Assembly (NCBI GenBank): GCA_030272155.1
Contig: CP126205.1
Span: forward strand, 2,344,501-2,408,500
Direction of reading: 5' to 3'
DNA length: 64,000 bases
Source: Tetradesmus obliquus
Lineage: Eukaryota; Chlorophyta; Chlorophyceae; Sphaeropleales; Scenedesmaceae
The notes below the pieces were generated by a model. The model saw nothing but the letters and a program-made list of their open reading frames with translations, searched no databases and was not told the origin of the DNA. Of the stretch, positions 1 through 64,000 are shown in pieces. Each line of letters starts with the position of its first letter. The first letter of the stretch is position 1. The translations under genes were made by a program, and so were the position numbers.

Positions 1-1215
1 CTGCTGCTGCTGCTGCTGCTGCTGCTGGGGTAGCTGCTGCTGGCGCTGGTGCTGAGCAGTGCTGCCGAATGATGCCGGCAGCCGGCGGCGGCCGCCGCTG
101 CCAGGAGCAGCAGCAGCAGCAGCAGCAGCGCCACTACCAGCAGCAGTGCCACCGCTAGCAGCGGCAGCAGCACCACTGCCAGAGTTTGATAGAGGAGCTG
201 CCAGCTCAGCAGCACTGCAGCCACCACCATGGCTGCTTACTGCTACAGCAACAGCAGCCGCAGCAGCAGCAGTGCCCCTGCTAGAGCCTGCCGCTGCACA
301 GTGTGCTGATTGCTGGCAGCCGCCGCTGTCAGCAGCCCCAGCAGCATTGGCAGTGGCAGCAGCAGGTATGTCCACACTGTGCAGCGTATGCACCGGCTGC
401 TGTAGCCGCTGGTGCTGCTCTGGCTGCACTGTTTGGGGGGTGGCAGCAGGGCCTGCTGCACTCCCAGCCTGCTGCTGCTGCTGTATGCTTACCGTGTACC
501 CCAGCGGCTGTGCCTGCTGCTGCTGCTGCTGTTGTATGCTTGCGCTCTGAACCAGCGGCTGTGCCTGCTGCTGCTGCTGCTGCTGCTGTTGTATGCTTGC
601 GCTTTGACCCAATGACCGCGCATGCTGCTGCTGCTGCTGCTGCCGCACCATTATGCCTACGCATGCACCAGCTGCCAGTCCCGGCGCTGCGACTGCTGCT
701 GCTGTTGGATCCACAGCCGGCTGTGCCTCTGTTTTGTGGCCCTGCTTGAAGCTGCAGTGCTTCTCCGGGTTACTGCTGCCCCAACCAGCACCAGAACCAC
801 AAACAGCTGCCTGGGCTATCACAGCTGTACTGCTGTTGTTATTGCAACTGCGCGTCCCTGGCCTGCCGCCGCCACTGCATCCTGAAACCCAGCCTCCACC
901 GCTAGCCGCAGCGCCAGCAGCATTGCCGCCTCTTGTGGCGCTGGCAGCAGCAGCACCGCCAGAGCCCCAGCTGGCCTGCCATGCAGCAGCAGCAGCAGCA
1001 GCAGCACTCCGACCAGCGCCAGAACCCCAGCTACCTTGGCATGCCTCAGCAGCAGTAGCAGCAGCAGCACCAGACACAGCACCGCCAGCGCCAGATGCTG
1101 CTGCCTCTGGAGCAGCATCTCCAGCTGCATGCTGCCTTGCTGCAGCTGCATTGCAGGCTAAGCCACTTCCTGAACCAGGTGTAGCTGCATAGGGTTGACC
1201 TAACTGCCGCTGCCG

Positions 1216-1257
<42 letters not shown>

Positions 1258-1839
1258 AGGCTCCCAGCGCTGGCAGCGCTGCTTGCCCTGGGTCTCAGGT
1301 GCTGAGTGTTGCCGCTTGAGGCTGCTGCTGCTGTTGCTGTGGCCACCTGAGAACCCACCCGCTGGTGCAGGTGCCGGCAGGCTACAAACTCGCTGCTGCT
1401 GCTGCTGCTGTTGGAGTTGCTGGCTGTGCAATGATGGGAGGACCCAGCTGGCATGCTGCTGCTGTTGACGATGATGTCTGCTGTGCACCTGCTGCTCCTG
1501 CTGATGCTGTTGCTGCTGCTGCTGCTGCTGCTGGCAGCTCTGCTTCTCTGGCTGTCCTGGCACTTGCTGCTGCATAGTGGCTTGCTGCTGCATCGCAGCC
1601 TGCCACTGATGCTGCAGTAGCCTCTGCCCAGCAGGCAACTGCTGCCATTGCTGCTGATGCCGCTGCTGCTGGTGTTGCTGCTGCTGCCGTGGGTCCTGCG
1701 GAAACTGGAGTTGCTGCTGCTGCTGCTGCTGCTGTTCCTGCAAGCTGCTGCAGGTGCTGGGCTGCACCTGGTGTGTGGAGTGGCTGCTTGCAGGCTGCCA
1801 GTTGGGTTGCTGAGCAGCATTATGGACAATTTGTTGGGC
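1..1839 (-). CDS. polyQ/Ala/Gly-rich protein, large exon, open at the left edge
   Basis: On the minus strand one frame is open for 613 codons, from position 1839 to the window edge, with no ATG needed. The first in-frame stop upstream is the TAG at 1842-1840, which is also the end of a TTTTAG splice acceptor, so this looks like an internal or terminal exon. The protein starts AQQIVHNAAQQPNWQPASS. It is Gln-rich to about residue 210, Ala/Gly/Ser-rich in the middle, and Gln-rich again near 490-660, where the unit SASIQQQQQQQAQPL occurs in three imperfect copies (the third reads YTVSIQQQQQ). The longest CAG run is about 1219-1257. No domain is recognisable; the composition resembles activation or scaffold regions of algal transcription or RNA-binding factors, which is only a guess. 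The absence of stops across 1.8 kb supports coding, but GC-rich CTG repeats also suppress stops in other frames. Confidence 0.6.
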
Positions 1840-1842
1840 CTA

Positions 1843-2538
1843 AAACACCGTCCACGTAGCAGAAGGAACAGGGTATGCACACGCCAACGTCAGTGAACAA
1901 GTTGTCCAGCGAACACGTTTGGTAAGAGGCACAAGTACTGGTTGGCACGCCTTGATCAAGGTCAACCCCTCAACACAAGCGTGATGCATGCTTGGTGCGG
2001 CGCACTGACTCTGTGCACTGAATATTGCGCACTAAGTAGGAGTTTCTGTAGTACACCACCATGGTGACCTCTTCTAAGGTCATGGAGTTGTTCACACATC
2101 GCCTGGGCACCAGCAGCACAGCAGCAGCAAAATCACCTGCTGCAGCTTATGCCCTGGCCCAGCCAGCCGCTCCGCTTGGTCTAGTATGCCTTCAAGTGCC
2201 AAAAACTCTTCTTCGTCCACTTCAATCGTCTCTATCGAATTCATTGGGTGCATCTGAGCTACTCAATGCTGTGCATGCTATGAATTGATGTGCGCTCGAG
2301 GGACAATCACACTCAGCGTTTCAATTCAAATCTTGGATCCGTGAAGCTGCAGCCCTTCATCACTGGACAATCTGACAGGTCAGCTTGAAAAGTACCACAT
2401 GTCATGCACATGTACTATTTGCCCACGACACGCTTTTCTGACTTGCCAACATGCGGTGAATGCTTACTACGTATTATGTTGTGCTTTGTGCACTTTACGT
2501 GCTGCCTCTTCCGCACCCACGAGTGACCGGCCGGCCCA
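1843..2538. other. no recognisable gene
   Basis: Sequence upstream (minus-strand sense) of the polyQ exon. It has lower CTG density and ordinary base composition. It may be intron or 5' flank of the leftmost gene. I see no exon with good splice sites on either strand. Confidence 0.4.
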
Positions 2539-2747
2539 CTAGAATTCAAGTACCGGATTCGGGCTGACAAATAAAACTATTGTTTTTGCGTTACAACGTT
2601 GTAGCGACTCAAGCAGCTTTTGCGCTGCCTGGCGCACGTCGATGGCATGGATGCTGTAGTGGGAGCCTGATGCCTGGCAGCCAGTCACTGTGAGTCCTCC
2701 AGATCCCTGCTGCAGCAATTCAACCTCCACATAGCATTCAGGTTGCT
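2539..2747 (-). CDS. possible terminal exon of an unrecognised gene
   Basis: After a TTTAACAG acceptor ending at 2748, the minus strand reads 68 codons and stops at 2539-2541. It contains VTGCQASGSHYSIHAIDVRQ followed by an amphipathic helix-like AAQKLLESLQRC. The residue mix is protein-like and lacks the low-complexity bias of nearby frames. I could not find a convincing upstream exon between 2750 and the carrier start at 2954, so it could equally be a remnant or chance. No family recognised. Confidence 0.25.
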
Positions 2748-2953
2748 GTTAAATACACCTTTAAAGGTCTTGTTTATGCACAGCCGTTGACCACTTTGCC
2801 AACAAGCCCATGCTTGCTGCATCAGCAAGACCTTTCACTCGCCACTGATGGAGCTGCAGCTGCATCTGGCTTCTTGGCCCCGTAGGTGTGACCTGCCTGC
2901 CAGCCTGTCTCACACGTTAATTAGCAGCGTAACAAGCAGCATCCAGGCAGCTC

Positions 2954-5586
2954 ATGAACATCAATATGCTGGGAGGGCCTGGCAGTTGGAGCCTGCGGCT
3001 AGCCAGTAGTGTGTCAGCACGGCATGCCGTGGTTGCCACAGCAGCAGCAGCTGTCGGCAGTGTGGCGTACGTGCGCACATGGCACCCGAAGACCATACCA
3101 CTGAAGGACCCCTCAAAGCAGAAGTGAGTTCAGCAGCTGGTGCTGGCATGGCGGCACACATGTCTTTGAGCGGTCATTATACCACGCAGCATACACATCA
3201 CCGTCAAAGGGTGCTGTGTTGCTCAGGTTATAGCAATGTTCAGTGCTTAAATTAGCCCAACACCGGCAGGTTGAACAGTTTAATATGCAATTTCTTGTTC
3301 TTTATGCTACTGCACGAGCGCCAGGTGCATGCAAATTTTGGTTGCACTGAGCTTCATCGGCCATACTGCCGCCATGAGGATGCATCAGTACATGCACCTA
3401 GTGCACACACAGTGACGCAACTGCGCCACCTTTGCTGCTACCGCTGCTGCTGTTTCTGCTGCCGCAGCCTTGTGCTAGACCGGCCTCTCATGGAGGCCAT
3501 GTGTGGGGCAATTGGCGAGGTGGCTCAGATCTGTGTCATGTACCCGCTGGAGACAATCAAGGTGCGGCGCTCATGCAGCATGTCATTTTTGAGCTTCGTT
3601 TGCAAGCTTATGAGGAAATTTGCTGCATCCGGCGTGACAAGACCAGCACCTTTGCACAGCGGCCTGCAACAGCTGTGTGTTGCATCTGGGTGCATCAGGA
3701 AGGATGAGTCTAATATATAGGTAATAGTGAACATAAGCATCTGGAAAATAGGCCTCTGTCAGGACAAACCGCTCTAGCTCAGCAATATACATGCAGGCTG
3801 CTTCTGCTTACTGGCATCACCCCAGTACAACTGCATTCCTTCCCCCCTGGATTACCATTGGCTCAGCAGATGAATAGCTCCTCTGTGTGTTGATTTGCCT
3901 GTGGCCGCAGGTCCGGTGCCAGTCAGACGGCATCGCAGCAGCAACAGTGCTGCAGCAGCTGCTGGCCAAAGGCGCGCCCTCAGCAGCACGCGTGCTGTAT
4001 GCAGGCTTTCTGTCAGCAGCCCTCAGTTCGATACTCGTTGGCAGCGTCCACTACGCGTCTTTTTGCATCAGCAAGCGCATGGCGCTGCAGGCGGCTGGCA
4101 GCAACGGCAGCAGCAGTGACGCCAACTTGCTGGCTGCAACAGTAGGCGCGCTGGCGACTGCACTGGTTGAGTCGCCAGTGGAGATGTTTAGGCACCAGGC
4201 ACAGGCGGGCGTTGGCAATGGCAACTTTTTGAGTGAAATGGTCACCAGCATGCAGAAACATGTGAGTGCCACCAAGCAGCGCTCAAGGGAGGCAACTTCA
4301 AGTAGGAATGCAGTTTGGATGTAGAGCAGAGCTAAAGCAGCAAAGTCAAAGCAGACGCGTGAACACACAGCAGTGCGGCAGCTGCTGAACAGAAGCACCT
4401 AGCATGAGCACCACATGGCAAAGCAGGCAGCAGCCATGCAGCAGGTGTGTACTTGGAAGCAGCTGGAGCTTGTAGCATCTGCATGCAGTTCACCCATGTT
4501 TGCTTGCTTTGCCAGCATCACAAGCACCTGCTGTGTGTGCTGCATGACACTAACACTAACTAACACTACTGTTGTGCTGCTTGCAGGGCCCTGGAGCGCT
4601 GTACTGGGGCTTTGTGCCGTTCCTGATAGAGTCCTTCCCGTATGACATAACGGAGCTGGGCACGTACAGCCAGCTGCACGACATGCGGGAGGAGGCGCTG
4701 AGGAAAAGCAGCCCGGGCAGCAAATGGATGGCGCAGGTGCCAGAGCAGGTGCGCATTGTTGTGTCTGTTTGCATGTCTGTTATGCTAGCAAGCCTTGTGT
4801 GGTGTTGGTTAGGCTGGACCAATCAGAGGCAGCGCAGCAAGTGCCAGAGCAGGTGCGTGGGCATGCGCAAGCGTGGGCTGTGAATGTTTCTCTGGTGGCT
4901 GTGTGAGCAATCATGCTTGTGTGGGGTGCTAGCGTTGGAAGCTGGCACTGTGGCTTGCTGTGGTTGGGCTGGTTCACAAGAGATGCGGCTTGGAGAGAGG
5001 CCCACCAGCAGCAATCTGTGGCACACATTGGCCCGGCAGTCAAATATAAACAGGCTGCTGACCTGCCGCCTTTTCCTGCCCAGGCGTGGGACATAGGCAT
5101 AGGCGCAGCAGCAGGAGTGGCATCGGTGCTGGTCAGCATGCCGTTTGACGTGATCAAGACCTACATGCAGACGCATTGCGCGGAGGCCGCAGCAGCAGGC
5201 GCTGGCGGACAGCTGGCAGCTTTCTTTGCGACAGGTGCGGCTTTGATGACCCTGCTGTTTAATCAGGCACCTGTGTCTTGCATGCGTATAAATGTGTCAG
5301 CATGAGTTGAGCTGGATTCGGCGCCACCTGATGTGTGTGAGCTCGTGCTGCAACAGTACATTCAAACTGGCGTTTCCATATGCACAATCTCTTCTCGTCC
5401 TGCCTCACCTTGTGTGCATGTCCTCTTTGCCGTCCTGCAGGCAGCAGAATGGTAGCCGCAGGCGGCCCCGGTGCGCTGTTTGTTGGGCTGGTGCCGCGGC
5501 TGGTGCAGCAGGTGCCCAGCACCACCATCTGCTGGTGGGCCATTGAGCAGGCGCGTGACATGCTGGAGCCTTACACCAAGCCCTAG
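2954..5586 (+). CDS. mitochondrial carrier family (SLC25) protein
   Basis: Six exons in phase: 2954-3123, 3468-3561, 3911-4261, 4587-4748, 5084-5234, 5441-5586; 357 residues, normal for the family. Carriers of this type move metabolites across the inner mitochondrial membrane through a three-fold repeat. The signature P-x-[DE]-x-x-[KR] is seen as YPLETIK (residues 82-88), SPVEMFR (176-182) and MPFDVIK (278-284), one per repeat, each after a Gly/Ala-rich helix. The N-terminus is short and Ala-rich with a basic patch before DPSKQ. The segment LYWGFVPFLIESFPYD after repeat 2 is characteristic but I cannot assign a substrate. The start is the first ATG before an exon ending in a GTGAGT donor. The 3' end of exon 4 is echoed in the following intron and the tail of the last exon is repeated three times after the stop. 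Confidence 0.88.
4830..4866 (+). repeat. echo of carrier exon 4 donor end
   Basis: The end of exon 4 (GCGCAGGTGCCAGAGCAG followed by GTGCGC, 4731-4754) recurs here as a near copy with its GTGCGT donor, about 100 bp into the intron. Direct orientation. Confidence 0.6.
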
Positions 5587-5639
5587 GGGGTTCGGCGCTT
5601 GCAGGAAAGGGTGCCTGCTTGCAGGATAGCAGTGGCTCA

Positions 5640-5980
5640 CCAGCACCATCTGCTGGTGGGCTAATGCGCAGGCTCGTGACATGCTGGAGCCCTTCACCAA
5701 GCCCTGAGGCTTGCAGGAAAGTGCCCTGCTGCGGCTGGGTGTCCCGGCTGGTGCAGCAGGTGCCCAGCACTGGCATTTCTGGCGATTAGGCGTTGAGCAG
5801 GCGCGTGACATGCTGGAGCCCTACACCAAGCCCTAGGGCGGGCTAGATGCTTGCAGGAAATTGCCCTGCGGCGGCTGCCGGCTTGCAGGAACATAGTGAT
5901 CTAGCAGCACCATTTGCTGGTGGGCCATTGAGCAGGCAGCAAACATGTTGGAGGCCTCCACTGAGCTTCAGGGCCCTAGA
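5640..5980 (+). repeat. three decayed copies of the carrier last-exon tail
   Basis: The last 60-100 bp of the carrier gene, encoding the motif EQARDMLEPYTKP and stop, recurs at about 5640-5707, 5734-5836 and 5903-5979. The first two copies keep the RDMLEP(F/Y)TKP-stop frame. The third is more diverged (EQAANMLEAST). All are direct repeats in the 3' flank, at a spacing of roughly 120-140 bp. Confidence 0.85.
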
Positions 5981-7285
5981 CACTTGCAGCAGACTGCCCT
6001 GCAGCAGCTGCCTGCTTGCAGGAACGCAGTTGCGGCTGGCGCGGGTGCTGATTGTTGCAGGATGCATGATTTGTGCAGCGGTTGCACATATCGCAGTGCA
6101 GCCATCATGCTGACAAGGGTCGTTTTCAAGATTTGCTGCATCTCTGCCTCTGCTGCAGCCCAGAACCATTGTTCAGCATAAGCAGCGTAGCATCAGCAGC
6201 GTGGCATGGATTGGCTATTGGAGCGGCAGTTGCTGCAGCTCGCGTGACTAATTGGTCAATGAATCAGCTGCACTGCGGCTGCTGGCTTGGGACTTTTTAT
6301 CTAGCTGGGAGATATTGTTGTGCACGAATGTGCCGGTCAGGGTACTGCCAGCTTGCACCTTCCTGTAAAGGTCTCGTCCAGTGCTGGCTCAACCCCTCTG
6401 ACAAATGCATAGGTCGTAGTTTAGTGCAGGTGGAAGGTGCAGCAGCATGATTGGTTCAACTTTGGGTGCTGTTTTACATCAGGGGTTTGCACATGAGGAC
6501 GGGTGGTTTGTGTTCATGCTGCCTCAACATTGGTCACCACTGCTGTACAGTGCCGCTGCTTCTGATGACTAGCGGCCTAATGCAGCAACCAAGAGTATGG
6601 CAGAGCTGGCAGCCGTGGCTTTGCAGCAGCGGTGATGGGGACCCCTGAAAATAGAGGTTGTAAGGCCGTCTTACGCATCAATGCGTAGGCATCGCAAGCC
6701 GTGTGTGATGCCTACAAGCAGCAGCTGTGAGTGCTGCTGTGTTTGTGTGGCGTGGTGGGCGTCCTTCTACCACCTAACAGCGGCGTGGTTTCGGGCACTG
6801 AGAAAGTGCCAGGTTGCAAGTTGTTAGCTGCTGTGGCTGAGTTTGAACTCGCACATGGTCAACATGTCACAAGACTAGCTGTTATTGCTGATTCAGAGCC
6901 AGCCGGGGGAAAACAACTTACAAGGAAAACACCAACGGACTACATGACTGCCGCTACAACTGAACCTGTATCATCGTTCAAGCAGGTAGCAGGTGAAAAC
7001 CAAGAAAATTCATCCAAACCAGGTATGAGGCCTCATCTCGTCATCAAATAAGGATCATCCCCGACGCACAAGCAGCGCTCTATCTCTGACAGGAGAGAGC
7101 TGCAGCTGCTACAGGTTGCACACCTGCATCTGCAGGGCTACCTTAGTAGCATTCAACGATTTCATCGCCCACCATGCCTCTAAAAAAAAACATGCCATCA
7201 GCCGCAGCTGGCAGAGAACCAACTCAATGGCAACAGAGGAGTAATTTCATTTGCAGAGGCCTGGCACGAGCTGTCACTTTCTTTT
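5981..7285. other. no recognisable gene; 3' flanks of two convergent genes
   Basis: This lies between the carrier (+) and the GT49 gene (-), so both 3' ends face it. A TGTAA, the usual chlorophyte polyadenylation signal, occurs near 6364 on the plus strand and near 6922-6918 on the minus strand. No coding exon, tRNA or element was identified. Confidence 0.4.
6918..6922 (-). terminator. candidate TGTAA poly(A) signal of the GT49 gene
   Basis: TTACA on the plus strand is TGTAA on the minus strand, 364 nt past the GT49 stop. TGTAA is the known polyadenylation signal of green algae. A five-base match is weak evidence alone. Confidence 0.3.
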
Positions 7286-8403
7286 TCACTTTTCACATGA
7301 CATTGCCAGCTCAGCAGCCAGCCGCTGCTTGAACTGCTCGTAGACCTGGCTGATCATGGCCAAGTGCGCGTCATCAGTTGCTGTGCCTGGCACAGGCCGC
7401 CAGCTGCTGCTGCGCTTGTGGGGAGCTGTGACCATGAACGCATCCGACAACACCTGCAGCAGCAAAATGCGTTCTGATAGAGTGAGGCCCACGACCAACG
7501 AATGCTGGGGTGCAAACGCAAACGGCAATACTGACCTGCAGACACGCCTCTACCGCAGCCATGCACACTCAGTCCGGCATAGCGCCGGCAGGGCAGAGAA
7601 TGTCAATGGCATGGCCAACACAAGGCGCCTTGCCTATTAGGCAGCTGCAGAGCCCATGTCCTGCAGACACACAACTTCTCGTAATTCCTCTACTTGCTTA
7701 AACCCATGTAATGATCCCATGAGTCCTTTTTCATTGGTATCCTGCCATCCACCTGGAAGCTGTCGCCAAGCTGCTTGCAGTGCCAGGCATGCTGCGCTTT
7801 GTTCAGGCCATGCTGTGCAGGCATATATAATGTCATCACAAGCACAACATGCCCGCTGTTCTGTGTCCTGCCTATGCTCATTCAATTATTTTCAGATTTG
7901 TAAAAGCAAGCCCACCTGAAAGCTGTAGCCGAGCTGTGCACAGTGCCAGGCATGCTGCACCTTGTTCAGGCCATAGCCCCGAAAGGCCTCATCATACAGC
8001 GGCAGCTGGCCCTTTACTGCCACACCCTGCGGCTCGAAATACTCACAGTACTTCAAAGCATATGCCTGCCCACATGCTGCTGTAACATCTGCTGCATCAA
8101 CTGCTGCTGCTGTGGTTCCGGCACCGCCTGCTGCAACACCTGCTGCGCCAGTGCTTGACACTGCTGCTGCTGCTGCTGCTGCTGATTCAGGCGCGCTTGA
8201 ACCTAAAGCACTTAAAGCCAGCCATGCAGCAACATTGATAGGCTGCCTCTCAGGTGGAAAAGCCCCACAGTGGAAAGGCTGCACTGTCCCAGCTGCGAGT
8301 GCAGCTGCCAGCTGCTGCTTATTCCTGGGCACTGCAGCAGGCTGGCTGTCAGGCAGCTCCTGCTGCAGCACCAGCTGGAAGACAGGAAGCACGAGCATGA
8401 CTG

Positions 8404-8436
<33 letters not shown>

Positions 8437-9089
8437 TGTCTGGCTGCAGCAGCTGCAGCGCCCAGGGCTGCAGCAGCATCTCCTGCAAGCCTTCACCAAA
8501 AATGAAGTCTCCGTCTGCACACAGCACCAGCGGGGTGGCTGCCTGACTCAATGCTAGGTTGCGCAGCGCATTGATGGGGTACAGCTGATCATAGCTGGGC
8601 AGGTATGAAGCTGTGGGGTCCAGCAGGGGGTGCTCTGCTGCAGTGACGCCTGCAGCAGCAGCAGCAGCAGCAGCAGTGGCAGCGCCATCAGCATTCCAAT
8701 ATGAGGACATGTGCATTGGTTGAGTACAGCTGGTCATAGCTGGGCAGGTATGAAGCTGTGGGGTCCAGCAGGGGGTGCTCTGCTGCAGTGACGCCTGCAG
8801 CAGCAGCAGCAGCAGCAGCAGCAGTGGCAGCGCCATCAGCATTCCAATATGAGGATATGTGCATTGGTTGAGTACAGCTGGTCATAGCTGGGCAGGTATG
8901 TGGCTGTGGGGTCCGGCAGGGGGTGCTCTGCTGCAGTGACGCCTGCAGCAGCAGCAGCAGCAGCAGCAGTGGCAGCGCCATCAGCATTCCAATATGAGGA
9001 TATGTGCATTGGTTGAGTACAGCTGGTCATAGCTGGGCAGGTATGAAGCTGTGGGGTCCAGCAGGGGGTGCTCTGCTGCAGTGACGCCT

Positions 9090-9133
<44 letters not shown>

Positions 9134-9386
9134 GGCAGCGCCATCAGCATTCCAATATGAGGATATGTGCATTGATTGGGTACAGCTGGTCATAGCTGGG
9201 CAGGTACGTGGCTGTGGGGTCCAGCAGAGGGTGCTGTGCCGCAGTGATGCCTGCAGCACAGCAGCAGCAGCAGAAGCAGCATCAGATTATAAGGATATGT
9301 GCATTGATAGGGTACAGCTGGTCGTAGCTGGGCTGGTATGTGGCTGTGGGGTCCAGCAGGGGGTGCTCTGCTGCAGTGACGCCTGC

Positions 9387-9455
<69 letters not shown>

Positions 9456-10235
9456 TAAGCAAGTTTCAGCACCCGGCCAAGCCGCTGGAAGTGTAGCAGT
9501 AGGCCTCCAAGGGGGCTGGTCTTGCAGACTGCTAGGAGCCTTGTACTGCTTTTGGGACAGCTGCACAGTTGGCCCAACTGACAATCGCAGCATGCATCAG
9601 GACCACTGCTGCCTGTTGCAGCAGCGGCACTGCTAAACAGCTGCTGCAGCAGCAGCAAATGCTGGTTTTTGACAGCCCCGACGTTCACCAAACACTTCTG
9701 CTGTGTCAGCTCACCCGCCTGCTGCAATGCTGCAGCACCTTCCCTTGCATATTGCTGCGCAAACAGCACTGACACCTGCAGTGGCTGCTGAGGGTGGCTT
9801 CTCACATACTTCTCAGCTAGCTGGCATGCTAGCTGTATGCCTGCCTCTGCTGCTGCGCTGCCGTAGGGTGCTGGGATGTAGACTGCAACTGACAGGGGCC
9901 CTCCCCATGATGCTGCTTGCTGTGCCCAGCGGGGCCACCTGCATGATTGCAATCAGTTGCAGGGCACTCAAAAAGGCATAAACAGACACACAAAATGCGT
10001 GAAAGCGCATGCAGGTGCACGGCTCATGGCAGTGGCGAGCTGTGTCAGGTGGAGAAGAGCATATGGGGTGCCACAGCCAGCTGCTGGTTGCCAAGGGTCA
10101 ACTGAATAGATGCTCACCTGTCCAAGCTTAGCTGTGAGCAAAGTGTGCAGTTGTGTTTGATTGGGTTGATCTGCGCTGCGCTGCGGTAGACTCCTGCCCG
10201 TGTCTGAAAAGGTATGGGTGCAGGACAGGGCTGTG

Positions 10236-10272
<37 letters not shown>

Positions 10273-10359
10273 GTGGTTGTTGCAGCAGGAGACCACTGCA
10301 GCTCTACATCGAGGCCTGCTGGCCAGTGTGTTTGTTGGTGATAACGACTTCATGCGCAT
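7286..10359 (-). CDS. GT49 (LARGE/B4GAT1-like) glycosyltransferase
   Basis: Four exons in phase: 10359-10118, 9938-9715, 8649-7916, 7453-7286; 455 residues. It matches the GT49 fold in order: CSQLSLDRWPRWAQQAASW then GGPLSVAVYIP, the block LYPINALRNLAL (179-190), the metal-binding DxD as DGD (201-203) in VLCADGDFIFG, an Asn/Trp-containing INVAAWLALS block, EYFEPQGVAVKG, DEAFRGYGLNKVQHAW, and a last exon VLSDAFMVTAPHK. GT49 enzymes are Golgi transferases; LARGE adds xylose-glucuronate and B4GAT1 adds glucuronate. The algal acceptor is unknown. The start is ATG 10359, with an in-frame TAA four codons upstream. Oddly, I see no N-terminal membrane anchor, only a polyQ stretch, so an upstream exon is possible. 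Exon 3 is preceded by five upstream copies of its own start, and its end is echoed in the last intron. Confidence 0.85.
7745..7810 (-). repeat. echo of GT49 exon 3 donor end
   Basis: The end of exon 3 (GLNKVQHAWHCAQLGYSFQ, about 7909-7972) recurs in the last intron as GLNKAQHAWHCKQLGDSFQ followed by a GTGGAT pseudo-donor. Direct orientation, with about 10 differences. Confidence 0.8.
8574..9465 (-). repeat. six-unit tandem array built from GT49 exon 3 start and its CTG acceptor tract
   Basis: Units of about 130-160 bp begin near 8579, 8722, 8870, 9017, 9178 and 9310. Each contains, in minus sense, a (CTG)n tract ending CAG, then GVTAAEHPLLDPTASYLPSYDQLY or a variant. Only the unit nearest 8574-8649 continues into the true exon. 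The other five run into CATATCCTCATATTGGAATGC and the next CTG tract. CTG tract length varies from about 4 to 17 triplets. All five upstream units keep an AG acceptor and 27-30 in-frame codons, so each could be a decoy acceptor. Confidence 0.92.
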
Positions 10360-10679
10360 GGTGAGGTTTTACGAACGATGTGCTTGGCTGTTCGGCCTGA
10401 AGTTCAGCCGTGAGTCACACAACCCTACCTTGACAGAGCCCTGGCGTCATGAACAAGCATGCCGCTGGGGTCTCCGATCCTTCCAGGCCTGGTTTGGCAA
10501 TGTTTCACGTGTCCAAGGTCTATTTCTGGCGCCCTTTGCATGGTTGCAGCACCCGCGCATGTTCCGTTCTGAAGTCAACATCGCTGCTTACGTAGCTTGC
10601 TCCTTAGCTGATCCGATCCGTCTCTGTCTGTAGCTGCTTCTCACCTAGAAAGCCTTACTTCGAGATTATAAGCACCGCC
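10360..10679. promoter_or_regulatory. 320-bp divergent spacer between GT49 and mTERF-like starts
   Basis: The GT49 ATG (minus, 10359) and the mTERF-like ATG (plus, 10680) face away from each other across this segment. It must hold both 5' UTRs and probably a shared promoter. No TATA box or known motif was recognised. Confidence 0.45.
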
Positions 10680-11961
10680 ATGCAGCAGCTGTGCTCGGCA
10701 TACAGGCAGCAACCTGTAGTCTGCAGTAGCAGCAGCCCCAGCAGGCCCCATAACCATGCACGGCCACAACGGCACATAGTCAAGCACTGGGGCCGTCCCG
10801 CAAGCAAAGACACGCCCCTGCGGAGCTATCTGCGCAGCACGCTGGCCCTTAGGGACCACACAGTGAATGGTGGCATGCTTGCGCTGTGCCCTGCACTGTC
10901 CAGCTGTGGGCAGGAAGAGGTTGCGCCAAACATATCGCTGCTGAATGCAATAGCACCACCGGATCAGGTAGGTCTCTGCCAGCTGTATAACATAAGCTGG
11001 CACAATCCATTAACAAGCATCACCAAGTCGGTACAGACAGGAGCAGCATCATTGGACATGCTGCTATAGTTACGCATAACAGCATCACCGCTCTTCCTGC
11101 AGCCGGTGCTAGCATTTCTGCTGCACCAACATGGTCATCATCATGATCTGACAACAGCACCTGCTGCATGTGTGCGTCTTTTGTGCAGGTGCGCGCCACA
11201 GTCCTGCGCAACCCTGCACTGCTGGCAGTGCCCCTGCAGGCTTGGCACGACTTCTTCGCTGCCATAGGCCTTGAAGATTCCCAGTTCTGGCAGCTGTGCT
11301 GCAACAGCCCTGGGCTGCTGCTGCATGGCTCAGTGTGGCAGACTGGCAACGTGCTGATGTTCCTGCAAGCACTGGGCTGGAGTGAGCTGGAGCTCAGCAC
11401 CATCATCATCCCACACCATGCAGAGATTCTGCAGGTGGGCAGGCGCAGGCAGCAACATGACGGCAGAGCAGCAATGGGAGCACCCATTGCTGCTGGCAGT
11501 TGGCAGCCTGGAAGCATGAAACGCAACGGTGCTGTGCCTGCTGTGCGTGGCTTGCAAAGCCAGCAGGTCTGTAATAGGTTGGCGCTGGGGGCACGACTGT
11601 TGCAGCCGGTACTCTGCAGCAGCTTGCGTCCATCAAGTGATGGTTGCATGTTGCATTCTCTGCACTTCATCATGATATCACCTGCTTACGTTGTTGTGTG
11701 CAGGCAAGCAAACCATGCTACTCATGCTGACAGCAGCTGCTCCCGTTGCTGCTGCCTGTTCTGCTCTACCGTACACTGCAGATGGATGTGCAGGGCCAGC
11801 TGCAGCCAGTTGTGGCCCACTTGCAGGACAGGGGCTTGTCAGCAGCAGAGGCAAGGGCCTTCCTGCACCAGCACCCGCAGGTGCTGTATGCGCCAGACTA
11901 CCAAGCAGCTATCATGCAGCTGCTGCGGAAGCAGCGGCTCCTGCAGCTGCAGTGCATCTGA
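10680..11961 (+). CDS. short mTERF-like organellar protein
   Basis: Three exons in phase: 10680-10967, 11189-11434, 11782-11961; 237 residues. Exon 1 encodes a Ser/Arg/His-rich, acid-poor start (SSSSPSRPHNHARPQRHIV) that looks like an organelle transit peptide. Exons 2 and 3 contain helical pairs with the mTERF rhythm: LRNPALLAVPLQAW, LCCNSPGLLLH, ALGWSELELSTII, and HLQDRGLSAAEARAFLHQHP then QVLYAP. mTERF proteins bind organellar nucleic acid and act in transcription, splicing or translation. The family is usually 300-600 residues with several repeats, so this is short. A further 3' exon may be missing; the candidate exon at 13016-13176 does not join in phase. The assignment is by pattern only. 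Confidence 0.6.
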
Positions 11962-12345
11962 GGCAGCAAGGAGCAACAAGAGTATGGCTGTGGGTGCGTA
12001 CAGCAGCAGGGCTTCTGCAGGATGTTGCTGCGTCATTGGAGCAACTGCTGTGATGTCAGTAGTTGGACAGGCGTGTGTATGTTGAATTGCATGCAGCGCT
12101 GCGTCCATAGGAGCAGAGCTAGCCGGGGCTGCAGCTCCTGTTGCTGCTTTCAGCGGGGATGATGTTGCAGCAGTGCCGGCGGCTGTTGCCCTGTGTGTAG
12201 TGGTGCACTCGAGCGCCTCCTATTCTGCAGATGTTGTAGCTCCGTTTTGTGACATCACAGTACTATGTTGTAGTTGTTGCTGCAGGTGTACTTGTATTAA
12301 TGTTTGGCAGCAGCAGCCTCTTGGCCAACAATCAGCGCTGGGTTC

Positions 12346-12486
12346 AACCGCCATAGTATACCAGTTAGACGGCCGGTCTGCTGTGCTGCGATTGCCATTG
12401 AAAGTTGGTTTCGTCAACCGTCATAGTATACCAGTTAGATGGATGGTCTGCTGTGCTGCGATTGCCATTGAAAGTTGGTTTCGTCA
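12346..12486. repeat. 70-bp tandem duplication
   Basis: Two copies of a 70-bp unit starting near CATAGTATACCAGTTAGA and ending GAAAGTTGGTTTCGTCA. They differ at about 5 positions and lie at period 70 (12352 and 12422). No coding potential; it appears recent. Confidence 0.85.
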
Positions 12487-13015
12487 TCAGCATGTTTTTA
12501 TGTTGACAGCGTGACTGTGCAGGACTACGCTGTTTGTACATCATGGAGTCTGTATGCTAGTCGTGCCAAACTGGTACACAGGCTGTCCCTTTGTTATGCA
12601 CCCACATCTGCTGTTAGCATACCATCTGTAGCTCAGCGGGATTTTGGGGCATCTGATGGCTTCGGGATGATTTTGTGTTGCCTGTGTACAATTTTTTCCC
12701 TGACCAACAGTGGCCAGCATAGCGCTTCATGTCGCTCATTTACCATCAGCAATGTTGGTGTCGTGTATAGTAGTGACGTAATATAGTAGTGACTTGGCAG
12801 CGTGCCACCAGCAGCTTGTGCTTGTGGGCGCCAGATGTCATGCAGTCTGTTTTGAGTCGGCGCGTGCGTGGACAGTGCACTGGATTTGCAGGTTTGGAAC
12901 CAAACATCATGTTTTCCTATACATGTGTATCCGCTGCTGATGTTGGCGCCTGGTTATCATAACACATGGTACATTTGCAAGTTGGTTGGTTGGTTAGCTG
13001 CCGGTGCGGCTGCAG

Positions 13016-13176
13016 CTCCTGAAAGGCCTGACATTGCCGACCAGCTGCTTGGCGGCCCCATCGAGCTCCGGGGGCAATTGGGTAGTGCAGCAATGGTCGC
13101 GGTGTTGGCTGCCGTGCGCTTCTCGACAAGGTGTAGCAGCAACGCACTGCGGCAGCTCGATCAAATTGACCAGTGA
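13016..13176 (+). CDS. candidate terminal exon, gene unknown
   Basis: After a GGCTGCAG acceptor this frame encodes 53 residues with ERPDIADQLLGGPIELRGQL and ends RQLDQIDQ-stop. The composition is soluble and helical, unlike the neighbouring sequence. It needs an upstream exon ending in phase 1, which I could not place. It could be the missing 3' end of a gene in 12000-13000 or a stranded exon. Confidence 0.3.
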
Positions 13177-13906
13177 GCAGCAGGTTCACTGTCTTTGAGG
13201 AGCACTTGCAATTGACTAGTGGCACCAGGTATCCTACGGTAATCACTGACGGGTGCAATGAGGTGTCTGCTCAGCGCAGCATTAGCAGCATTGGGCAGCC
13301 CCCAGTTGATCATGATCATTGACCTTCATTGCTGCAGCACTGTCTGATCATGACAGGTTGTGTTTGTGTTTGAGGCAAGACCTGTCAGCAGCAGACCTGT
13401 GACTGTGCAATCGCTGCTGAGGTTTCATCGTAACCACAAAAACGAGTAGCAGAGATAGTTTGTGGCGACAATGGCAACAGCTGTGTGCGTGAGCACAAAG
13501 CCCTTGCACTACTGCGTCCAGTGTTTGGGCCTACCGGCGAAACAAGCGTCACCTTGGAACTTCGAAAACATGCATCATCATTTTTCGAGTTGTGGCCTCC
13601 TCGTATACATGACACCATAGGTTCGGGCAATGCACGAGGTTGGGGCACAAGAGGGCATGGACTGGCATTGGGGGTTTTACGCATTTGCTGCAGCTTTACG
13701 ATGCTCACTTCACGTTGGACGCACTTTGAATACTCTGACTGCCTTTAAAATTGTCCTGTTTTATCGCAGACGCACACTTGTTGCGGCTGCAACACAGCAC
13801 GACCAAATCCCTCTCAAGCTCCGGGTCTGTGCACTGCCAGATCATGCACGTTGCAGATGCAATGCGTGTTTTATGCAATCGGCCTGCTGTCTGATAACCA
13901 GCATCG

Positions 13907-14459
13907 ATGGCTGCCAAGCTAGACCTGCGTATCCCACCCTCAGGACTCCCTGCGGAGGGCAACGTTTACGATGAACGTGCTGAATTGTTCATCTGCCAGC
14001 CAGACTCCACATCACGCACGCCATGGCAGCGCACGGACGTGCTGCTACATGACAAGCTTCCGCGGAAGCCGAGCAAGCAGCAGAAGCAGGCGCTCGAAGC
14101 AGCCCTGTTGGTAGCCCACACCAGTCTGAATCACAAGACAGCAGATGTGCTGCAGCCTTTGGATCAGCAGCAGCCGCAGCAGCCGCCGCCGCAGCAGCCC
14201 TGGGACGGCCAGCTGGTGCTGCAGCATGTTGCAACAGCAGGCCACAGGGCTCACCAGCCTGGCTTGCCAACCGAGCAGCAGATACGGCAGCTCATGGCTA
14301 CAGCAGCTTTCAAAAAGCACCGGCTCATCGCACTTTACAAGAGCCATGTAGTGGATGCTGATCAGTTCGAGCCGCCCTCCACCATTCCAGGCAGGAGCCA
14401 GCTGGAGTACCAGTTTGAAGCACTGCTTGAGCCACCTCCTGGTGCTGTGAGGTGCGGGC

Positions 14460-14497
<38 letters not shown>

Positions 14498-17400
14498 TGC
14501 AGCAGCAGCAGTGGCAGTGGTGGTGGCAGCAACTGGAGCACCCGCTACCTGTTTGATGCCAGCAGCTGCTGCGCGGAGCCTGACCTGCAGCACCCAGCAA
14601 ACCCCGCTGCGCACGCCCTGGACTGGCAGTGCTTTGATGCCGACTGGAAGGTGGACCAAGTACGCACCGGGAAAGGTGGCGCCAATGCTATGCTGCTGCC
14701 CTACAGCATCTACACAGGCCCGTGTGCTGGCCAGGTTGGGGTGGCCCTGGTAGCAATCGAAGACATCGAGCCAGGAGGTGAGCGGGCCTGTTTGGTTATG
14801 TGGTTTTGCATGCTTTGGCATATGCATTTGGCAGAATGCCGACTTCCCTTGGTGCGTGGTGCGGCAGGCGGCTTAGCATTGCTGTGGTGTGGTGGCAGCA
14901 GGATGTACTGGCTGTCAGCTGCGAGCGGTTGCTTCAACACTTCTCTGTAAAGTGCAGCTGTCTTTAAATGGTCAGTGCTCTGGGCAATGCTGTTATTAAT
15001 GCTTGCATAATCTGTGTTACAGACAGCGCTCTAGGATTGTGCTGCACTTTGCTTTGACTTTCCCCAACTGCAACAGCATATGTGTGGTTGGAGTGTTCAT
15101 TGCAGCTCTCATCATTGCTCTTGTCCTCGCTCTGCACCTGCTCTTACACACCAGGTTCTTCAGTTACCGCTTTGATGTGCCAAACTGTTCTACAAGCCAC
15201 CAGGTACACAGCTCCTCTCACACTACCTTCGCGCATTGCACGCATGCTGCTCCGCAGGCGAGGTGACAGTGGCGTATGGCGAAGACTACTGGAGCATCAA
15301 GGCAGACCTAGTCAAAGACCAGGAAGCTTACGACGAGGGACGGCAGCACTGCCAGCAGGAGCGTGAGCAGCTGCAGCAGCGGCTGCAGCTGCTGCAGGAC
15401 CTAGTGCAGCAGATGCAGATGCAGCAGCAGCAGCCCGGCACTTTGGGGCAGGCTGCCGAGCTGACTGCTGCTGGCAGGCAGGCGCAGGCCGTGCTTGACA
15501 CAGCCATGCCTTTTGTCGCAGCAGCACCAGCAGCAGCGGCAGCAGCAGGTGGGGCGGCAGCAGCAATGTGGCCAGCAGCACCAACACCAGCAGCAGCAGC
15601 AGCAGCGGCTGGCATGCTCATAGATGCAGGGGCAGACACAGCAGGTGCAGATTCTTTGGAGATAGATGGTGTAGGAGATGCAGCAGCAGTTGCAGCGCAG
15701 GATGCAGCAGCAGCAGCAGCAGCTGAGGACAATGCAGCCGCCGCCGCAGACGCTGCTAACATGCACATAGATGCAGCGACGGCCGCAGCAGGCGCAGCTG
15801 ATATGGAGATTGAAGATGCAGCAGCAGCTGCTGCTGTAGAGGATGCAGCAGCAGCAGAGGCTGAAGACAATGCAGCAGCAGCCGCAGCAGCTATGGCAGG
15901 TGCATTTGCTGCAGATGGCGACGCACAGGGTATGGGGGCTGATCAGGCAGGGTCTTCAGCGGCAGCAGCAGCTGCTGCCGGGGCAAAGCGTGCCCGCAGC
16001 AGCAGCGAGGCTGATGCAGGCAGCAACAAGCGCCTCACGGCTAGCTTTGCTGCGAAAGCAGAAGCTGCCCCGATCACGCTAACAGCTCCCCTCTTGCATG
16101 CCTGCGTAGCGCAGCTGCTGGAGGCTGACACCGCGCAGAGCGTGCAGCAGGTGGTCACACAGCTGCTGATGCCGCTGCTGCAGGCAGCACCTGATGTGGC
16201 AGCGGCGCCAGAGCTGGTGGCTGCCTTGCTGCGCCGGCCCAGCCTGTCGCTGGATCTGGCGAGGAGCTTGGTTGATGCGGGCGTGCGTATGCTGCCGCAG
16301 CAGCTGTTTGCAGCAGCTGACAGCAGGGTGCCAGGAGTGGAGGTGTGGGTGGAGGCACATGGCCTGCTGGGAGGTGAAGGTGCTGCGCCGCAGGACGATA
16401 TGTCAGCGGCTGTTGCTGCTGTGCTGGGCGACTGGGTGAGTTGCCAGCTGTGCATTCGTGCTGCCGGCAGCCGGTCGCATCATCTGGGTGACAGAACATA
16501 CCATCATGCATGCTGCGTGTACTGTGTGAGCGAAGTTTGCATTTTGCTGCGTATGTGTGCTTTGTGCAGTGTGTGCGCAGGATGTCAGGGCACACACTTT
16601 GCCTCGAGGTCTCGCTGACTGCTTGCAACTGCCTCTGCCCACCAGATGCCACATCGATGCCCCAACACAGCATGTGTGTGGGACGAATGCTGCTGCTTAC
16701 GTCTTGCTCTACCACAACTTAATTTGCTGCAGTTGTACCTGTTGAACAACTCGTTATACATGTGTGGTCGATCTACGCCCGAGATGGGTCGAGCCATCAC
16801 TGGTGTGAGTGTGCTGCTGCGCAACTGCAGAACAACCTGGAGCTAGGCAGGCTGCCACCAGCTGCTGTTGCCGGCCTGCTGCAGCTGGGCATGAATTCTC
16901 AAAGTGCAGCAGCAGCAACAGCAGCAGCACGCCAGCTGGCAGTGCTGCGGGACGCAGTTCCGCCCAGCGCGCTGTGCAAGCTGCTGCTGACAGCATTTGT
17001 GCGGCAGCATGCAGATGCAGCAGAGCTTGTGCTGGGAGAGCTGCTAGCGCGCAGCAGCACTACTATAGCCACCCGCCTAGCTCATCTGCTGAGCATGCCT
17101 GCTGCAGACAAGCTCAGCAGCGGCATTATCAAGCAGCTGATGCAGGAAGCTGTGCAGCAGGGCAGCATGCAGCTCTTGGGCAGCTTGTGCCAGCTGCGGC
17201 TGCCGGCAGCACAGGAGCTGGATGGTGCAGCAGTGGCAAAGCTGCTGCAGCACCCCACAGCTGTGGGCACCCGTTACTGGCCAGCTACGCATGCTGACAG
17301 CAGCTGCATAACGCAGCTGCTGTGCAGCCTCAAAGGAGCGCAGCAGCTGCCAAATGAAGACATGCAGGAGCTGCTGTACACCACAGCGAAGCACGGCATG

Positions 17401-18252
17401 CACGAGTCAACAGAACAGCTGTGCGCGCTTGCAGCGGCAAGGCAGCTGCCAGCTGCCGCAGCCGCTGACATCATGCAGGCAGCAATAGAGCACAACAGCC
17501 TGGCGTGCTTCACCCACCTGTGCAGTCTGCAGTACAGGGCTGCGCACAGCCTTGGCAGCAAGCAGCTTGAGGCGTTGCTGCTCGCTGCAGTGCAGCACGG
17601 CAGAACAGCTTTTGTGGTGCACCTGTGCTCACCAGCCCCAGCAGATCTAGACGCGCACGCCTTCGCTGGCGTGCTGTATGCAGCTATGCAGCACATGGCT
17701 ACAGACAGCAGCGAAGGCTTCAGCAGGAGCACAGAGCGCAACTGGCTGGTAGCCCTGCGTGCACTATGCAGCATGCGGCACGCGCAGCGCATGCAGCGCA
17801 TGTCTGACCACAGGTTTTGCAACGTGCTGATGCTGGCCCTGCACGAGCAGCTCAGCCACAGTGTGCTAGCTATGCTAAGTGGGCTGCCAGAAGCACAGCA
17901 CATGAGCAAGCAGACTTGTCAGGCCCTGAGGGATCGCCTGAGCGAGCTGCTGCAAGGGCCAACAGCGGCAGCAGCAGCAGCAGACGGCGGAGCAGCAGCA
18001 ACGCCAGCAGCGGCGCTGCGCTTTCTGCGGGCGCCTGAAGTGATGCACATGGCCACTGCAGCATGGTTGGAGACGCCTGTTGGAGCAGCAGCATTGACTG
18101 CTACAGCAGACATGGTCGAGCAGACTGTTGCGTCGCTGAGCGGCGACGCGCTTGCTGAGTTGTGCAGCTCGCAGCTTGTGCGAGGTCTGCCACCTGCAGA
18201 CCTTGTGCGCTTGGCTGCCAGGGCGCTGAAGGCGAAGCCAAGTTATTTATAT

Positions 18253-18290
<38 letters not shown>

Positions 18291-19047
18291 CTTTCTTGCA
18301 ATCAGTGCGCCAGCTTCGAGTTCATCTTCAGCGGACATGCTGGACCTGCTGCTGCAACTGCCTGCAGCAGCGCAGATGAGCGCGGCTCAGCTGGCTGATC
18401 TGTTGGGTCTTACTGTACAGCTGGGCTCGACATGGGGCTGGAAGTGCAGGCGGCGTGCACTATGCAGCCTGCTGCAGCACGTGCCAGCAAAAGCTGACGT
18501 AGATGCAGCGAAGGTGGAGCAGCTGCTGACAGTGGTCGCAGCCGGCGGTGACCACGGCTCGCTGCTCCACCTGTGCACGGTGCCAGCTGCGCAGGAGCTG
18601 GGCAGAGGCCCGCTGCGCAAGGTGCTGCTGGCAGCAGTCCAGCTGCGCGATACAGAACTGCCATCCGCGCACTGGCCAGGCAGCAGAGCAGAGTGCGTTT
18701 GCATCCTGGAGAGGCTGCCGCAGGTTAAGGAGCTGGGGCTGGTTCAGGTGAAGGAGCTGCTGTTGCGTGCGCTACCAGAGCAGGGCGGCGCTGAGCCAGG
18801 AGTTGCCCGCGCGCTGATCTTTGCAGTTCCTGCAGCACGGCGCCTAGCAGCAGCAGACGTGCTGCGTCTGCTGGAGAGGGCGGTGCATTCCGGGGACTGG
18901 CTGGATGTGGATGCCCTGGCAGCGCTGCTGCCAAACGCGGCATTCATTGAAACAGCAGCAGCTGAGCAGCTGCGGGAGGCTGCTGCTGCTGGCGATTTCC
19001 TTAAGATGCGAGCACTGGAGGCGCTGCCGACAGCAGCTGCCATCTGA
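13907..19047 (+). CDS. SET-like domain joined to a long helical-repeat protein
   Basis: Three exons in phase: 13907-14777, 15258-16435, 16831-19047; 1,421 residues. Residues 1-290 begin AAKLDLRIPPSGLPAEGN and reach VGVALVAIEDIEPGG. Across the first intron this continues EVTVAYGEDYW, the typical end of a SET methyltransferase domain (ALRDIxxGEExxxxYGxxYW). The usual NHSC motif is not evident, so activity is doubtful. A short Gln-rich coiled coil (REQLQQRLQLLQDLVQQM) and about 150 Ala/Asp-rich residues follow. Residues from about 560 to the end form helix-pair repeats of about 35-37 residues with the rhythm LCxLxxAxxLxxxxLxxLLxxAxxxG, interrupted by a polyQ tract (18256-18290). The repeats resemble alpha-solenoid modules but match no family I can name. 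A nuclear or chloroplast protein-methylation role is possible but not shown. Confidence 0.72.
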
Positions 19048-22000
19048 CCAACAATTTGGCGGGGCGGTTCATTCAGCAGCGCAGCCTCAGCTGGCCGATG
19101 ACAGCAGCGCTGATGATGCGCAGCTGCGAGTCAACGAGACCTGCGGCTGTTGCGGCGGAGCTGTGATGCTAGTCCTTAGGCAGATGTCCTCGTTCAGGTT
19201 CTTGCTGAGCAAGTTGGCTAAGGTTTTGGCAGGACGTCATACGCAGAGCAGGTGGTTGTGCTTGGTATTGGTGTGTGCAGCTGTGCATCTGCTTTGAGTG
19301 TTGCTGCTTGGCGTGTGGTGTGTGCAACCGTAGCGATTTTCGACACTTGATGCTGGGTATGGTGTCTGCAATGGTAGAGCTTGCGCCGCAAGGATGATGT
19401 GTTGCAGACTGTGTGTGCAGTGGTACAATCAGCTTATCAAAAGGTGCTTAGCACCTGGTGTGTGCGCAGGAATGGACTGAAACGCGCTGCTTTGCAATTG
19501 TTGTGTGCAGTGGTTCACCTGCACTGAATGATGGTGTTTGGCGCTCAGTGCCTGCTGTTGCATGTCTGCACTGGTTGAGTAGGGCTGTTGCGTGTGCAGC
19601 AGTCAAATGACACATGATGATTGGTGTTTGGTGTTTGGTGCGTGCCGCGCCACATCTACCAGAGAGGTGCTGTTGTTATTTTGGTGTGTGCGCCATATGT
19701 AGTCCAGTAGATCGTATGCAGGTGCTTCATCTGTGCTGTATTACATTCACCTTGGGAGAAGATGGCGGTGTCACTTCTGTGTGTGCAGCATTTAAAGTCA
19801 AGATTGGACTTGATGCTTGGAGTTGAGTGTGAGCAGCGGCACATCTGCCACGGATTGATGATGCTTGAAGGCTGTGCATAGGCTACATGGCATTGCTTGT
19901 GAGCGTTGCGGTGATAGATGTGCCATGCCAGGCACTGTTGTGGATGCCTGCTGACTGGTTGGGCTGATGAAGCTGTCCAAGCAGCTGCAGCTTCGTTGTG
20001 CTGGTCCAGCTATATACAAACCCTATATATACTGCTACACCTCTGCATGCGGCGTGATGCACATCAGTGCATTGTGCAGGTGTTGTGTGTTTCCTCAGGC
20101 TGTAGTGGATCCTTGCTCCTGTTGCAGGCATGTACCAGGTTTTGTGGGACTTGACAGGCAGGTTGTTTCCTTGCTATTGTGAAACTGATCAGTATCAGCT
20201 GGCAGCATAACTTTGGTGGGTTGAGTCAACGCATATGTGCTGAGGCCGGTGTTTGTCCTTTGCAAGCCGGGGTTGTGAAACAGCATGCACCATGCACTCC
20301 TTTGCAGTAGGCTGTTACAACAGGCTTAATTTGTGGCGGAAGTAGCAGATTTTGCAGCAGACTTGGCAGCAAGTTTGCATTGTACTGTTGTTACTCACAT
20401 CATTTGCTGGCAGTTCCAATTGCTTAGGTAGGATGTAGCGCGATATGTGGGTGTGTCACAGATGTGTGCACATATGTGTTATTGTTTCTTTTGCAGTGTA
20501 GCACCGCTGTGCACCGCTGTGTACTGTGTGGCTTGCTATGCTTACACTAGTGGAGCCAGTGCAGCAGCAAGCCTGCATTTGTAGTGTTGGGAGTGATGGT
20601 CATATGAGTTGCTTTGTGTGCACATTGTCATTGCTGGCACATGTTGAGGTCGCGGCCATGCCTGCATGTGTCCCCTTGTGCCACAAAGAATAAAGATGGC
20701 ATGCACAGTTGTGGCCACGGCAGTTGTGTCATTGTGCTTATATGCTGTACACACTCATGCAGTGTATACACCATGTAAGCACAATCACACAACTGTCTTT
20801 AGAGTTGCTTTGGGCATACATGCAGTTTTCAGGTCCATGCAGGATGCAGTGGCCTGCCACTCCTTATTAGGAATATCTGTTATTTTTGAATGAGAAGCAG
20901 TGTTGGACCGTTCAATTTCTGCAGGTCCTAGCAAGTTGGCAGGGTTGCTGCTTTTGGATGCATGCAAGCAGGATACCATGCGTTGACAGCACCATGTTCT
21001 TCGCAGGTGAGAAAAAAGAATAAGCGTGAGGAAGCTGGTCATTTCTATGTCCCAGCAAAATCGTGGCAGCCATGTGCGTAGAGCAACCATGGCTGTTCCA
21101 TGTGCCACTGCCCCGGATTGGGGGGTCCAGCATAGCATGTTTGGGCCCCAAGGCATCTGGTATGGTAACATGATGTCCATGTTTGCGTCTTCCACCTTCC
21201 GTGTGCCTGATGCACACACAATCGTGGTTGTGCTGCTGCATGCTGCCTCTGCGCAGCACGTGCTTGACCAGTTTCTACTTGTGCAGTTGTTTAGCCTGAG
21301 TGCAGCAGGTTGGAGTTGAGTGTTGTGACTGTTGTTGGCATGGTGTTTCACCCTGTTGGGTGGTGCGTTGTGCTTGGATTTACATTGCTTCTCTCAGCAA
21401 GTCCATTGCAGGTGGGCGAGGGCCGGGAGCAGCCGTGCATCCTGTGTGCTCATGCCGGCTGAGGTCAGCATGCATGAGCATTTGTGTAGGAATGCCGTTT
21501 GCCATATTGCCGACAGTGAATGGGTTGTGCCATGTGTAGCTGTGCAGTCATGTAGATTGTACAGCAGTTGTCGCCATATCTCTGTCATTACACCACAGGC
21601 GGAGTACCGGTCCGCTGATCTGGCGCATGGGGTCAGGTCTCAGACAGTCTACTGTTTTGTGTGGCACTGCATTGTGCAGGTGTCACATTGTTGGTGGATG
21701 GGTGGTAGGACCAGGTTGCAATGCATTGCACAGCACCATGCATCAGTTTCCTGTTTGTGCTGTTTGCATGGTTGTTTTTGTAGAGACCTGCAGCTGCAGA
21801 TACCGCGCTAGACCTGCTAAATCTGGTCTCTGGATGGCAGGAAGACATGGTGTCACCCTGGTGTGCACGCATGCCTGCCCAGTACCTGCCATGAGAATTG
21901 TAACACATCACCTTAATAAGTTGGTCGGCCACTCAACATACACGCTTCAGCTACCCAGCCTGGACGACAAGAAAGTGTTCCTGGGGAACCAGCCGAAACA

Positions 22001-22430
22001 CTCCCCTTGGCAACACAAACGAAGGGCGATTACAGGTTGACTGCCTTGGCTGGTTGACTGGCTTCAGCCGTGTTGCAACTTGGGTTATGAGTCTGGCGTG
22101 GATATTGCAGCCATCCGTATTCTGAGCACAACGGCTGTTGACAAAGGACCTCATGGGTGCTTTATATGCAACAGTTGCAGGAAAGCTCTCGACGGGAGAA
22201 TCAAACCACCATGATGCTGCAGGCCAGATGTGCTGCAGGCCTGTAAATATCGACAGCCAAATCCCAGTACATGCCATAGTGGTGTTTGTCAAGCTGTTTG
22301 GACTGCCTACCCACGCTTGCTCAACAAGCCTTCCTACTGCATAACAAGCTTGCCTTAAGGCTCCATACTGCCCGTGAACAACTGCTGATCTAACACTATC
22401 TATGCCAACAAGAGCAGACATGCCCATCTC
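19048..22430. other. about 3.4 kb without a recognisable gene
   Basis: GT-rich and CTG-poor compared with the genes. The motif GTGTGCAG or TGTGTGCAG recurs many times between 19260 and 20070, giving many accidental splice-like sites. Short frames exist, but none has good splice sites or a protein-like composition. It may be 3' flank plus a decayed repeat. A candidate minus-strand TGTAA for the following gene lies at 22034-22030. Confidence 0.4.
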
Positions 22431-22539
22431 TGCCTCTGCCTACTGGCAACCCTGCTTGTGCTGGCTAGCTATAGTGCACGCCATGTGCAGCCGCGCTGCC
22501 TGCACAGCAGCAGCCTCATCATGTACAGCAGCAGCCTCA

Positions 22540-22953
22540 TCATCAGTGATCAGTCCCTCAGCAGCCCATTTGGCAGTGCCTCCCAGCCCATCAGATGCAG
22601 TTGCTTGCCCTGCGCCCGCCTGCAGCCCCACGACTGCCTCTGCCTACCGGCAACCCTAGGCCTGCTGTCATTACCTAGTGCACGCCGCGTGCAGCAACTC
22701 TGCCAGCACCGCAGCAGCAGCAGCAGCAGCCTCATGAGCAGTCCCTCAGCAGCCCATTTGGCAGCGCCTCCCAGCCCATCAGGTTGGGCTGCTTGCCCTG
22801 CGCCCGCCTGTGGCCCCACTGCTGCCTCTGCCTACTGGCAACCCTGCCGGCAACACCCAGTACACGCCGTGCAAACAGCTCTGACTTGACAGCAACAGCA
22901 GCAGCAGCAGCCTCAGCCCCTCAGCAGCCCATTTGGCAGCGCCTCCCAGCCCA
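22540..22953 (-). repeat. two copies of the last-exon tail after the stop of the 16-exon gene
   Basis: The end of the last exon and its 3' flank (TGGGCCACAGGCGGGCGCAG, then GGGCTGGGAGGCGCTGCC) recurs at about 22740-22830 and 22555-22640. The segments CCCATTTGGCAG on the plus strand sit at about 22561, 22750 and 22927. Spacing is about 180-190 bp, with direct orientation. Confidence 0.85.
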
Positions 22954-25278
22954 TCACGGCCGGCTGCTTGCCCTGCGCCCGCCTGTGGCCCAGCGGCTTC
23001 CTGCAAGCTTGTTCCTGCGAGCATGCTTGAGCACCTCATGCTGCAGGAAGGTCCTCACAATCTGCACCAAGTCATCTGCTTCTGTTGGCAGCTGGTAGTC
23101 TGGATAAACAGATGCAGCTGCCCTGCCTGGGCTAGCTGATCTGCTGCGGCCAGCCGAAGGAGTGCTGCTGTTGGTGCTGTGCATGGCTGCTGCAGGGGCT
23201 GCTGTGCCGCGCCGGTGCCTGCCTTCGGGCTGCAGCACCCGGGGCCTGGGCCTGCACCTGTTTTGCTGCTGCTGCTGCATCTTTTGCTGCTGCGCGAGCC
23301 GGTTCATGCGAGGGCTGACTGCGGTTCACAAATAACCCACACAGCAAACAGACAGACAGGTTTGGCAGGGCCTGGCTGTTTTTAATTTGCGCTGTTAGCT
23401 GGTCAGCCTGACCAACGGTCGGGTCAGGGTCAACTGCCACACGAGCAGCACATGCGCATGGCATTGACCAGGGCGTTGTGTTCAGGCAGCTGAAAGTTTG
23501 GGCGCTGTTGCTGTCACTGCAACTTGCGTGACGTGAACCTCGTCTTGCAGTGGTGTGCGTCTCACCTGGCACCTCACTCTCTTCAAAGGCGTCATCTTCG
23601 CAGTCCTCGTCAGAGTAATCTGAGCTGTCATCATCATCCCAGTCATACTCATCATTAATGACGCCCCACCTGCACATGAGCAGTGCCCACACACATGTCA
23701 CCAGCTACTATAGCACAGGAGTACTGCTGTATGATGTAACTTGTGCAGTGACATCATACATGCTGGCAGCATGTGCGCATGCTCAGTCTTAGGCTCGGCG
23801 AAGGCACCCACTCTGCCACTAGCAGCAGTGAGCATTATATAGATATACAGTACATGGGTCAGGCCCAGCCCACCTGTATCTCACACATGCCAGCCGGATG
23901 AGCGCTTCAGGAAACTGCTCAGGCACTATCACCTCGGGCCCCAGCGCCGACGCCATCGCAGCAGCAGCAACAGCAGCAGCATTCGAAGTGGCCTCAGCAT
24001 CCCGCCCCATGCGGTCTGAAGCAGCAGCGCGAGCCAGCGCGTGCTGCGCCCCAGGCCCGAGGTATGCTGAGCCAGATGCTGCAGCAGCAGCTGCGGCTGC
24101 GCCGTGCAGCAGCATGTTGGGCGTGGCAATGCTGCTGGCACGGTGGCCTGGACGGGAGGGCAGCGGCTCGGCAGATGGCGGCCGTGTCTTTGCCTTCAGC
24201 GCCTGTGCAGAAACAGGAGCAGAAGAGGCACCAGCAAATACAGCATGCCGATCATGTGAGCCACATGCGAGATGTGTGTAACTGAGACCTGAGTTGTTTG
24301 TTGCACCAAACCACCGGCCAACCAGTGGGCAAATAACATGATAAACTTGAACAACCAACCAACCCAGTGCTTAGGCCTGCTTGCTTGCAGGGAAGCGCTT
24401 GTCTCTGTGTGCGTCCACCACACAACAAGGATTGCAGCGCAGGCTACCTGGCACCCCGCAGACCTTACCAGGCAGGGCCGCCTGTCAGACAGCAGGTAGA
24501 ACACGTCCTCCACTGCAGACAGGCTCTTGCTGTCCTGGCTGATGTGCAGGTCAAACGCGAGCTTGCCCAGGCTGCGCAGGTCCATGGTCAGCCTGCAGAC
24601 AGCGCATATGTGTTCTGTATGTTTTGAAGTGCACATGGCCAATGAACATGCGATATGGCACTTGCTGAATTACCAAAAATGTATTGAGTCGCTTTCATGC
24701 GGTTGATATGCCTGCTGCGTGACATGAGCCGCACCTGTCTGCCACCACCTGCACACCGCCCCCAAGCAGCTCATTGTAGCCATAACACCTCAAGCCCCGG
24801 CACCATACAACAACCGGCTACTGCACAATGTCCTTCATTTTCCTGGCTGCGCGTGCCCTCACCTGTCTGCCACCACCTGCGCACCACCTCCAAGCAGCGC
24901 ATAGTAGCCATAGACCTCAAGCAGGTCCCCAACTGCAGCAGTCCACCAATCACAGCCAGCTGCTCATTGCTTGTGCCCTCACCTGTCTGCCACCACCTGC
25001 GCACCACCTCCAAGCAGCGCATAGTAGCCATACACTTCCAGCAAGTCCCCAGCACACTGCTGCAGCATCCCACCAATCACCGCCAGCTGCTGCTCGGCAT
25101 TTGATAACAAACTGCCTGTGGGGCCCACCAGCAGGTCCCCAATGAAGAGCTGTGGCCTGCCCCTGGATCCCGATGCCAGCGGTTCCTTGATGTCTGCTGC
25201 TATGGCTGCTGTGATAGCCGCCACTGCTGCATCCGGATCGCGTACGTCTATAGGTGCACCTGCACGTGTGCCACGTTT

Positions 25279-25314
<36 letters not shown>

Positions 25315-25502
25315 AGCAGCTAGCTGGGAGGAGCCTGGATCCTCTGTGTCTGCAATGCTTCTGCTTGTTGAGTTGCCTGCGCTACTGCTAATTGAGTTAC
25401 TTTTGCTGCTGCTTGGTCTGCTTGGCAATGATGCTGGTTCCAACGGTTCCTGTTCATGCATTGTGGTCTGTCTCTCCTGCTGCTGGGTTGATTGTTGCTG
25501 GC

Positions 25503-25533
<31 letters not shown>

Positions 25534-28500
25534 GTGGTCTTGATTTAAGTTGCTTGGCACACGCTGCATGCCACATGGCTGCTCAGGTTGCTGCGGTTGC
25601 TGTTGCTGCTGTTTTGTGCTGGTGCCCCCGCTTGCGGCATATTTGTTGGCAGGCACCCCAGGCGCAATGCCGGACCCTTTCAAGTTGGGCCCCAGCATTG
25701 CTGCATAGTATTCACCCGTGCTTCTTCTACTGTTGCTAGTACTGTACGATGCTACTGGTGCATTGGAGCTTGGTAGCCTGTCAAACCTTACACTGTTGCC
25801 CGCACTTGAGCCTGCCCCAGAACTTGATGCTGACTGGCTGGCTTGAGCGGCCGCGCCTGGCATTGCAAGTGCTGGCGCCTTGCCAGAAGCTGACTGGCTG
25901 AGAGGAGCGGAAGCTGGCTTTAGCGCTGCCGGCAACTGCAAACTGCAGGTGCAGTGGCACAGAAAACAGCAGCAGCAGGCAAGGCAATGCAGCGTCAGTA
26001 GAGTGCTCCACTTACCTGGTCTTCCAGGCAGCGGGAGTCATGCAAATATTGCAAGCAGAGCTGTGTCCAAACACACCTTTTGCATACCTTGCAAGAAGCT
26101 AGACTAAAGTTTGGGAAGCCTGATATGCTGTGTTGTAGCAGAGCAGTAGGCTGGAGGATCCGCGTGCCACATGCTAGTGTTGCAGACTGCTGACTAATCC
26201 AGGCTACACAGCTGTGCATCATAGGCCCCAGCTTCCATCCTCCAAGGGGTTGTCACACATGTTACAGCCGTATGGTCTAGCCACAGCGTTTCAGGTGATC
26301 CTCAGCAATTCGTAGCAGCACCCCAACCTAAAAGCCAGCAGCAGGAGCTCGGCATCACCTGCGCTGGCTCCAGCTACCACCACCCAGCTGCTGCTGCTGC
26401 CCGCCTGCACCATCCAGCGTGGCAGCACTCACACCTGCTGCCCCTGGCCCCATACCGCTGCTGCTGGCAGATGCGGCGCCGCTGCTGCTCAGGCCCAAGT
26501 TCATGCTGCCTGCTGGGCCCTGCAGCTGCCCAGGTGGCGTGGTGGCCCCGGTACGCCGGTCTGCGGTGCTGCTACTGTTGTAGAGGCTGCGCCCTTTCTT
26601 GGCCTGCAGCTGCATTTGCTCCATCTGCAGCAGCAGCAGCAGCAGCAGGACAGAGCTGCTGAAGGCTGTTGCTGTGAGCACCAATCGACTTCGAGAAGAT
26701 TACGGCAATCAGCAGCAGACCATACACCAGAATGATGCCTTGAGACACGTGTCTCTGTTGCTTGCTCTCCAACAGTTGACAAACATATGTGCAGTACCGC
26801 CTGTGACTCCAGCAGTCAACCATCTGCAACACAGTGGCAAGTGAAGGTCATAAGAACAAGGATGGCACCCCGCACCTGCAGCTTGTAGTCCACCAGCTGC
26901 GCCCTCAGCGCTGACACCACCTCACCCTCCTCCTCCAGCCGCGCCTGCAGCTGCTGCGCCATGCCACGCAGCTCGCCATTCTGCTGCAGCGCCTGGCCGA
27001 GGTCCTGCAGAAAATGCAGCACCACATGTATCAACCTCAGTGTCATTATGACGGTCATTCAAGCGGTCAGTCTGTGGTAGCTCCAGATGCCAGCCAGCAG
27101 CGTCTGGCCAAGGTCCTGCAAGGAAGCAGCACCAGAGGCAGCAACCGTCAAGAGTGTTCACGCTAGCCAAAAAGCGCACACAGAAGCATGTGTCCCAGCT
27201 GCAGGTGCCAGGACAATAGTCAGCTGCACTAGCCATTCACAAGTCAAAGCAGCATGGCTGTTTGATGTCATCTGCGGCGCCTTTGCCAACACAACGCCTG
27301 GCTATACAACGTCTGCGCTTTCAATTCAACTATCCGACCCTGTCTGGCGCCCACCTCTTCCAGCTGCTGCTTCTGCTGCTGGTGTTGCCGCAGCATAGTA
27401 GCCATTGTGGCTCTATCCTGAGACAGCTGCTCCTGCACATCAGCCAGCTGCTGGTGCAGCTGCAGCATGGCTGTGCCAGTGCTGCTGCGCTGCGCTTCTA
27501 GCTCTGACACATGCTGCTGCAGCTGTCGCCGCTCCCTGCTGGAGGCTGCTGCGTCATGCCGTAGCTGCAGCAGCTCCTGCTGCACAGACGCCACCTGTGA
27601 TGTCAGGTCACAACAAAAGCAGCAACCCTGCTTGTCAATCCGCCAGACTTTACTATTGCAAGAACAAGCAACAAAGCAAGCCCGGCCCCAGCATATGCAA
27701 CGGTGTCCTGCAAGTCAGTTCCCTGTACTCACGTGCTGCGTGGCCTGCTCCACCGTGCTTGCCGCCTGCAGCTGTGCTGCCTCTGCCAAGTCAGCGTAGC
27801 GCTGCAGCTGCTCCTTAGCACACTCCAGCTGGCAGGCCAGCTGCGCTGTCACGCTATCGGAGGGCCGCAGCGGCTGCTGCATCCACAGGGAGTAGCTGTC
27901 GCTGCTGGTGGGCTTGGCGGTTGGGTTGCCGCCGGCACCTGCAGGGGCAGAGAGAGGCGCGCCACAGCTGTAGGTATGTTTCATTTGCAGCTGCAAGTCT
28001 GAGATGCATAGGATGCATCCCCACACTCGGCAGGTGTAGCATGCTCATCTGCAGTTGATGGTCACTGGACCAACATGTGATAACCCTATCTTGCACACGC
28101 ACCTGGCCTAGCAGCTGATGCCGCATTCCTGCTAGTGTAGCGCGCACCACCAGCCTGCCCATAGGCAGCCCTGGCAGTGTTGCTCAAGATGCTGCAGCTG
28201 CCCAGTACGCTGCCAGACGTGCGGCCAGCAATGGCCGAGTCCACACTGGCGGACAGCGCTGCTGCAGATGCTGGTCGCTGCCTGCTGGGACTGCAGCTGC
28301 TGGGGCGGGTGAGCTGCGGGGAGGCAGCGCGAGCGCAGCGGGGTGCCGAGGATGGCCGGCTTGAGGCCTGCACACCACCAACGCAGACGGAACATAACAC
28401 ACAAGGGCACCGTATAAGGTGGCGGCGACGGTGGTGTCGCTGCAGAGATGTAGCAATGCACATCAGCTGTTTGTGCATCTTGGCAGTTTGTACCATTCTG

Positions 28501-31324
28501 CATTGCTGCGCCAGAACTTGCATGCACATTATCTTGCCGTAGAAGGAGCTGTACTGTGCTGTCCAGTGCAGCCTGTGTGTCGAGCCTGGAAACCACATGT
28601 TGTGCAGGTCACGCCTGCATTTGTTAACTTGCATAATGCTCACCCGTGCAACGCCAGCTAAACCAGCGCCACCAGCGCCTGCTGAATGCGGCCGGCAGCT
28701 CGGCAGCTCAGACACATCGACAGCCAGCAGCGGAAAGAACTGCCTGTTCAGCTGCTGCAGCGGACTAGCCCCACCCGCCGCACTGCCTCGGCCGCTGCTA
28801 GAGGCAGCCGCATCTCTTTGCTGCTGTGCTGTTGCTGTTGCAGGAGCTGCGTTGGTGCTGCTGGGGCAGTCTGCGCTACCAGTTGACCGCCCATATGATG
28901 TGTGCTGGGAGAGCTGCGGGGCGGGCGGTGGCCCTGCACCAGCCAGGAACGCGCCCCAGCGCTCAGTGAAGGTCGCTGCACTGCCAGCTGACTGCTGCGG
29001 GTCGAAAGCAATGCTGTGCAATCCCACCAACCACAGCTGCTCTCTTGCATCCTTGATGAACTGCAAGCAGGCAGGGAGTCTTTGCCAGTGAGGCAGATGG
29101 CAACTAAAACAGCACATACAAAATCTAATCATGCGGATGCTCAGCTAGTCTGATCTGCCGCTGCCGTGCTGGTAGCAGCTCACTTGCTTGCACTGATATC
29201 TGCATACACCAGCACCAGCTAGAGCGCTGCCTTATGAGCAAGACAGCAGACAGGCGTACTGCAAGATAGCAGACAGGCGTACTGCAGCGAGGCATGCTGT
29301 ATGTATGCAGTCGTCTGCATCGAGCTTCACCCTGCTCTGCTGCGCCTTACCTCTGCCACCATGCCTTGCACACGCAGCCCATGAGCTTTGTCCAGGTGGC
29401 TGACCAGCACCTGCAGCGCAGCAGCTGCTGCACGAGCCACAGCGCCTGGGGCTGCCCGCACACTGCAGCTGGTTGCGTCTGCGGCACCGCCTGCAGCTGC
29501 ACCGCTGCCCCTGCTGCCGGCAGCTGATGCAGGCACAGCAAGGCCATCACCTGTGGCCGCAATGGTGCTGTTTGAGGCGCCTGTGTCTGCTGTGCAGCTG
29601 CAGTCACTGCTGCGCTCTGGCTCCAAGGTGTGCATGTCTGCAGCAGAAGGCATCACAGAAATCATAAGCGGGCATAGAACATCAAGCCACACAGCAGGGC
29701 TCACTGGTTGACAGAAACTACACAGGATACCCTTGCAGCCGTCAATCTTTGTTGGCTAAACTGCATACCAATAGGCTGCAGGATCCAAGGCATGCGTGGT
29801 ATCCCGCCCACCTGCTACTGAGGCCCTGCCATCAGCCATGGTTGATGTTGCGCAGCCCTCAAGGTGCTGCTCGAGCTGACCTGTGTGCAGCATAAAGCCT
29901 GTTTGACTGGCAGCTGCTGCTCGGCCCAGCATAGATGCGGCATGCTGCTGCTGGTGTTGGGGTGCAGCAGCACCATAGTCACTGCAGTCGCCTGAGTGTG
30001 AACAGAGGCTGATGGCACTGCCGCAGCAACTGGAGCGGCCGGAAGCAGCAGCTGCTGCAGATGTGCGCCCGGCAGCTACTGCTGCTGCCTCTTGTTGGGT
30101 TAAGCACCTGCCTCCTGCCTCAGCTGCTGCTGTGCCTGCTGCAAGTGCCTGCTGGATAGCTGCTGCGGCTGCCTCTGCTGCTGCCTTGCTTGATGCTCCT
30201 GCTGAAAACCTGCTGCTGTAGCTGAGCATCTGTGTGAGCATGGCTGCACCCTCAACACCTCCAAAAGTTGTGATGTAGCGCGCATCTCCATCAGGGATGA
30301 CGTATGCCTGCAAGCAGGAACACATGCGCAACACATGCATGGTATCATCCTTTGCGGCAAAATGTGCCTGCTCTGCTGAGTGATGCTAACTTGCAGGACC
30401 CCAGAGCAGCATAACCCAAATCTACTGTTGGCTACGGAGCATATACTGTAGCCTACAAGACCTTCTGCGGCATGCAGGTCAAGGGTCCCTTGCAGCAGCA
30501 GCAGCAGGATTATGCCTCTCACCTGCAGTGCCAGCAGCTGCAGTCCTTCCTCTCCTGCTGCTGTTGCTTCTGCTGCATCCTCTGGCACTGCCCCTACATG
30601 CACACGTGCCAGCTGCAGTTGCAGCAGCAGCAGCAGCAGCACAACAGCAGCTGGTCAGTGCAGCAGGCAATGTGGTTGACGATATCAACATCAGTCAGCT
30701 GGGGCCGCAGCTGTGGTCCTGCAAGCTGGTCCTGCAAGCGGTTGCTGCTGCAGCAAGGTGCATGCCGACACAAACCAGCACCACATCCCATGGTGATTTG
30801 CATCACAAATCAAGGTCATGAGCTGTTGCTTGCGATTCCTGCAAGCCAGCTGCACTTACAAGCTCCTCAAGCTCTTCTGCGGTCACCAGGCGCGTGATGC
30901 AGTTGGCAAAGTACGCCACAGCCGCCCAGCCTTGCGGGTTGTCCACAGCATACGCTGCATGCTGGCCCTTGAGCTTGTGCAGGAGAGCTGCAGTGCTGAG
31001 CTGGGTGCGTGATGTGGCTTGCAGGACGCCTGTCTGCTTGTCTGTGTACAGCCAAGCTTTCAGCACGTTGTCCTCAATCACTGCTGTGTCAGGGATGCGC
31101 AACCGCAGCTTGTGTCCTGCTGCCTGCACATGAGCAGTCAACTACATGTTAAACGCTTGGCGACGTTTATGCCTTTGTCTCAGCAGTGCACTCATCAAGC
31201 TGCTGCATGCATGCCAGCCAGCACAGTACAGCTGCATGCACTGCGCGCAGTACAGCAGCAGTGCAAGGATACTCACTGAAGGCCCCAGCAGTGGCCAAGC
31301 TTCGAAACTGCACACAGCAGCCAT
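22954..31324 (-). CDS. 1,529-residue coiled-coil, Ser/Ala/Gln-rich protein, family not recognised
   Basis: Sixteen exons, all in phase: 31324-31277, 31123-30860, 30612-30523, 30307-29812, 29637-29351, 29060-28644, 28367-28103, 27938-27733, 27594-27355, 27004-26876, 26624-26359, 25942-24983, 24592-24469, 24202-23874, 23669-23566, 23318-22954. The first 120 residues form a compact domain (KLRLRIPDTAVIEDNVLKAW, DNPQGWAAVAYFANCITRLV). A second motif, YVIPDGDARYITTFGG, starts exon 4, and WLVGLHSIAFDP lies in exon 6. Exons 8-10 are coiled coil (QLECAKEQLQRYADLAEAA, ELLQLRHDAAASSRER, ELRGMAQQLQARLEEEGEV). Exon 12 has polyQ. Near the end PEQFPEALIRLACVRYRWG leads into an acidic run (DEYDWDDDDSSDYSDEDCED), then TEADDLVQIVRTFLQHEVL. 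The EALxRLA..Y plus C-terminal helix layout recalls some flagellar-associated proteins; this is weak, and I assign no function. Echoes flank exons 10, 12 and 16. Confidence 0.75.
24733..24975 (-). repeat. two copies of the exon 12 donor end in the next intron
   Basis: The end of exon 12 (plus strand CACCTGTCTGCCACCACCTG through GCAGCGCATAGTAGCC, 24978-25100) recurs at about 24858-24975 and 24733-24825. The middle copy is nearly identical over about 75 bp and includes the GTGAGG donor. The distal copy is more diverged. The real exon plus two copies gives three units. Confidence 0.88.
27080..27125 (-). repeat. echo of the exon 10 acceptor
   Basis: Exon 10 begins TTCTGCAG then GACCTCGGCCAGGCGCTG (27011-26990). 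About 110 bp upstream in the intron the minus strand reads CTTGCAG then GACCTTGGCCAGACGCTG, a direct copy that keeps the acceptor. Confidence 0.75.
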
Positions 31325-31733
31325 TTCAAGCCACCTTCTTCGTGCCAATGGGCAGCCGTGGGACCGGCTAGCTGCTGCCCAGCATTAGCCAGGCTTGCTG
31401 CAGCGCCATTGCCCGCTGGGCGCCAGCAGCCCCTTGACAACGTGCAACTATTCGGCAGGGACTGTAATGAACTATTTATGTGAACAGCGCGTAAAAAGAA
31501 GTGTGGTTGCTTCACGTTGTTGGTTGTACTTCCGACAAGGTATGACGCTACCTTGCACTCACTGAAGCAAGCTGCCCAAGACTTTCAACTGCGACAGTAG
31601 TCCTTGTCACGTAAGCGACACGTGCGGGTACACCTGTTATGCATCTGGTCGCTGTTCAGTTGTTAAGAACCTGGTTACCTACCTACGCCGCAGCGTGCTG
31701 CGTCTGAACTGTTCAAGGCCTTTCAGCGTTGCA
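31325..31733. promoter_or_regulatory. 409-bp divergent spacer
   Basis: The start codons of the 16-exon gene (minus, 31324) and the small mitochondrial-type gene (plus, 31734) point away from each other. The segment holds both 5' UTRs and a probable shared promoter. No defined element is visible. Confidence 0.45.
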
Positions 31734-33364
31734 ATGCAGTGGCTAAAAGTAACTTTGGGATCGCGCAGCTTGCTTTTCAGCCAAAGCTGGACAGCACACT
31801 GCACCAGCAGCTTGTCAGGGACCCTCAGGCTGGTTAGCAGCAGCAGCGCAGCATGCAAAGACGATCCACTACCAAATTCCTGTGAGTGCGATTGAGTAGC
31901 ATTGCACGTTTGCACATCTCACGATCATTACCCCTGCATGAGCACAGCCGCACAGGCTGTGCCATAAGTGAGCCCAAAATACATTGGAGGACAGTACTAT
32001 TGCACACAGGATCCTTTGCTCCTGCCCCTGCCTCAACATCTGCTGCTGCACGTTCTAGATAGCACCCCATTCTGCTTCCCTGCTGTGCTACATACACAAA
32101 CGCTCTGCCCGCAGCCCCTTCCAGCGGCGAGCTGTATGGCAGAGAGGACAGGGACCCCTCCCCTAGCCCCAATGCAGCAGTGACACAGGCCTCTCTGGAT
32201 GAAATGGCCTTCCCAAGGGATGACAAGGAGGTCAAGACTGACGGCATCAAGCCGGAGGGCAACCCCAACCCCAAGGCCTACCCAGTGCAGGTGGGTGCGG
32301 CATGTTTCTCTCTTGAGGCCCTCAGCATCGGATGCTGGCAGCGATGTGGATATTATCATTGCAATTGCGCTGCGCTGCATTGCGCTGCACTATGCTGTGC
32401 TGCAAACATGGAGTTTGCTTCCCAAGGGATGACAAGGAGGTCAAGACTGACGGCATCAAGCCAGAGGGCAACCCCAACCCCAAGGCCTACCCAGTGCAGG
32501 TGGGTGCAGTACGTTTGTCTATTGAGGGTGCCAGGCCTGACGTGGGTTTGATCATTGCGCTGCACTGTGCTATGCTGTCCTGCGATATGCTGTGGCTTGC
32601 CGTACAGTGCTGTGTTGTGCTGCAGAATGACTCCCTCCCTGCCAGATGTGGAGAAGATCGACCTCGCAGCACAAGAAGCTGCCACTCACTCTGCATTGTT
32701 CTCTGCATACTGCATGTTGCATTTTGCCGTGTGCGCAGAATGACCTTTCTATCCAGAGGATGGTGGGCCTGACATGGAAAAGAGCAGCGCAGCAGCAGCA
32801 GCAAAGTTGACCCAAGTTTGCACCGTCATGAAAACAAGATGTTTCTGCCACTCAATCTGTGCTGCCTCCTGCATCGTCTGCACTGCGCTGTCTGCTGCTG
32901 CAGACCGACCCTTATATCTCACAGGCCGCTGGGCTAGTTGTGGAGCAGATTGACCCTGCCGCAAGCTTAAGGGGAGCTGCCGCTCACCCTGCGCTGCTCT
33001 CTCATACCGTGGTGCAGAACGGCCCGTGTATCCCAGAGGGTGCTGGGCCAAACGTGGAAAACATTGGCCCCGCAGCAGCAGAGAAGCGATCACAAGTTCG
33101 TGCCATGTTTCCGCCACTCACACTGTGCTGTCTCCTGCATTTTCTGCACTGTGCTGCATTGTGCTGTGTATGCAGAACGACCCATCTATCCCAGAGGGTG
33201 CTGGGCCAGATGTGGAAAAGATTGACCCTGCAGCAGCAGACAAGCTGTCACACCAGGCTGAGGCAGAGCAGAGCGGGCCCAAGGCGGCAGGGCAGGGCGT
33301 GGTGGAAGATCTGGCGAAGAAAGACCCAGAGCGCCATGGCAGCGACAGAGGAGGCCCCATGTGA
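31734..33364 (+). CDS. small acidic protein with mitochondrial-type presequence
   Basis: Three exons in phase: 31734-31881, 32115-32290, 33176-33364; 170 residues. The first about 40 residues (MQWLKVTLGSRSLLFSQSW, then SLSGTLRLVSSSS) carry basic, Ser and hydrophobic residues with no acids, as in mitochondrial presequences. The mature part is hydrophilic: FPRDDKEVKTDGIKPEGNPN, then DPSIPEGAGPDVEKIDPAAA, ending DPERHGSDRGGPM. The last stretch recalls small intrinsically disordered stress or assembly proteins, but I do not recognise a family. Between exons 2 and 3 lie one echo of exon 2 and four decayed echoes of exon 3. I chose the exons at 32115 and 33176 because only these combine intact phase, acceptor and stop. 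A minus-strand frame over exon 1 (31684-31895) is antisense shadow. Confidence 0.7.
32398..32502 (+). repeat. echo of exon 2 donor end
   Basis: The last about 85 bp of exon 2 (GACAAGGAGGTCAAGACTGA through CCCAGTGCAG and GTGGGT) recurs almost unchanged about 210 bp downstream, ending at 32500 with the same GTGGGT donor. Confidence 0.92.
32620..33095 (+). repeat. four decayed copies of exon 3 start, each with an acceptor
   Basis: The exon 3 start (TGCAG then AACGACCCATCTATCCCAGA) is preceded by copies beginning about 32625, 32739, 32902 and 33018. Each follows a (T/G)GCAG acceptor and reads a variant of NDPSIPEGAGPDVEKIDPAA. The copies are progressively closer to the true exon. Between copies there is a shared spacer with CACTCACNCTGCNCTGNTCTC-like sequence, so the whole exon-plus-upstream-intron unit was duplicated (about 115-165 bp). 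Confidence 0.88.
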
Positions 33365-33479
33365 TTGTGTTTGGTTCAAAAGGCAGCTGGCTGCCAGCAC
33401 GGTGCTGTATGCTGGCGCATCGGCTGGTGATGTCAGTAGGTTGTATAGGGTTGTGTATGCGTCATGGAGTGTTGGAGGG

Positions 33480-33545
33480 GCTGGCAGCGAAGGATCCAGA
33501 GCGCCACGGCAGCGCCAGAAGCGGTCCCATGTGATATGGCCAGGC
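33480..33545 (+). repeat. echo of the last-exon tail past the stop
   Basis: The stretch GATCCAGAGCGCCACGGCAGC and following GGTCCCATGTGA copies the last about 50 bp of the coding region (33320-33364) including the stop. Two weaker copies may lie near 33610-33660 and 33735-33780. Confidence 0.7.
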
Positions 33546-33564
33546 AGCTGGCTGTGCTGGTGGT

Positions 33565-34351
33565 GCCTGTAGGCTAGCTAGGCTTGTGGATGGCACTGAA
33601 AGTGTTGGAAAGGTTTAGAAAGGAGATGTCAGAGCGTTGCGGCAGCGGCAGATGCGGCTTTGCGTTAGTTATCAGTGCAGCTGGCTGAAGCTGGCTGTGT
33701 TGTGCTGGTGGTGTCTTGCCCAAGGGGGCTGGCGCAGAAAGATTTGGAGTGCTGCAACAGCAGGTGCAGCAGCCATGATGTCCACATGACGCCATGCTGT
33801 CATGACGTGTAACATGTAACTGCCCTTCCTGCGATGCTAACTGCCCAACAGGACTGGTCCGCCTGATGAAATCTGCTGTGCACAATCTCTGGCTGATTCT
33901 GGCTGGTGCTGATTCCATAAGGCCGCAGTTTTGTTCTGCTGGTGTTGCACAGAGAGACAGCCTCTGAAAACTGCCTGGGACAGAATTGGGCTTGAAACTG
34001 AACTGAACTTGCTGCATACGCAACTCGGTTGCTGTGGTGCAAGGTGTGATCCTTGTGAATAAAATTATCTAAAACGGCGAACGCAATGCGATCAAGCTGT
34101 CTACACAACCGGCCCAGCCAGTCAGGCCAGTGGGTTGGGAGGTGCAGAGGAGTCCAGCGCTTGGCAGCTGTAGGCAATGGCAATGGCGCGAACAGGCACC
34201 CAGAGGTACGTTTTACAGCAGTTTTGATTGGATTTGGTGCAATCAAGGCGTGATTCTCCCAGCAGAAGAAGTGGGGTTTGATGCGAACAGGGGACGTGCA
34301 TTCACCACGCACGAAGCCGACGCACTTCACCCCTTGCTCATTGTCCATTAA
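33565..34351. other. 3' flank of the small gene and 5' flank of the aminotransferase
   Basis: No coding exon seen. TGTAA occurs at 33808-33812 and 33815-33819, suitably placed as poly(A) signals for the 31734-33364 gene. The rest is presumably the aminotransferase promoter. Confidence 0.4.
33808..33819 (+). terminator. paired TGTAA poly(A) signals
   Basis: Two TGTAA pentamers three bases apart, about 445 nt past the stop of the small mitochondrial-type gene. This matches the known chlorophyte signal; the assignment is tentative because the 3' flank is long. Confidence 0.35.
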
Positions 34352-35394
34352 ATGCGCAGACGCATGCTGTTACACACTTTTGCCCAGTTGTTGGTGCACT
34401 ACCGGCGAGCAGCAGCAGTAGCAGCAGCAGCAACAGCAGTACTACTACCACCTGCACTCATGAGGATCAGCAGTAACGGCAGCGATACAAATAGCCCTGG
34501 CGCCTCGCAAACTCACATAAACAGCTCACTGCACCTAACCAGCAACTGCAACTGCCGCTGCGCTCTGCAATAACAGCTCTCCCAGCGTGTGCTGATCACA
34601 GACCCGCCAGTCATTGTCAAAACGAAGCAGATGATGGCCAAAGCTCCTGCAAGCAAGCAGGTGCTATCACTGGCACAGGGCGTTGTGCACTGGGCGCCGC
34701 CCCCTGCAGCTACTGCTCTGGCAAGCAAGCTACTGGCAGCTGGAGAGGGAGTGCATGGCTACGGCCTGGCAGGTATTTGTGCACAGCAAATTGCACCCCT
34801 GACTCCATGTCGCTGTAATGGTTTTCTGGCACTTCCAGTGACCGTGCGCGTTTTTCAGATGCTAGCAGTGATTAAGGCACATGTGTAGCTTGACACATTT
34901 GGCAGCACGCACTAAACTCGGTTGATTGTTTTGCTGCAGGTGGTCTGCCGGCCTTGCAGGAAGCCCTGCAGCACAAGCTGCAGACAAAGAATGGGCTGCT
35001 TGGGGTGAGCCACTGCTGCACCTGGCATGCTGCTGTTTATATCGTTAGTCAACCTGTCTGCATGCAAGCGGTTGCAGTGACCAGACATGATGGCCACATC
35101 ATGCAGTAGGCCGCAGATGTCCCGCACAGTGCTGTCACTAGCTGTCACAGTGTGACAGCAATCAGAGGTGTTTGGTGCGCACTTGGAATCACATATGCTT
35201 GTGTTCGCCAAGCCAACATGCAGAAGCAGGGAAACATCGCCATAGCTATGAGCTGCCACAGCAAGCAACAGTCTTCGTGTGCGGTGATGTTGAGCGCGGT
35301 TGGCGCATTGCGCTGCTTGTTCTTGATTCCTTCGGCTCACCACCTGCTGCTGCCGCTGCTTCTGCTTCTGCTGCTACTGCTACTGCTGCTGCTG

Positions 35395-35425
<31 letters not shown>

Positions 35426-38110
35426 AGTACGAGGTGATGGTAACTGCTGGCGCCAACCAGGCCTTTGTCAACCTGGTGCTCACGCTATGCGATGCATCAG
35501 ACAGCGTCGTGCTGTTCAAACCCTACTACTTCAACCACATGTGAGAGAGTGGGCATTAGATAGATGCACCGCTTAGCGCTGCATTGGCTGGTGCTCACAC
35601 TGTGTGATGCATCAGACAGCGTGGTGCTGTTCAAGCCTTACTACTTCAACCACATGTGCGCGGGCAGGGGCATGCAGCAGCCAGATGCATCCACAACAAT
35701 GCTTCATCTGGTCTTTTTGTTGGAAAGTTTGCGAAACTGGCATTCTGTGGTGCGTTTGAGCCATGAAGACCATGGTCGGGCTCCACTGCAGGTGCCGCAA
35801 GGGTTGCTGTGTTTTTAGCACAAGTACTGTTGCTGTTTACTTGGTGGAACTACTTGTTATTGCTCACAGCTGAAAGGACTGGTTTTTATAAATAAAAACC
35901 AAGCCTTGTAGCCGCGCGTGCCTGCAAGTATGTGCTGCAGCGCAGCTGTCAGAGTCCCTCGAGTGCTGGCGGCGCTCGCATTTGCTGCAACAGCAGACGC
36001 TGCGCCTTTTGAAACTCCTCTGTACCACCACCACCACTTGCAGCAGTACATCAGCTGTCGTTCGTGACGTCAACATTGCTCTCACTTGCTTGAGGCCATA
36101 CAGTACTGCATGTCACATAGCAGCGTGTGACATATGCATGCTGCTATGTGACACGCAGTAATGTGTCGTGCTGTGGAAGTGCTGTCACTTCTCAACTTGT
36201 CTCCTCAGCACCACTGTCGTCCTTTACTGCTTGCAGGATGGCGCTGCAGATGACTGGCAATGCCCCTCAGGTGCAGCTGGGCCCCTGCAACAACGCACTT
36301 ATAACTCATACATTTCTGACAGTTCAGCTCTCGTCATGCATCGACCACATGACAACTGGGCTGTGTGACTTGCAGGATGGCACTGCAGATGACTGGCAGT
36401 GCCCCCCAGGTGCAGCTTGGCCCCTGCGATGCAGACAGCCTGCATCCAACTGCTTTCAATCCAGCAGAACATGCGCTGCATTGCCTTGGCACTGCAGATC
36501 TCAGCAATATCAGACCCACTTCCCCTCACAACAGACCCAGCTCATCTCATATCACTCTCCTGGAGCTCAATTACATGGTGTTGTAGGCCATGGCATTGCA
36601 GGCAATGAAGCAACAACGAAACTGCTGCTGTGCCTGCAGGATGGCGCTGTAAATGATCGGCAGTGTGCCTCAGGTGCAGCTGGGCCTCCGCAACAACACA
36701 CTATAACTCATACACTTCTCACAGTTCAGCTCTCATTGTTGACTGACCATGACGATTGGGCTGCACTGCTTGCAGGATGGCGCTTCAGATGACGGGCAGT
36801 GCCCCTCAGGTGCAGCTGGGCCCCTGCAATGCAGACAGCCTGCACCCAGACCTGCAGTGGCTGCAGCAGCAGCTGCAAGGACCCAAGCCCCCTAAGATGG
36901 TGGTGATCGTCAACCCCTGCAACCCAACAGGTGCGCATCGGGCAGCACGTGTTGCTTTTGGTTGTGGCATTGTAGCAGCAGCAGCAGCTGCAGGGGCCAC
37001 AGCCCCCTGAGATGGTGGTGATCGCCAACCCCTGCAACCCCACAGGTGCGCCTCGACTTGCAGTGGCAGAAATGTTGCTGTTGGCCGTGGACTTGTATCA
37101 GCAGCAGTTGCAAGGGCCCAAGCCACCCAAGATGGTGGTGATCGTCAACCCCTGCAACCCCACAGGTGCGCCTCTGGGCAGCAAGTGTGGGAAGGACCGC
37201 ATCAAATAGGGCTGTTAGGCTGTGATTTGTTGAAGCAGCAGCTGCAGGGGCCGCAGCCCCAAAAGATGGTCGTCATTGTCAACCCATGCAACCCAACAGG
37301 TGTGGCGACAGCTGCGCCTGTGGGCACCAAGCGTAGGCAAAACTGCATCAAAGAGGGCTGGTTGCCTGTTACTTGTAGAAGCAGCAGCTGCAGAGGCAGC
37401 GGCCCCCAACATGATTGTCATTGTCAATCCCTGCAACCCAACATGCGTCCTCACTGCTGGCAGGTGTGCTGCTGCCAAAGGAGGAGCTGGAGGCTGCTGC
37501 TGCCATGTGTGCTGCTGCTGGCAGCTGGCTGGTGCTGGACAACACGTACGAGGACTTCCTGTATGAAGGCCGCAGCCACCACACAGTGTCGGGGCCAAAC
37601 GTCATCAGCGTGTTCAGCTTCAGCAAAGCATACGGTGAGTAGTTTTGGAGGGTAGTGGGGGAGGGGGAAGGGGGGGGGGTGTTGCATGTTTGCTGCTGCA
37701 TCTGTTGTGGCTGCAGCTGTTGTTTACACATGCATGCTTGCGTGCTGTATACATGGCTGAAGCTTTCATATGGATGCTGAACAACACATATGAGGACTTT
37801 CTGTACGAAGGGCGCAGCCATCACACAGTGGCGGGTCCAGATGTGATAATCGTGTTCAACTTCAGCAAAGCGTACGGTGAGTTGCTGGAGGCTTATGGGC
37901 TTGACTGCTGTTGACTGCTGCTGGTTGAGCACCAAGTGGCTGTCCCGGTGGCTGCCACAGCTCTTGTCACCTATGTCTGTTTGGTGCAAATGTGTGCATG
38001 TGCAAGTCGCATGCATCAATCTGTCTTGGGATCCTGATAGTGCTGCATGAGCTACCTGTGGTCAGCGCCATCTAGCATGTGGGCTGCACAACATGCTCAG
38101 CAGACACCAC

Positions 38111-38141
<31 letters not shown>

Positions 38142-40111
38142 CAAGAAAGCTGACGGACACCATGTTAGTAAGTTCAAAAGGGGGGGTACCCCCACCCCCA
38201 CCCCCTTCCTCCACAAAAAGGACTTACACCGCCGTTTAAAGACCTTAAATAATAGTTATATCATATGTTTCCTTAAATTTCGAGGTTATCTGGGGTAGTT
38301 CGTGCTGTATGACACAGTTTCGATGCCTGGACCGATCCATCGATCAAACCGCTGCGTGACAGCTGCAAGACAGCATCGACCTCAACAAATCTCCCAGCAT
38401 ATAGGCGGTTGCAAAAGCATTTATAAACTTCTAGTTACGGCCTGGTTCGCTGTGCTGCGCTTCGCCTGACTGTCGCAAGCACCCCTCTGCCTCTGCCTGA
38501 GCTGTCAGCGGTGCCCCCAACCAAGTGCCTGCAACACCCTCTGGGTCACCAGAACTGAAATTTGGCACCCACAAACCATCTTTATCAACTCATATTAACA
38601 ATAGCTTTCATTTGAGCTGCGTATGGCGCTTATCCGACGCCTACAAAGAAAGTTAGAAGAAAGACAGCAAGAAACCTGAACCCCTCCAGACCCCCCCCCC
38701 CCCCCCCCCCCATCTCTTGACCTTCTCAGATGGGCGTAAATTTTCTTAACATAAGTTATTTATAAACTTAGTAATAATTGGTGCGAGTTTCAGGTCCAAG
38801 TCCAACATAGTGTCAGCAGCTACCAGAGTGCCCCCCCCCCCTTGAGACACCTTTAATAGTACCCATTTGTGAGCACCATGCTAGCATCACACGCTGTTGC
38901 TAATGTACGATCCAACGTTTCCCACTCTGTGTTGATTTCCGGCCTGCCCGCCTGGCTGCAGGCATGATGGGCTGGCGTGTGGGCTACATCGCCTACCCAG
39001 GGCATTGATATTGCTCTATGCTGTGTGCTGTGTGTTGACTTTGCAGCCTGTTCACTTGCTTGCAGGCATGATGGGCTGGCGCGTGGGCTACATCGCCTAC
39101 CCCGGGCAGCAACTGCTGCAGCAGGGCGGACTGGAGCAGCACAACCTGGGCGAGCAGCTGCTCAAGGTGGGAACATTGGACGTGATCTTATATACAAACA
39201 CGCAGCTGTGTCCTTCCACATGCATCAAACCAAGTTATATATGCAGGAGGGAGTGCAGGCTGCTTGCTTTTGAGGTGAGTGCTGCATGCTGCACCGCATG
39301 CTGTTGGTGATGCCAGGCACAACCTTGGGGAGCAGCTGCTCAAGGTGCGGAGTCATGGCTTGAACACAACCAACTTGCACAGAGCTGCGTTTTTTTTGCA
39401 TGAAGCCGCTGCATGCTTCTGCAATAGGTGCTGCACGCTGCAGCGGCTACTGCAGCAAATTCAGCTGGTTCCTCCTTGAATGGGCGTGTGTGGACTTTGA
39501 CCCAAGTGGGCACCTCAGCAGTCCTCGTGCAGAGTTGCAGGCAGCCCAGCTGCTGCACGCAATTCTCGTTCACACGGCGCTGCTGGTCGGCGGCTGCCGC
39601 TGCTGCTGCTGCCACGCAGGTGCAAGACACCATCATTGTGTGCGCACCCCAAATGAGCCAGCAGCTAGCGCTCGCTGCTCTCCAAGAGGGCGAAGACCAA
39701 GTGCAGCAAGGCATAGCTGGGCTCTCACACAACAGGGAGCTGATTGCTGATGCTTTGTCACCGCTAGGCACTCGGGGGCATGGCTGGGTTGGGGGCGAGG
39801 GGGCAATCTATTACTGGGCTCGCTTGCCAGAGCGATTTGGCGGGGTTGCAGGAGCAGCAGCAACTGGGGCGAGCGGCAAGGATGCAGCAGCAGCAGCTGC
39901 AGCAGCAGCGGCAGGAGGGGATGAGGCAGTAGTGGAGTGGCTAATCAAGGAGTATGGGGTCTGTATTATTCCTGGCAGCGCGTGTGGGGTGCCGGGGCAT
40001 GTGCGGGTGGCGTTTGCGAATTTGAGGGCTGAGCAGTGTGAGGTTGCTGCTGCTAGGTTGAAGCAGGGGCTGCAGCAGCTGGTCAGCATGGACACGCTGG
40101 TTGGGGTATAA
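34352..40111 (+). CDS. ISS1: VAS1/ISS1-type aromatic aminotransferase (PLP fold type I)
   Basis: Exons: 34352-34438 (tentative), 34577-34772, 34940-35004, 35428-35540, 36776-36930, 37464-37634, 39066-39166, 39620-40111; about 459 residues. From exon 2 it tracks Arabidopsis VAS1/ISS1 closely: LSLAQGVVHWAPPPAA, VMVTAGANQAFVNLVLTLCD, FKPYYFNHMMALQMTG, VVIVNPCNPTG, LVLDNTYEDFLYEG, VFSFSKAYGMMGWRVGYIAY with the PLP lysine in SFSKAYG, GGEGAIYYWARLPE, and CIIPGSACGVPGHVRVAF. VAS1 transfers amino groups between aromatic amino/keto acids and methionine, linking auxin and ethylene precursors in plants; the algal role is unknown. An Ala/Gly insert lies near the C-terminus. Exon 1 ends at a weak GTACTA donor; without it the frame meets a TAA. 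Almost every intron holds echoes of its flanking exons. Confidence 0.9.
35360..35427 (+). repeat. CTG tract serving as splice acceptor tract
   Basis: About 20 CTG or CTG-like triplets run straight into the CAG that ends the intron before exon 4 (35428). The microsatellite provides both the pyrimidine-containing tract and the AG. Confidence 0.75.
35580..35660 (+). repeat. echo of aminotransferase exon 4 end
   Basis: The last about 70 bp of exon 4 (GTGCTCACGCTATGCGATGC through TACTTCAACCACAT and GTG) recurs 105 bp downstream, encoding VLTLCDASDSVVLFKPYYFN with few changes. Its donor has become GTGCGC. Confidence 0.92.
36229..36700 (+). repeat. three upstream copies of exon 5 start
   Basis: Exon 5 (36776) begins after TTGCAG with GATGGCGCTTCAGATGAC. 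Copies with their own (T/C)TGCAG lie at about 36233, 36375 and 36639. The middle copy extends through GCAGACAGCCTGCATCCA. The spacers also share ATAACTCATACA(C/T)TTCT and CAGTTCAGCTCTC, showing the intron part was copied too. Confidence 0.9.
36975..37445 (+). repeat. four downstream copies of exon 5 end
   Basis: The exon 5 end (CAGCAGCTGCAAGGACCCAA through GTCAACCCCTGCAACCC AACAG, donor GTGCGC) recurs at about 36977-37046, 37100-37166, 37234-37301 and 37380-37443. Each encodes a variant of KMVVIVNPCNPTG. The first three keep a GTG donor; the fourth has lost it. With the three start copies, this exon has been echoed on both sides. Confidence 0.92.
37755..37890 (+). repeat. echo of exon 6 end (contains a PLP-lysine copy)
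   Basis: About 110 bp of exon 6 (AACACGTACGAGGACTTCCT through AGCAAAGCATACG and GTGAGT) recurs here with about 15 differences, reading NNTYEDFLYEGRSHHTVAG and FSKAYG. The echo has a GTGAGT donor and an open frame. Confidence 0.92.
38101..38850. other. AT-richer insert with long G and C homopolymers in intron 6
   Basis: This segment differs from its surroundings. It has a run of 28 G (38111-38138), one of 21 C (38691-38711) and one of 11 C (38831-38841), plus AT-rich stretches (TTAAATAATAGTTATATC). It lacks the CTG/CAG bias. A C-rich run near 38190-38206 also occurs. It could be a decayed mobile element or inserted organelle-like DNA. No coding frame, target-site duplication or terminal repeat could be confirmed. 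Confidence 0.45.
38958..39003 (+). repeat. echo of exon 7 acceptor start
   Basis: CTGCAG then GCATGATGGGCTGGCGTGTG through GCCTACCCAGGG precedes the true exon 7 (39066) by about 105 bp. It differs from it at three positions and keeps its acceptor. Confidence 0.92.
39310..39350 (+). repeat. echo of exon 7 donor end
   Basis: CACAACCTTGGGGAGCAGCT then GCTCAAG and GTGCGG copies the end of exon 7 (39142-39172), with donor, about 180 bp downstream. Confidence 0.85.
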
Positions 40112-40185
40112 TAGTTGAAGGGTGCACTCTGTTTGAATGGCAGCTCTTCTGCACAAAATGTTATGTAGCGATAATGAAGAATGGG

Positions 40186-40268
40186 CGAGCAGTGTGAGGT
40201 TGGTGCTGCTAGGTTGAAGCAGGGGCTGCAGCAGCTGGTCAACATGGACACACTGGTTGGGGCGTGAC
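40186..40268 (+). repeat. echo of the aminotransferase last-exon tail
   Basis: The final about 80 bp of coding sequence (GAGCAGTGTGAGGTTG through GACACGCTGGTTGGGG and stop) recurs 160 bp past its origin, ending at a TGA instead of TAA. Confidence 0.92.
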
Positions 40269-40279
40269 AGGTCGTGCTG

Positions 40280-40910
40280 TGGCATTTGTTTGTTTGCTCT
40301 CTCTTTTACACAAGGGTGTTGTGGAAATGGGGACTCCCCGGGGGGGATGGTGAAGATTGTAACAGGCAACAGTTGTTGCAGTGGTGTGAAATGGCTGTGT
40401 GTCTTGTATTGAGTGCGGCACCTGTTGCCAGCAGGCGGGCTACAATAGGTTGGAGCAGCCATTGCCGTAGGCAGCAGTTGTCATTGTCAGTTGGTAACTG
40501 ACAAGTCGACAACCGCCGTGTGCTGGGGTGAGGATGTCATGGACTCAAGACGTGCATGCTGTGGCAACGGCATCAGTCAATGCAGTTCTTGTGCCGTGTT
40601 TATGTTGACTGAAAGTTCAGGGTGCTGCATCAGCAACTGCGGGGTACTGCTTTCAGCTGATCCTATCTTTCGGCAGCAACAACCATTGGGATTGATTAAC
40701 CGTTGGCCAAAGTATTCTTTTATCCTACGTAACGAGCAGCTGCGATGCAGAGCTGTCTGCTGAACTCGGCTGCTGCCCCAGTGCACGCCAGGCCAGCGTT
40801 CCAGCAACGGACGTGAGTCCCGTCTTCGCATGCTTGCGGCATGCTGGCTACCGTCATGCCTAGCAGCTGTGTGCTTGTATGTGCGCTACGGCAGGCTTGA
40901 GTTTGCCGCA
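40280..40910. other. intergenic spacer between aminotransferase and thioredoxin-like gene
   Basis: A TGTAA at 40358-40362 is a candidate poly(A) signal for the aminotransferase (about 250 nt past the stop). Otherwise I see no supported feature; the 3' part should contain the promoter of the next gene. Confidence 0.4.
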
Positions 40911-42940
40911 ATGTCGCTGACTCTGCTGTCCCGGAGGCAACCCCCACCTGCACATCACGGAATGCCTGTGCCGATACGAACTGCTGCCAGTCGTTTGTCT
41001 TGAGTCTTTTGCTACGTCTTGTACTCCAGTAGCAGTAGAGCTGTCCCTAGAGGCAGTCGCAAGCAACGCCCACCGTCCTTGCTGCCTTACTGCTGCCTGC
41101 AGGTTGCAACAGCTGGGTAACTGCAAGCTTGTGCAGCCACGCCAGCGCAATGTAGCTGCGCATGGGATCCTGGACTCATTCAGGTATGGTACAGCAGCAG
41201 TGTAGCAGCAGAGGTGACAGTCAGTGAAGCACTCTGAGCAGTGCACAGCTCAGGCCTGGGCAGCACCTGCCAGCACTGCTGTTCTCATGAAGGGTGGTAT
41301 GTTCATGTTTGCTGCTTGCAGGAAAGAACGAGGCTTGCCCATCCCTGGTCAGCAAGGGAGCACCACTCAGACCATTGATAAGCCACAGCCTGGGGTGAGC
41401 AGTGGCGTGGATGGTGCAGCGGCAGCAGCAGCGAGCGGCGGCAGCAGCAGGGGCAGCAGCAGTGGCAGCAGCAGCGGCAGACCAACAGACAGAAAGACAG
41501 CTTGAAGGCCAGCCTGACAAAGTATTACCATGCACCCGCATCTGCAAGCTGCGTGGTTGCAGCCTAGCAAGCAAAAGCAACTTCACATGCTGTGCCAGTG
41601 CAAGGAAACTGTCCAGGCAGCAGCAGTTGTTGTTGTTCGTGATGCTGCCAGCTTCATCACACCATCGGTAGCTGATGTTGCTCAACTCCAGTCTAACTTA
41701 CTCGTGTGCAATTTTCATGGTCAACTGCATGGTCAACCTCACCCTGGACTTCACTACGACGCAGCAGCCCAGCAAGCAGCAGCAAGCAGCAGTAGACGAG
41801 GAGGAATGCCCAGTGGAGTGCGTCACCGAGGTGAGGCAGCAGTCTGACTGAAGCCCCTTTGCGATGGTATGACAGTGAGCCAATGAGGTTCGTTTGGTGT
41901 TAATATCCCACAGTGGATGCGTCACTGAGGTGAGGCAGCAGCCCTGATGGCGGCAAGGTCGCCTTTGCAGTGATGTGACGGTACTGTGGGGTTTGCGATG
42001 TCTGATTGCCTGCAGCAGTAGCATGTCATTGCTGGCCTGATTGCCGGCAGCCCTACCGGCAACTGCAACAGCAGCTGCAGGCATCCACACAGCTGCAGCT
42101 GTTTTGCTGGGTTTTGCTGACGACGCTCTGCACATATTAGCATCGCAAACTAGCCCATTACGTCTGAGCCCCAACCCTATGTCTATGTGTTCATGCTGCA
42201 GGTGTTTACGCCAGAGGAGTTCCAGCAGGCGCTGCAGGCAGCAGGGCCCAGCACGCTGGTGGTTGTCGACTTCTTCAAGACAGCATGCGGCGCATGCAAA
42301 TTCATCTACCCTGGCTTTGTGAAGATGTGCCGCGAGTCGGCCTCACAGCAGCAGCAGCAGCAGCAGCAGCAGGAAGACAGCCAGCCAATTGTCTTCCTGA
42401 AGCACAATGTGTGAGTGCTTGTGGTGTGGCTTCAGATCGTGGCTGAGGGTGCTGATGTTGGTTGCCAACTTGCATATTAGCTGTGCTCAGCTGCTCTGGC
42501 ACAGCAGAAGCTTGGACACCAGGGGATTTCAGCTGAACTTCAACCTCAGCTGCGGCAGCAGCAGCAGCAGCAGCACTGCACTTATAAACTCTGCAAGTAG
42601 CCATGCTTGTACTGCCTGCTGATATGACGATGATGAAGTGGAGGTCACGGCGCCGTGCAAGCAGCACATCGCCTGCGTCACGCAGCAACCTGCACATGTA
42701 CCCTCAATTCACCACCAATATTTTGATTGTGATCATGCTTGCAGGTATGATGACGATGAAGGAGAGGTCACGGCGCTGTGCAAGCAGTACAACGTGCGCA
42801 GCGTGCCCAAGTTTGTGTTTTTCAAGGCCGGCCGTCAGCTGGAGAGCTTCTCCACAAGGGATAAAGCCAAGGTTGCAGAGGCGATCTTGAAGCACGCAGA
42901 GCCCGGTACCATCGAGTTCGGGGACTGGGTTGCTGAGTGA
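40911..42940 (+). CDS. ACHT-like (atypical) plastid thioredoxin
   Basis: Exons: 40911-40996 (tentative, weak donor), 41103-41183, 41322-41394, 41672-41830, 42202-42410, 42745-42940; 267 residues. The last two exons form a thioredoxin fold: VFTPEEFQQAL, STLVVVDFFKTACGACKFIY with active site CGAC (codons at 42286-42297), then YNVRSVPKFVFFKAGRQLE with the cis-proline. The V(D)FF...C-G-x-C-K pattern and missing CGPC resemble plant ACHT/TRX-like proteins, which pass oxidising equivalents to chloroplast targets. The N-terminus (SLTLLSRRQPPPAHHGMPVP) is rich in Ser, Arg and Pro, fitting a transit peptide. A polyQ insert (42348-42372) splits the fold after helix 2. The exon at 41672 was chosen by phase. 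Echoes of two exon edges lie in the introns. Confidence 0.75.
41910..41950 (+). repeat. echo of a thioredoxin-gene exon donor
   Basis: CAGTGGATGCGTCACTGAG then GTGAGGCAGCAG copies the exon end at 41811-41842 (GTGGAGTGCGTCACCGAG with GTGAGGCAGCAG), donor included, about 105 bp downstream. Confidence 0.8.
42618..42690 (+). repeat. echo of the last thioredoxin exon start
   Basis: GATATGACGATGATGAAGTG then GAGGTCACGGCGCCGTGCAA copies the start of the final exon (42745 on), about 125 bp upstream. The acceptor AG has decayed. Confidence 0.85.
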
Positions 42941-45065
42941 AGTGTGACTTCAAGTCTGCGCAGCACATGTGCAGCATTCGTGCTGGACGGAAGGGTACTC
43001 CTAGTGAGGTGACGAGTGCGTGCGAGTTGCGCCGTTGGTGTTTCAGCAGCGGGGCTGCTGCTGCGGCTGGGGGTTGGAGCGGGTGCATTGTTACAAAGAG
43101 GGCAGTAGGTGTAAGCAGCAGCTGGCCTTGTGCATCTTCGGGCAACGTCACTCCTTGAGCATGCACGGCCTGCTGGGGCCACGGCATTGATGTGAGAAAG
43201 AGTGTTGAAGCTCGGCGGGTGCACCAACCAAGTGCTGGGAGAAGTTTGGGAGCTTTTGGTTCTGATGTGTGGACTGTCTGAGGAGTTGAGGGGGAGGGCC
43301 TGCCTGTGTTTGCATCCCCTCCTGAAGTGCACGTAGGTGCCGGCTAGCAGCTGTGCAGCAAGGGAGGGCAGCGCAGGGGGCATTGCAGCAGTGCAGGCCC
43401 ATCCTGACTCCCCTTGCAGAGCCGCGGTGGAAACGGCTGGTTGCTGTCTTTTTGGTACAGTTCTGCAAGCCCGGACAATCGAGCGGTTATGTTGCAGCCT
43501 GTCTGCCGCCCTCTTGCACTGGTCTTTGTACGCATCAGCTGCATGCGCCTGCAAAGGCGCAATATGCACAAGCAGCACTGCCAATCCGGTAAGCTTGCCG
43601 CTGCTGCAGCGGCAGCGATGCAGGATGCCGGCGCTCTCTTGAGGGCCTTTGTTTCGGGCATTCTGTGAAGCAGCCTGTGTGTTGCTTAGGCAACAGCAGT
43701 GCACTGGTTACTGGTTGAGACGCGGCATGTGTGATGGTCGACTTCAGCAGCCACAGGTGCTGCTCCGAGCCTCCTGGGTATCGTGCCTCAAGATTGCCCC
43801 TGCAGAGTAGTGTTGCATGCGATGAAGGGGCATGGCGCAACCGCGCGTAATGTTACGTTGTGCATGCGCTTTGAGTGCTGCAGGCATGGAGCATGGATCG
43901 CAATCAGCTGGTTGCTTTCTTGCAGGCAGCAGTTGCTTGCTGTGCTGTGCATTGCATATGCAGGTGCATGTGCGTGCCTTTGCCAACCCTGCATACGTAC
44001 GCCCGTGTGATGTGCTTACTTCGGTTATGGCCTCAGCATGGTTTGCTGCAACACTTTGTAGCTATAATCTCACACCATCTGATGCTGTGAGAACCATGTG
44101 GTGATGCTGGTGCATGGCTTGGATTCATCGGCAATTTTCTTTATATTCATCTATGTGCCCCTGCCTGGGGCCGGGTGTTGCCAGCTGTTGGCTAGGCGTG
44201 GTGGCTGCTTGCTGCCGCTGCACAGTGACGGTGGGTACCTGTCAGCACGGCAATGACCTGCCAGCCAGCTAGGACCGTACAGACTTGATCTAATTGTCCG
44301 CCAGATGGGGCAGCTGTGGAATGGTGTTGCAGTAAAAAGCCTTGACGTGTTGTGGCGATTCCCAGCTCCTGTCACGCAGCAGTCCTGCAGCTGAAACACG
44401 CTGCCTGCATCGTGCCAAGGCTTACCTGCACTGCGCTGATGTTCTGTATGCTGCCTGCAACTTTGCGGGGCTTCTGGGGGCCTTAGCAGCGTCCAGGGGC
44501 CTGAGGAGGGCTGTGTTCGCGTCGATGTATACATGCCGTGTTGGTGATGATTGTTGGAGGTGCTGGTGGTGTGCGCTGTTGTGCTGCTATGTGGTTGAGT
44601 GGCTCCCAAAGTCCGTGAGTTTGCCTTTGGGGTTAATTCGTGTGCAGTTTTGGTGTTGATGGCGTCTCAGCGCTATGGTTGTCCTTGACTGATGTGGGAG
44701 GTACGAACCGTGCAGTAGTGTCGCTGGTCCGAGCACCCCAGCTTTATGAAGTTTTACGAGGCAGTAGTGCTGTTATATAACCCAAACACCAACCAGCAGT
44801 TTTATGCTTGCAAATTGTTTCGCCGCAGATGCAGCCGAGAGATCTTGGCCTCGAGGCAACTCCCACCTTGGACACACACGGCTTGCACGTCGTCGGCCCC
44901 AACGCAGGTGACTGCTTGCGGAGCTTAGGGTACCATGTGCACAAAACTCGCTGCTCACACCTTGACGGCTGGCTATCATTGGTCTCATATTGCAGCTGAA
45001 GAACAGAAGCAGGACCAGCACCAGCAGATGCAATCCAGACGACCTGGCAGCAGAATATTACCTCG
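42941..45065. other. about 2.1 kb without a confident gene
   Basis: A TGTAA at 43110-43114 is a candidate poly(A) signal for the thioredoxin-like gene. Frames here have no consistent splice structure. Sequence from about 44745 to 45065 may belong to the MYND gene as an upstream exon: a GCCGCAG-ATG at 44829 and an ATTGCAG acceptor at about 44995 exist, but the frames do not join well. Confidence 0.4.
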
Positions 45066-45356
45066 ATGCGACCGGCTCAGCGTGCGAGGCAAGCAGAGGA
45101 CGCAGCAAGCACGCTGAGCAGGCTTGTGCGCAGCCCCTCGGTGGTGCAGCTGCTTCAGCGAGCGACCTCTGCCTGCTCAACTTACAGCAGCGCAGCAAGC
45201 AGTGCTGGCCAGCTGCAGCAGCAGCTTCCGCAGGCTGTTTGCAGCCCTACCTGACACCCCCGACAACAACTCAGGCAGAGCAGCTCAGATCCAGCTGCTA
45301 TGAGGCGTGCTGCACCGGCAGGCAGCCCAAAGCGCTGGCGTGCTGCTTGTGGAGCT

Positions 45357-45392
<36 letters not shown>

Positions 45393-47002
45393 GCTGGCTA
45401 CACTGCTGTGCAGCTTCCATGGGGAACAGCTGCAGCCTGGAACCATTGAAGGTGTATGGTTTACTGGCATGCAAGCCGTGGCCAGGATCCTGGAGCTGAT
45501 GATCCTCTGCAAGGCACTGGGTAGCAGCGGCATTGCGCCCATCGCTGAAGTGACGGTCGCCTTGACACAGCAGCTGTTTCGATCCGGTAGGTATGGTTCT
45601 GCTGTTGACGTGTGAGCCTACAGCACTTGCAACACTGCATGGGCGCGCACTGAACGTGTGTGGGGCCTCTTGCAACAGGTGCGCAGTTGTGCATTGACCA
45701 TGCCCAACACATGCCTAAAACTGTCATACAACAGAATGAACAAGGCAGAAAAGTTGAGGGACCGGGCTCCAATCGCTTGACAGTTGAAAAGCGTCCATGC
45801 ACTCACAGAATAGCTTGTCATGACTGCATGCGGGCGCATTGACTGAGCAAGGACCAATGGTCCTTGCATTGACTAGGTTTGGTTTTGTCTTTGCCCTGTC
45901 ATCCGGCTCCCCAGCGGGCGAGGTGACACGTTTGTGTTACGACCCAGAAGTGAACTGTGGAATGTGATTAGGTAACACCTTGGCGTGCAGCGTACGCAGC
46001 TTGCTAGGGGCTTTGCTGATGGCGCTGCTTGTACCACTTCATCAGCCTGCCGAGCACCAGCGACTTTGCACTGCAAGGCAAGCTGCTTGCTGCTGCTGCT
46101 GCTGCAGCAGCTCCTGCTGCTGTCGCTGCTGCTTTCGCTGCTGCCGCTGCCGCTCGTGCTGATTGGTGCGCAGGTGCGCTTGCCAGCTGGATGGAGCTCG
46201 TGCAACTGCTGCTGCAGCAGCAGCAGCAGCTGTGGATGCCGCGTGGTGGTGCATGCCGGGCCATGCTGGCAATACTTGAGGTCAAGCGCGCCCTTGCCAG
46301 CATGTGGGTTGTTGTGACGCTTCATGTGCCCTCAGATGTGGCTACACTGCTGCCTGCAGCACTGCCGCTGATCCAGCAGCTTCGGTGCTGCGGAAGGCTT
46401 GTGCCAGCAGGCGTGGCAACAGCGCCAGCAGACCGCAGCAGCCTTGAAGTGCTGTGGGTGACATACAGCGAAGTGCTGCTGGCTTGTGGGGACTTTGTCT
46501 GCCACCTAGGCTGTCTGCTGGCGCAGCAGAAGCTGGGCACGGACCTAGCAGCTCAGGCTCTCAGCTTGCTGCGCGAACCTGCAGTGGCACAGCTGCTGCT
46601 GCAACTGCTGGCAGGGTTCACTGCAATGCTGCACAAGCAGCATGGTGAGCAGCAGCAGCGGCTGCGGCGTTCAAGGCAGAACAGCCAGCAGCCGCTGCGA
46701 GCAGACCTGCTGCCCATCCCTGCCTTCCATCAGCACCAGGACATGTTACAGCTGCTGCCAGGTGACCAGACCTACCTGGATGCTGCAGGTCGATCAGCTG
46801 CCACTGTTTGCAGCAATGCCACGTCCTGTGCTGCATGGGCGTCTTTGGTAGGATCTGCACTGCAGCTAAGCCTGCAACACAGCTGCACGCAGCAGCAGGG
46901 CAGCTTAGCAGCAGATGGCAACACGGCACCCGTACTGTCAGCAGCTGCTGTACAGCTGCTGCTTGAGCTGCAGCTGCTGGCTGCTGGTGCAGTGCAATGC
47001 TT

Positions 47003-47033
<31 letters not shown>

Positions 47034-48956
47034 CTGCTGCGGACTAGCACAGCATTGTTGAAAATGCAGCTGCAGCGCCGCAGCCGCCTGCCACCTGAGG
47101 TGCTGCAACAGGCTGGGCTGCAGCTGCTGCAGGCGCTGACGGCCCCGCTGCAGCAGCTGCTGCAGCTGACTTCAGGTGGTAAGGAATGGAGAGCTGTTGT
47201 GATGGTGGAAGCTTCAGGCAACCAGCCTGGCTCCTTCGGGCAGCAGCTCCTGCTAGCTCTCAGCACAGCTGCACCTGGGCTGTCAGTGCCAGCGCTGCTG
47301 GGGGCAACATCAGGTGAGGAAGTGCAGCTGCTTGCGTCGAACTGCTCAGGGTCAGGTGGCGTGTGCTCGTGTGGCTGTTTCCATGACCTACAACCAGGCT
47401 CACTGGTTTTGCTAGCTAGCTGCCGGCCTGCCTTGTTGGATGTGCAACACAGTGAACACGTCAGGTGGTGAGAGGCGTCAGCCGTTGACTGGAGCTCTCA
47501 CGCCTGGCTGGGCGCAGCTTCTGAGCTGAAGTATAGGCATCGCTGGGCTGTGTATGCCTCGAGCAAGATGGGCTGCCTGTCATACCTGACCTTCATAAAG
47601 TTGACTGCCTGCGTATGTCTCTGTCGACCGTTCAAACTATTGCAGCAACTCCTGAACAACTGATAGGACTCTGCCACTTTGCAACCCGCCTGTGCCTCCT
47701 GTGCTGCATACTAAACCTCACACACAGGGCTGGAGGCATTGCCAATGCTCAGCTTGGCAGCAGCGCACCCACAGCCTTTTGCAGCCTTCATTGACTGCTA
47801 CCTGCGCTCGCCAGTGCTGCTGGCAGCAGACATGGCAGCAGCTGCTGCGCTGCTTGCACATGCAGCAGTTGCAGTGCTGGGATCTGTTGGCAGGCCGCTT
47901 GCAGCACTGGACAGCACAGCAGCAGTGGCAGGCCTAGCTTCAGCCATTACCAGCTTTGCCAAGCGAGCAGTGCAGCTGACAAAAGCAGCGGTGTTGCAGC
48001 TCGCCACGCCAGGCGCAGCTGCAGGAAGGGCCAACTTGGTAACCTTGTTGGGTGCTACCAGCATCATCGCGGTACTGAAGGGTGGCATAGCTAGATGCCT
48101 CTTAAAGGCATCGCAGCGTGGCCGCTTTGCCGGTGCTGCAGGCGGCAGCAGAAGCAGCAGCAGTGGCAGTAGCGGCGGCAGCCAGGCTGCTGCAAGCGCT
48201 GCCCTGCTGTCTGTGGTGGCTGCTCGCTGCCTGGTGCAGCTAGCAGTTGCATGGGAGGCGCCAATGCCCCAGCTGCGTTTGGGTGGCTCAACTGCACCCA
48301 GCAGCAGCAGCAGCCGTGCAGTGCATACCACACTTGGCGAGGAGATGGCTTGCCAGACCAGCTTGCTGCAAGTCATGCTGTGGGCCGTGCTGTCTTTCAC
48401 ACGGGCGTGCGCAGCAGCAGCACCAGAAACGGCACCGGCAGGGCCCCCGGCCAGCACAGCAGCTGCGGCAACAGCCGGACATGCTGCAGCTGCCGGTGGC
48501 TCGCGTTCAGGCAGCAGCAGCAGCAGCAGGCTTGACTGCTCCAGCAGCACCCAGCAAGTCAGCTGGAGCTACCTGCTGCACGTACAGCAGCGCAGCAGAC
48601 GCTGGGCAGCAGCGCTGGCAGCATTCGATGCCAAGTGGCCTGGCTGGCGCGACAGTGTGCAGGTCTCCATTGCCGTTGGCACTGTCAGCAGTGATGAGCG
48701 CAGGCAGCAGACAAGTCAGCAGTGCGCTGACGCCCTGGAGCTGTGCAGGACGCTTGCAGCTGCTGCACCGCTGCCGCTGGTCTGCAACAACCCAGAGTGT
48801 GACAGCCTCACTGGTGTGAGCGAGTCCGCAGCTGCAAGCAAGCGCTGCGCTCGCTGCAGGTGCCACTACTGCAGCGCGGCCTGTCAGTTGGCTGACTGGG
48901 AGCGGCACAAGAGTGCATGCAAGGGCATGGCTGCTGCTGGGCTGACATGGAAATGA
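45066..48956 (+). CDS. MYND zinc-finger protein
   Basis: Exons in phase: 45066-45236, 45322-45590, 46046-47313, 47728-48956; 978 residues. The C-terminus carries a MYND finger: CNNPEC, then KRCARCRCHYCSAACQLADW and ERHKSAC, with cysteines and histidine in the expected C-x4-C...C-x2-C-x4-C-x3-C-x7-H-x3-C order. MYND fingers bind proline-rich partners and are greatly expanded in chlorophyte algae. The rest is Ala/Leu/Gln-rich and probably helical, with polyQ near 45360-45392 and 47007-47028. The join 45590/46046 uses donor GTATGG and acceptor ATCAG. The first exon is uncertain: its donor GTTTGC is weak, and it was chosen because the frame has an upstream stop and otherwise reads SPSVVQLLQRATSACSTYSS. 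No methyltransferase (SMYD) SET domain is present. Confidence 0.75.
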
Positions 48957-50042
48957 GGCTGCTGCAACTGGCGCTGCTCTGGTGGTAGACATAGAGCCGT
49001 GCTAGACATAGAGCCATACTGTGGAGTTGAGTGGTGCGTCAGGTGCCAGGCGATGTGATTCGTCTACAGTTGGGTTCGGTAAATTGCGACGTGTGATGAG
49101 CCAGTCGTATTCAAACTCCCCCCTTTCCCCTCCCTCCTGCTAACAGCAGAAGAAATGTAGTGTGATGTGGCAGGCAACTGTTGCCGGTCGGGCAGGTATG
49201 CAGGTTGGTTTGCTGTTCAGCAGTGGTAGCTGCCGTGTAGCACTGCTGCTTTGGCACAGTCGAACAACTTGATGCTGTGTTGGAAGCCTCTAGAGGCAGA
49301 CAGATCTGTCTATCGCTGGCGCTGATGATGGTTACAGGGAATGCCGCTGAGTACATTTTGTGCTGTTGGTGCTTGATGTGACTCACAGATGATCTGGAGT
49401 CACCTATGTGCCTCAGACCTTGATACCCATGTTCTGCTGATGCTTTGAAATCTGTTGGCTGGCGGCTTTGTAGGCTGGATCATCCAGTCTAATATGATAT
49501 CATTGGATCCCACGAGCCTTCATCAGCTCCTGTCGTGAGTGGCCCATGGGCCTATGGTCTTAGTCTGGTGGGTTGGTAGACTGGCATTCGGTTGTCGTGC
49601 CAGGGTTCTTTGTACAAGATTGTCATTGGGTGCTCAAGGTGCCTGCAGGGAGTGCTTAGCAATCGCTAAACCTTGGCTGCAGCCAGCCGCTGCCAGCCAT
49701 CGTCAACACGGATGTAATCATGACACTTCATAGCAAGTTCGCGGCATTCTGTTACACACACGGGAACACCACGCACTCTGGGCACAGATGGCAGCAGCCT
49801 GGGGAGTAAAGAGCGAGCCTGCATGCGTCAGCAGACGCTACACAGATGCACCCTTGCTGATGGCTGAGCCTACACACAGCATTTGCACGTCAAAAGACAC
49901 AGCATATGATCTGTCCAGCGCACACCAGCTCCAGAACCAACTGCCGAATAAGCTCACAACTGTGCTGGTGTTGGAGCGGCAGCAACAGCAGCTGCTGCTG
50001 TCAGTCAAACTGGAGCGTGATGTCAGACATCAAATTGCTTCA
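48957..50042. other. spacer between convergent MYND and SCYL1 genes
   Basis: No exon recognised. TGTAA occurs on the plus strand at 49713-49717. On the minus strand it occurs at 49756-49752 (287 nt past the SCYL1 stop) and 49336-49332. Confidence 0.4.
49752..49756 (-). terminator. candidate TGTAA poly(A) signal of SCYL1
   Basis: TGTAA on the minus strand, 287 nt downstream of the SCYL1 stop codon, in the position expected for a chlorophyte polyadenylation signal. Confidence 0.35.
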
Positions 50043-53000
50043 TCAGTCAAACTGGATCTTCTGGGCTCCCAGCTTTGAGGCCCCCAGCTTCATCGCACCT
50101 TTGTGCACAGGCTTGGCCCCAAGGCCACCAGAGCCGCCAGCAGCAGCAGCAGCACCACCAGCCGGCCGCACCGGCCGCGACCTCACTGCTGCTGCTGTTG
50201 GGCTGCTGACAGTGCTGCTGCCGGTGCTGTGGCTGCCGCCTGCTGCTGCTGCTGGCTTGACAGCAGTGCTGCTGCTGCCACCGCCCAGGCTGCCTGTATC
50301 CAGGCTATCCCAGCCGTCTCCGTCATCTATGTTATTCCAACCGCCTGCTGCTGCTGCTGCTGCTGCAGCTGCTGGCCTGCTGCTTGGGGTGCTGCTGCTG
50401 CTGCCTCCCAGCTTCGCTGCTGCAGCTGGTGCAGCCGGCCTGCTGCTGCTGCTGCTGGCTGCATTGCGCGAGGTGCTGAGGCTTGCCAGCCGGTTGCGAG
50501 CCTGCAGCACAAGCAATGGCAGCGGCAAGGGAGGGACCAAAATGCAACACAAAACACGAAGTGAGTGGGCTGCTGCAAAAGGTTAACAAAGCAGATGACT
50601 ACAAAGGCACTGCTGCAGCAGCGAAGTGGGGCAATAACCACCTGTTGCATGTCGCTGCATGTTGCGAAATGCACGCTTAACATGCAGAAATGCGCAGCTA
50701 CGGCCAGCCGCCGCACCTCCTGCTCTGCTTTGTCCATATCTTCAAGCTCATCATCAAAGTCTTCATCCCAGCCACCCTTGCCACCAGCAGCAGCAGCAGA
50801 CAGCCCACCCAGCCCACCAGCAGCAGCAGCACTGCCACCTCCCAGCCGCATGGCATGCGCGTGGCTGCCAGTGCCGCTGCTGCTGCTCGAGCGCCGAGCT
50901 GCGACTGCAGCTGGCGCAGCAGGAGCAGGAGCACCTGCTGCTGGGGCTACTGCTGCTGCTGGGGCTGGCACAGCAGAAGGGTTGGGAGCTGGCGCCCCAC
51001 CCACCAGAGCAGCAGATGATGCTGCAAGGCTACTCATGGCCCAGCCAAGCATGCCGCTGCTGCCGCCTGCTGCTGCTGCACCGCCGCTGCCAGCTGCTGT
51101 GGCGGCTGCGCTGCCGCCGGCTGCTGCAGCCGCTGCTGCTGCTGCTTCTTGCAGCTTAGCGTCGTGCTCTCTCAGCTTTGCAGTGAACGCATCCATGCAG
51201 CACAGCGCAGATGCGCGCACGTCTGCAGAAAGCAGCAGCGGCAGCACAGCCAGCTGCTGTAAACGGGCAGCATGAGGGCTACAGCTATACACGCTGGAAG
51301 CAGCGCCTCGATGCGAGCAGGGCATGCATCTGCACGCACAACTTGGCCTCAACAGCAGCAGCGACAACAACACAGCCTGGCGCAAGCACTCTTAAACTGT
51401 CAACCTCATCCGCACCTGGCAGGCGATCTACGCACAGCGGCGACACGGCTGGCAGCACCCTCAGCACGAGGCCAGTTACATCATTGCGTGTGCATTCAAA
51501 AGTTAAGTAACTCCGGCCTTCCACACCTGTCAGGGGGTCGATGCACAGCGGCGAAACGGCTGGCAGCGCCCTCAGTGCAAGCTCGTTTGCATCATAATGC
51601 TTGACCGTGGCGATCAGCGCTCGCAGCGCAGCAACACGCGCGGGCGGGAAGGAGTCCTTGAGCGCCCTGCCGAAGGCATTCAGCAGCACCTGGGATAGCA
51701 GAGATGAGGCATGTTTGTGAGGGCAAGGAAATGAGATGGAGGCAGCAGGATTGCCAACACGGGCGACTACACAACGTTATCAAAGGATGAACTGGTGCTG
51801 GGTAACTGGCAAGTTCAACTGCTGGGCCAATGCAGCTGCTGTCCTGCAGCCTATACAATTGTACACCCAGATCTCCAAGGTTCCAGGCTTCCCTTCCGCA
51901 CACCACTGCTTGCAAGCTGAACTGCCGGTGGCTGGTACAGTGCCAGCGCCAGCTGGAAACAAGGCTCCTTACGAAGTCAAGCAAGATAGTGCTCACCTTC
52001 TTGCAGTATGTGTCGCCCAGGTATTGTGCAATGTTGCCCAGCAGCACTGTGGTGTTGGCACGAATGGAGGGCTCGTTGTCAACCTGGCAGCAGCAGCACA
52101 TAACCAGTAGGACATTTGCAAGCCAATGGATTGCCAGATCCATGCATTTTGCATGGTCAGACACTACAGGGGTAAACCATGAGCAGCTTTGCACTCAGAT
52201 GCAGGACTGGCTGACACAGCAGCGCGTGTGCACTAACAAGCTGCTGCTTGCTGTGAGCTGATCAGTCCAGCAAACCTTGTTGATGCTGCATGACCAGACC
52301 ACTCAACAAGCAGCAGCAGCAGCAGCAGTATCGCACCTGCAGCCTGCTGAGGTGCTTCAGCAGGTTCTGCGTCAGCGTGGCCTGCCGCATCTTGGGCGCC
52401 AGCACCAGCAGCGACTTGAGCGTGAGCTCGCGGATGTATGCATTTTCATCTGTGAACCCGGCAGACAGCGGCGGGTAGATCTGGCCCTCAATGACGTCCT
52501 GTAGCAGCAGCAGCAGCAGCAGTGGCAGTCCACCGTTATACAGCAAGTTTCATCACCAGAGGGGGGGGGGGCAGCATGTCGAAGCATCCTGTAGCATGGC
52601 ACAGCAGCGGGTGCTCATGGCGGTGAGCTGCTGGCTGTAGCTGTCGATGCTCTCCAGCAGGTGGCATCAACAAACTCTCAGCAAAAAGCCATAATGTGAC
52701 ATGCCATGCCATGCCATGCCATGACGTGACATGACATGAAATGCCACGACGTGACATGTGATACGTGACATAACCTAACAGCTCACCATGGTGAGGTGCT
52801 GGACGTCCTTGTCATGAAATTGCATCAAGATCCACAAAGCTCAGTACAAAATAATGTTAGTATGATATAACATGACATGACATAACAACAACTGACCTTT
52901 GTGAGGTGCTGGCGGTAGGTGTCGATGCTCTCCAGCAGGTTGCATCAACAAGCTCAGTGAAACATAACATAACACGACATGATGTATCCATGGACTCTCA

Positions 53001-55558
53001 CCGTGGTGAGGTGCTGGCCATAAGTGTCGATGCTCTCCAGCAGGTTGCGGCGCAGGTTCCTGTCGCTGCTGGCAAACAGCCGGCTGAGGCTAGGCACCAC
53101 GCGCCTGATGAACTCATCCCCGGACAGCATCCTGCGGCAGAAATAGTAACAGAGTGTCGCACCAGTGCAGGGTGCTTATGAGGGGTGGGGGCGGGTGCAT
53201 CGCAGGCACAGCAAAAAAACAGCAAACAACGAGACAACTGCGCTTCCCCCCGCACCTGCCGATCAGCATGAGGCTGCTGACAGCGCTAGCAGGGGCCCCT
53301 CCAAACTCCAGGCTGCTGCTCAGCAGCGGCAGCACATATGACAACACAATACACAACAACAGCAACAGGTGTGATAGCCGCACCTGCCGATAAGCATCAA
53401 ACTGCTGACAGCGCTAGCAGGCGCGCCGCCAAACTCCAGGCTGCTGCTCAGCAGCGGCAGCAGCTTGCGCACCGCCACTGGCTCGGGGATGGCTGGGATC
53501 ATGGCCGGCAGCTTCTTAAAGAAGGAGTCCTTTTCGGCGCTGTCTTTGACTGCATGAACAGGAAGATAGCAGGCGTGAGGCAGGTGAATCAGGGGCAGCA
53601 AGGACAGCAGGGTCATGGTAGGCAGCTTCTTGAAGGGTTTTTTTTCCGGCGCTGTCCTTGACTGCATGAACAGAAAGATAGCAGGCGCAAGACAGGACAA
53701 TCAGGGGCAGCAAGGACAGCAGGGTCATGGCAGGCAGCTTCTTGAAGAAGGAGTCCTTCGCGGCGCTGTCTTTCACTGCAGTACAAGTGGGGTTGGCAGG
53801 CAAGGAAAAGCAAAAGCACAGTAGCAGACAGAAAGATCAACTGATGAGCGCTGAAACTGCCCCAACTGCATGCTATATGACGCATGCAGTGGGTGTGTTG
53901 GCGTGAGGTGAGGATTCATTACGTGCTGCGCTCTGCACAGAGCCCACCACCTTCACAAGTGGTGTTTGTCATGTGTAGTTCGATTTGAGTACGTCGAACA
54001 TGGAGACCTTCTAGAACTCACGTGAAATGTTCTCCATGAAGCCCACCACCTCCACCAGCTTGTTGTTCAGGAAGCGGCTCTCAGCCACCTGCAGCAGCGC
54101 CACACACACCGGCAGCAATCACACGGGTCACAGAGCCACGATATTGTCTGCGACTGCGCAGCACTCTAAGGACAACTACGCACAAAGCTCCAGCTGCCAC
54201 AGCTTTCCTCACATCCGTTGTGAATGGAGCCAGCAAACAAATTCTCAAAAGCGGTCTCTGTGCAACACACAGTGTCTGCAGCAAGCACACTGCGCGCAGT
54301 AATGAGGCGATGGCTATGAAGCACGCAGATGCCCTATCAGCTGTGCAATCAGCACACCTGTGCCGGGTTTGGGCGGCGGCCAGCTTTGGGTAGTCAGCCA
54401 GCAGCTCGAACTATCATTACGTCCTCACCGTCAAGTACTGTAGTACACCACTGCCATCCACTATTAAACCACGGCCATCAACGATTACTCACCTTTGCTG
54501 GGTTTAGGCGGCGGCCAGTTTGGCTGCTGAGCAGCTTCTGGTAGTCAGCCAGCAGCGCGGGCGGGATGACATCGGTGCGGCGCAGCTGCTCCACCGCGGT
54601 CAGCGGCTGCCCGCTGAACACCTCCTGCAGCAGCAGCAGCGGCAGCAGAAGCAGAACAGCAGCAGCGTGTAGCTGTGGTGTGATTAGCGCACAAGGTCTG
54701 GTGCATGGGAGAAGATGGTGTGTGGCGAGTGGGGTCTGCTGCAGCAGCACAATGCAGAGTGCAAGGAATCAATGGCTGGGCTACAAGCACATTCGCAACA
54801 AACTGCGTCGCACTGCGACGAGCTGCACCATCAACTTGATCAAAACACCTGCAGCCGCACCTGCATCATGCAGCCAAGCCCCCAGCTGTCCACTGCCCAG
54901 GGCGGCCCCTGCTGCACCGCCTGCCACTCGCACTTGGCCAGCTCAGCGGGCTTGTACTGGCTGGCCACCATCCAGCTGGCGTGCTTCAGCGCAAAGTCGC
55001 CTGCGTGACATGATACGTGACATGGCATTGCACAGGTTGTTATGTTTGCATTCAAATTTGATTTGGATACCTGCCGCTCGGCTTCGTAAGGTGCCAAGCT
55101 CAGCGGGCTTGTGCTGTGCTGCCACCATCCTGCTGTTGTGCATCCGCCACAAGTATAATAGAGAAACTGATGTATAATAATCTGAACCACTTTATATTTG
55201 ACTGATGTTTCACTCAACCTGAAGCAAGAGCCACATCAGTGAGAGTGGCCAGCGCGACGCCACCCACATAAGAGGATGCACATGCGTCCCCCAGCATGTG
55301 CCTCGTCACAGCGCTCAGATGGGTTTGAAACTTGCTGAGCGACACCAGCCATCACACCCTCCGCATAATGTTTGCTGCTGCGCTACTGCTACATCAGTCG
55401 CAACCAGTCATGCAGCCGCTTGGCCATCATGCATCCTGCTGCACCTGTCAGCGCGTGCTCTGAGAGCAGGTCGAAGCCATGCAGCTTCCAGTCAAGGCTG
55501 TCAGTGACCACCACAGCAGCCATGCACAGGTAGCCGTGGATCTGACAGGAAAGACACA

Positions 55559-55614
<56 letters not shown>

Positions 55615-56964
55615 GGATGAGTACAGCAGGTTCGCCACATGCAATAGCGCTGACCAGCAGCACAGATACCTGCACCAACAGCTGCACCCCTTTCATTGAG
55701 TGCTGTTGTGGCGGCGCAAACACAATGCTGCTGCTGCTGCTGCTGACAAAGCTGCACATATATTCAAGCCGCCGCCATCACCTCTGCCGTGCTGCATGGT
55801 CTTCTGCATGCTCGTAACACCAGCACCAGTGATTGCTGCTGCTGCTGCTGCTGCTGCTTGTTCAGCGCACCATGCTGACGCTGATGTCAATGCAGCACCC
55901 TGCTGCTGCTGCTGCGCACCATGTTGCAGCTGTTGTTGATGAAGCTGACTGCGTTGGTCATGTGCAGCATGCCCGTCGCCAGATACTCATCCCTGCACAG
56001 CAGAAAAGGGAACATAGCGTACAGCAGCAGCAGCAGTGATGCAGTACTGCATGTAAGCACCAGTAGATGCCTGCAGCTGTGCCTGCTGCTCTGTTGCTGC
56101 TGCTGGCACACCTCCTGCAAGATGCGCAGCCATGCTCCGGCAACAAACCAGCTGCTACAGCTGATTACACTACTGCACCAACATACCTCCTTCGTCTTCC
56201 CACAACCCCTCTCAATACAATCATCTGCTGGACCCTCAAGAGTGAGCCATCAGCTGTGAGACCCCTACCTGTGGTGTCCTGACAAGTCCAGCTCCTGCAT
56301 TACCATGGCCAGGGGCCGCACTGCCTCTGTCACCAAATACAGCACTGTCATGCCTTTTTCTTGAACCTCTAAGCTGTCCTTGAATGCTAGCACGTTTGGG
56401 TGCCGAAGCTGCAGATACAAGAGCAGCAGGGTGCGCGGCGAGCTGTCAAGAGTAAGGGTGGTGCTTGCAGGACTGATGCAGGAGCAAAGGATGCGAAGGA
56501 GCACAGGCTAGGCAGCACAGTATGCTCCAGCTGCTGCAGGTGCTGTGTGTATGCTGCTGAGCGCCGTTGGATGCATATGCTTAAGTTGTCTGCATAAGCT
56601 GTATGCTAATGCTGCTGCTGCTATCACTCGGTGAAACATCTGTGACCTTCACCACTCAGTGCCATCGCTGCCAGCAACAGTAGCATACTACACCTGGCTG
56701 GGTAGCACAAGCACAGCAGAGGCCTACTTCCTCACTCAAGCAGCTCACCATCTTCAGGCGCTTCACTCCGTTGCGAGCTGCAACGAGCTTCACATCATTT
56801 GGGTCAGCAGCAGCAATCTTGAACACAGACACTGCACTGCCGTCCTCCTTGCTCGTGCCGCTGTGGTGCGTCCAGCAGCCCCATGCTGTGTCATACTGGT
56901 GCGGGTCTACGTTGAAATTGAGAGCAGGTCCACCACCCACAAGGGCGGAGAGCTTGGCAAACAT
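50043..56964 (-). CDS. SCYL1: SCYL1-like pseudokinase with HEAT repeats
   Basis: Fourteen exons, all in phase: 56964-56749, 56408-56269, 55992-55920, 55541-55445, 55000-54861, 54624-54493, 54088-54022, 53549-53384, 53131-53002, 52498-52337, 52083-51997, 51689-51527, 51222-50717, 50501-50043; 845 residues (human SCYL1, 808). The pseudokinase part has LRHPNVLAFKDSLE, LYLVTEAVRPL, IHGYLCMAAVVVTDSLDWKL and SWGLGCM; catalytic HRD and DFG motifs are absent, as in SCYL1. HEAT repeats follow (LLPLLSSSLEFGGAP, RELTLKSLLVLAPKM, IRANTTVLLGNIAQYLG, SFPPARVAALRALIAT). The tail is Ala/Ser-rich with tryptophan-acidic patches and ends GAMKLGASKLGAQKI. SCYL1 binds COPI coats in Golgi-ER return traffic; the human C-terminal RKLD signal is missing here (ends QFD). 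Several introns hold exon echoes. Confidence 0.93.
51408..51482 (-). repeat. echo of SCYL1 exon 12 donor end
   Basis: The exon 12 end (LRALPAVSPLCIDPLTG, about 51527-51585) recurs in the next intron as LRVLPAVSPLCVDRLPG, with a GTGCGG-like donor. Direct orientation, about 115 bp away. Confidence 0.88.
52612..52960 (-). repeat. two to three decayed copies of SCYL1 exon 9 end
   Basis: The exon 9 end (plus strand GTGAGGTGCTGGCCATAAGT then GTCGATGCTCTCCAGCAGGT, 53005-53047) recurs at about 52905-52947 and 52615-52665, with a short remnant near 52791-52812. The 52905 copy is nearly identical and would encode NLLESIDTYRQHLT. Confidence 0.85.
52675..52770. repeat. CATGC/TGACA microsatellite in a SCYL1 intron
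   Basis: A run of CATGC units (ATGCCATGCCATGCCATG) passes into degenerate ACGTGACATGACATG repeats. Related ACATGACATAAC stretches recur at 52868-52890 and 52966-52982, beside the exon echoes. Confidence 0.75.
53255..53330 (-). repeat. echo of SCYL1 exon 8 donor half
   Basis: The exon 8 end (LEFGGAPASAVSSLMLIGR, 53384-53460) recurs about 130 bp downstream with a near-identical frame and a GTGCGG donor. Confidence 0.9.
53610..53790 (-). repeat. two upstream copies of SCYL1 exon 8 start
   Basis: The exon 8 start (TGCAG then TCAAAGACAGCGCCGAAAAG through TTCTTTAAGAAGCTGCC) has copies at about 53618-53670 and 53735-53782, each with its acceptor (CATGCAG, CACTGCAG). So exon 8 is echoed on both sides, as is exon 5 of the aminotransferase. 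Confidence 0.9.
54355..54412 (-). repeat. echo of SCYL1 exon 6 donor end
   Basis: The plus-strand stretch CACCTGTGCCGGGTTTGGGC then GGCGGCCAGCTTTGGGTAGT and CAGCCAGCAGC copies the end of exon 6 (54491-54560) in the following intron. It has an internal deletion and an altered donor. Confidence 0.8.
55090..55140 (-). repeat. echo of SCYL1 exon 5 start region
   Basis: CAAGCTCAGCGGGCTTGTGC then TGTGCTGCCACCATCC matches exon 5 (54938-54975, plus-strand view), about 150 bp upstream in the intron. Confidence 0.65.
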
Positions 56965-57735
56965 GTCCAATCAGCAGGCTGCTGCTGCAGCGTGTTGCTG
57001 CTTGAGCTGCTGGGGGTTGGCGCTGCTGCAGCAGTAATTGCCCAGTCACTCAGCGGGGCTTTGGCCGCTTCACGACCGAGGCATCAGCTTTTTATCTTTA
57101 TGTATTGTCATGGTTGCGTGGCTTGGCCGAAAAAGCAGCAACGAACTCTGCTGCTTAAAGATGGGAGTGCACACTTTTAGGCCTGGACGAACCTCGTCAA
57201 CAGCAACGCTGTTTGTGTTTGTGATCAACGTCTTGCACGGTCTGTTGAGGGATAAGTTGCAGCTGTTCAATGGGCATGGTAACACTGGGGCTTGTCCAGG
57301 GCCCTGGAACGACTCGTAACATCAGCAAAGGCCCAGTACCAACGAAGCAAACTAATGACCCACGATCGTACCCTTATTGTTATTTGCGGCCAACCTTTAC
57401 GCTGCACTGCAGGGACCCTGTCATCGAAACACGTACAGCCAACGAGCTCCTTAACAGCCCTGCGTACGTGATTACATGCCACTGAGCAGTCGGAAGGGAC
57501 GCATACTGCACCACGTATTCAGATGTGTTTCGAGCTTGGGATACAATCACCTTGCAGCTATGCTGACAGCAGCAGTGCTGTTGCAGTGCTTGGGACATGT
57601 GTCCTCTTGACTTGAAGCAGGCCTCATGCTGATGGCCACTCCAGCCGACAGGCTAATCAAAGCTTGAATTGAAACCACCAGCAGCTCTCGGAACCTGCAG
57701 TGAAGCCAGCAGAAGCAGCTTGGACACAAGACAGC
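56965..57735. promoter_or_regulatory. 771-bp divergent spacer between SCYL1 and MON2
   Basis: The SCYL1 ATG (minus, 56964) and the MON2 ATG (plus, 57736) are head-to-head. The middle of the spacer has fewer CTG triplets. No coding exon is apparent. It must contain both promoters; no specific motif was recognised. Confidence 0.5.
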
Positions 57736-60700
57736 ATGGCGACAGTTGCTGATGCGGCATTCTATGAGGTGCTGGAAGCAGATTTACGAGCCCTCAGCTC
57801 AGAAGCTCGCAAGACAGACAGCATTGCCACGCAGATCACGGGCTGGCTGCAGCACACAGACTTCCCGCAGATCAAGGAGTGCGCTGAAAGGGCGCTGCTG
57901 AGGCTGCGCGCAATTGCACAGGAGGGGCGGGGCGTGGAGGCAGTCAGGACCAAGGTGAGGCCTGGCTGGCTGATAAAATGTGGTCATATGCAGGTTCTTC
58001 AGGTCATGTTTAGTGGCAGGGTTATGCTGTGTATGTGTGTGAGTGGAATGGGTGAGCAGCAAGCAATGCCTGGTCAGCAGTTGCCTGCGTATGTCCTTTT
58101 GGATGCGTGTGCCGCAGCAGCAGCCTGTCTGCTGTAGCCAGACTGTAGCATCGACATATATCCTGCAAGTATGCTGACTTGCATTCCAAGCACTTGCTTG
58201 TGTCGCAGCAGCCTCTTGAGTGCTTTCCTGCAAGCAGTTTGTCTGTTATGTCCTCCAACGTGCACTGCAGCATGGTCGCATCAAGCACCTGCTACTTTTT
58301 TGTGCCTTGCAGGAGATTCTGCGGCCCTTCCTGCTGGTCTGTGAGAGCAAGAACCCGCGCCTGATTGGCGCTGTGCTTGGCTCAATACAGAAGCTGCTGG
58401 CACACAATGCAGTGTCAGATGAAGGGAGGCAGCAAATCATTCAGGCACTGCACCAGGTGTGCATAAGCATGAAAGCTGTGCGTACGCGTGCCCGGATGTT
58501 TTCCTGTAGCAGCTGCTGCTGATTACGTGCAGGATTGCTGCTTGCGACAGTGCTGCAGCTGGATGTCCCCTGAGCGCAGCAGCAGGGTAATTGAGCTAAC
58601 AGCTGGGGCTGTCCCAGTCTTGCCAGCACCAGCACACTGCAGCCTAGATAAGCGTAGCAGTTGAGTGTGTCTTGAAGGGCAAGCGCAACAGAGCCATTCC
58701 ATAAGGTTACAGCCAGTTGTGCTGCCGCTGTTTTTCTGCAATCGTCACCTGATATGCAAAATGCTGGTGCTGTGATGATGCATCTGCTGCACTGCAGGTT
58801 GAGCGCAGCAGCGACGACACAGTGAAGCTCAAGATCCTGCAGACAGCCCTCACGCTGCTGCAGAACCCTAGCAATGCCGATGACCAGGTACGGCTCCGCA
58901 AGCAGTGCGATGCAGATGCTCTGCAACAGGGCAGGTGGTGTGGCTGCCTTGCGGCCTATGCGACATGGGCCGCCCATGGCATGCAACATGGGATGGCGCA
59001 TCAGCTGCATTCTGCGGTGTCACTCAGTTGGTGTTGATGCTGGCTGCATGATCTGTTCATGACCTGTGCTTCTCACCGCTGTTGCTGTTGCAATCCTGTC
59101 TCTGGCTTGCAGGAAGGAGCTGGGCAGGTGCTGTCGCTGTGCATGCGCATCTACTGCCACAACAAGAGCTCGCCGACAGTTGTCAGCACAGCCGCGGCCA
59201 CAGTGCGCCAGGCTGTGGCATTGCTGTTTGACCACGCAGTTATGGGCACCAGCAACAGCGGCAGCAACGCTGGCGTGGATGGCGTGGCGACAGGGCGCGA
59301 GATTGCGGCAGTGATGCTGCTGCAGGATTTGCTCAACATGTGTGCAGGTGCGGGGCATGCGGTAGCTGGGATGATTTACGCAGCAAACTGCGTTGTGCTT
59401 GCTTTGCACCTGGGCTCAAACTGTATGTGTTTACGCCACTCCCCAAAAAACAAGCAGGGCGCAGCAGCGCAGCCGGCCGGCAATGCCAGTGCAGTATGAG
59501 GGCGAGGATGTTGCTGACATCCACATGCTTTCTTCTGCGCACAATCGCCTGGTTTGCTGCACCATGCTGCTGCAGGGCTTCTGCCACCTGTCTCAAATGT
59601 CCTTTTGTGGGCCGCCTTTTCGTGCTGCACCTGCTTGAGTCTGCTGCTGCAGGGCAATGACTGTGCTGAGATTGACATGTGTGTCTGCACAATGCTGCTG
59701 CAGGGTCGCCTGCCACGTGGCTCAAGTGTCCTTCTGTGGGCCGCTCCTTTGTGCTGGACTTGTTGGAGTTTGTGCTGCTGCACCGGCCAGCAGCCTTCCA
59801 GGCACACAGCGCGTTCAAGGCGCTGCTGCAGACCAAGGTAGGTGCAGCTGCGTGATGAGGCACGCTGCACATAACATGGCAAATCTCTATTGGTCTGCTT
59901 GCCTCCAACAGCTGCTGCACGGCATCAGCACTGCAGGTTATATCACGGCTGCCCTGGAGTGTGCAGAATCTGACATTTTGCTGATGCTGGCACACAGCAC
60001 TTTGTATACTGCTGCTTCCCTCGTATGTCACCTTGCCTTGTACGCCTGTTGTATCTGCTTGTTGCTGCAGATGGGCCCTTGCCTTGCTGAGCTGTCAGTA
60101 GCAGCACTCGATCCAGAGGTGGAGCCAGCTTCAGCAGGCGAAGCCAAGCTGCTGCTGCGCTGTGTCGGGGCCATGCTGCGCAAGCATGCGCTGCTGCTAC
60201 CGGAGCTGGCGCCAAAGATGATTGAGACACTGCTGGCAGGCTGCGGAGCCAGCAGGTTGGCCTGCTCAGCACATAGCCTGTTGCCAAGTAGAAGGCTGCG
60301 CTTGTCAGCCACTGTGCATGCTTGTCAGCCACTGTGCATGCCTGCTAAATTGATTCTGCTGGGAAAATCGGTCTCGCCCAAGCTGTTTGCGCAAGTAGAC
60401 ACGGTTGAGTTTGAGTCGTGAGCAGTGTTGGTTGCAAGCGCCTGCTCAGCGCCTGTTCTCAATGCCGCAGCTGCGCATGCCTCCTGCCCTCCACGGCAGC
60501 ACTCTCACGCAAAGTGTACCTGTACTTTACAGGTACACATGTAACCACCACACTCAAGGGTGCACACTTATGACTACTAGGTCAACTTGCTTTGCTGCTG
60601 CTGCTGCTGCTGTGCTGTGTTTTTGTGCCTTTCTCTCTTTCTGCAGGATGCCGTGGCAGCGGCTGCTGTCGTTGCAAGTGCTGCGCTGGCTGATGAGCGA

Positions 60701-63700
60701 CCCTCAGCTGCTGTATGCGCTGTTCAGCGCCTACGACATGTCCATCCACCATGACGTCAATGCAGTGCATGACACGCTGCAGGTGGCGCTGGAGATCGTA
60801 AAGGTGAGATGTTTTTATTTACAGAAATAGCACCAGCACTGTTCAGTGCCTACGACATGTCTATCCACCATGACGTCAATGCAGTGCATGACACGCTGCA
60901 GGTGGCGCTGGAGATTGTCAAGGTGAGATGTTTTACTTTACAGAAATAGCACCAGCACTGTTCAGCGCCTACGACATGTCCATCCACCATGACGTCAATG
61001 CAGTGCATGACACATTACAGGTGGCGCTGGAGATCGTAAAGGTGAGATGTTATAATTTACAGAAATAGCACCAGCACTGTTCAGTGCTTACGACATGTCC
61101 ATCCACCATGACGTCAATGCATGACACACTACAGGTGGCGCTAGAGATCGTAAAGTTAAGAAGTTTTTAATCTACAGAAATAGCACCAGCACTGTTCAGT
61201 GCCTACGACATGTCCATTCACCATGACGTCAATGCAATGCATGACACACTACAGGTGGCGCTCGAGGTCGTTAAGGTGGGGGCTCTACTCACAAGCAAAC
61301 ACCTGATCAAACGACATACCATTATTTTGGCGTTGTGAAGCAGGCATATGCATTGGAGGATGACTTGATGGAGCGACTCAGCGGATGCACACCAGCTTAT
61401 CAGGCAGGTGCCGCTGACGCATTGCTTCTGCACTCACATAACTGCAGGCGTATGTGAAGCAGGCTGATGCATCCGAGGACGATTTGATGGAGCGTCTCAG
61501 CAGCATCTATAAGGGCAGGGCGGATGGCAAGGAGCTGCAGATTGACGTGGACAGCGCAGTGGTGGTGGCGGCCGCCACACAAGAGGTGCGGGGACTGCTG
61601 CTGCTGCTGCTGCTGCTGCTCAAGCATGCATACAGTTCTACCATTTTCGTGCATCTGCGGTAGCAGCTTGTGTTTGAAGTGCGCTGCAACTGAACGCCAT
61701 GCGTCGTGACTGTGCATGACAGCGGTCATCCCAAACCCTGGCTTGTCAGTGGGTCAGCCACACTCTGCTGTATCCTGTAAGCTAGCGGCAGCCAGACAAA
61801 CCAGCAGGTCTTACAGATGTAGCGCCAACATGCTGCATCACTGTGCTGCTGCTGTTGCCCCCACTGCAATGCAGGCGTGGGTGGCCTACCTTGCTCTGGA
61901 CATGCTGCTGTCTGTGGTGGCCTGTGTTGAGACCCTGGCAGATGCAGTTGCCAGCACCAACGGCAGCGCATGCTCAGAGCAGCTGCAGCTGGCGCCTCTT
62001 GCCACAGCCACAAGTGAGCACCGCATAGAGCATCAAATTGTGTAAAGACCCGACCACACATGCTAACAAAGGCTGCCAGAGCTTGCCATGCAGCTGCAGC
62101 TGATGCAACGGACACTTGAGCATGTCCAAGGTTTGCATGTGTGCCACGCTTGCCAGGCAATCGTGTGTCAACTGGCTGAATGGGCTACTGTCAAATGTTG
62201 CGCCAGCTTGAAAGCTGTCCAGGCTGACATGTGCACACGCAAATGATGTTCATAGCACATGGTAACCAGGCAGAGTCAGCACTCCTGCCACGTGCCTGTG
62301 CCGTGCTTCAGGTGGCATGGAGCGCAGCAGCAGCAACAGCAGCAGCTCACTGCTGAGCATCGTGCGCAGCGGCTCCGCCGCAGCAGTAGCGGCTGCAGCA
62401 GCAGCAATGACTGGCAGCGTGGGCACACCCAGAACACCCGTCACCCCAGGCACGGTGTTATGCGGCAGCAGAGCCAACAGCAGCCCTTCAGCATCTGCTG
62501 CAGCTCTTGCAGCTGAGACTGGCGCGCTCAGGCTGCGCAAGACTAGCAGCACAAACTGCGGCAGGCTGCAGGGGCGGCAGCAGCAGCAGCAGCAGCAGGG
62601 GCAGCCGCCGCTGGCTGCTGCCACTGTGTCCACGTTGGTGGATGTGCTGTGGCGGCCGCTGCTGGCTGGGCTGAGCAGCGTGCTGGGCCGCTGCTATGAT
62701 GGCAGCAGGCATGAGGCACTGATGCTGCAGGTGAGACTCAAGAACTGACATGATAACTTACTAACCCAATTTTTAACGTTGCGCCCGCTACTGGAAACAG
62801 ATTGAGTACCTCGCCTTGGAGCCGATCAGGCAGAATGCGGCAAGGAATTACAGACAATACTTGCAACTGCGCAGGGCGTCATACCATAAAAACCATCATT
62901 GGACGGTGTCTTCGTCACGTCTTGCCAGCTTTCAAGATGAGGCCGGCCTTCTACTGAAATAGTCCCCAGCCTTGTGGCTCCCCACTCTTCGATGAGGATC
63001 CCTCCTGTGGGTACTGTCTTCTTATTTGAATGTGGTGCTGCAGGTGCTGCAGGCATACCAGCGCTACACCTACAGCGCTGGGGCTCTTGGGGAGGTGCAT
63101 GCCAGGGATGCTTTCCTTGCTGCTTTGTGTGAGGTTGCTGTCACGCCTGTGGCAGCAGCAGAGGAGGCTGCTGCTGCTGCCGGCAAGGTTGCTGGGCGTG
63201 TGTCGCTGGACGGCGCGCAGGTGCGGTTGATGTTGGTGTTGATGTTGAGTTATGCTGTTGCAGTGTTGAGCAGCAGCAACACAGCTGATTGCTCTGAATG
63301 CCTCCACCTGTGTTGCCACCTAGCCGCAGAAGTAGCTGCGGTTCCATAGTTGCTTTGGCGAAAACCAGAAACGCCAAACAAGCATATTGCCAAACACGAA
63401 GAACAGCCAGCCCTCCCTGCATTCATGCGTTGAGCATCTCTAACGGGTAGCGCTCGTTGTCATAACTGCAGGCCGGGCGCACCAGCATTGCAGCGAGCTT
63501 CCTGTCAGACGACCAGTCAGCCTCCTCCCCAGCCGCAGCATCCTCTTCCGCAGCAGCAGCAGCAGCAGCAGCGGGCGAGCTGCGCTCTGGTCAGGTCTCC
63601 AGCGGGGCCGGCCCTGCGCTGCTGAATGCGGCGAGCATCAGCGCCTCAGAACTGGGTGTGCGCAATGTGCACGCGCTGCGCATTCTGTTCAACTGCGCAT

Positions 63701-63804
63701 TCAGGCTTGCTGACAGCCTGGGGCCAAGCTGGGTGCTGGTTGTGGAGGTGCTGTGCACACTGGACCGGCTGCTGCCTGCTGCTGGGGGGCCGGGTAGTAG
63801 CAAG
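57736..63804 (+). CDS. MON2: MON2-like Golgi/endosome trafficking protein, 3' end outside the window
   Basis: Twelve exons in phase (790 codons): 57736-57954, 58313-58456, 58798-58887, 59113-59347, 59704-59837, 60071-60255, 60647-60803, 61448-61585, 61875-62013, 62312-62730, 63044-63220, 63472-63804; one more may start at 63908. MON2 is a large HEAT-rich relative of the Sec7-type Arf-GEFs that lacks the Sec7 domain and works at the trans-Golgi and endosomes. Matching blocks: LEADLRALSSEARK and FPQIKECAERALLRLRAI (DCB region), ILRPFLLVCESKNPRLIGAV, STAAATVRQAVALLFDHAV, MLLQDLLNMC, SFVLDLLEFVLLHRP, WQRLLSLQVLRWLMSDPQLL, then LFSAYDM. Exon 10 is an Ala/Ser/Gln-rich insertion. The start is the ATG just before the DCB match. 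Exon 7 has four tandem echoes, and exons 5 and 8 have one each. Confidence 0.9.
59545..59655 (+). repeat. echo of MON2 exon 5 start
   Basis: CTGCTGCAGGGC then TTCTGCCACCTG and GTGGGCCGCCTTTTCGTGCT copies the exon 5 acceptor and first about 70 bp (59690-59775), roughly 130 bp upstream. Confidence 0.8.
60804..61285 (+). repeat. four tandem copies of MON2 exon 7 end
   Basis: Units of about 116-119 bp start near 60841, 60960, 61079 and 61195. Each holds GTTCAGTGCCTACGACATGT through GCGCTGGAGATCGT(A/C)AAG and a short spacer GTGAGATGTTTTTATTTACAG followed by AAATAGCACCAGCACT. The first two copies are over 95% identical to the exon. Later ones lose bases, including a 6-bp loss in the third. The spacer begins with a donor and ends with an acceptor-like TTTACAG. 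Confidence 0.95.
61340..61400 (+). repeat. echo of MON2 exon 8 start
   Basis: GAAGCAGGCATATGCATTGG then AGGATGACTTGATGGAGCGA copies exon 8 (61454-61500) about 117 bp upstream. The acceptor is lost. Confidence 0.85.
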
Positions 63805-64000
63805 GTGAGGATGCGAATGGTGCAGGAGCAAAGGCAGCGGGCATATTGCTGAATGTGCGCAGCTGTGCATATGCGTATCGGCGTGTGGTTTAATGTTCAT
63901 TTGCAGAAGGCCTTTGCATCAGCGTCAAACCTTGCACATTGTACAAACGAAGGAAGCCAACGTCAGCTGTTCAATCAGTCCGCAAACAACATGTTGCTTG

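Follow-up and report, generated by a model that had tools for sequence, protein, structure and literature searches.

Coding sequence is repeated within one gene in tandem exon duplication and in mutually exclusive exons, and internal gene duplications were reportedly the subject of work by Gao and Lynch in 2009. Tandem duplications can also span exon and intron together and be hidden by splicing; the potato RdRp case of this kind also copied the intron-exon structure (PMC4974935). The initial annotation of a 64,000-nucleotide stretch of the Tetradesmus obliquus genome (hereafter the window; G000:C15:2344501-2408500, in an assembly of 104.66 Mb and 17 contigs) described short direct copies of exon starts and ends, here called echoes, in the neighbouring introns or past the stop codon. 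Our follow-up finds that exon-edge echoes are real and genome-wide. The survey comprised the window and 24 other stretches of 10 kb, 19 at fixed coordinates and 5 random, for 304 kb in all; stretch L003, which is all N, was left out throughout, and low-complexity sequence (15% of bases) was masked for repeat scans. Gene models are predictions, made without RNA by a splice-aware finder after unsupervised training on the 304 kb. The finder arrived at the consensus CAG/GTG(A/C)G for donors and (C)TGCAG/G for acceptors over the 304 kb, and the coding frames of its models are otherwise open.

In BLAST score bins of at least 28, 281 near direct pairs were obtained versus 10 near inverted pairs and 2 direct pairs in a far offset band, and a diagonal scan returned 416 direct-repeat pairs versus 0 in locally shuffled sequence. 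Exon edges were also used as queries (522 of 1029 sites, made up of 278 donors and 244 acceptors, with exons under 60 bp and queries with more than 15 masked bases excluded), giving 248 direct matches, 0 inverted matches, and 0 matches for shuffled queries. Donor-edge queries had 98 matches downstream and 61 upstream, and acceptor-edge queries 72 upstream and 17 downstream. Among matches outside predicted exons, 85 lie on the expected side and 20 on the other, so that the rule placing copies of exon starts upstream and of exon ends downstream describes most echoes. Some of the 20 wrong-side matches sit, by eye, at doubtful exon calls. Inside predicted exons the matches (85 right-side, 58 wrong-side) are a mixture of echoes called as exons and true repeats. 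A right-side echo was found at 108 of the 522 tested edges, and at 58 of these the echo lies outside any predicted exon.

The window itself contains 29 distinct direct-repeat events at offsets of 85-175 bp, 28 of which touch a predicted exon edge, and further events at larger offsets (for example 32209/32418 and 37547/37789). Events were located in each of the eight genes originally named, genes being matched to models by position, and the copies said to lie past a stop codon are present in two of them, the carrier (5486-6033) and the aminotransferase (40183-40313). Pfam matches for the six hand-trimmed proteins submitted (the 16-exon gene and the small gene lay outside the submission) were mitochondrial carrier, Glyco_transf_49, aminotransferase I/II, thioredoxin, SCYL1-like kinase with HEAT repeats, and MON2-like DCB/HUS, the kinase match of the SCYL1-like protein being just at the cut-off. 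Rfam and tRNA scans of the window gave no matches. The echoes of the window are listed here.

5486..6033, plus strand: mitochondrial carrier (Mito_carr), end of the last exon with the stop and about three further copies, ~120-130 bp apart, decay rising with distance (by eye)
7749..7974, minus strand: GT49 exon end (7912-7974) and its downstream echo in gene sense (7749-7811), offset 163, GTGG donor on both
8503..9430, minus strand: GT49 exon-start array, ~146-bp units, about six copies, upstream in gene sense; exon start taken by eye from the ORF list
24703..25091, minus strand: multi-exon gene, ~131-bp units, about three copies
26986..27146, minus strand: exon start and upstream echo, offset ~111
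32209..33699, plus strand: small gene, exon fragments in several copies, offsets 158-209
35473..35673, plus strand: aminotransferase, duplicate of an exon end, offset 115; coding differences (0,0,6), third positions only
36185..37459, plus strand: aminotransferase, two exon edges in complex arrays with units of ~115-139 bp
37547..37882, plus strand: aminotransferase, exon end repeated at 242 bp (~two units)
38925..39108, plus strand: aminotransferase, exon start echoed upstream at offset 103, both with the acceptor
40026..40313, plus strand: aminotransferase, last codons and stop, copied beyond the stop, offset 157
41811..41982, plus strand: thioredoxin, weak copy of an exon end, offset ~100
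42613..42794, plus strand: thioredoxin, start of exon 3 (42745) and upstream echo lacking AG, offset 123
51409..51595, minus strand: SCYL1-like, exon end echoed downstream at offset 111
52614..53048, minus strand: SCYL1-like, exon edge in three copies, offsets ~112 and 278
53251..53453, minus strand: SCYL1-like, exon end echoed at offset 128; differences by codon position (1,0,6)
53487..53801, minus strand: SCYL1-like, exon start in three copies, ~115 bp apart
54355..54533, minus strand: SCYL1-like, exon end with a weak echo downstream at offset 135
54935..55154, minus strand: SCYL1-like, exon start echoed upstream at offset 157
59557..59782, plus strand: MON2-like, duplicated exon edge, offset 128, copies 81% identical
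60717..61278, plus strand: MON2-like, exon end (exon to 60803) and four further copies at ~115-119 bp; single-copy in the genome
61329..61501, plus strand: MON2-like, start of the next exon (61448) and upstream echo in the same intron as the 60717 array, offset 118

Nearly all differences within the MON2-like array at 60717 are synonymous (by eye), and one copy has a 5-bp deletion and has lost its donor. Counted per 10 kb, the 28 edge events of the window amount to 4.4, and the 73 of the 24 outside stretches to 3.0; 7 of the 24 have no event at offsets of 85-175 bp. Six loci were also chosen by protein family, and pairs at 99-150 bp were found in L027, L028, L030, and L031 (which overlaps L030); the scan found no pair in L029 or in L032, two loci that overlap. 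A weaker echo was seen by eye in L032, partly in masked sequence.

The distance between an exon edge and its echo is a characteristic one. Offsets of exon-touching pairs have their mode at 110-135 bp and a sharp lower limit near 90 bp: among 292 ungapped pairs, 5 fall under 90 bp and 105 at 90-160 bp, and 57 of 101 edge events fall at 110-134 bp. Intron-only pairs display no offset peak, with 11 of 50 under 90 bp as against the 5 of 292, and the 15 intron-only events likewise have no peak at ~120 bp, which we put down to fading of the copies. In a set of 64 exon-echo pairs (limited to copies within 175 bp of the real site, and resting on predicted exons, some of them doubtful), homology extends over a median of 47 bp on the exon side and 5 bp on the intron side. 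The copies are not always strictly tandem; the alike portion is usually the exon edge with ~5 bp of intron. Exon part and spacer length are anticorrelated across the 64 pairs (r = -0.67), and the step that they add up to therefore varies less. Gapped identity of the intron parts is 0.61 versus 0.515 in controls; 27 of 56 pairs exceed the control 95% point, and the 9 of 56 with identity above 0.7 are clearly alike over the whole unit. In a second set of 61 spacers, 24.6% exceeded the control 95% point against either flank.

Splice sites are commonly carried along with the copied edge. The GT dinucleotide survives in 29 of the 32 donor echoes and the AG dinucleotide in 23 of the 32 acceptor echoes, the neighbouring bases often being different. 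Mean donor strength is 8.2 in echoes versus 10.0 at real sites (one echo truncated by the end of its stretch excluded), and acceptor strength 3.2 versus 8.4. At the inner edge of the echoes, the splice signal in the 64 pairs is not above control (2.92 versus 2.90 for acceptors, 0.37 versus 1.14 for donors), so the echoes do not look like exons. Copying from spliced mRNA was considered and rejected, as most echoes have GT or AG at the exon border. A whole-genome search with two spacers and one array matched each only to itself, and on this single-copy state a transposon or introner origin was rejected as well. When 114 spacer pieces were compared by BLAST with the sampled stretches, several of them had short matches (~20-65 bp) at other loci; the spacers are thus not all unique.

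The explanation we favour, tentatively and with confidence a little short of even, is that the echoes stem from recurrent backward template switches of ~120 bp, often onto a diverged allele, that are kept where splicing or a stop codon hides them. Direct duplications would arise repeatedly with a backward step of ~120 bp (mostly 90-170) and, we infer, would fall anywhere, blind to position. Duplications inside exons would be purged unless in frame. A duplication across a splice site or stop codon would be harmless, because splicing would still rely on the splice site next to the intact exon, with the copy turning into intron or 3' flank. Such copies would be recognisable mainly by their exonic half, which would make exon edges the place where the visible population stands. 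The template would often be the diverged allele on the homologous chromosome and not the same molecule, and an allele template would give exon halves with third-position-biased differences, splice consensus on both copies, and intron flanks that align poorly. About one in six pairs (9 of 56) would be plain tandem units from the same template, some of them expanding to arrays of 3-5 or more units. Overall, introns would grow in steps of ~120 bp.

The codon positions of the copied exon parts bear on this explanation and on its closest competitor, which we consider rather unlikely: single-molecule tandem duplications across exon edges, with an intron half that decays neutrally and exon halves held alike by gene conversion between exon and echo. 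Such a history would accommodate the full-unit tandem copies and arrays (60717, L015 4271/4465, L026 6100) and the weak intron homology in about half of the pairs (27 of 56). It would also accommodate the echo in the gene for D1 protease (L032), a protein encoded elsewhere in the genome with 354 of 356 residues identical to PDB 1fc7, which makes T. obliquus the very probable species. Here the copy of an acceptor edge at 1819 precedes the exon start at 1910 (offset 91) and differs from it by about five amino-acid changes and four silent ones, codons being read by eye, and judged by its sequence it looks neutral. Against this history stands the excess of third-position differences. In the 57 of 64 pairs that entered the codon test (exon part under 25 bp excluded), mismatches per site at positions 1, 2, and 3 are 0.061, 0.057, and 0.190, a third-position ratio of 3.2 (bootstrap 95% 2.5-4.1), whereas by our own reasoning a neutral copy beside a conserved exon should reach an excess of at most about 2. 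For the 31 strictest pairs the ratio is 3.0 (2.3-3.9), a moderate departure from 2 (P = 0.01). Two echoes of one edge differ from each other by 0.093/0.067/0.200 (37 edges, copies called exons included), as compared with 0.078/0.053/0.176 between exon and echo in the same comparison; the echo-echo ratio is 2.5, where we would expect about 1-1.5 under neutrality, and some members of this set may be genuine repeated exons. Frequent conversion should moreover yield many identical pairs, and the coding part is identical in 2 of 57. Neutral tandem duplication combined with exon-side survivorship alone was rejected on other grounds, namely that 20 pairs with less than 8% exon divergence have a mean intron identity of just 0.59 (4 pairs) and 0.64 (16 pairs), with controls at 0.515, and that no more than 24.6% of the 61 spacers exceeded the control 95% point.

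Divergence at third positions between exon and copy (~0.19) is not clearly overdispersed (chi-square 71.5, 56 df, P = 0.08; 57.1 on 47 df for pairs with unlike introns). Positions 1 and 2 are overdispersed across all pairs (P = 0.012), and the pairs are accordingly not all of one kind. The proposal that divergence is continuous is thus only partly right, third positions being nearly uniform over pairs. Indels in the copies are frame-shifting in 50 cases versus 12 in multiples of three, which indicates that copies decay, and an early impression that the intronic echoes are fully coding-constrained was dropped, the aggregate figures describing a mixture. Coding-type differences between intronic copies would have their simplest history in sequences that diverged as alleles and were then brought together. 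An assembly of T. obliquus strain DOE0152z comprises 208 Mb versus ~109 Mb for UTEX393 (PMC5552973), which would fit two strongly diverged haplotypes. Taken to its end, the allele reading would make introns a fossil record of allele-to-allele stutter, in which polymerases slip ~120 bases back onto the diverged homologous chromosome and each echo is a preserved allele whose accumulation splicing permits. We regard this version as doubtful, if conceivable. Several observations count against the favoured explanation too: the D1 protease echo looks neutral, some spacer pieces briefly match other loci, positions 1 and 2 are overdispersed (P = 0.012), and the strictest 31 pairs exceed the neutral limit only moderately (P = 0.01).

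The initial annotation had offered two accounts of why echoes sit at exon edges, a duplication process acting at boundaries or selection that tolerates what splicing can hide, and had called for a count against random placement. That count was run on the 304 kb with 122 events (gapped matches of score at least 26 merged with ungapped ones, arrays collapsed, offsets 85-175 bp) and 400 rounds of placement. Boundary-spanning duplications are commoner than expected, with 101 edge events versus 68.3 (sd 5.5), and the remaining classes number 4 exon-internal versus 18.9 (sd 4.0), 15 intron-only versus 25.1 (sd 4.6), and 2 intergenic versus 9.8 (sd 3.0). Arms were capped at the offset in the random rounds, and 28 observed array events had longer arms; capping the observed arms too gives 100, 4, 16, and 2 instead of 101, 4, 15, and 2, and the 94 events with arms no longer than the offset divide into 77 edge (50.1 expected), 1 internal (15.4), 15 intron-only (20.7), and 1 intergenic (7.8). 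Each of the four exon-internal events has an offset divisible by three (114, 144, 102, and 126), and the same is true of 34 of 34 exon-internal ungapped pairs (from five stretches, 21 of the pairs from L008). Offsets of the 101 edge events are frame-neutral, splitting 36/37/28 modulo 3. These figures favour selection that tolerates what splicing hides, with the caveat that the exon-internal shortage and the frame rule are partly built in, since a copy that broke the frame inside an exon would come out of the finder as an intron.

Duplication aimed at exon-intron borders, such as RNA-templated or splicing-linked copying of exon ends, is in our judgement unlikely. A border-aimed process would explain why homology ends a median of ~5 bp from the splice site, why the 110-135 bp peak is confined to exon-touching events, and why edges stand above random placement. 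Most copies carry a donor or acceptor, however, and so do not come from spliced mRNA, and young copies contain intron sequence. Donor and acceptor edges are equally affected (32 versus 32 pairs), and two stop-codon ends are affected too. The edge excess (101 versus 68.3) is roughly what would be expected if just 9 of 56 copies are recognisable without their exon part; a rough calculation from this fraction gives ~6 intron-only and 2 intergenic events, with 15 and 2 seen. A boundary-targeted process is not needed for the edge surplus.

An assembly artefact, in which two diverged haplotypes were stitched together so that exon edges appear twice, strikes us as improbable. Stitching would account for the synonymous differences, the splice sites on both copies, and the unlike flanks, and the assembly of another strain is twice the size (PMC5552973). 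It would not readily produce arrays of 3-5 or more units, copies that have lost splice sites and suffered frame shifts, models whose coding frames are otherwise open, or a shortage inside exons by reading frame, and the D1 protease echo is too diverged for an allele. A function of the echoes under selection, as alternative exons or as decoy splice sites, is very improbable, and alternative exons were rejected: the third-position pattern, the retained GT and AG (29 of 32 and 23 of 32), and donor echoes nearly as strong as real donors speak for function, and the inner edge at control level, the frame-neutral offsets, and the weaker acceptor echoes speak against it.

The echoes resemble duplications that have been spared because they are spliced out, and in many of them an earlier or a different version of the coding sequence seems to be kept. 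If the favoured explanation of backward switches is true, it describes a measurable mutational route to intron growth that has a typical step size and splicing as its filter, and the density of echoes would let rates, sizes, and selection be estimated genome-wide. Should the echoes stem from the other haplotype, past heterozygosity could be read from a single haploid assembly. In practical terms, gene predictors will mistake echoes for exons, as our finder did in the aminotransferase gene.

Several known classes share features with the echoes. Among the entries listed in a search of the open-access PMC literature, titles and the openings of abstracts contain no description of exon-edge echoes, which is no proof of absence. 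Mutually exclusive exons involve complete exons with acceptor and donor on both; in the alga just the exon edge is copied, and the inner edge is at control level in the 64 pairs. Minisatellite-like arrays in genes include the multi-copy arrays at 60717, 24703, and L026 6100, whereas many events in the alga consist of one extra copy and the spacers are unlike. With internal gene duplications the echoes have in common local direct duplication within genes, being local, direct, not inverted, and, for the three stretches searched genome-wide, not dispersed. Whole-unit likeness is clear in 9 of 56 pairs, and intron identity exceeds the control 95% point in 27. The echoes differ from internal gene duplications in their ~120-bp spacing, their concentration at the border of coding and non-coding sequence, and their third-position-biased divergence. 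Introner elements (PMC9860276) are also reported to change intron content genome-wide. They have related copies at many loci, whereas in the alga no dispersed element was found: the two spacers and one array searched are single-copy, although a few of the remaining spacers match other loci over short stretches. According to Table 1 of PMC5966456, introns average 462 bp in T. obliquus as against 230-302 bp in the four other algae, which agrees with intron growth in this lineage. Rogers-type intron gain, as in potato RdRp, shares with the echoes an exon-intron tandem duplication hidden by splicing (PMC4974935). In that type an exonic duplicate supplies both new splice sites from its own AGGT and, in the potato case, a new intron arises; the copies of the 64 algal pairs span an existing site, and the predicted gene models show existing introns enlarged. 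In the alga it is apparently an existing intron or 3' flank that grows, often repeatedly and by a step of ~120 bp, with echoes at 58 to 108 of the 522 edges tested.

Within coding sequence, all 34 ungapped exon-internal pairs in the window and the sampled 10-kb stretches (L-numbers) have offsets divisible by three; these pairs come from five stretches, with 21 from L008, and the exons are those predicted by our own gene finder. L003, a 10-kb stretch that reads as N throughout, was excluded from the sample. In-frame coding tandem repeats are found at three places:

L008:1437-2790, in-frame coding tandem repeats
L013:1252-1998, in-frame coding tandem repeats
L021:7836-8400, in-frame coding tandem repeats

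Direct repeats on a larger scale are also present. The 1.2-kb repeat at L007:1-2752 (98.8% identity, offset 1456 bp) is, judging from the sequence, a large tandem duplication of recent date, and L017:4373-5686 holds a direct repeat of ~0.8 kb (offset 518 bp, 95% identity).

Some echoes, the short direct copies of exon edges, stand in series. By eye, the intron of the MON2-like array contains, past its fourth echo (window:61275-61330), an apparent older, decayed copy, which suggests that the youngest copies lie closest to the exon. In L022 and L026, some offsets are close to 245 bp, which suggests higher-order units made of two steps. In the L009, L013, and L025 arrays, some adjacent spacers are unlike while more distant spacers of the same array are 80-99% alike. 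Pieces of the L009 spacers at 662 and 1970 (minus sense) match other loci over about 25-65 bp, including 43 bp at 91% in L015; they may belong to a small dispersed element or be of low complexity.

CAG/CTG-type triplet repeats, which often adjoin echoes, are very abundant in window:1-2000 and in the low-complexity sequence that makes up 15% of all bases, and occur both in exons, as poly-Gln and poly-Ala, and in introns.
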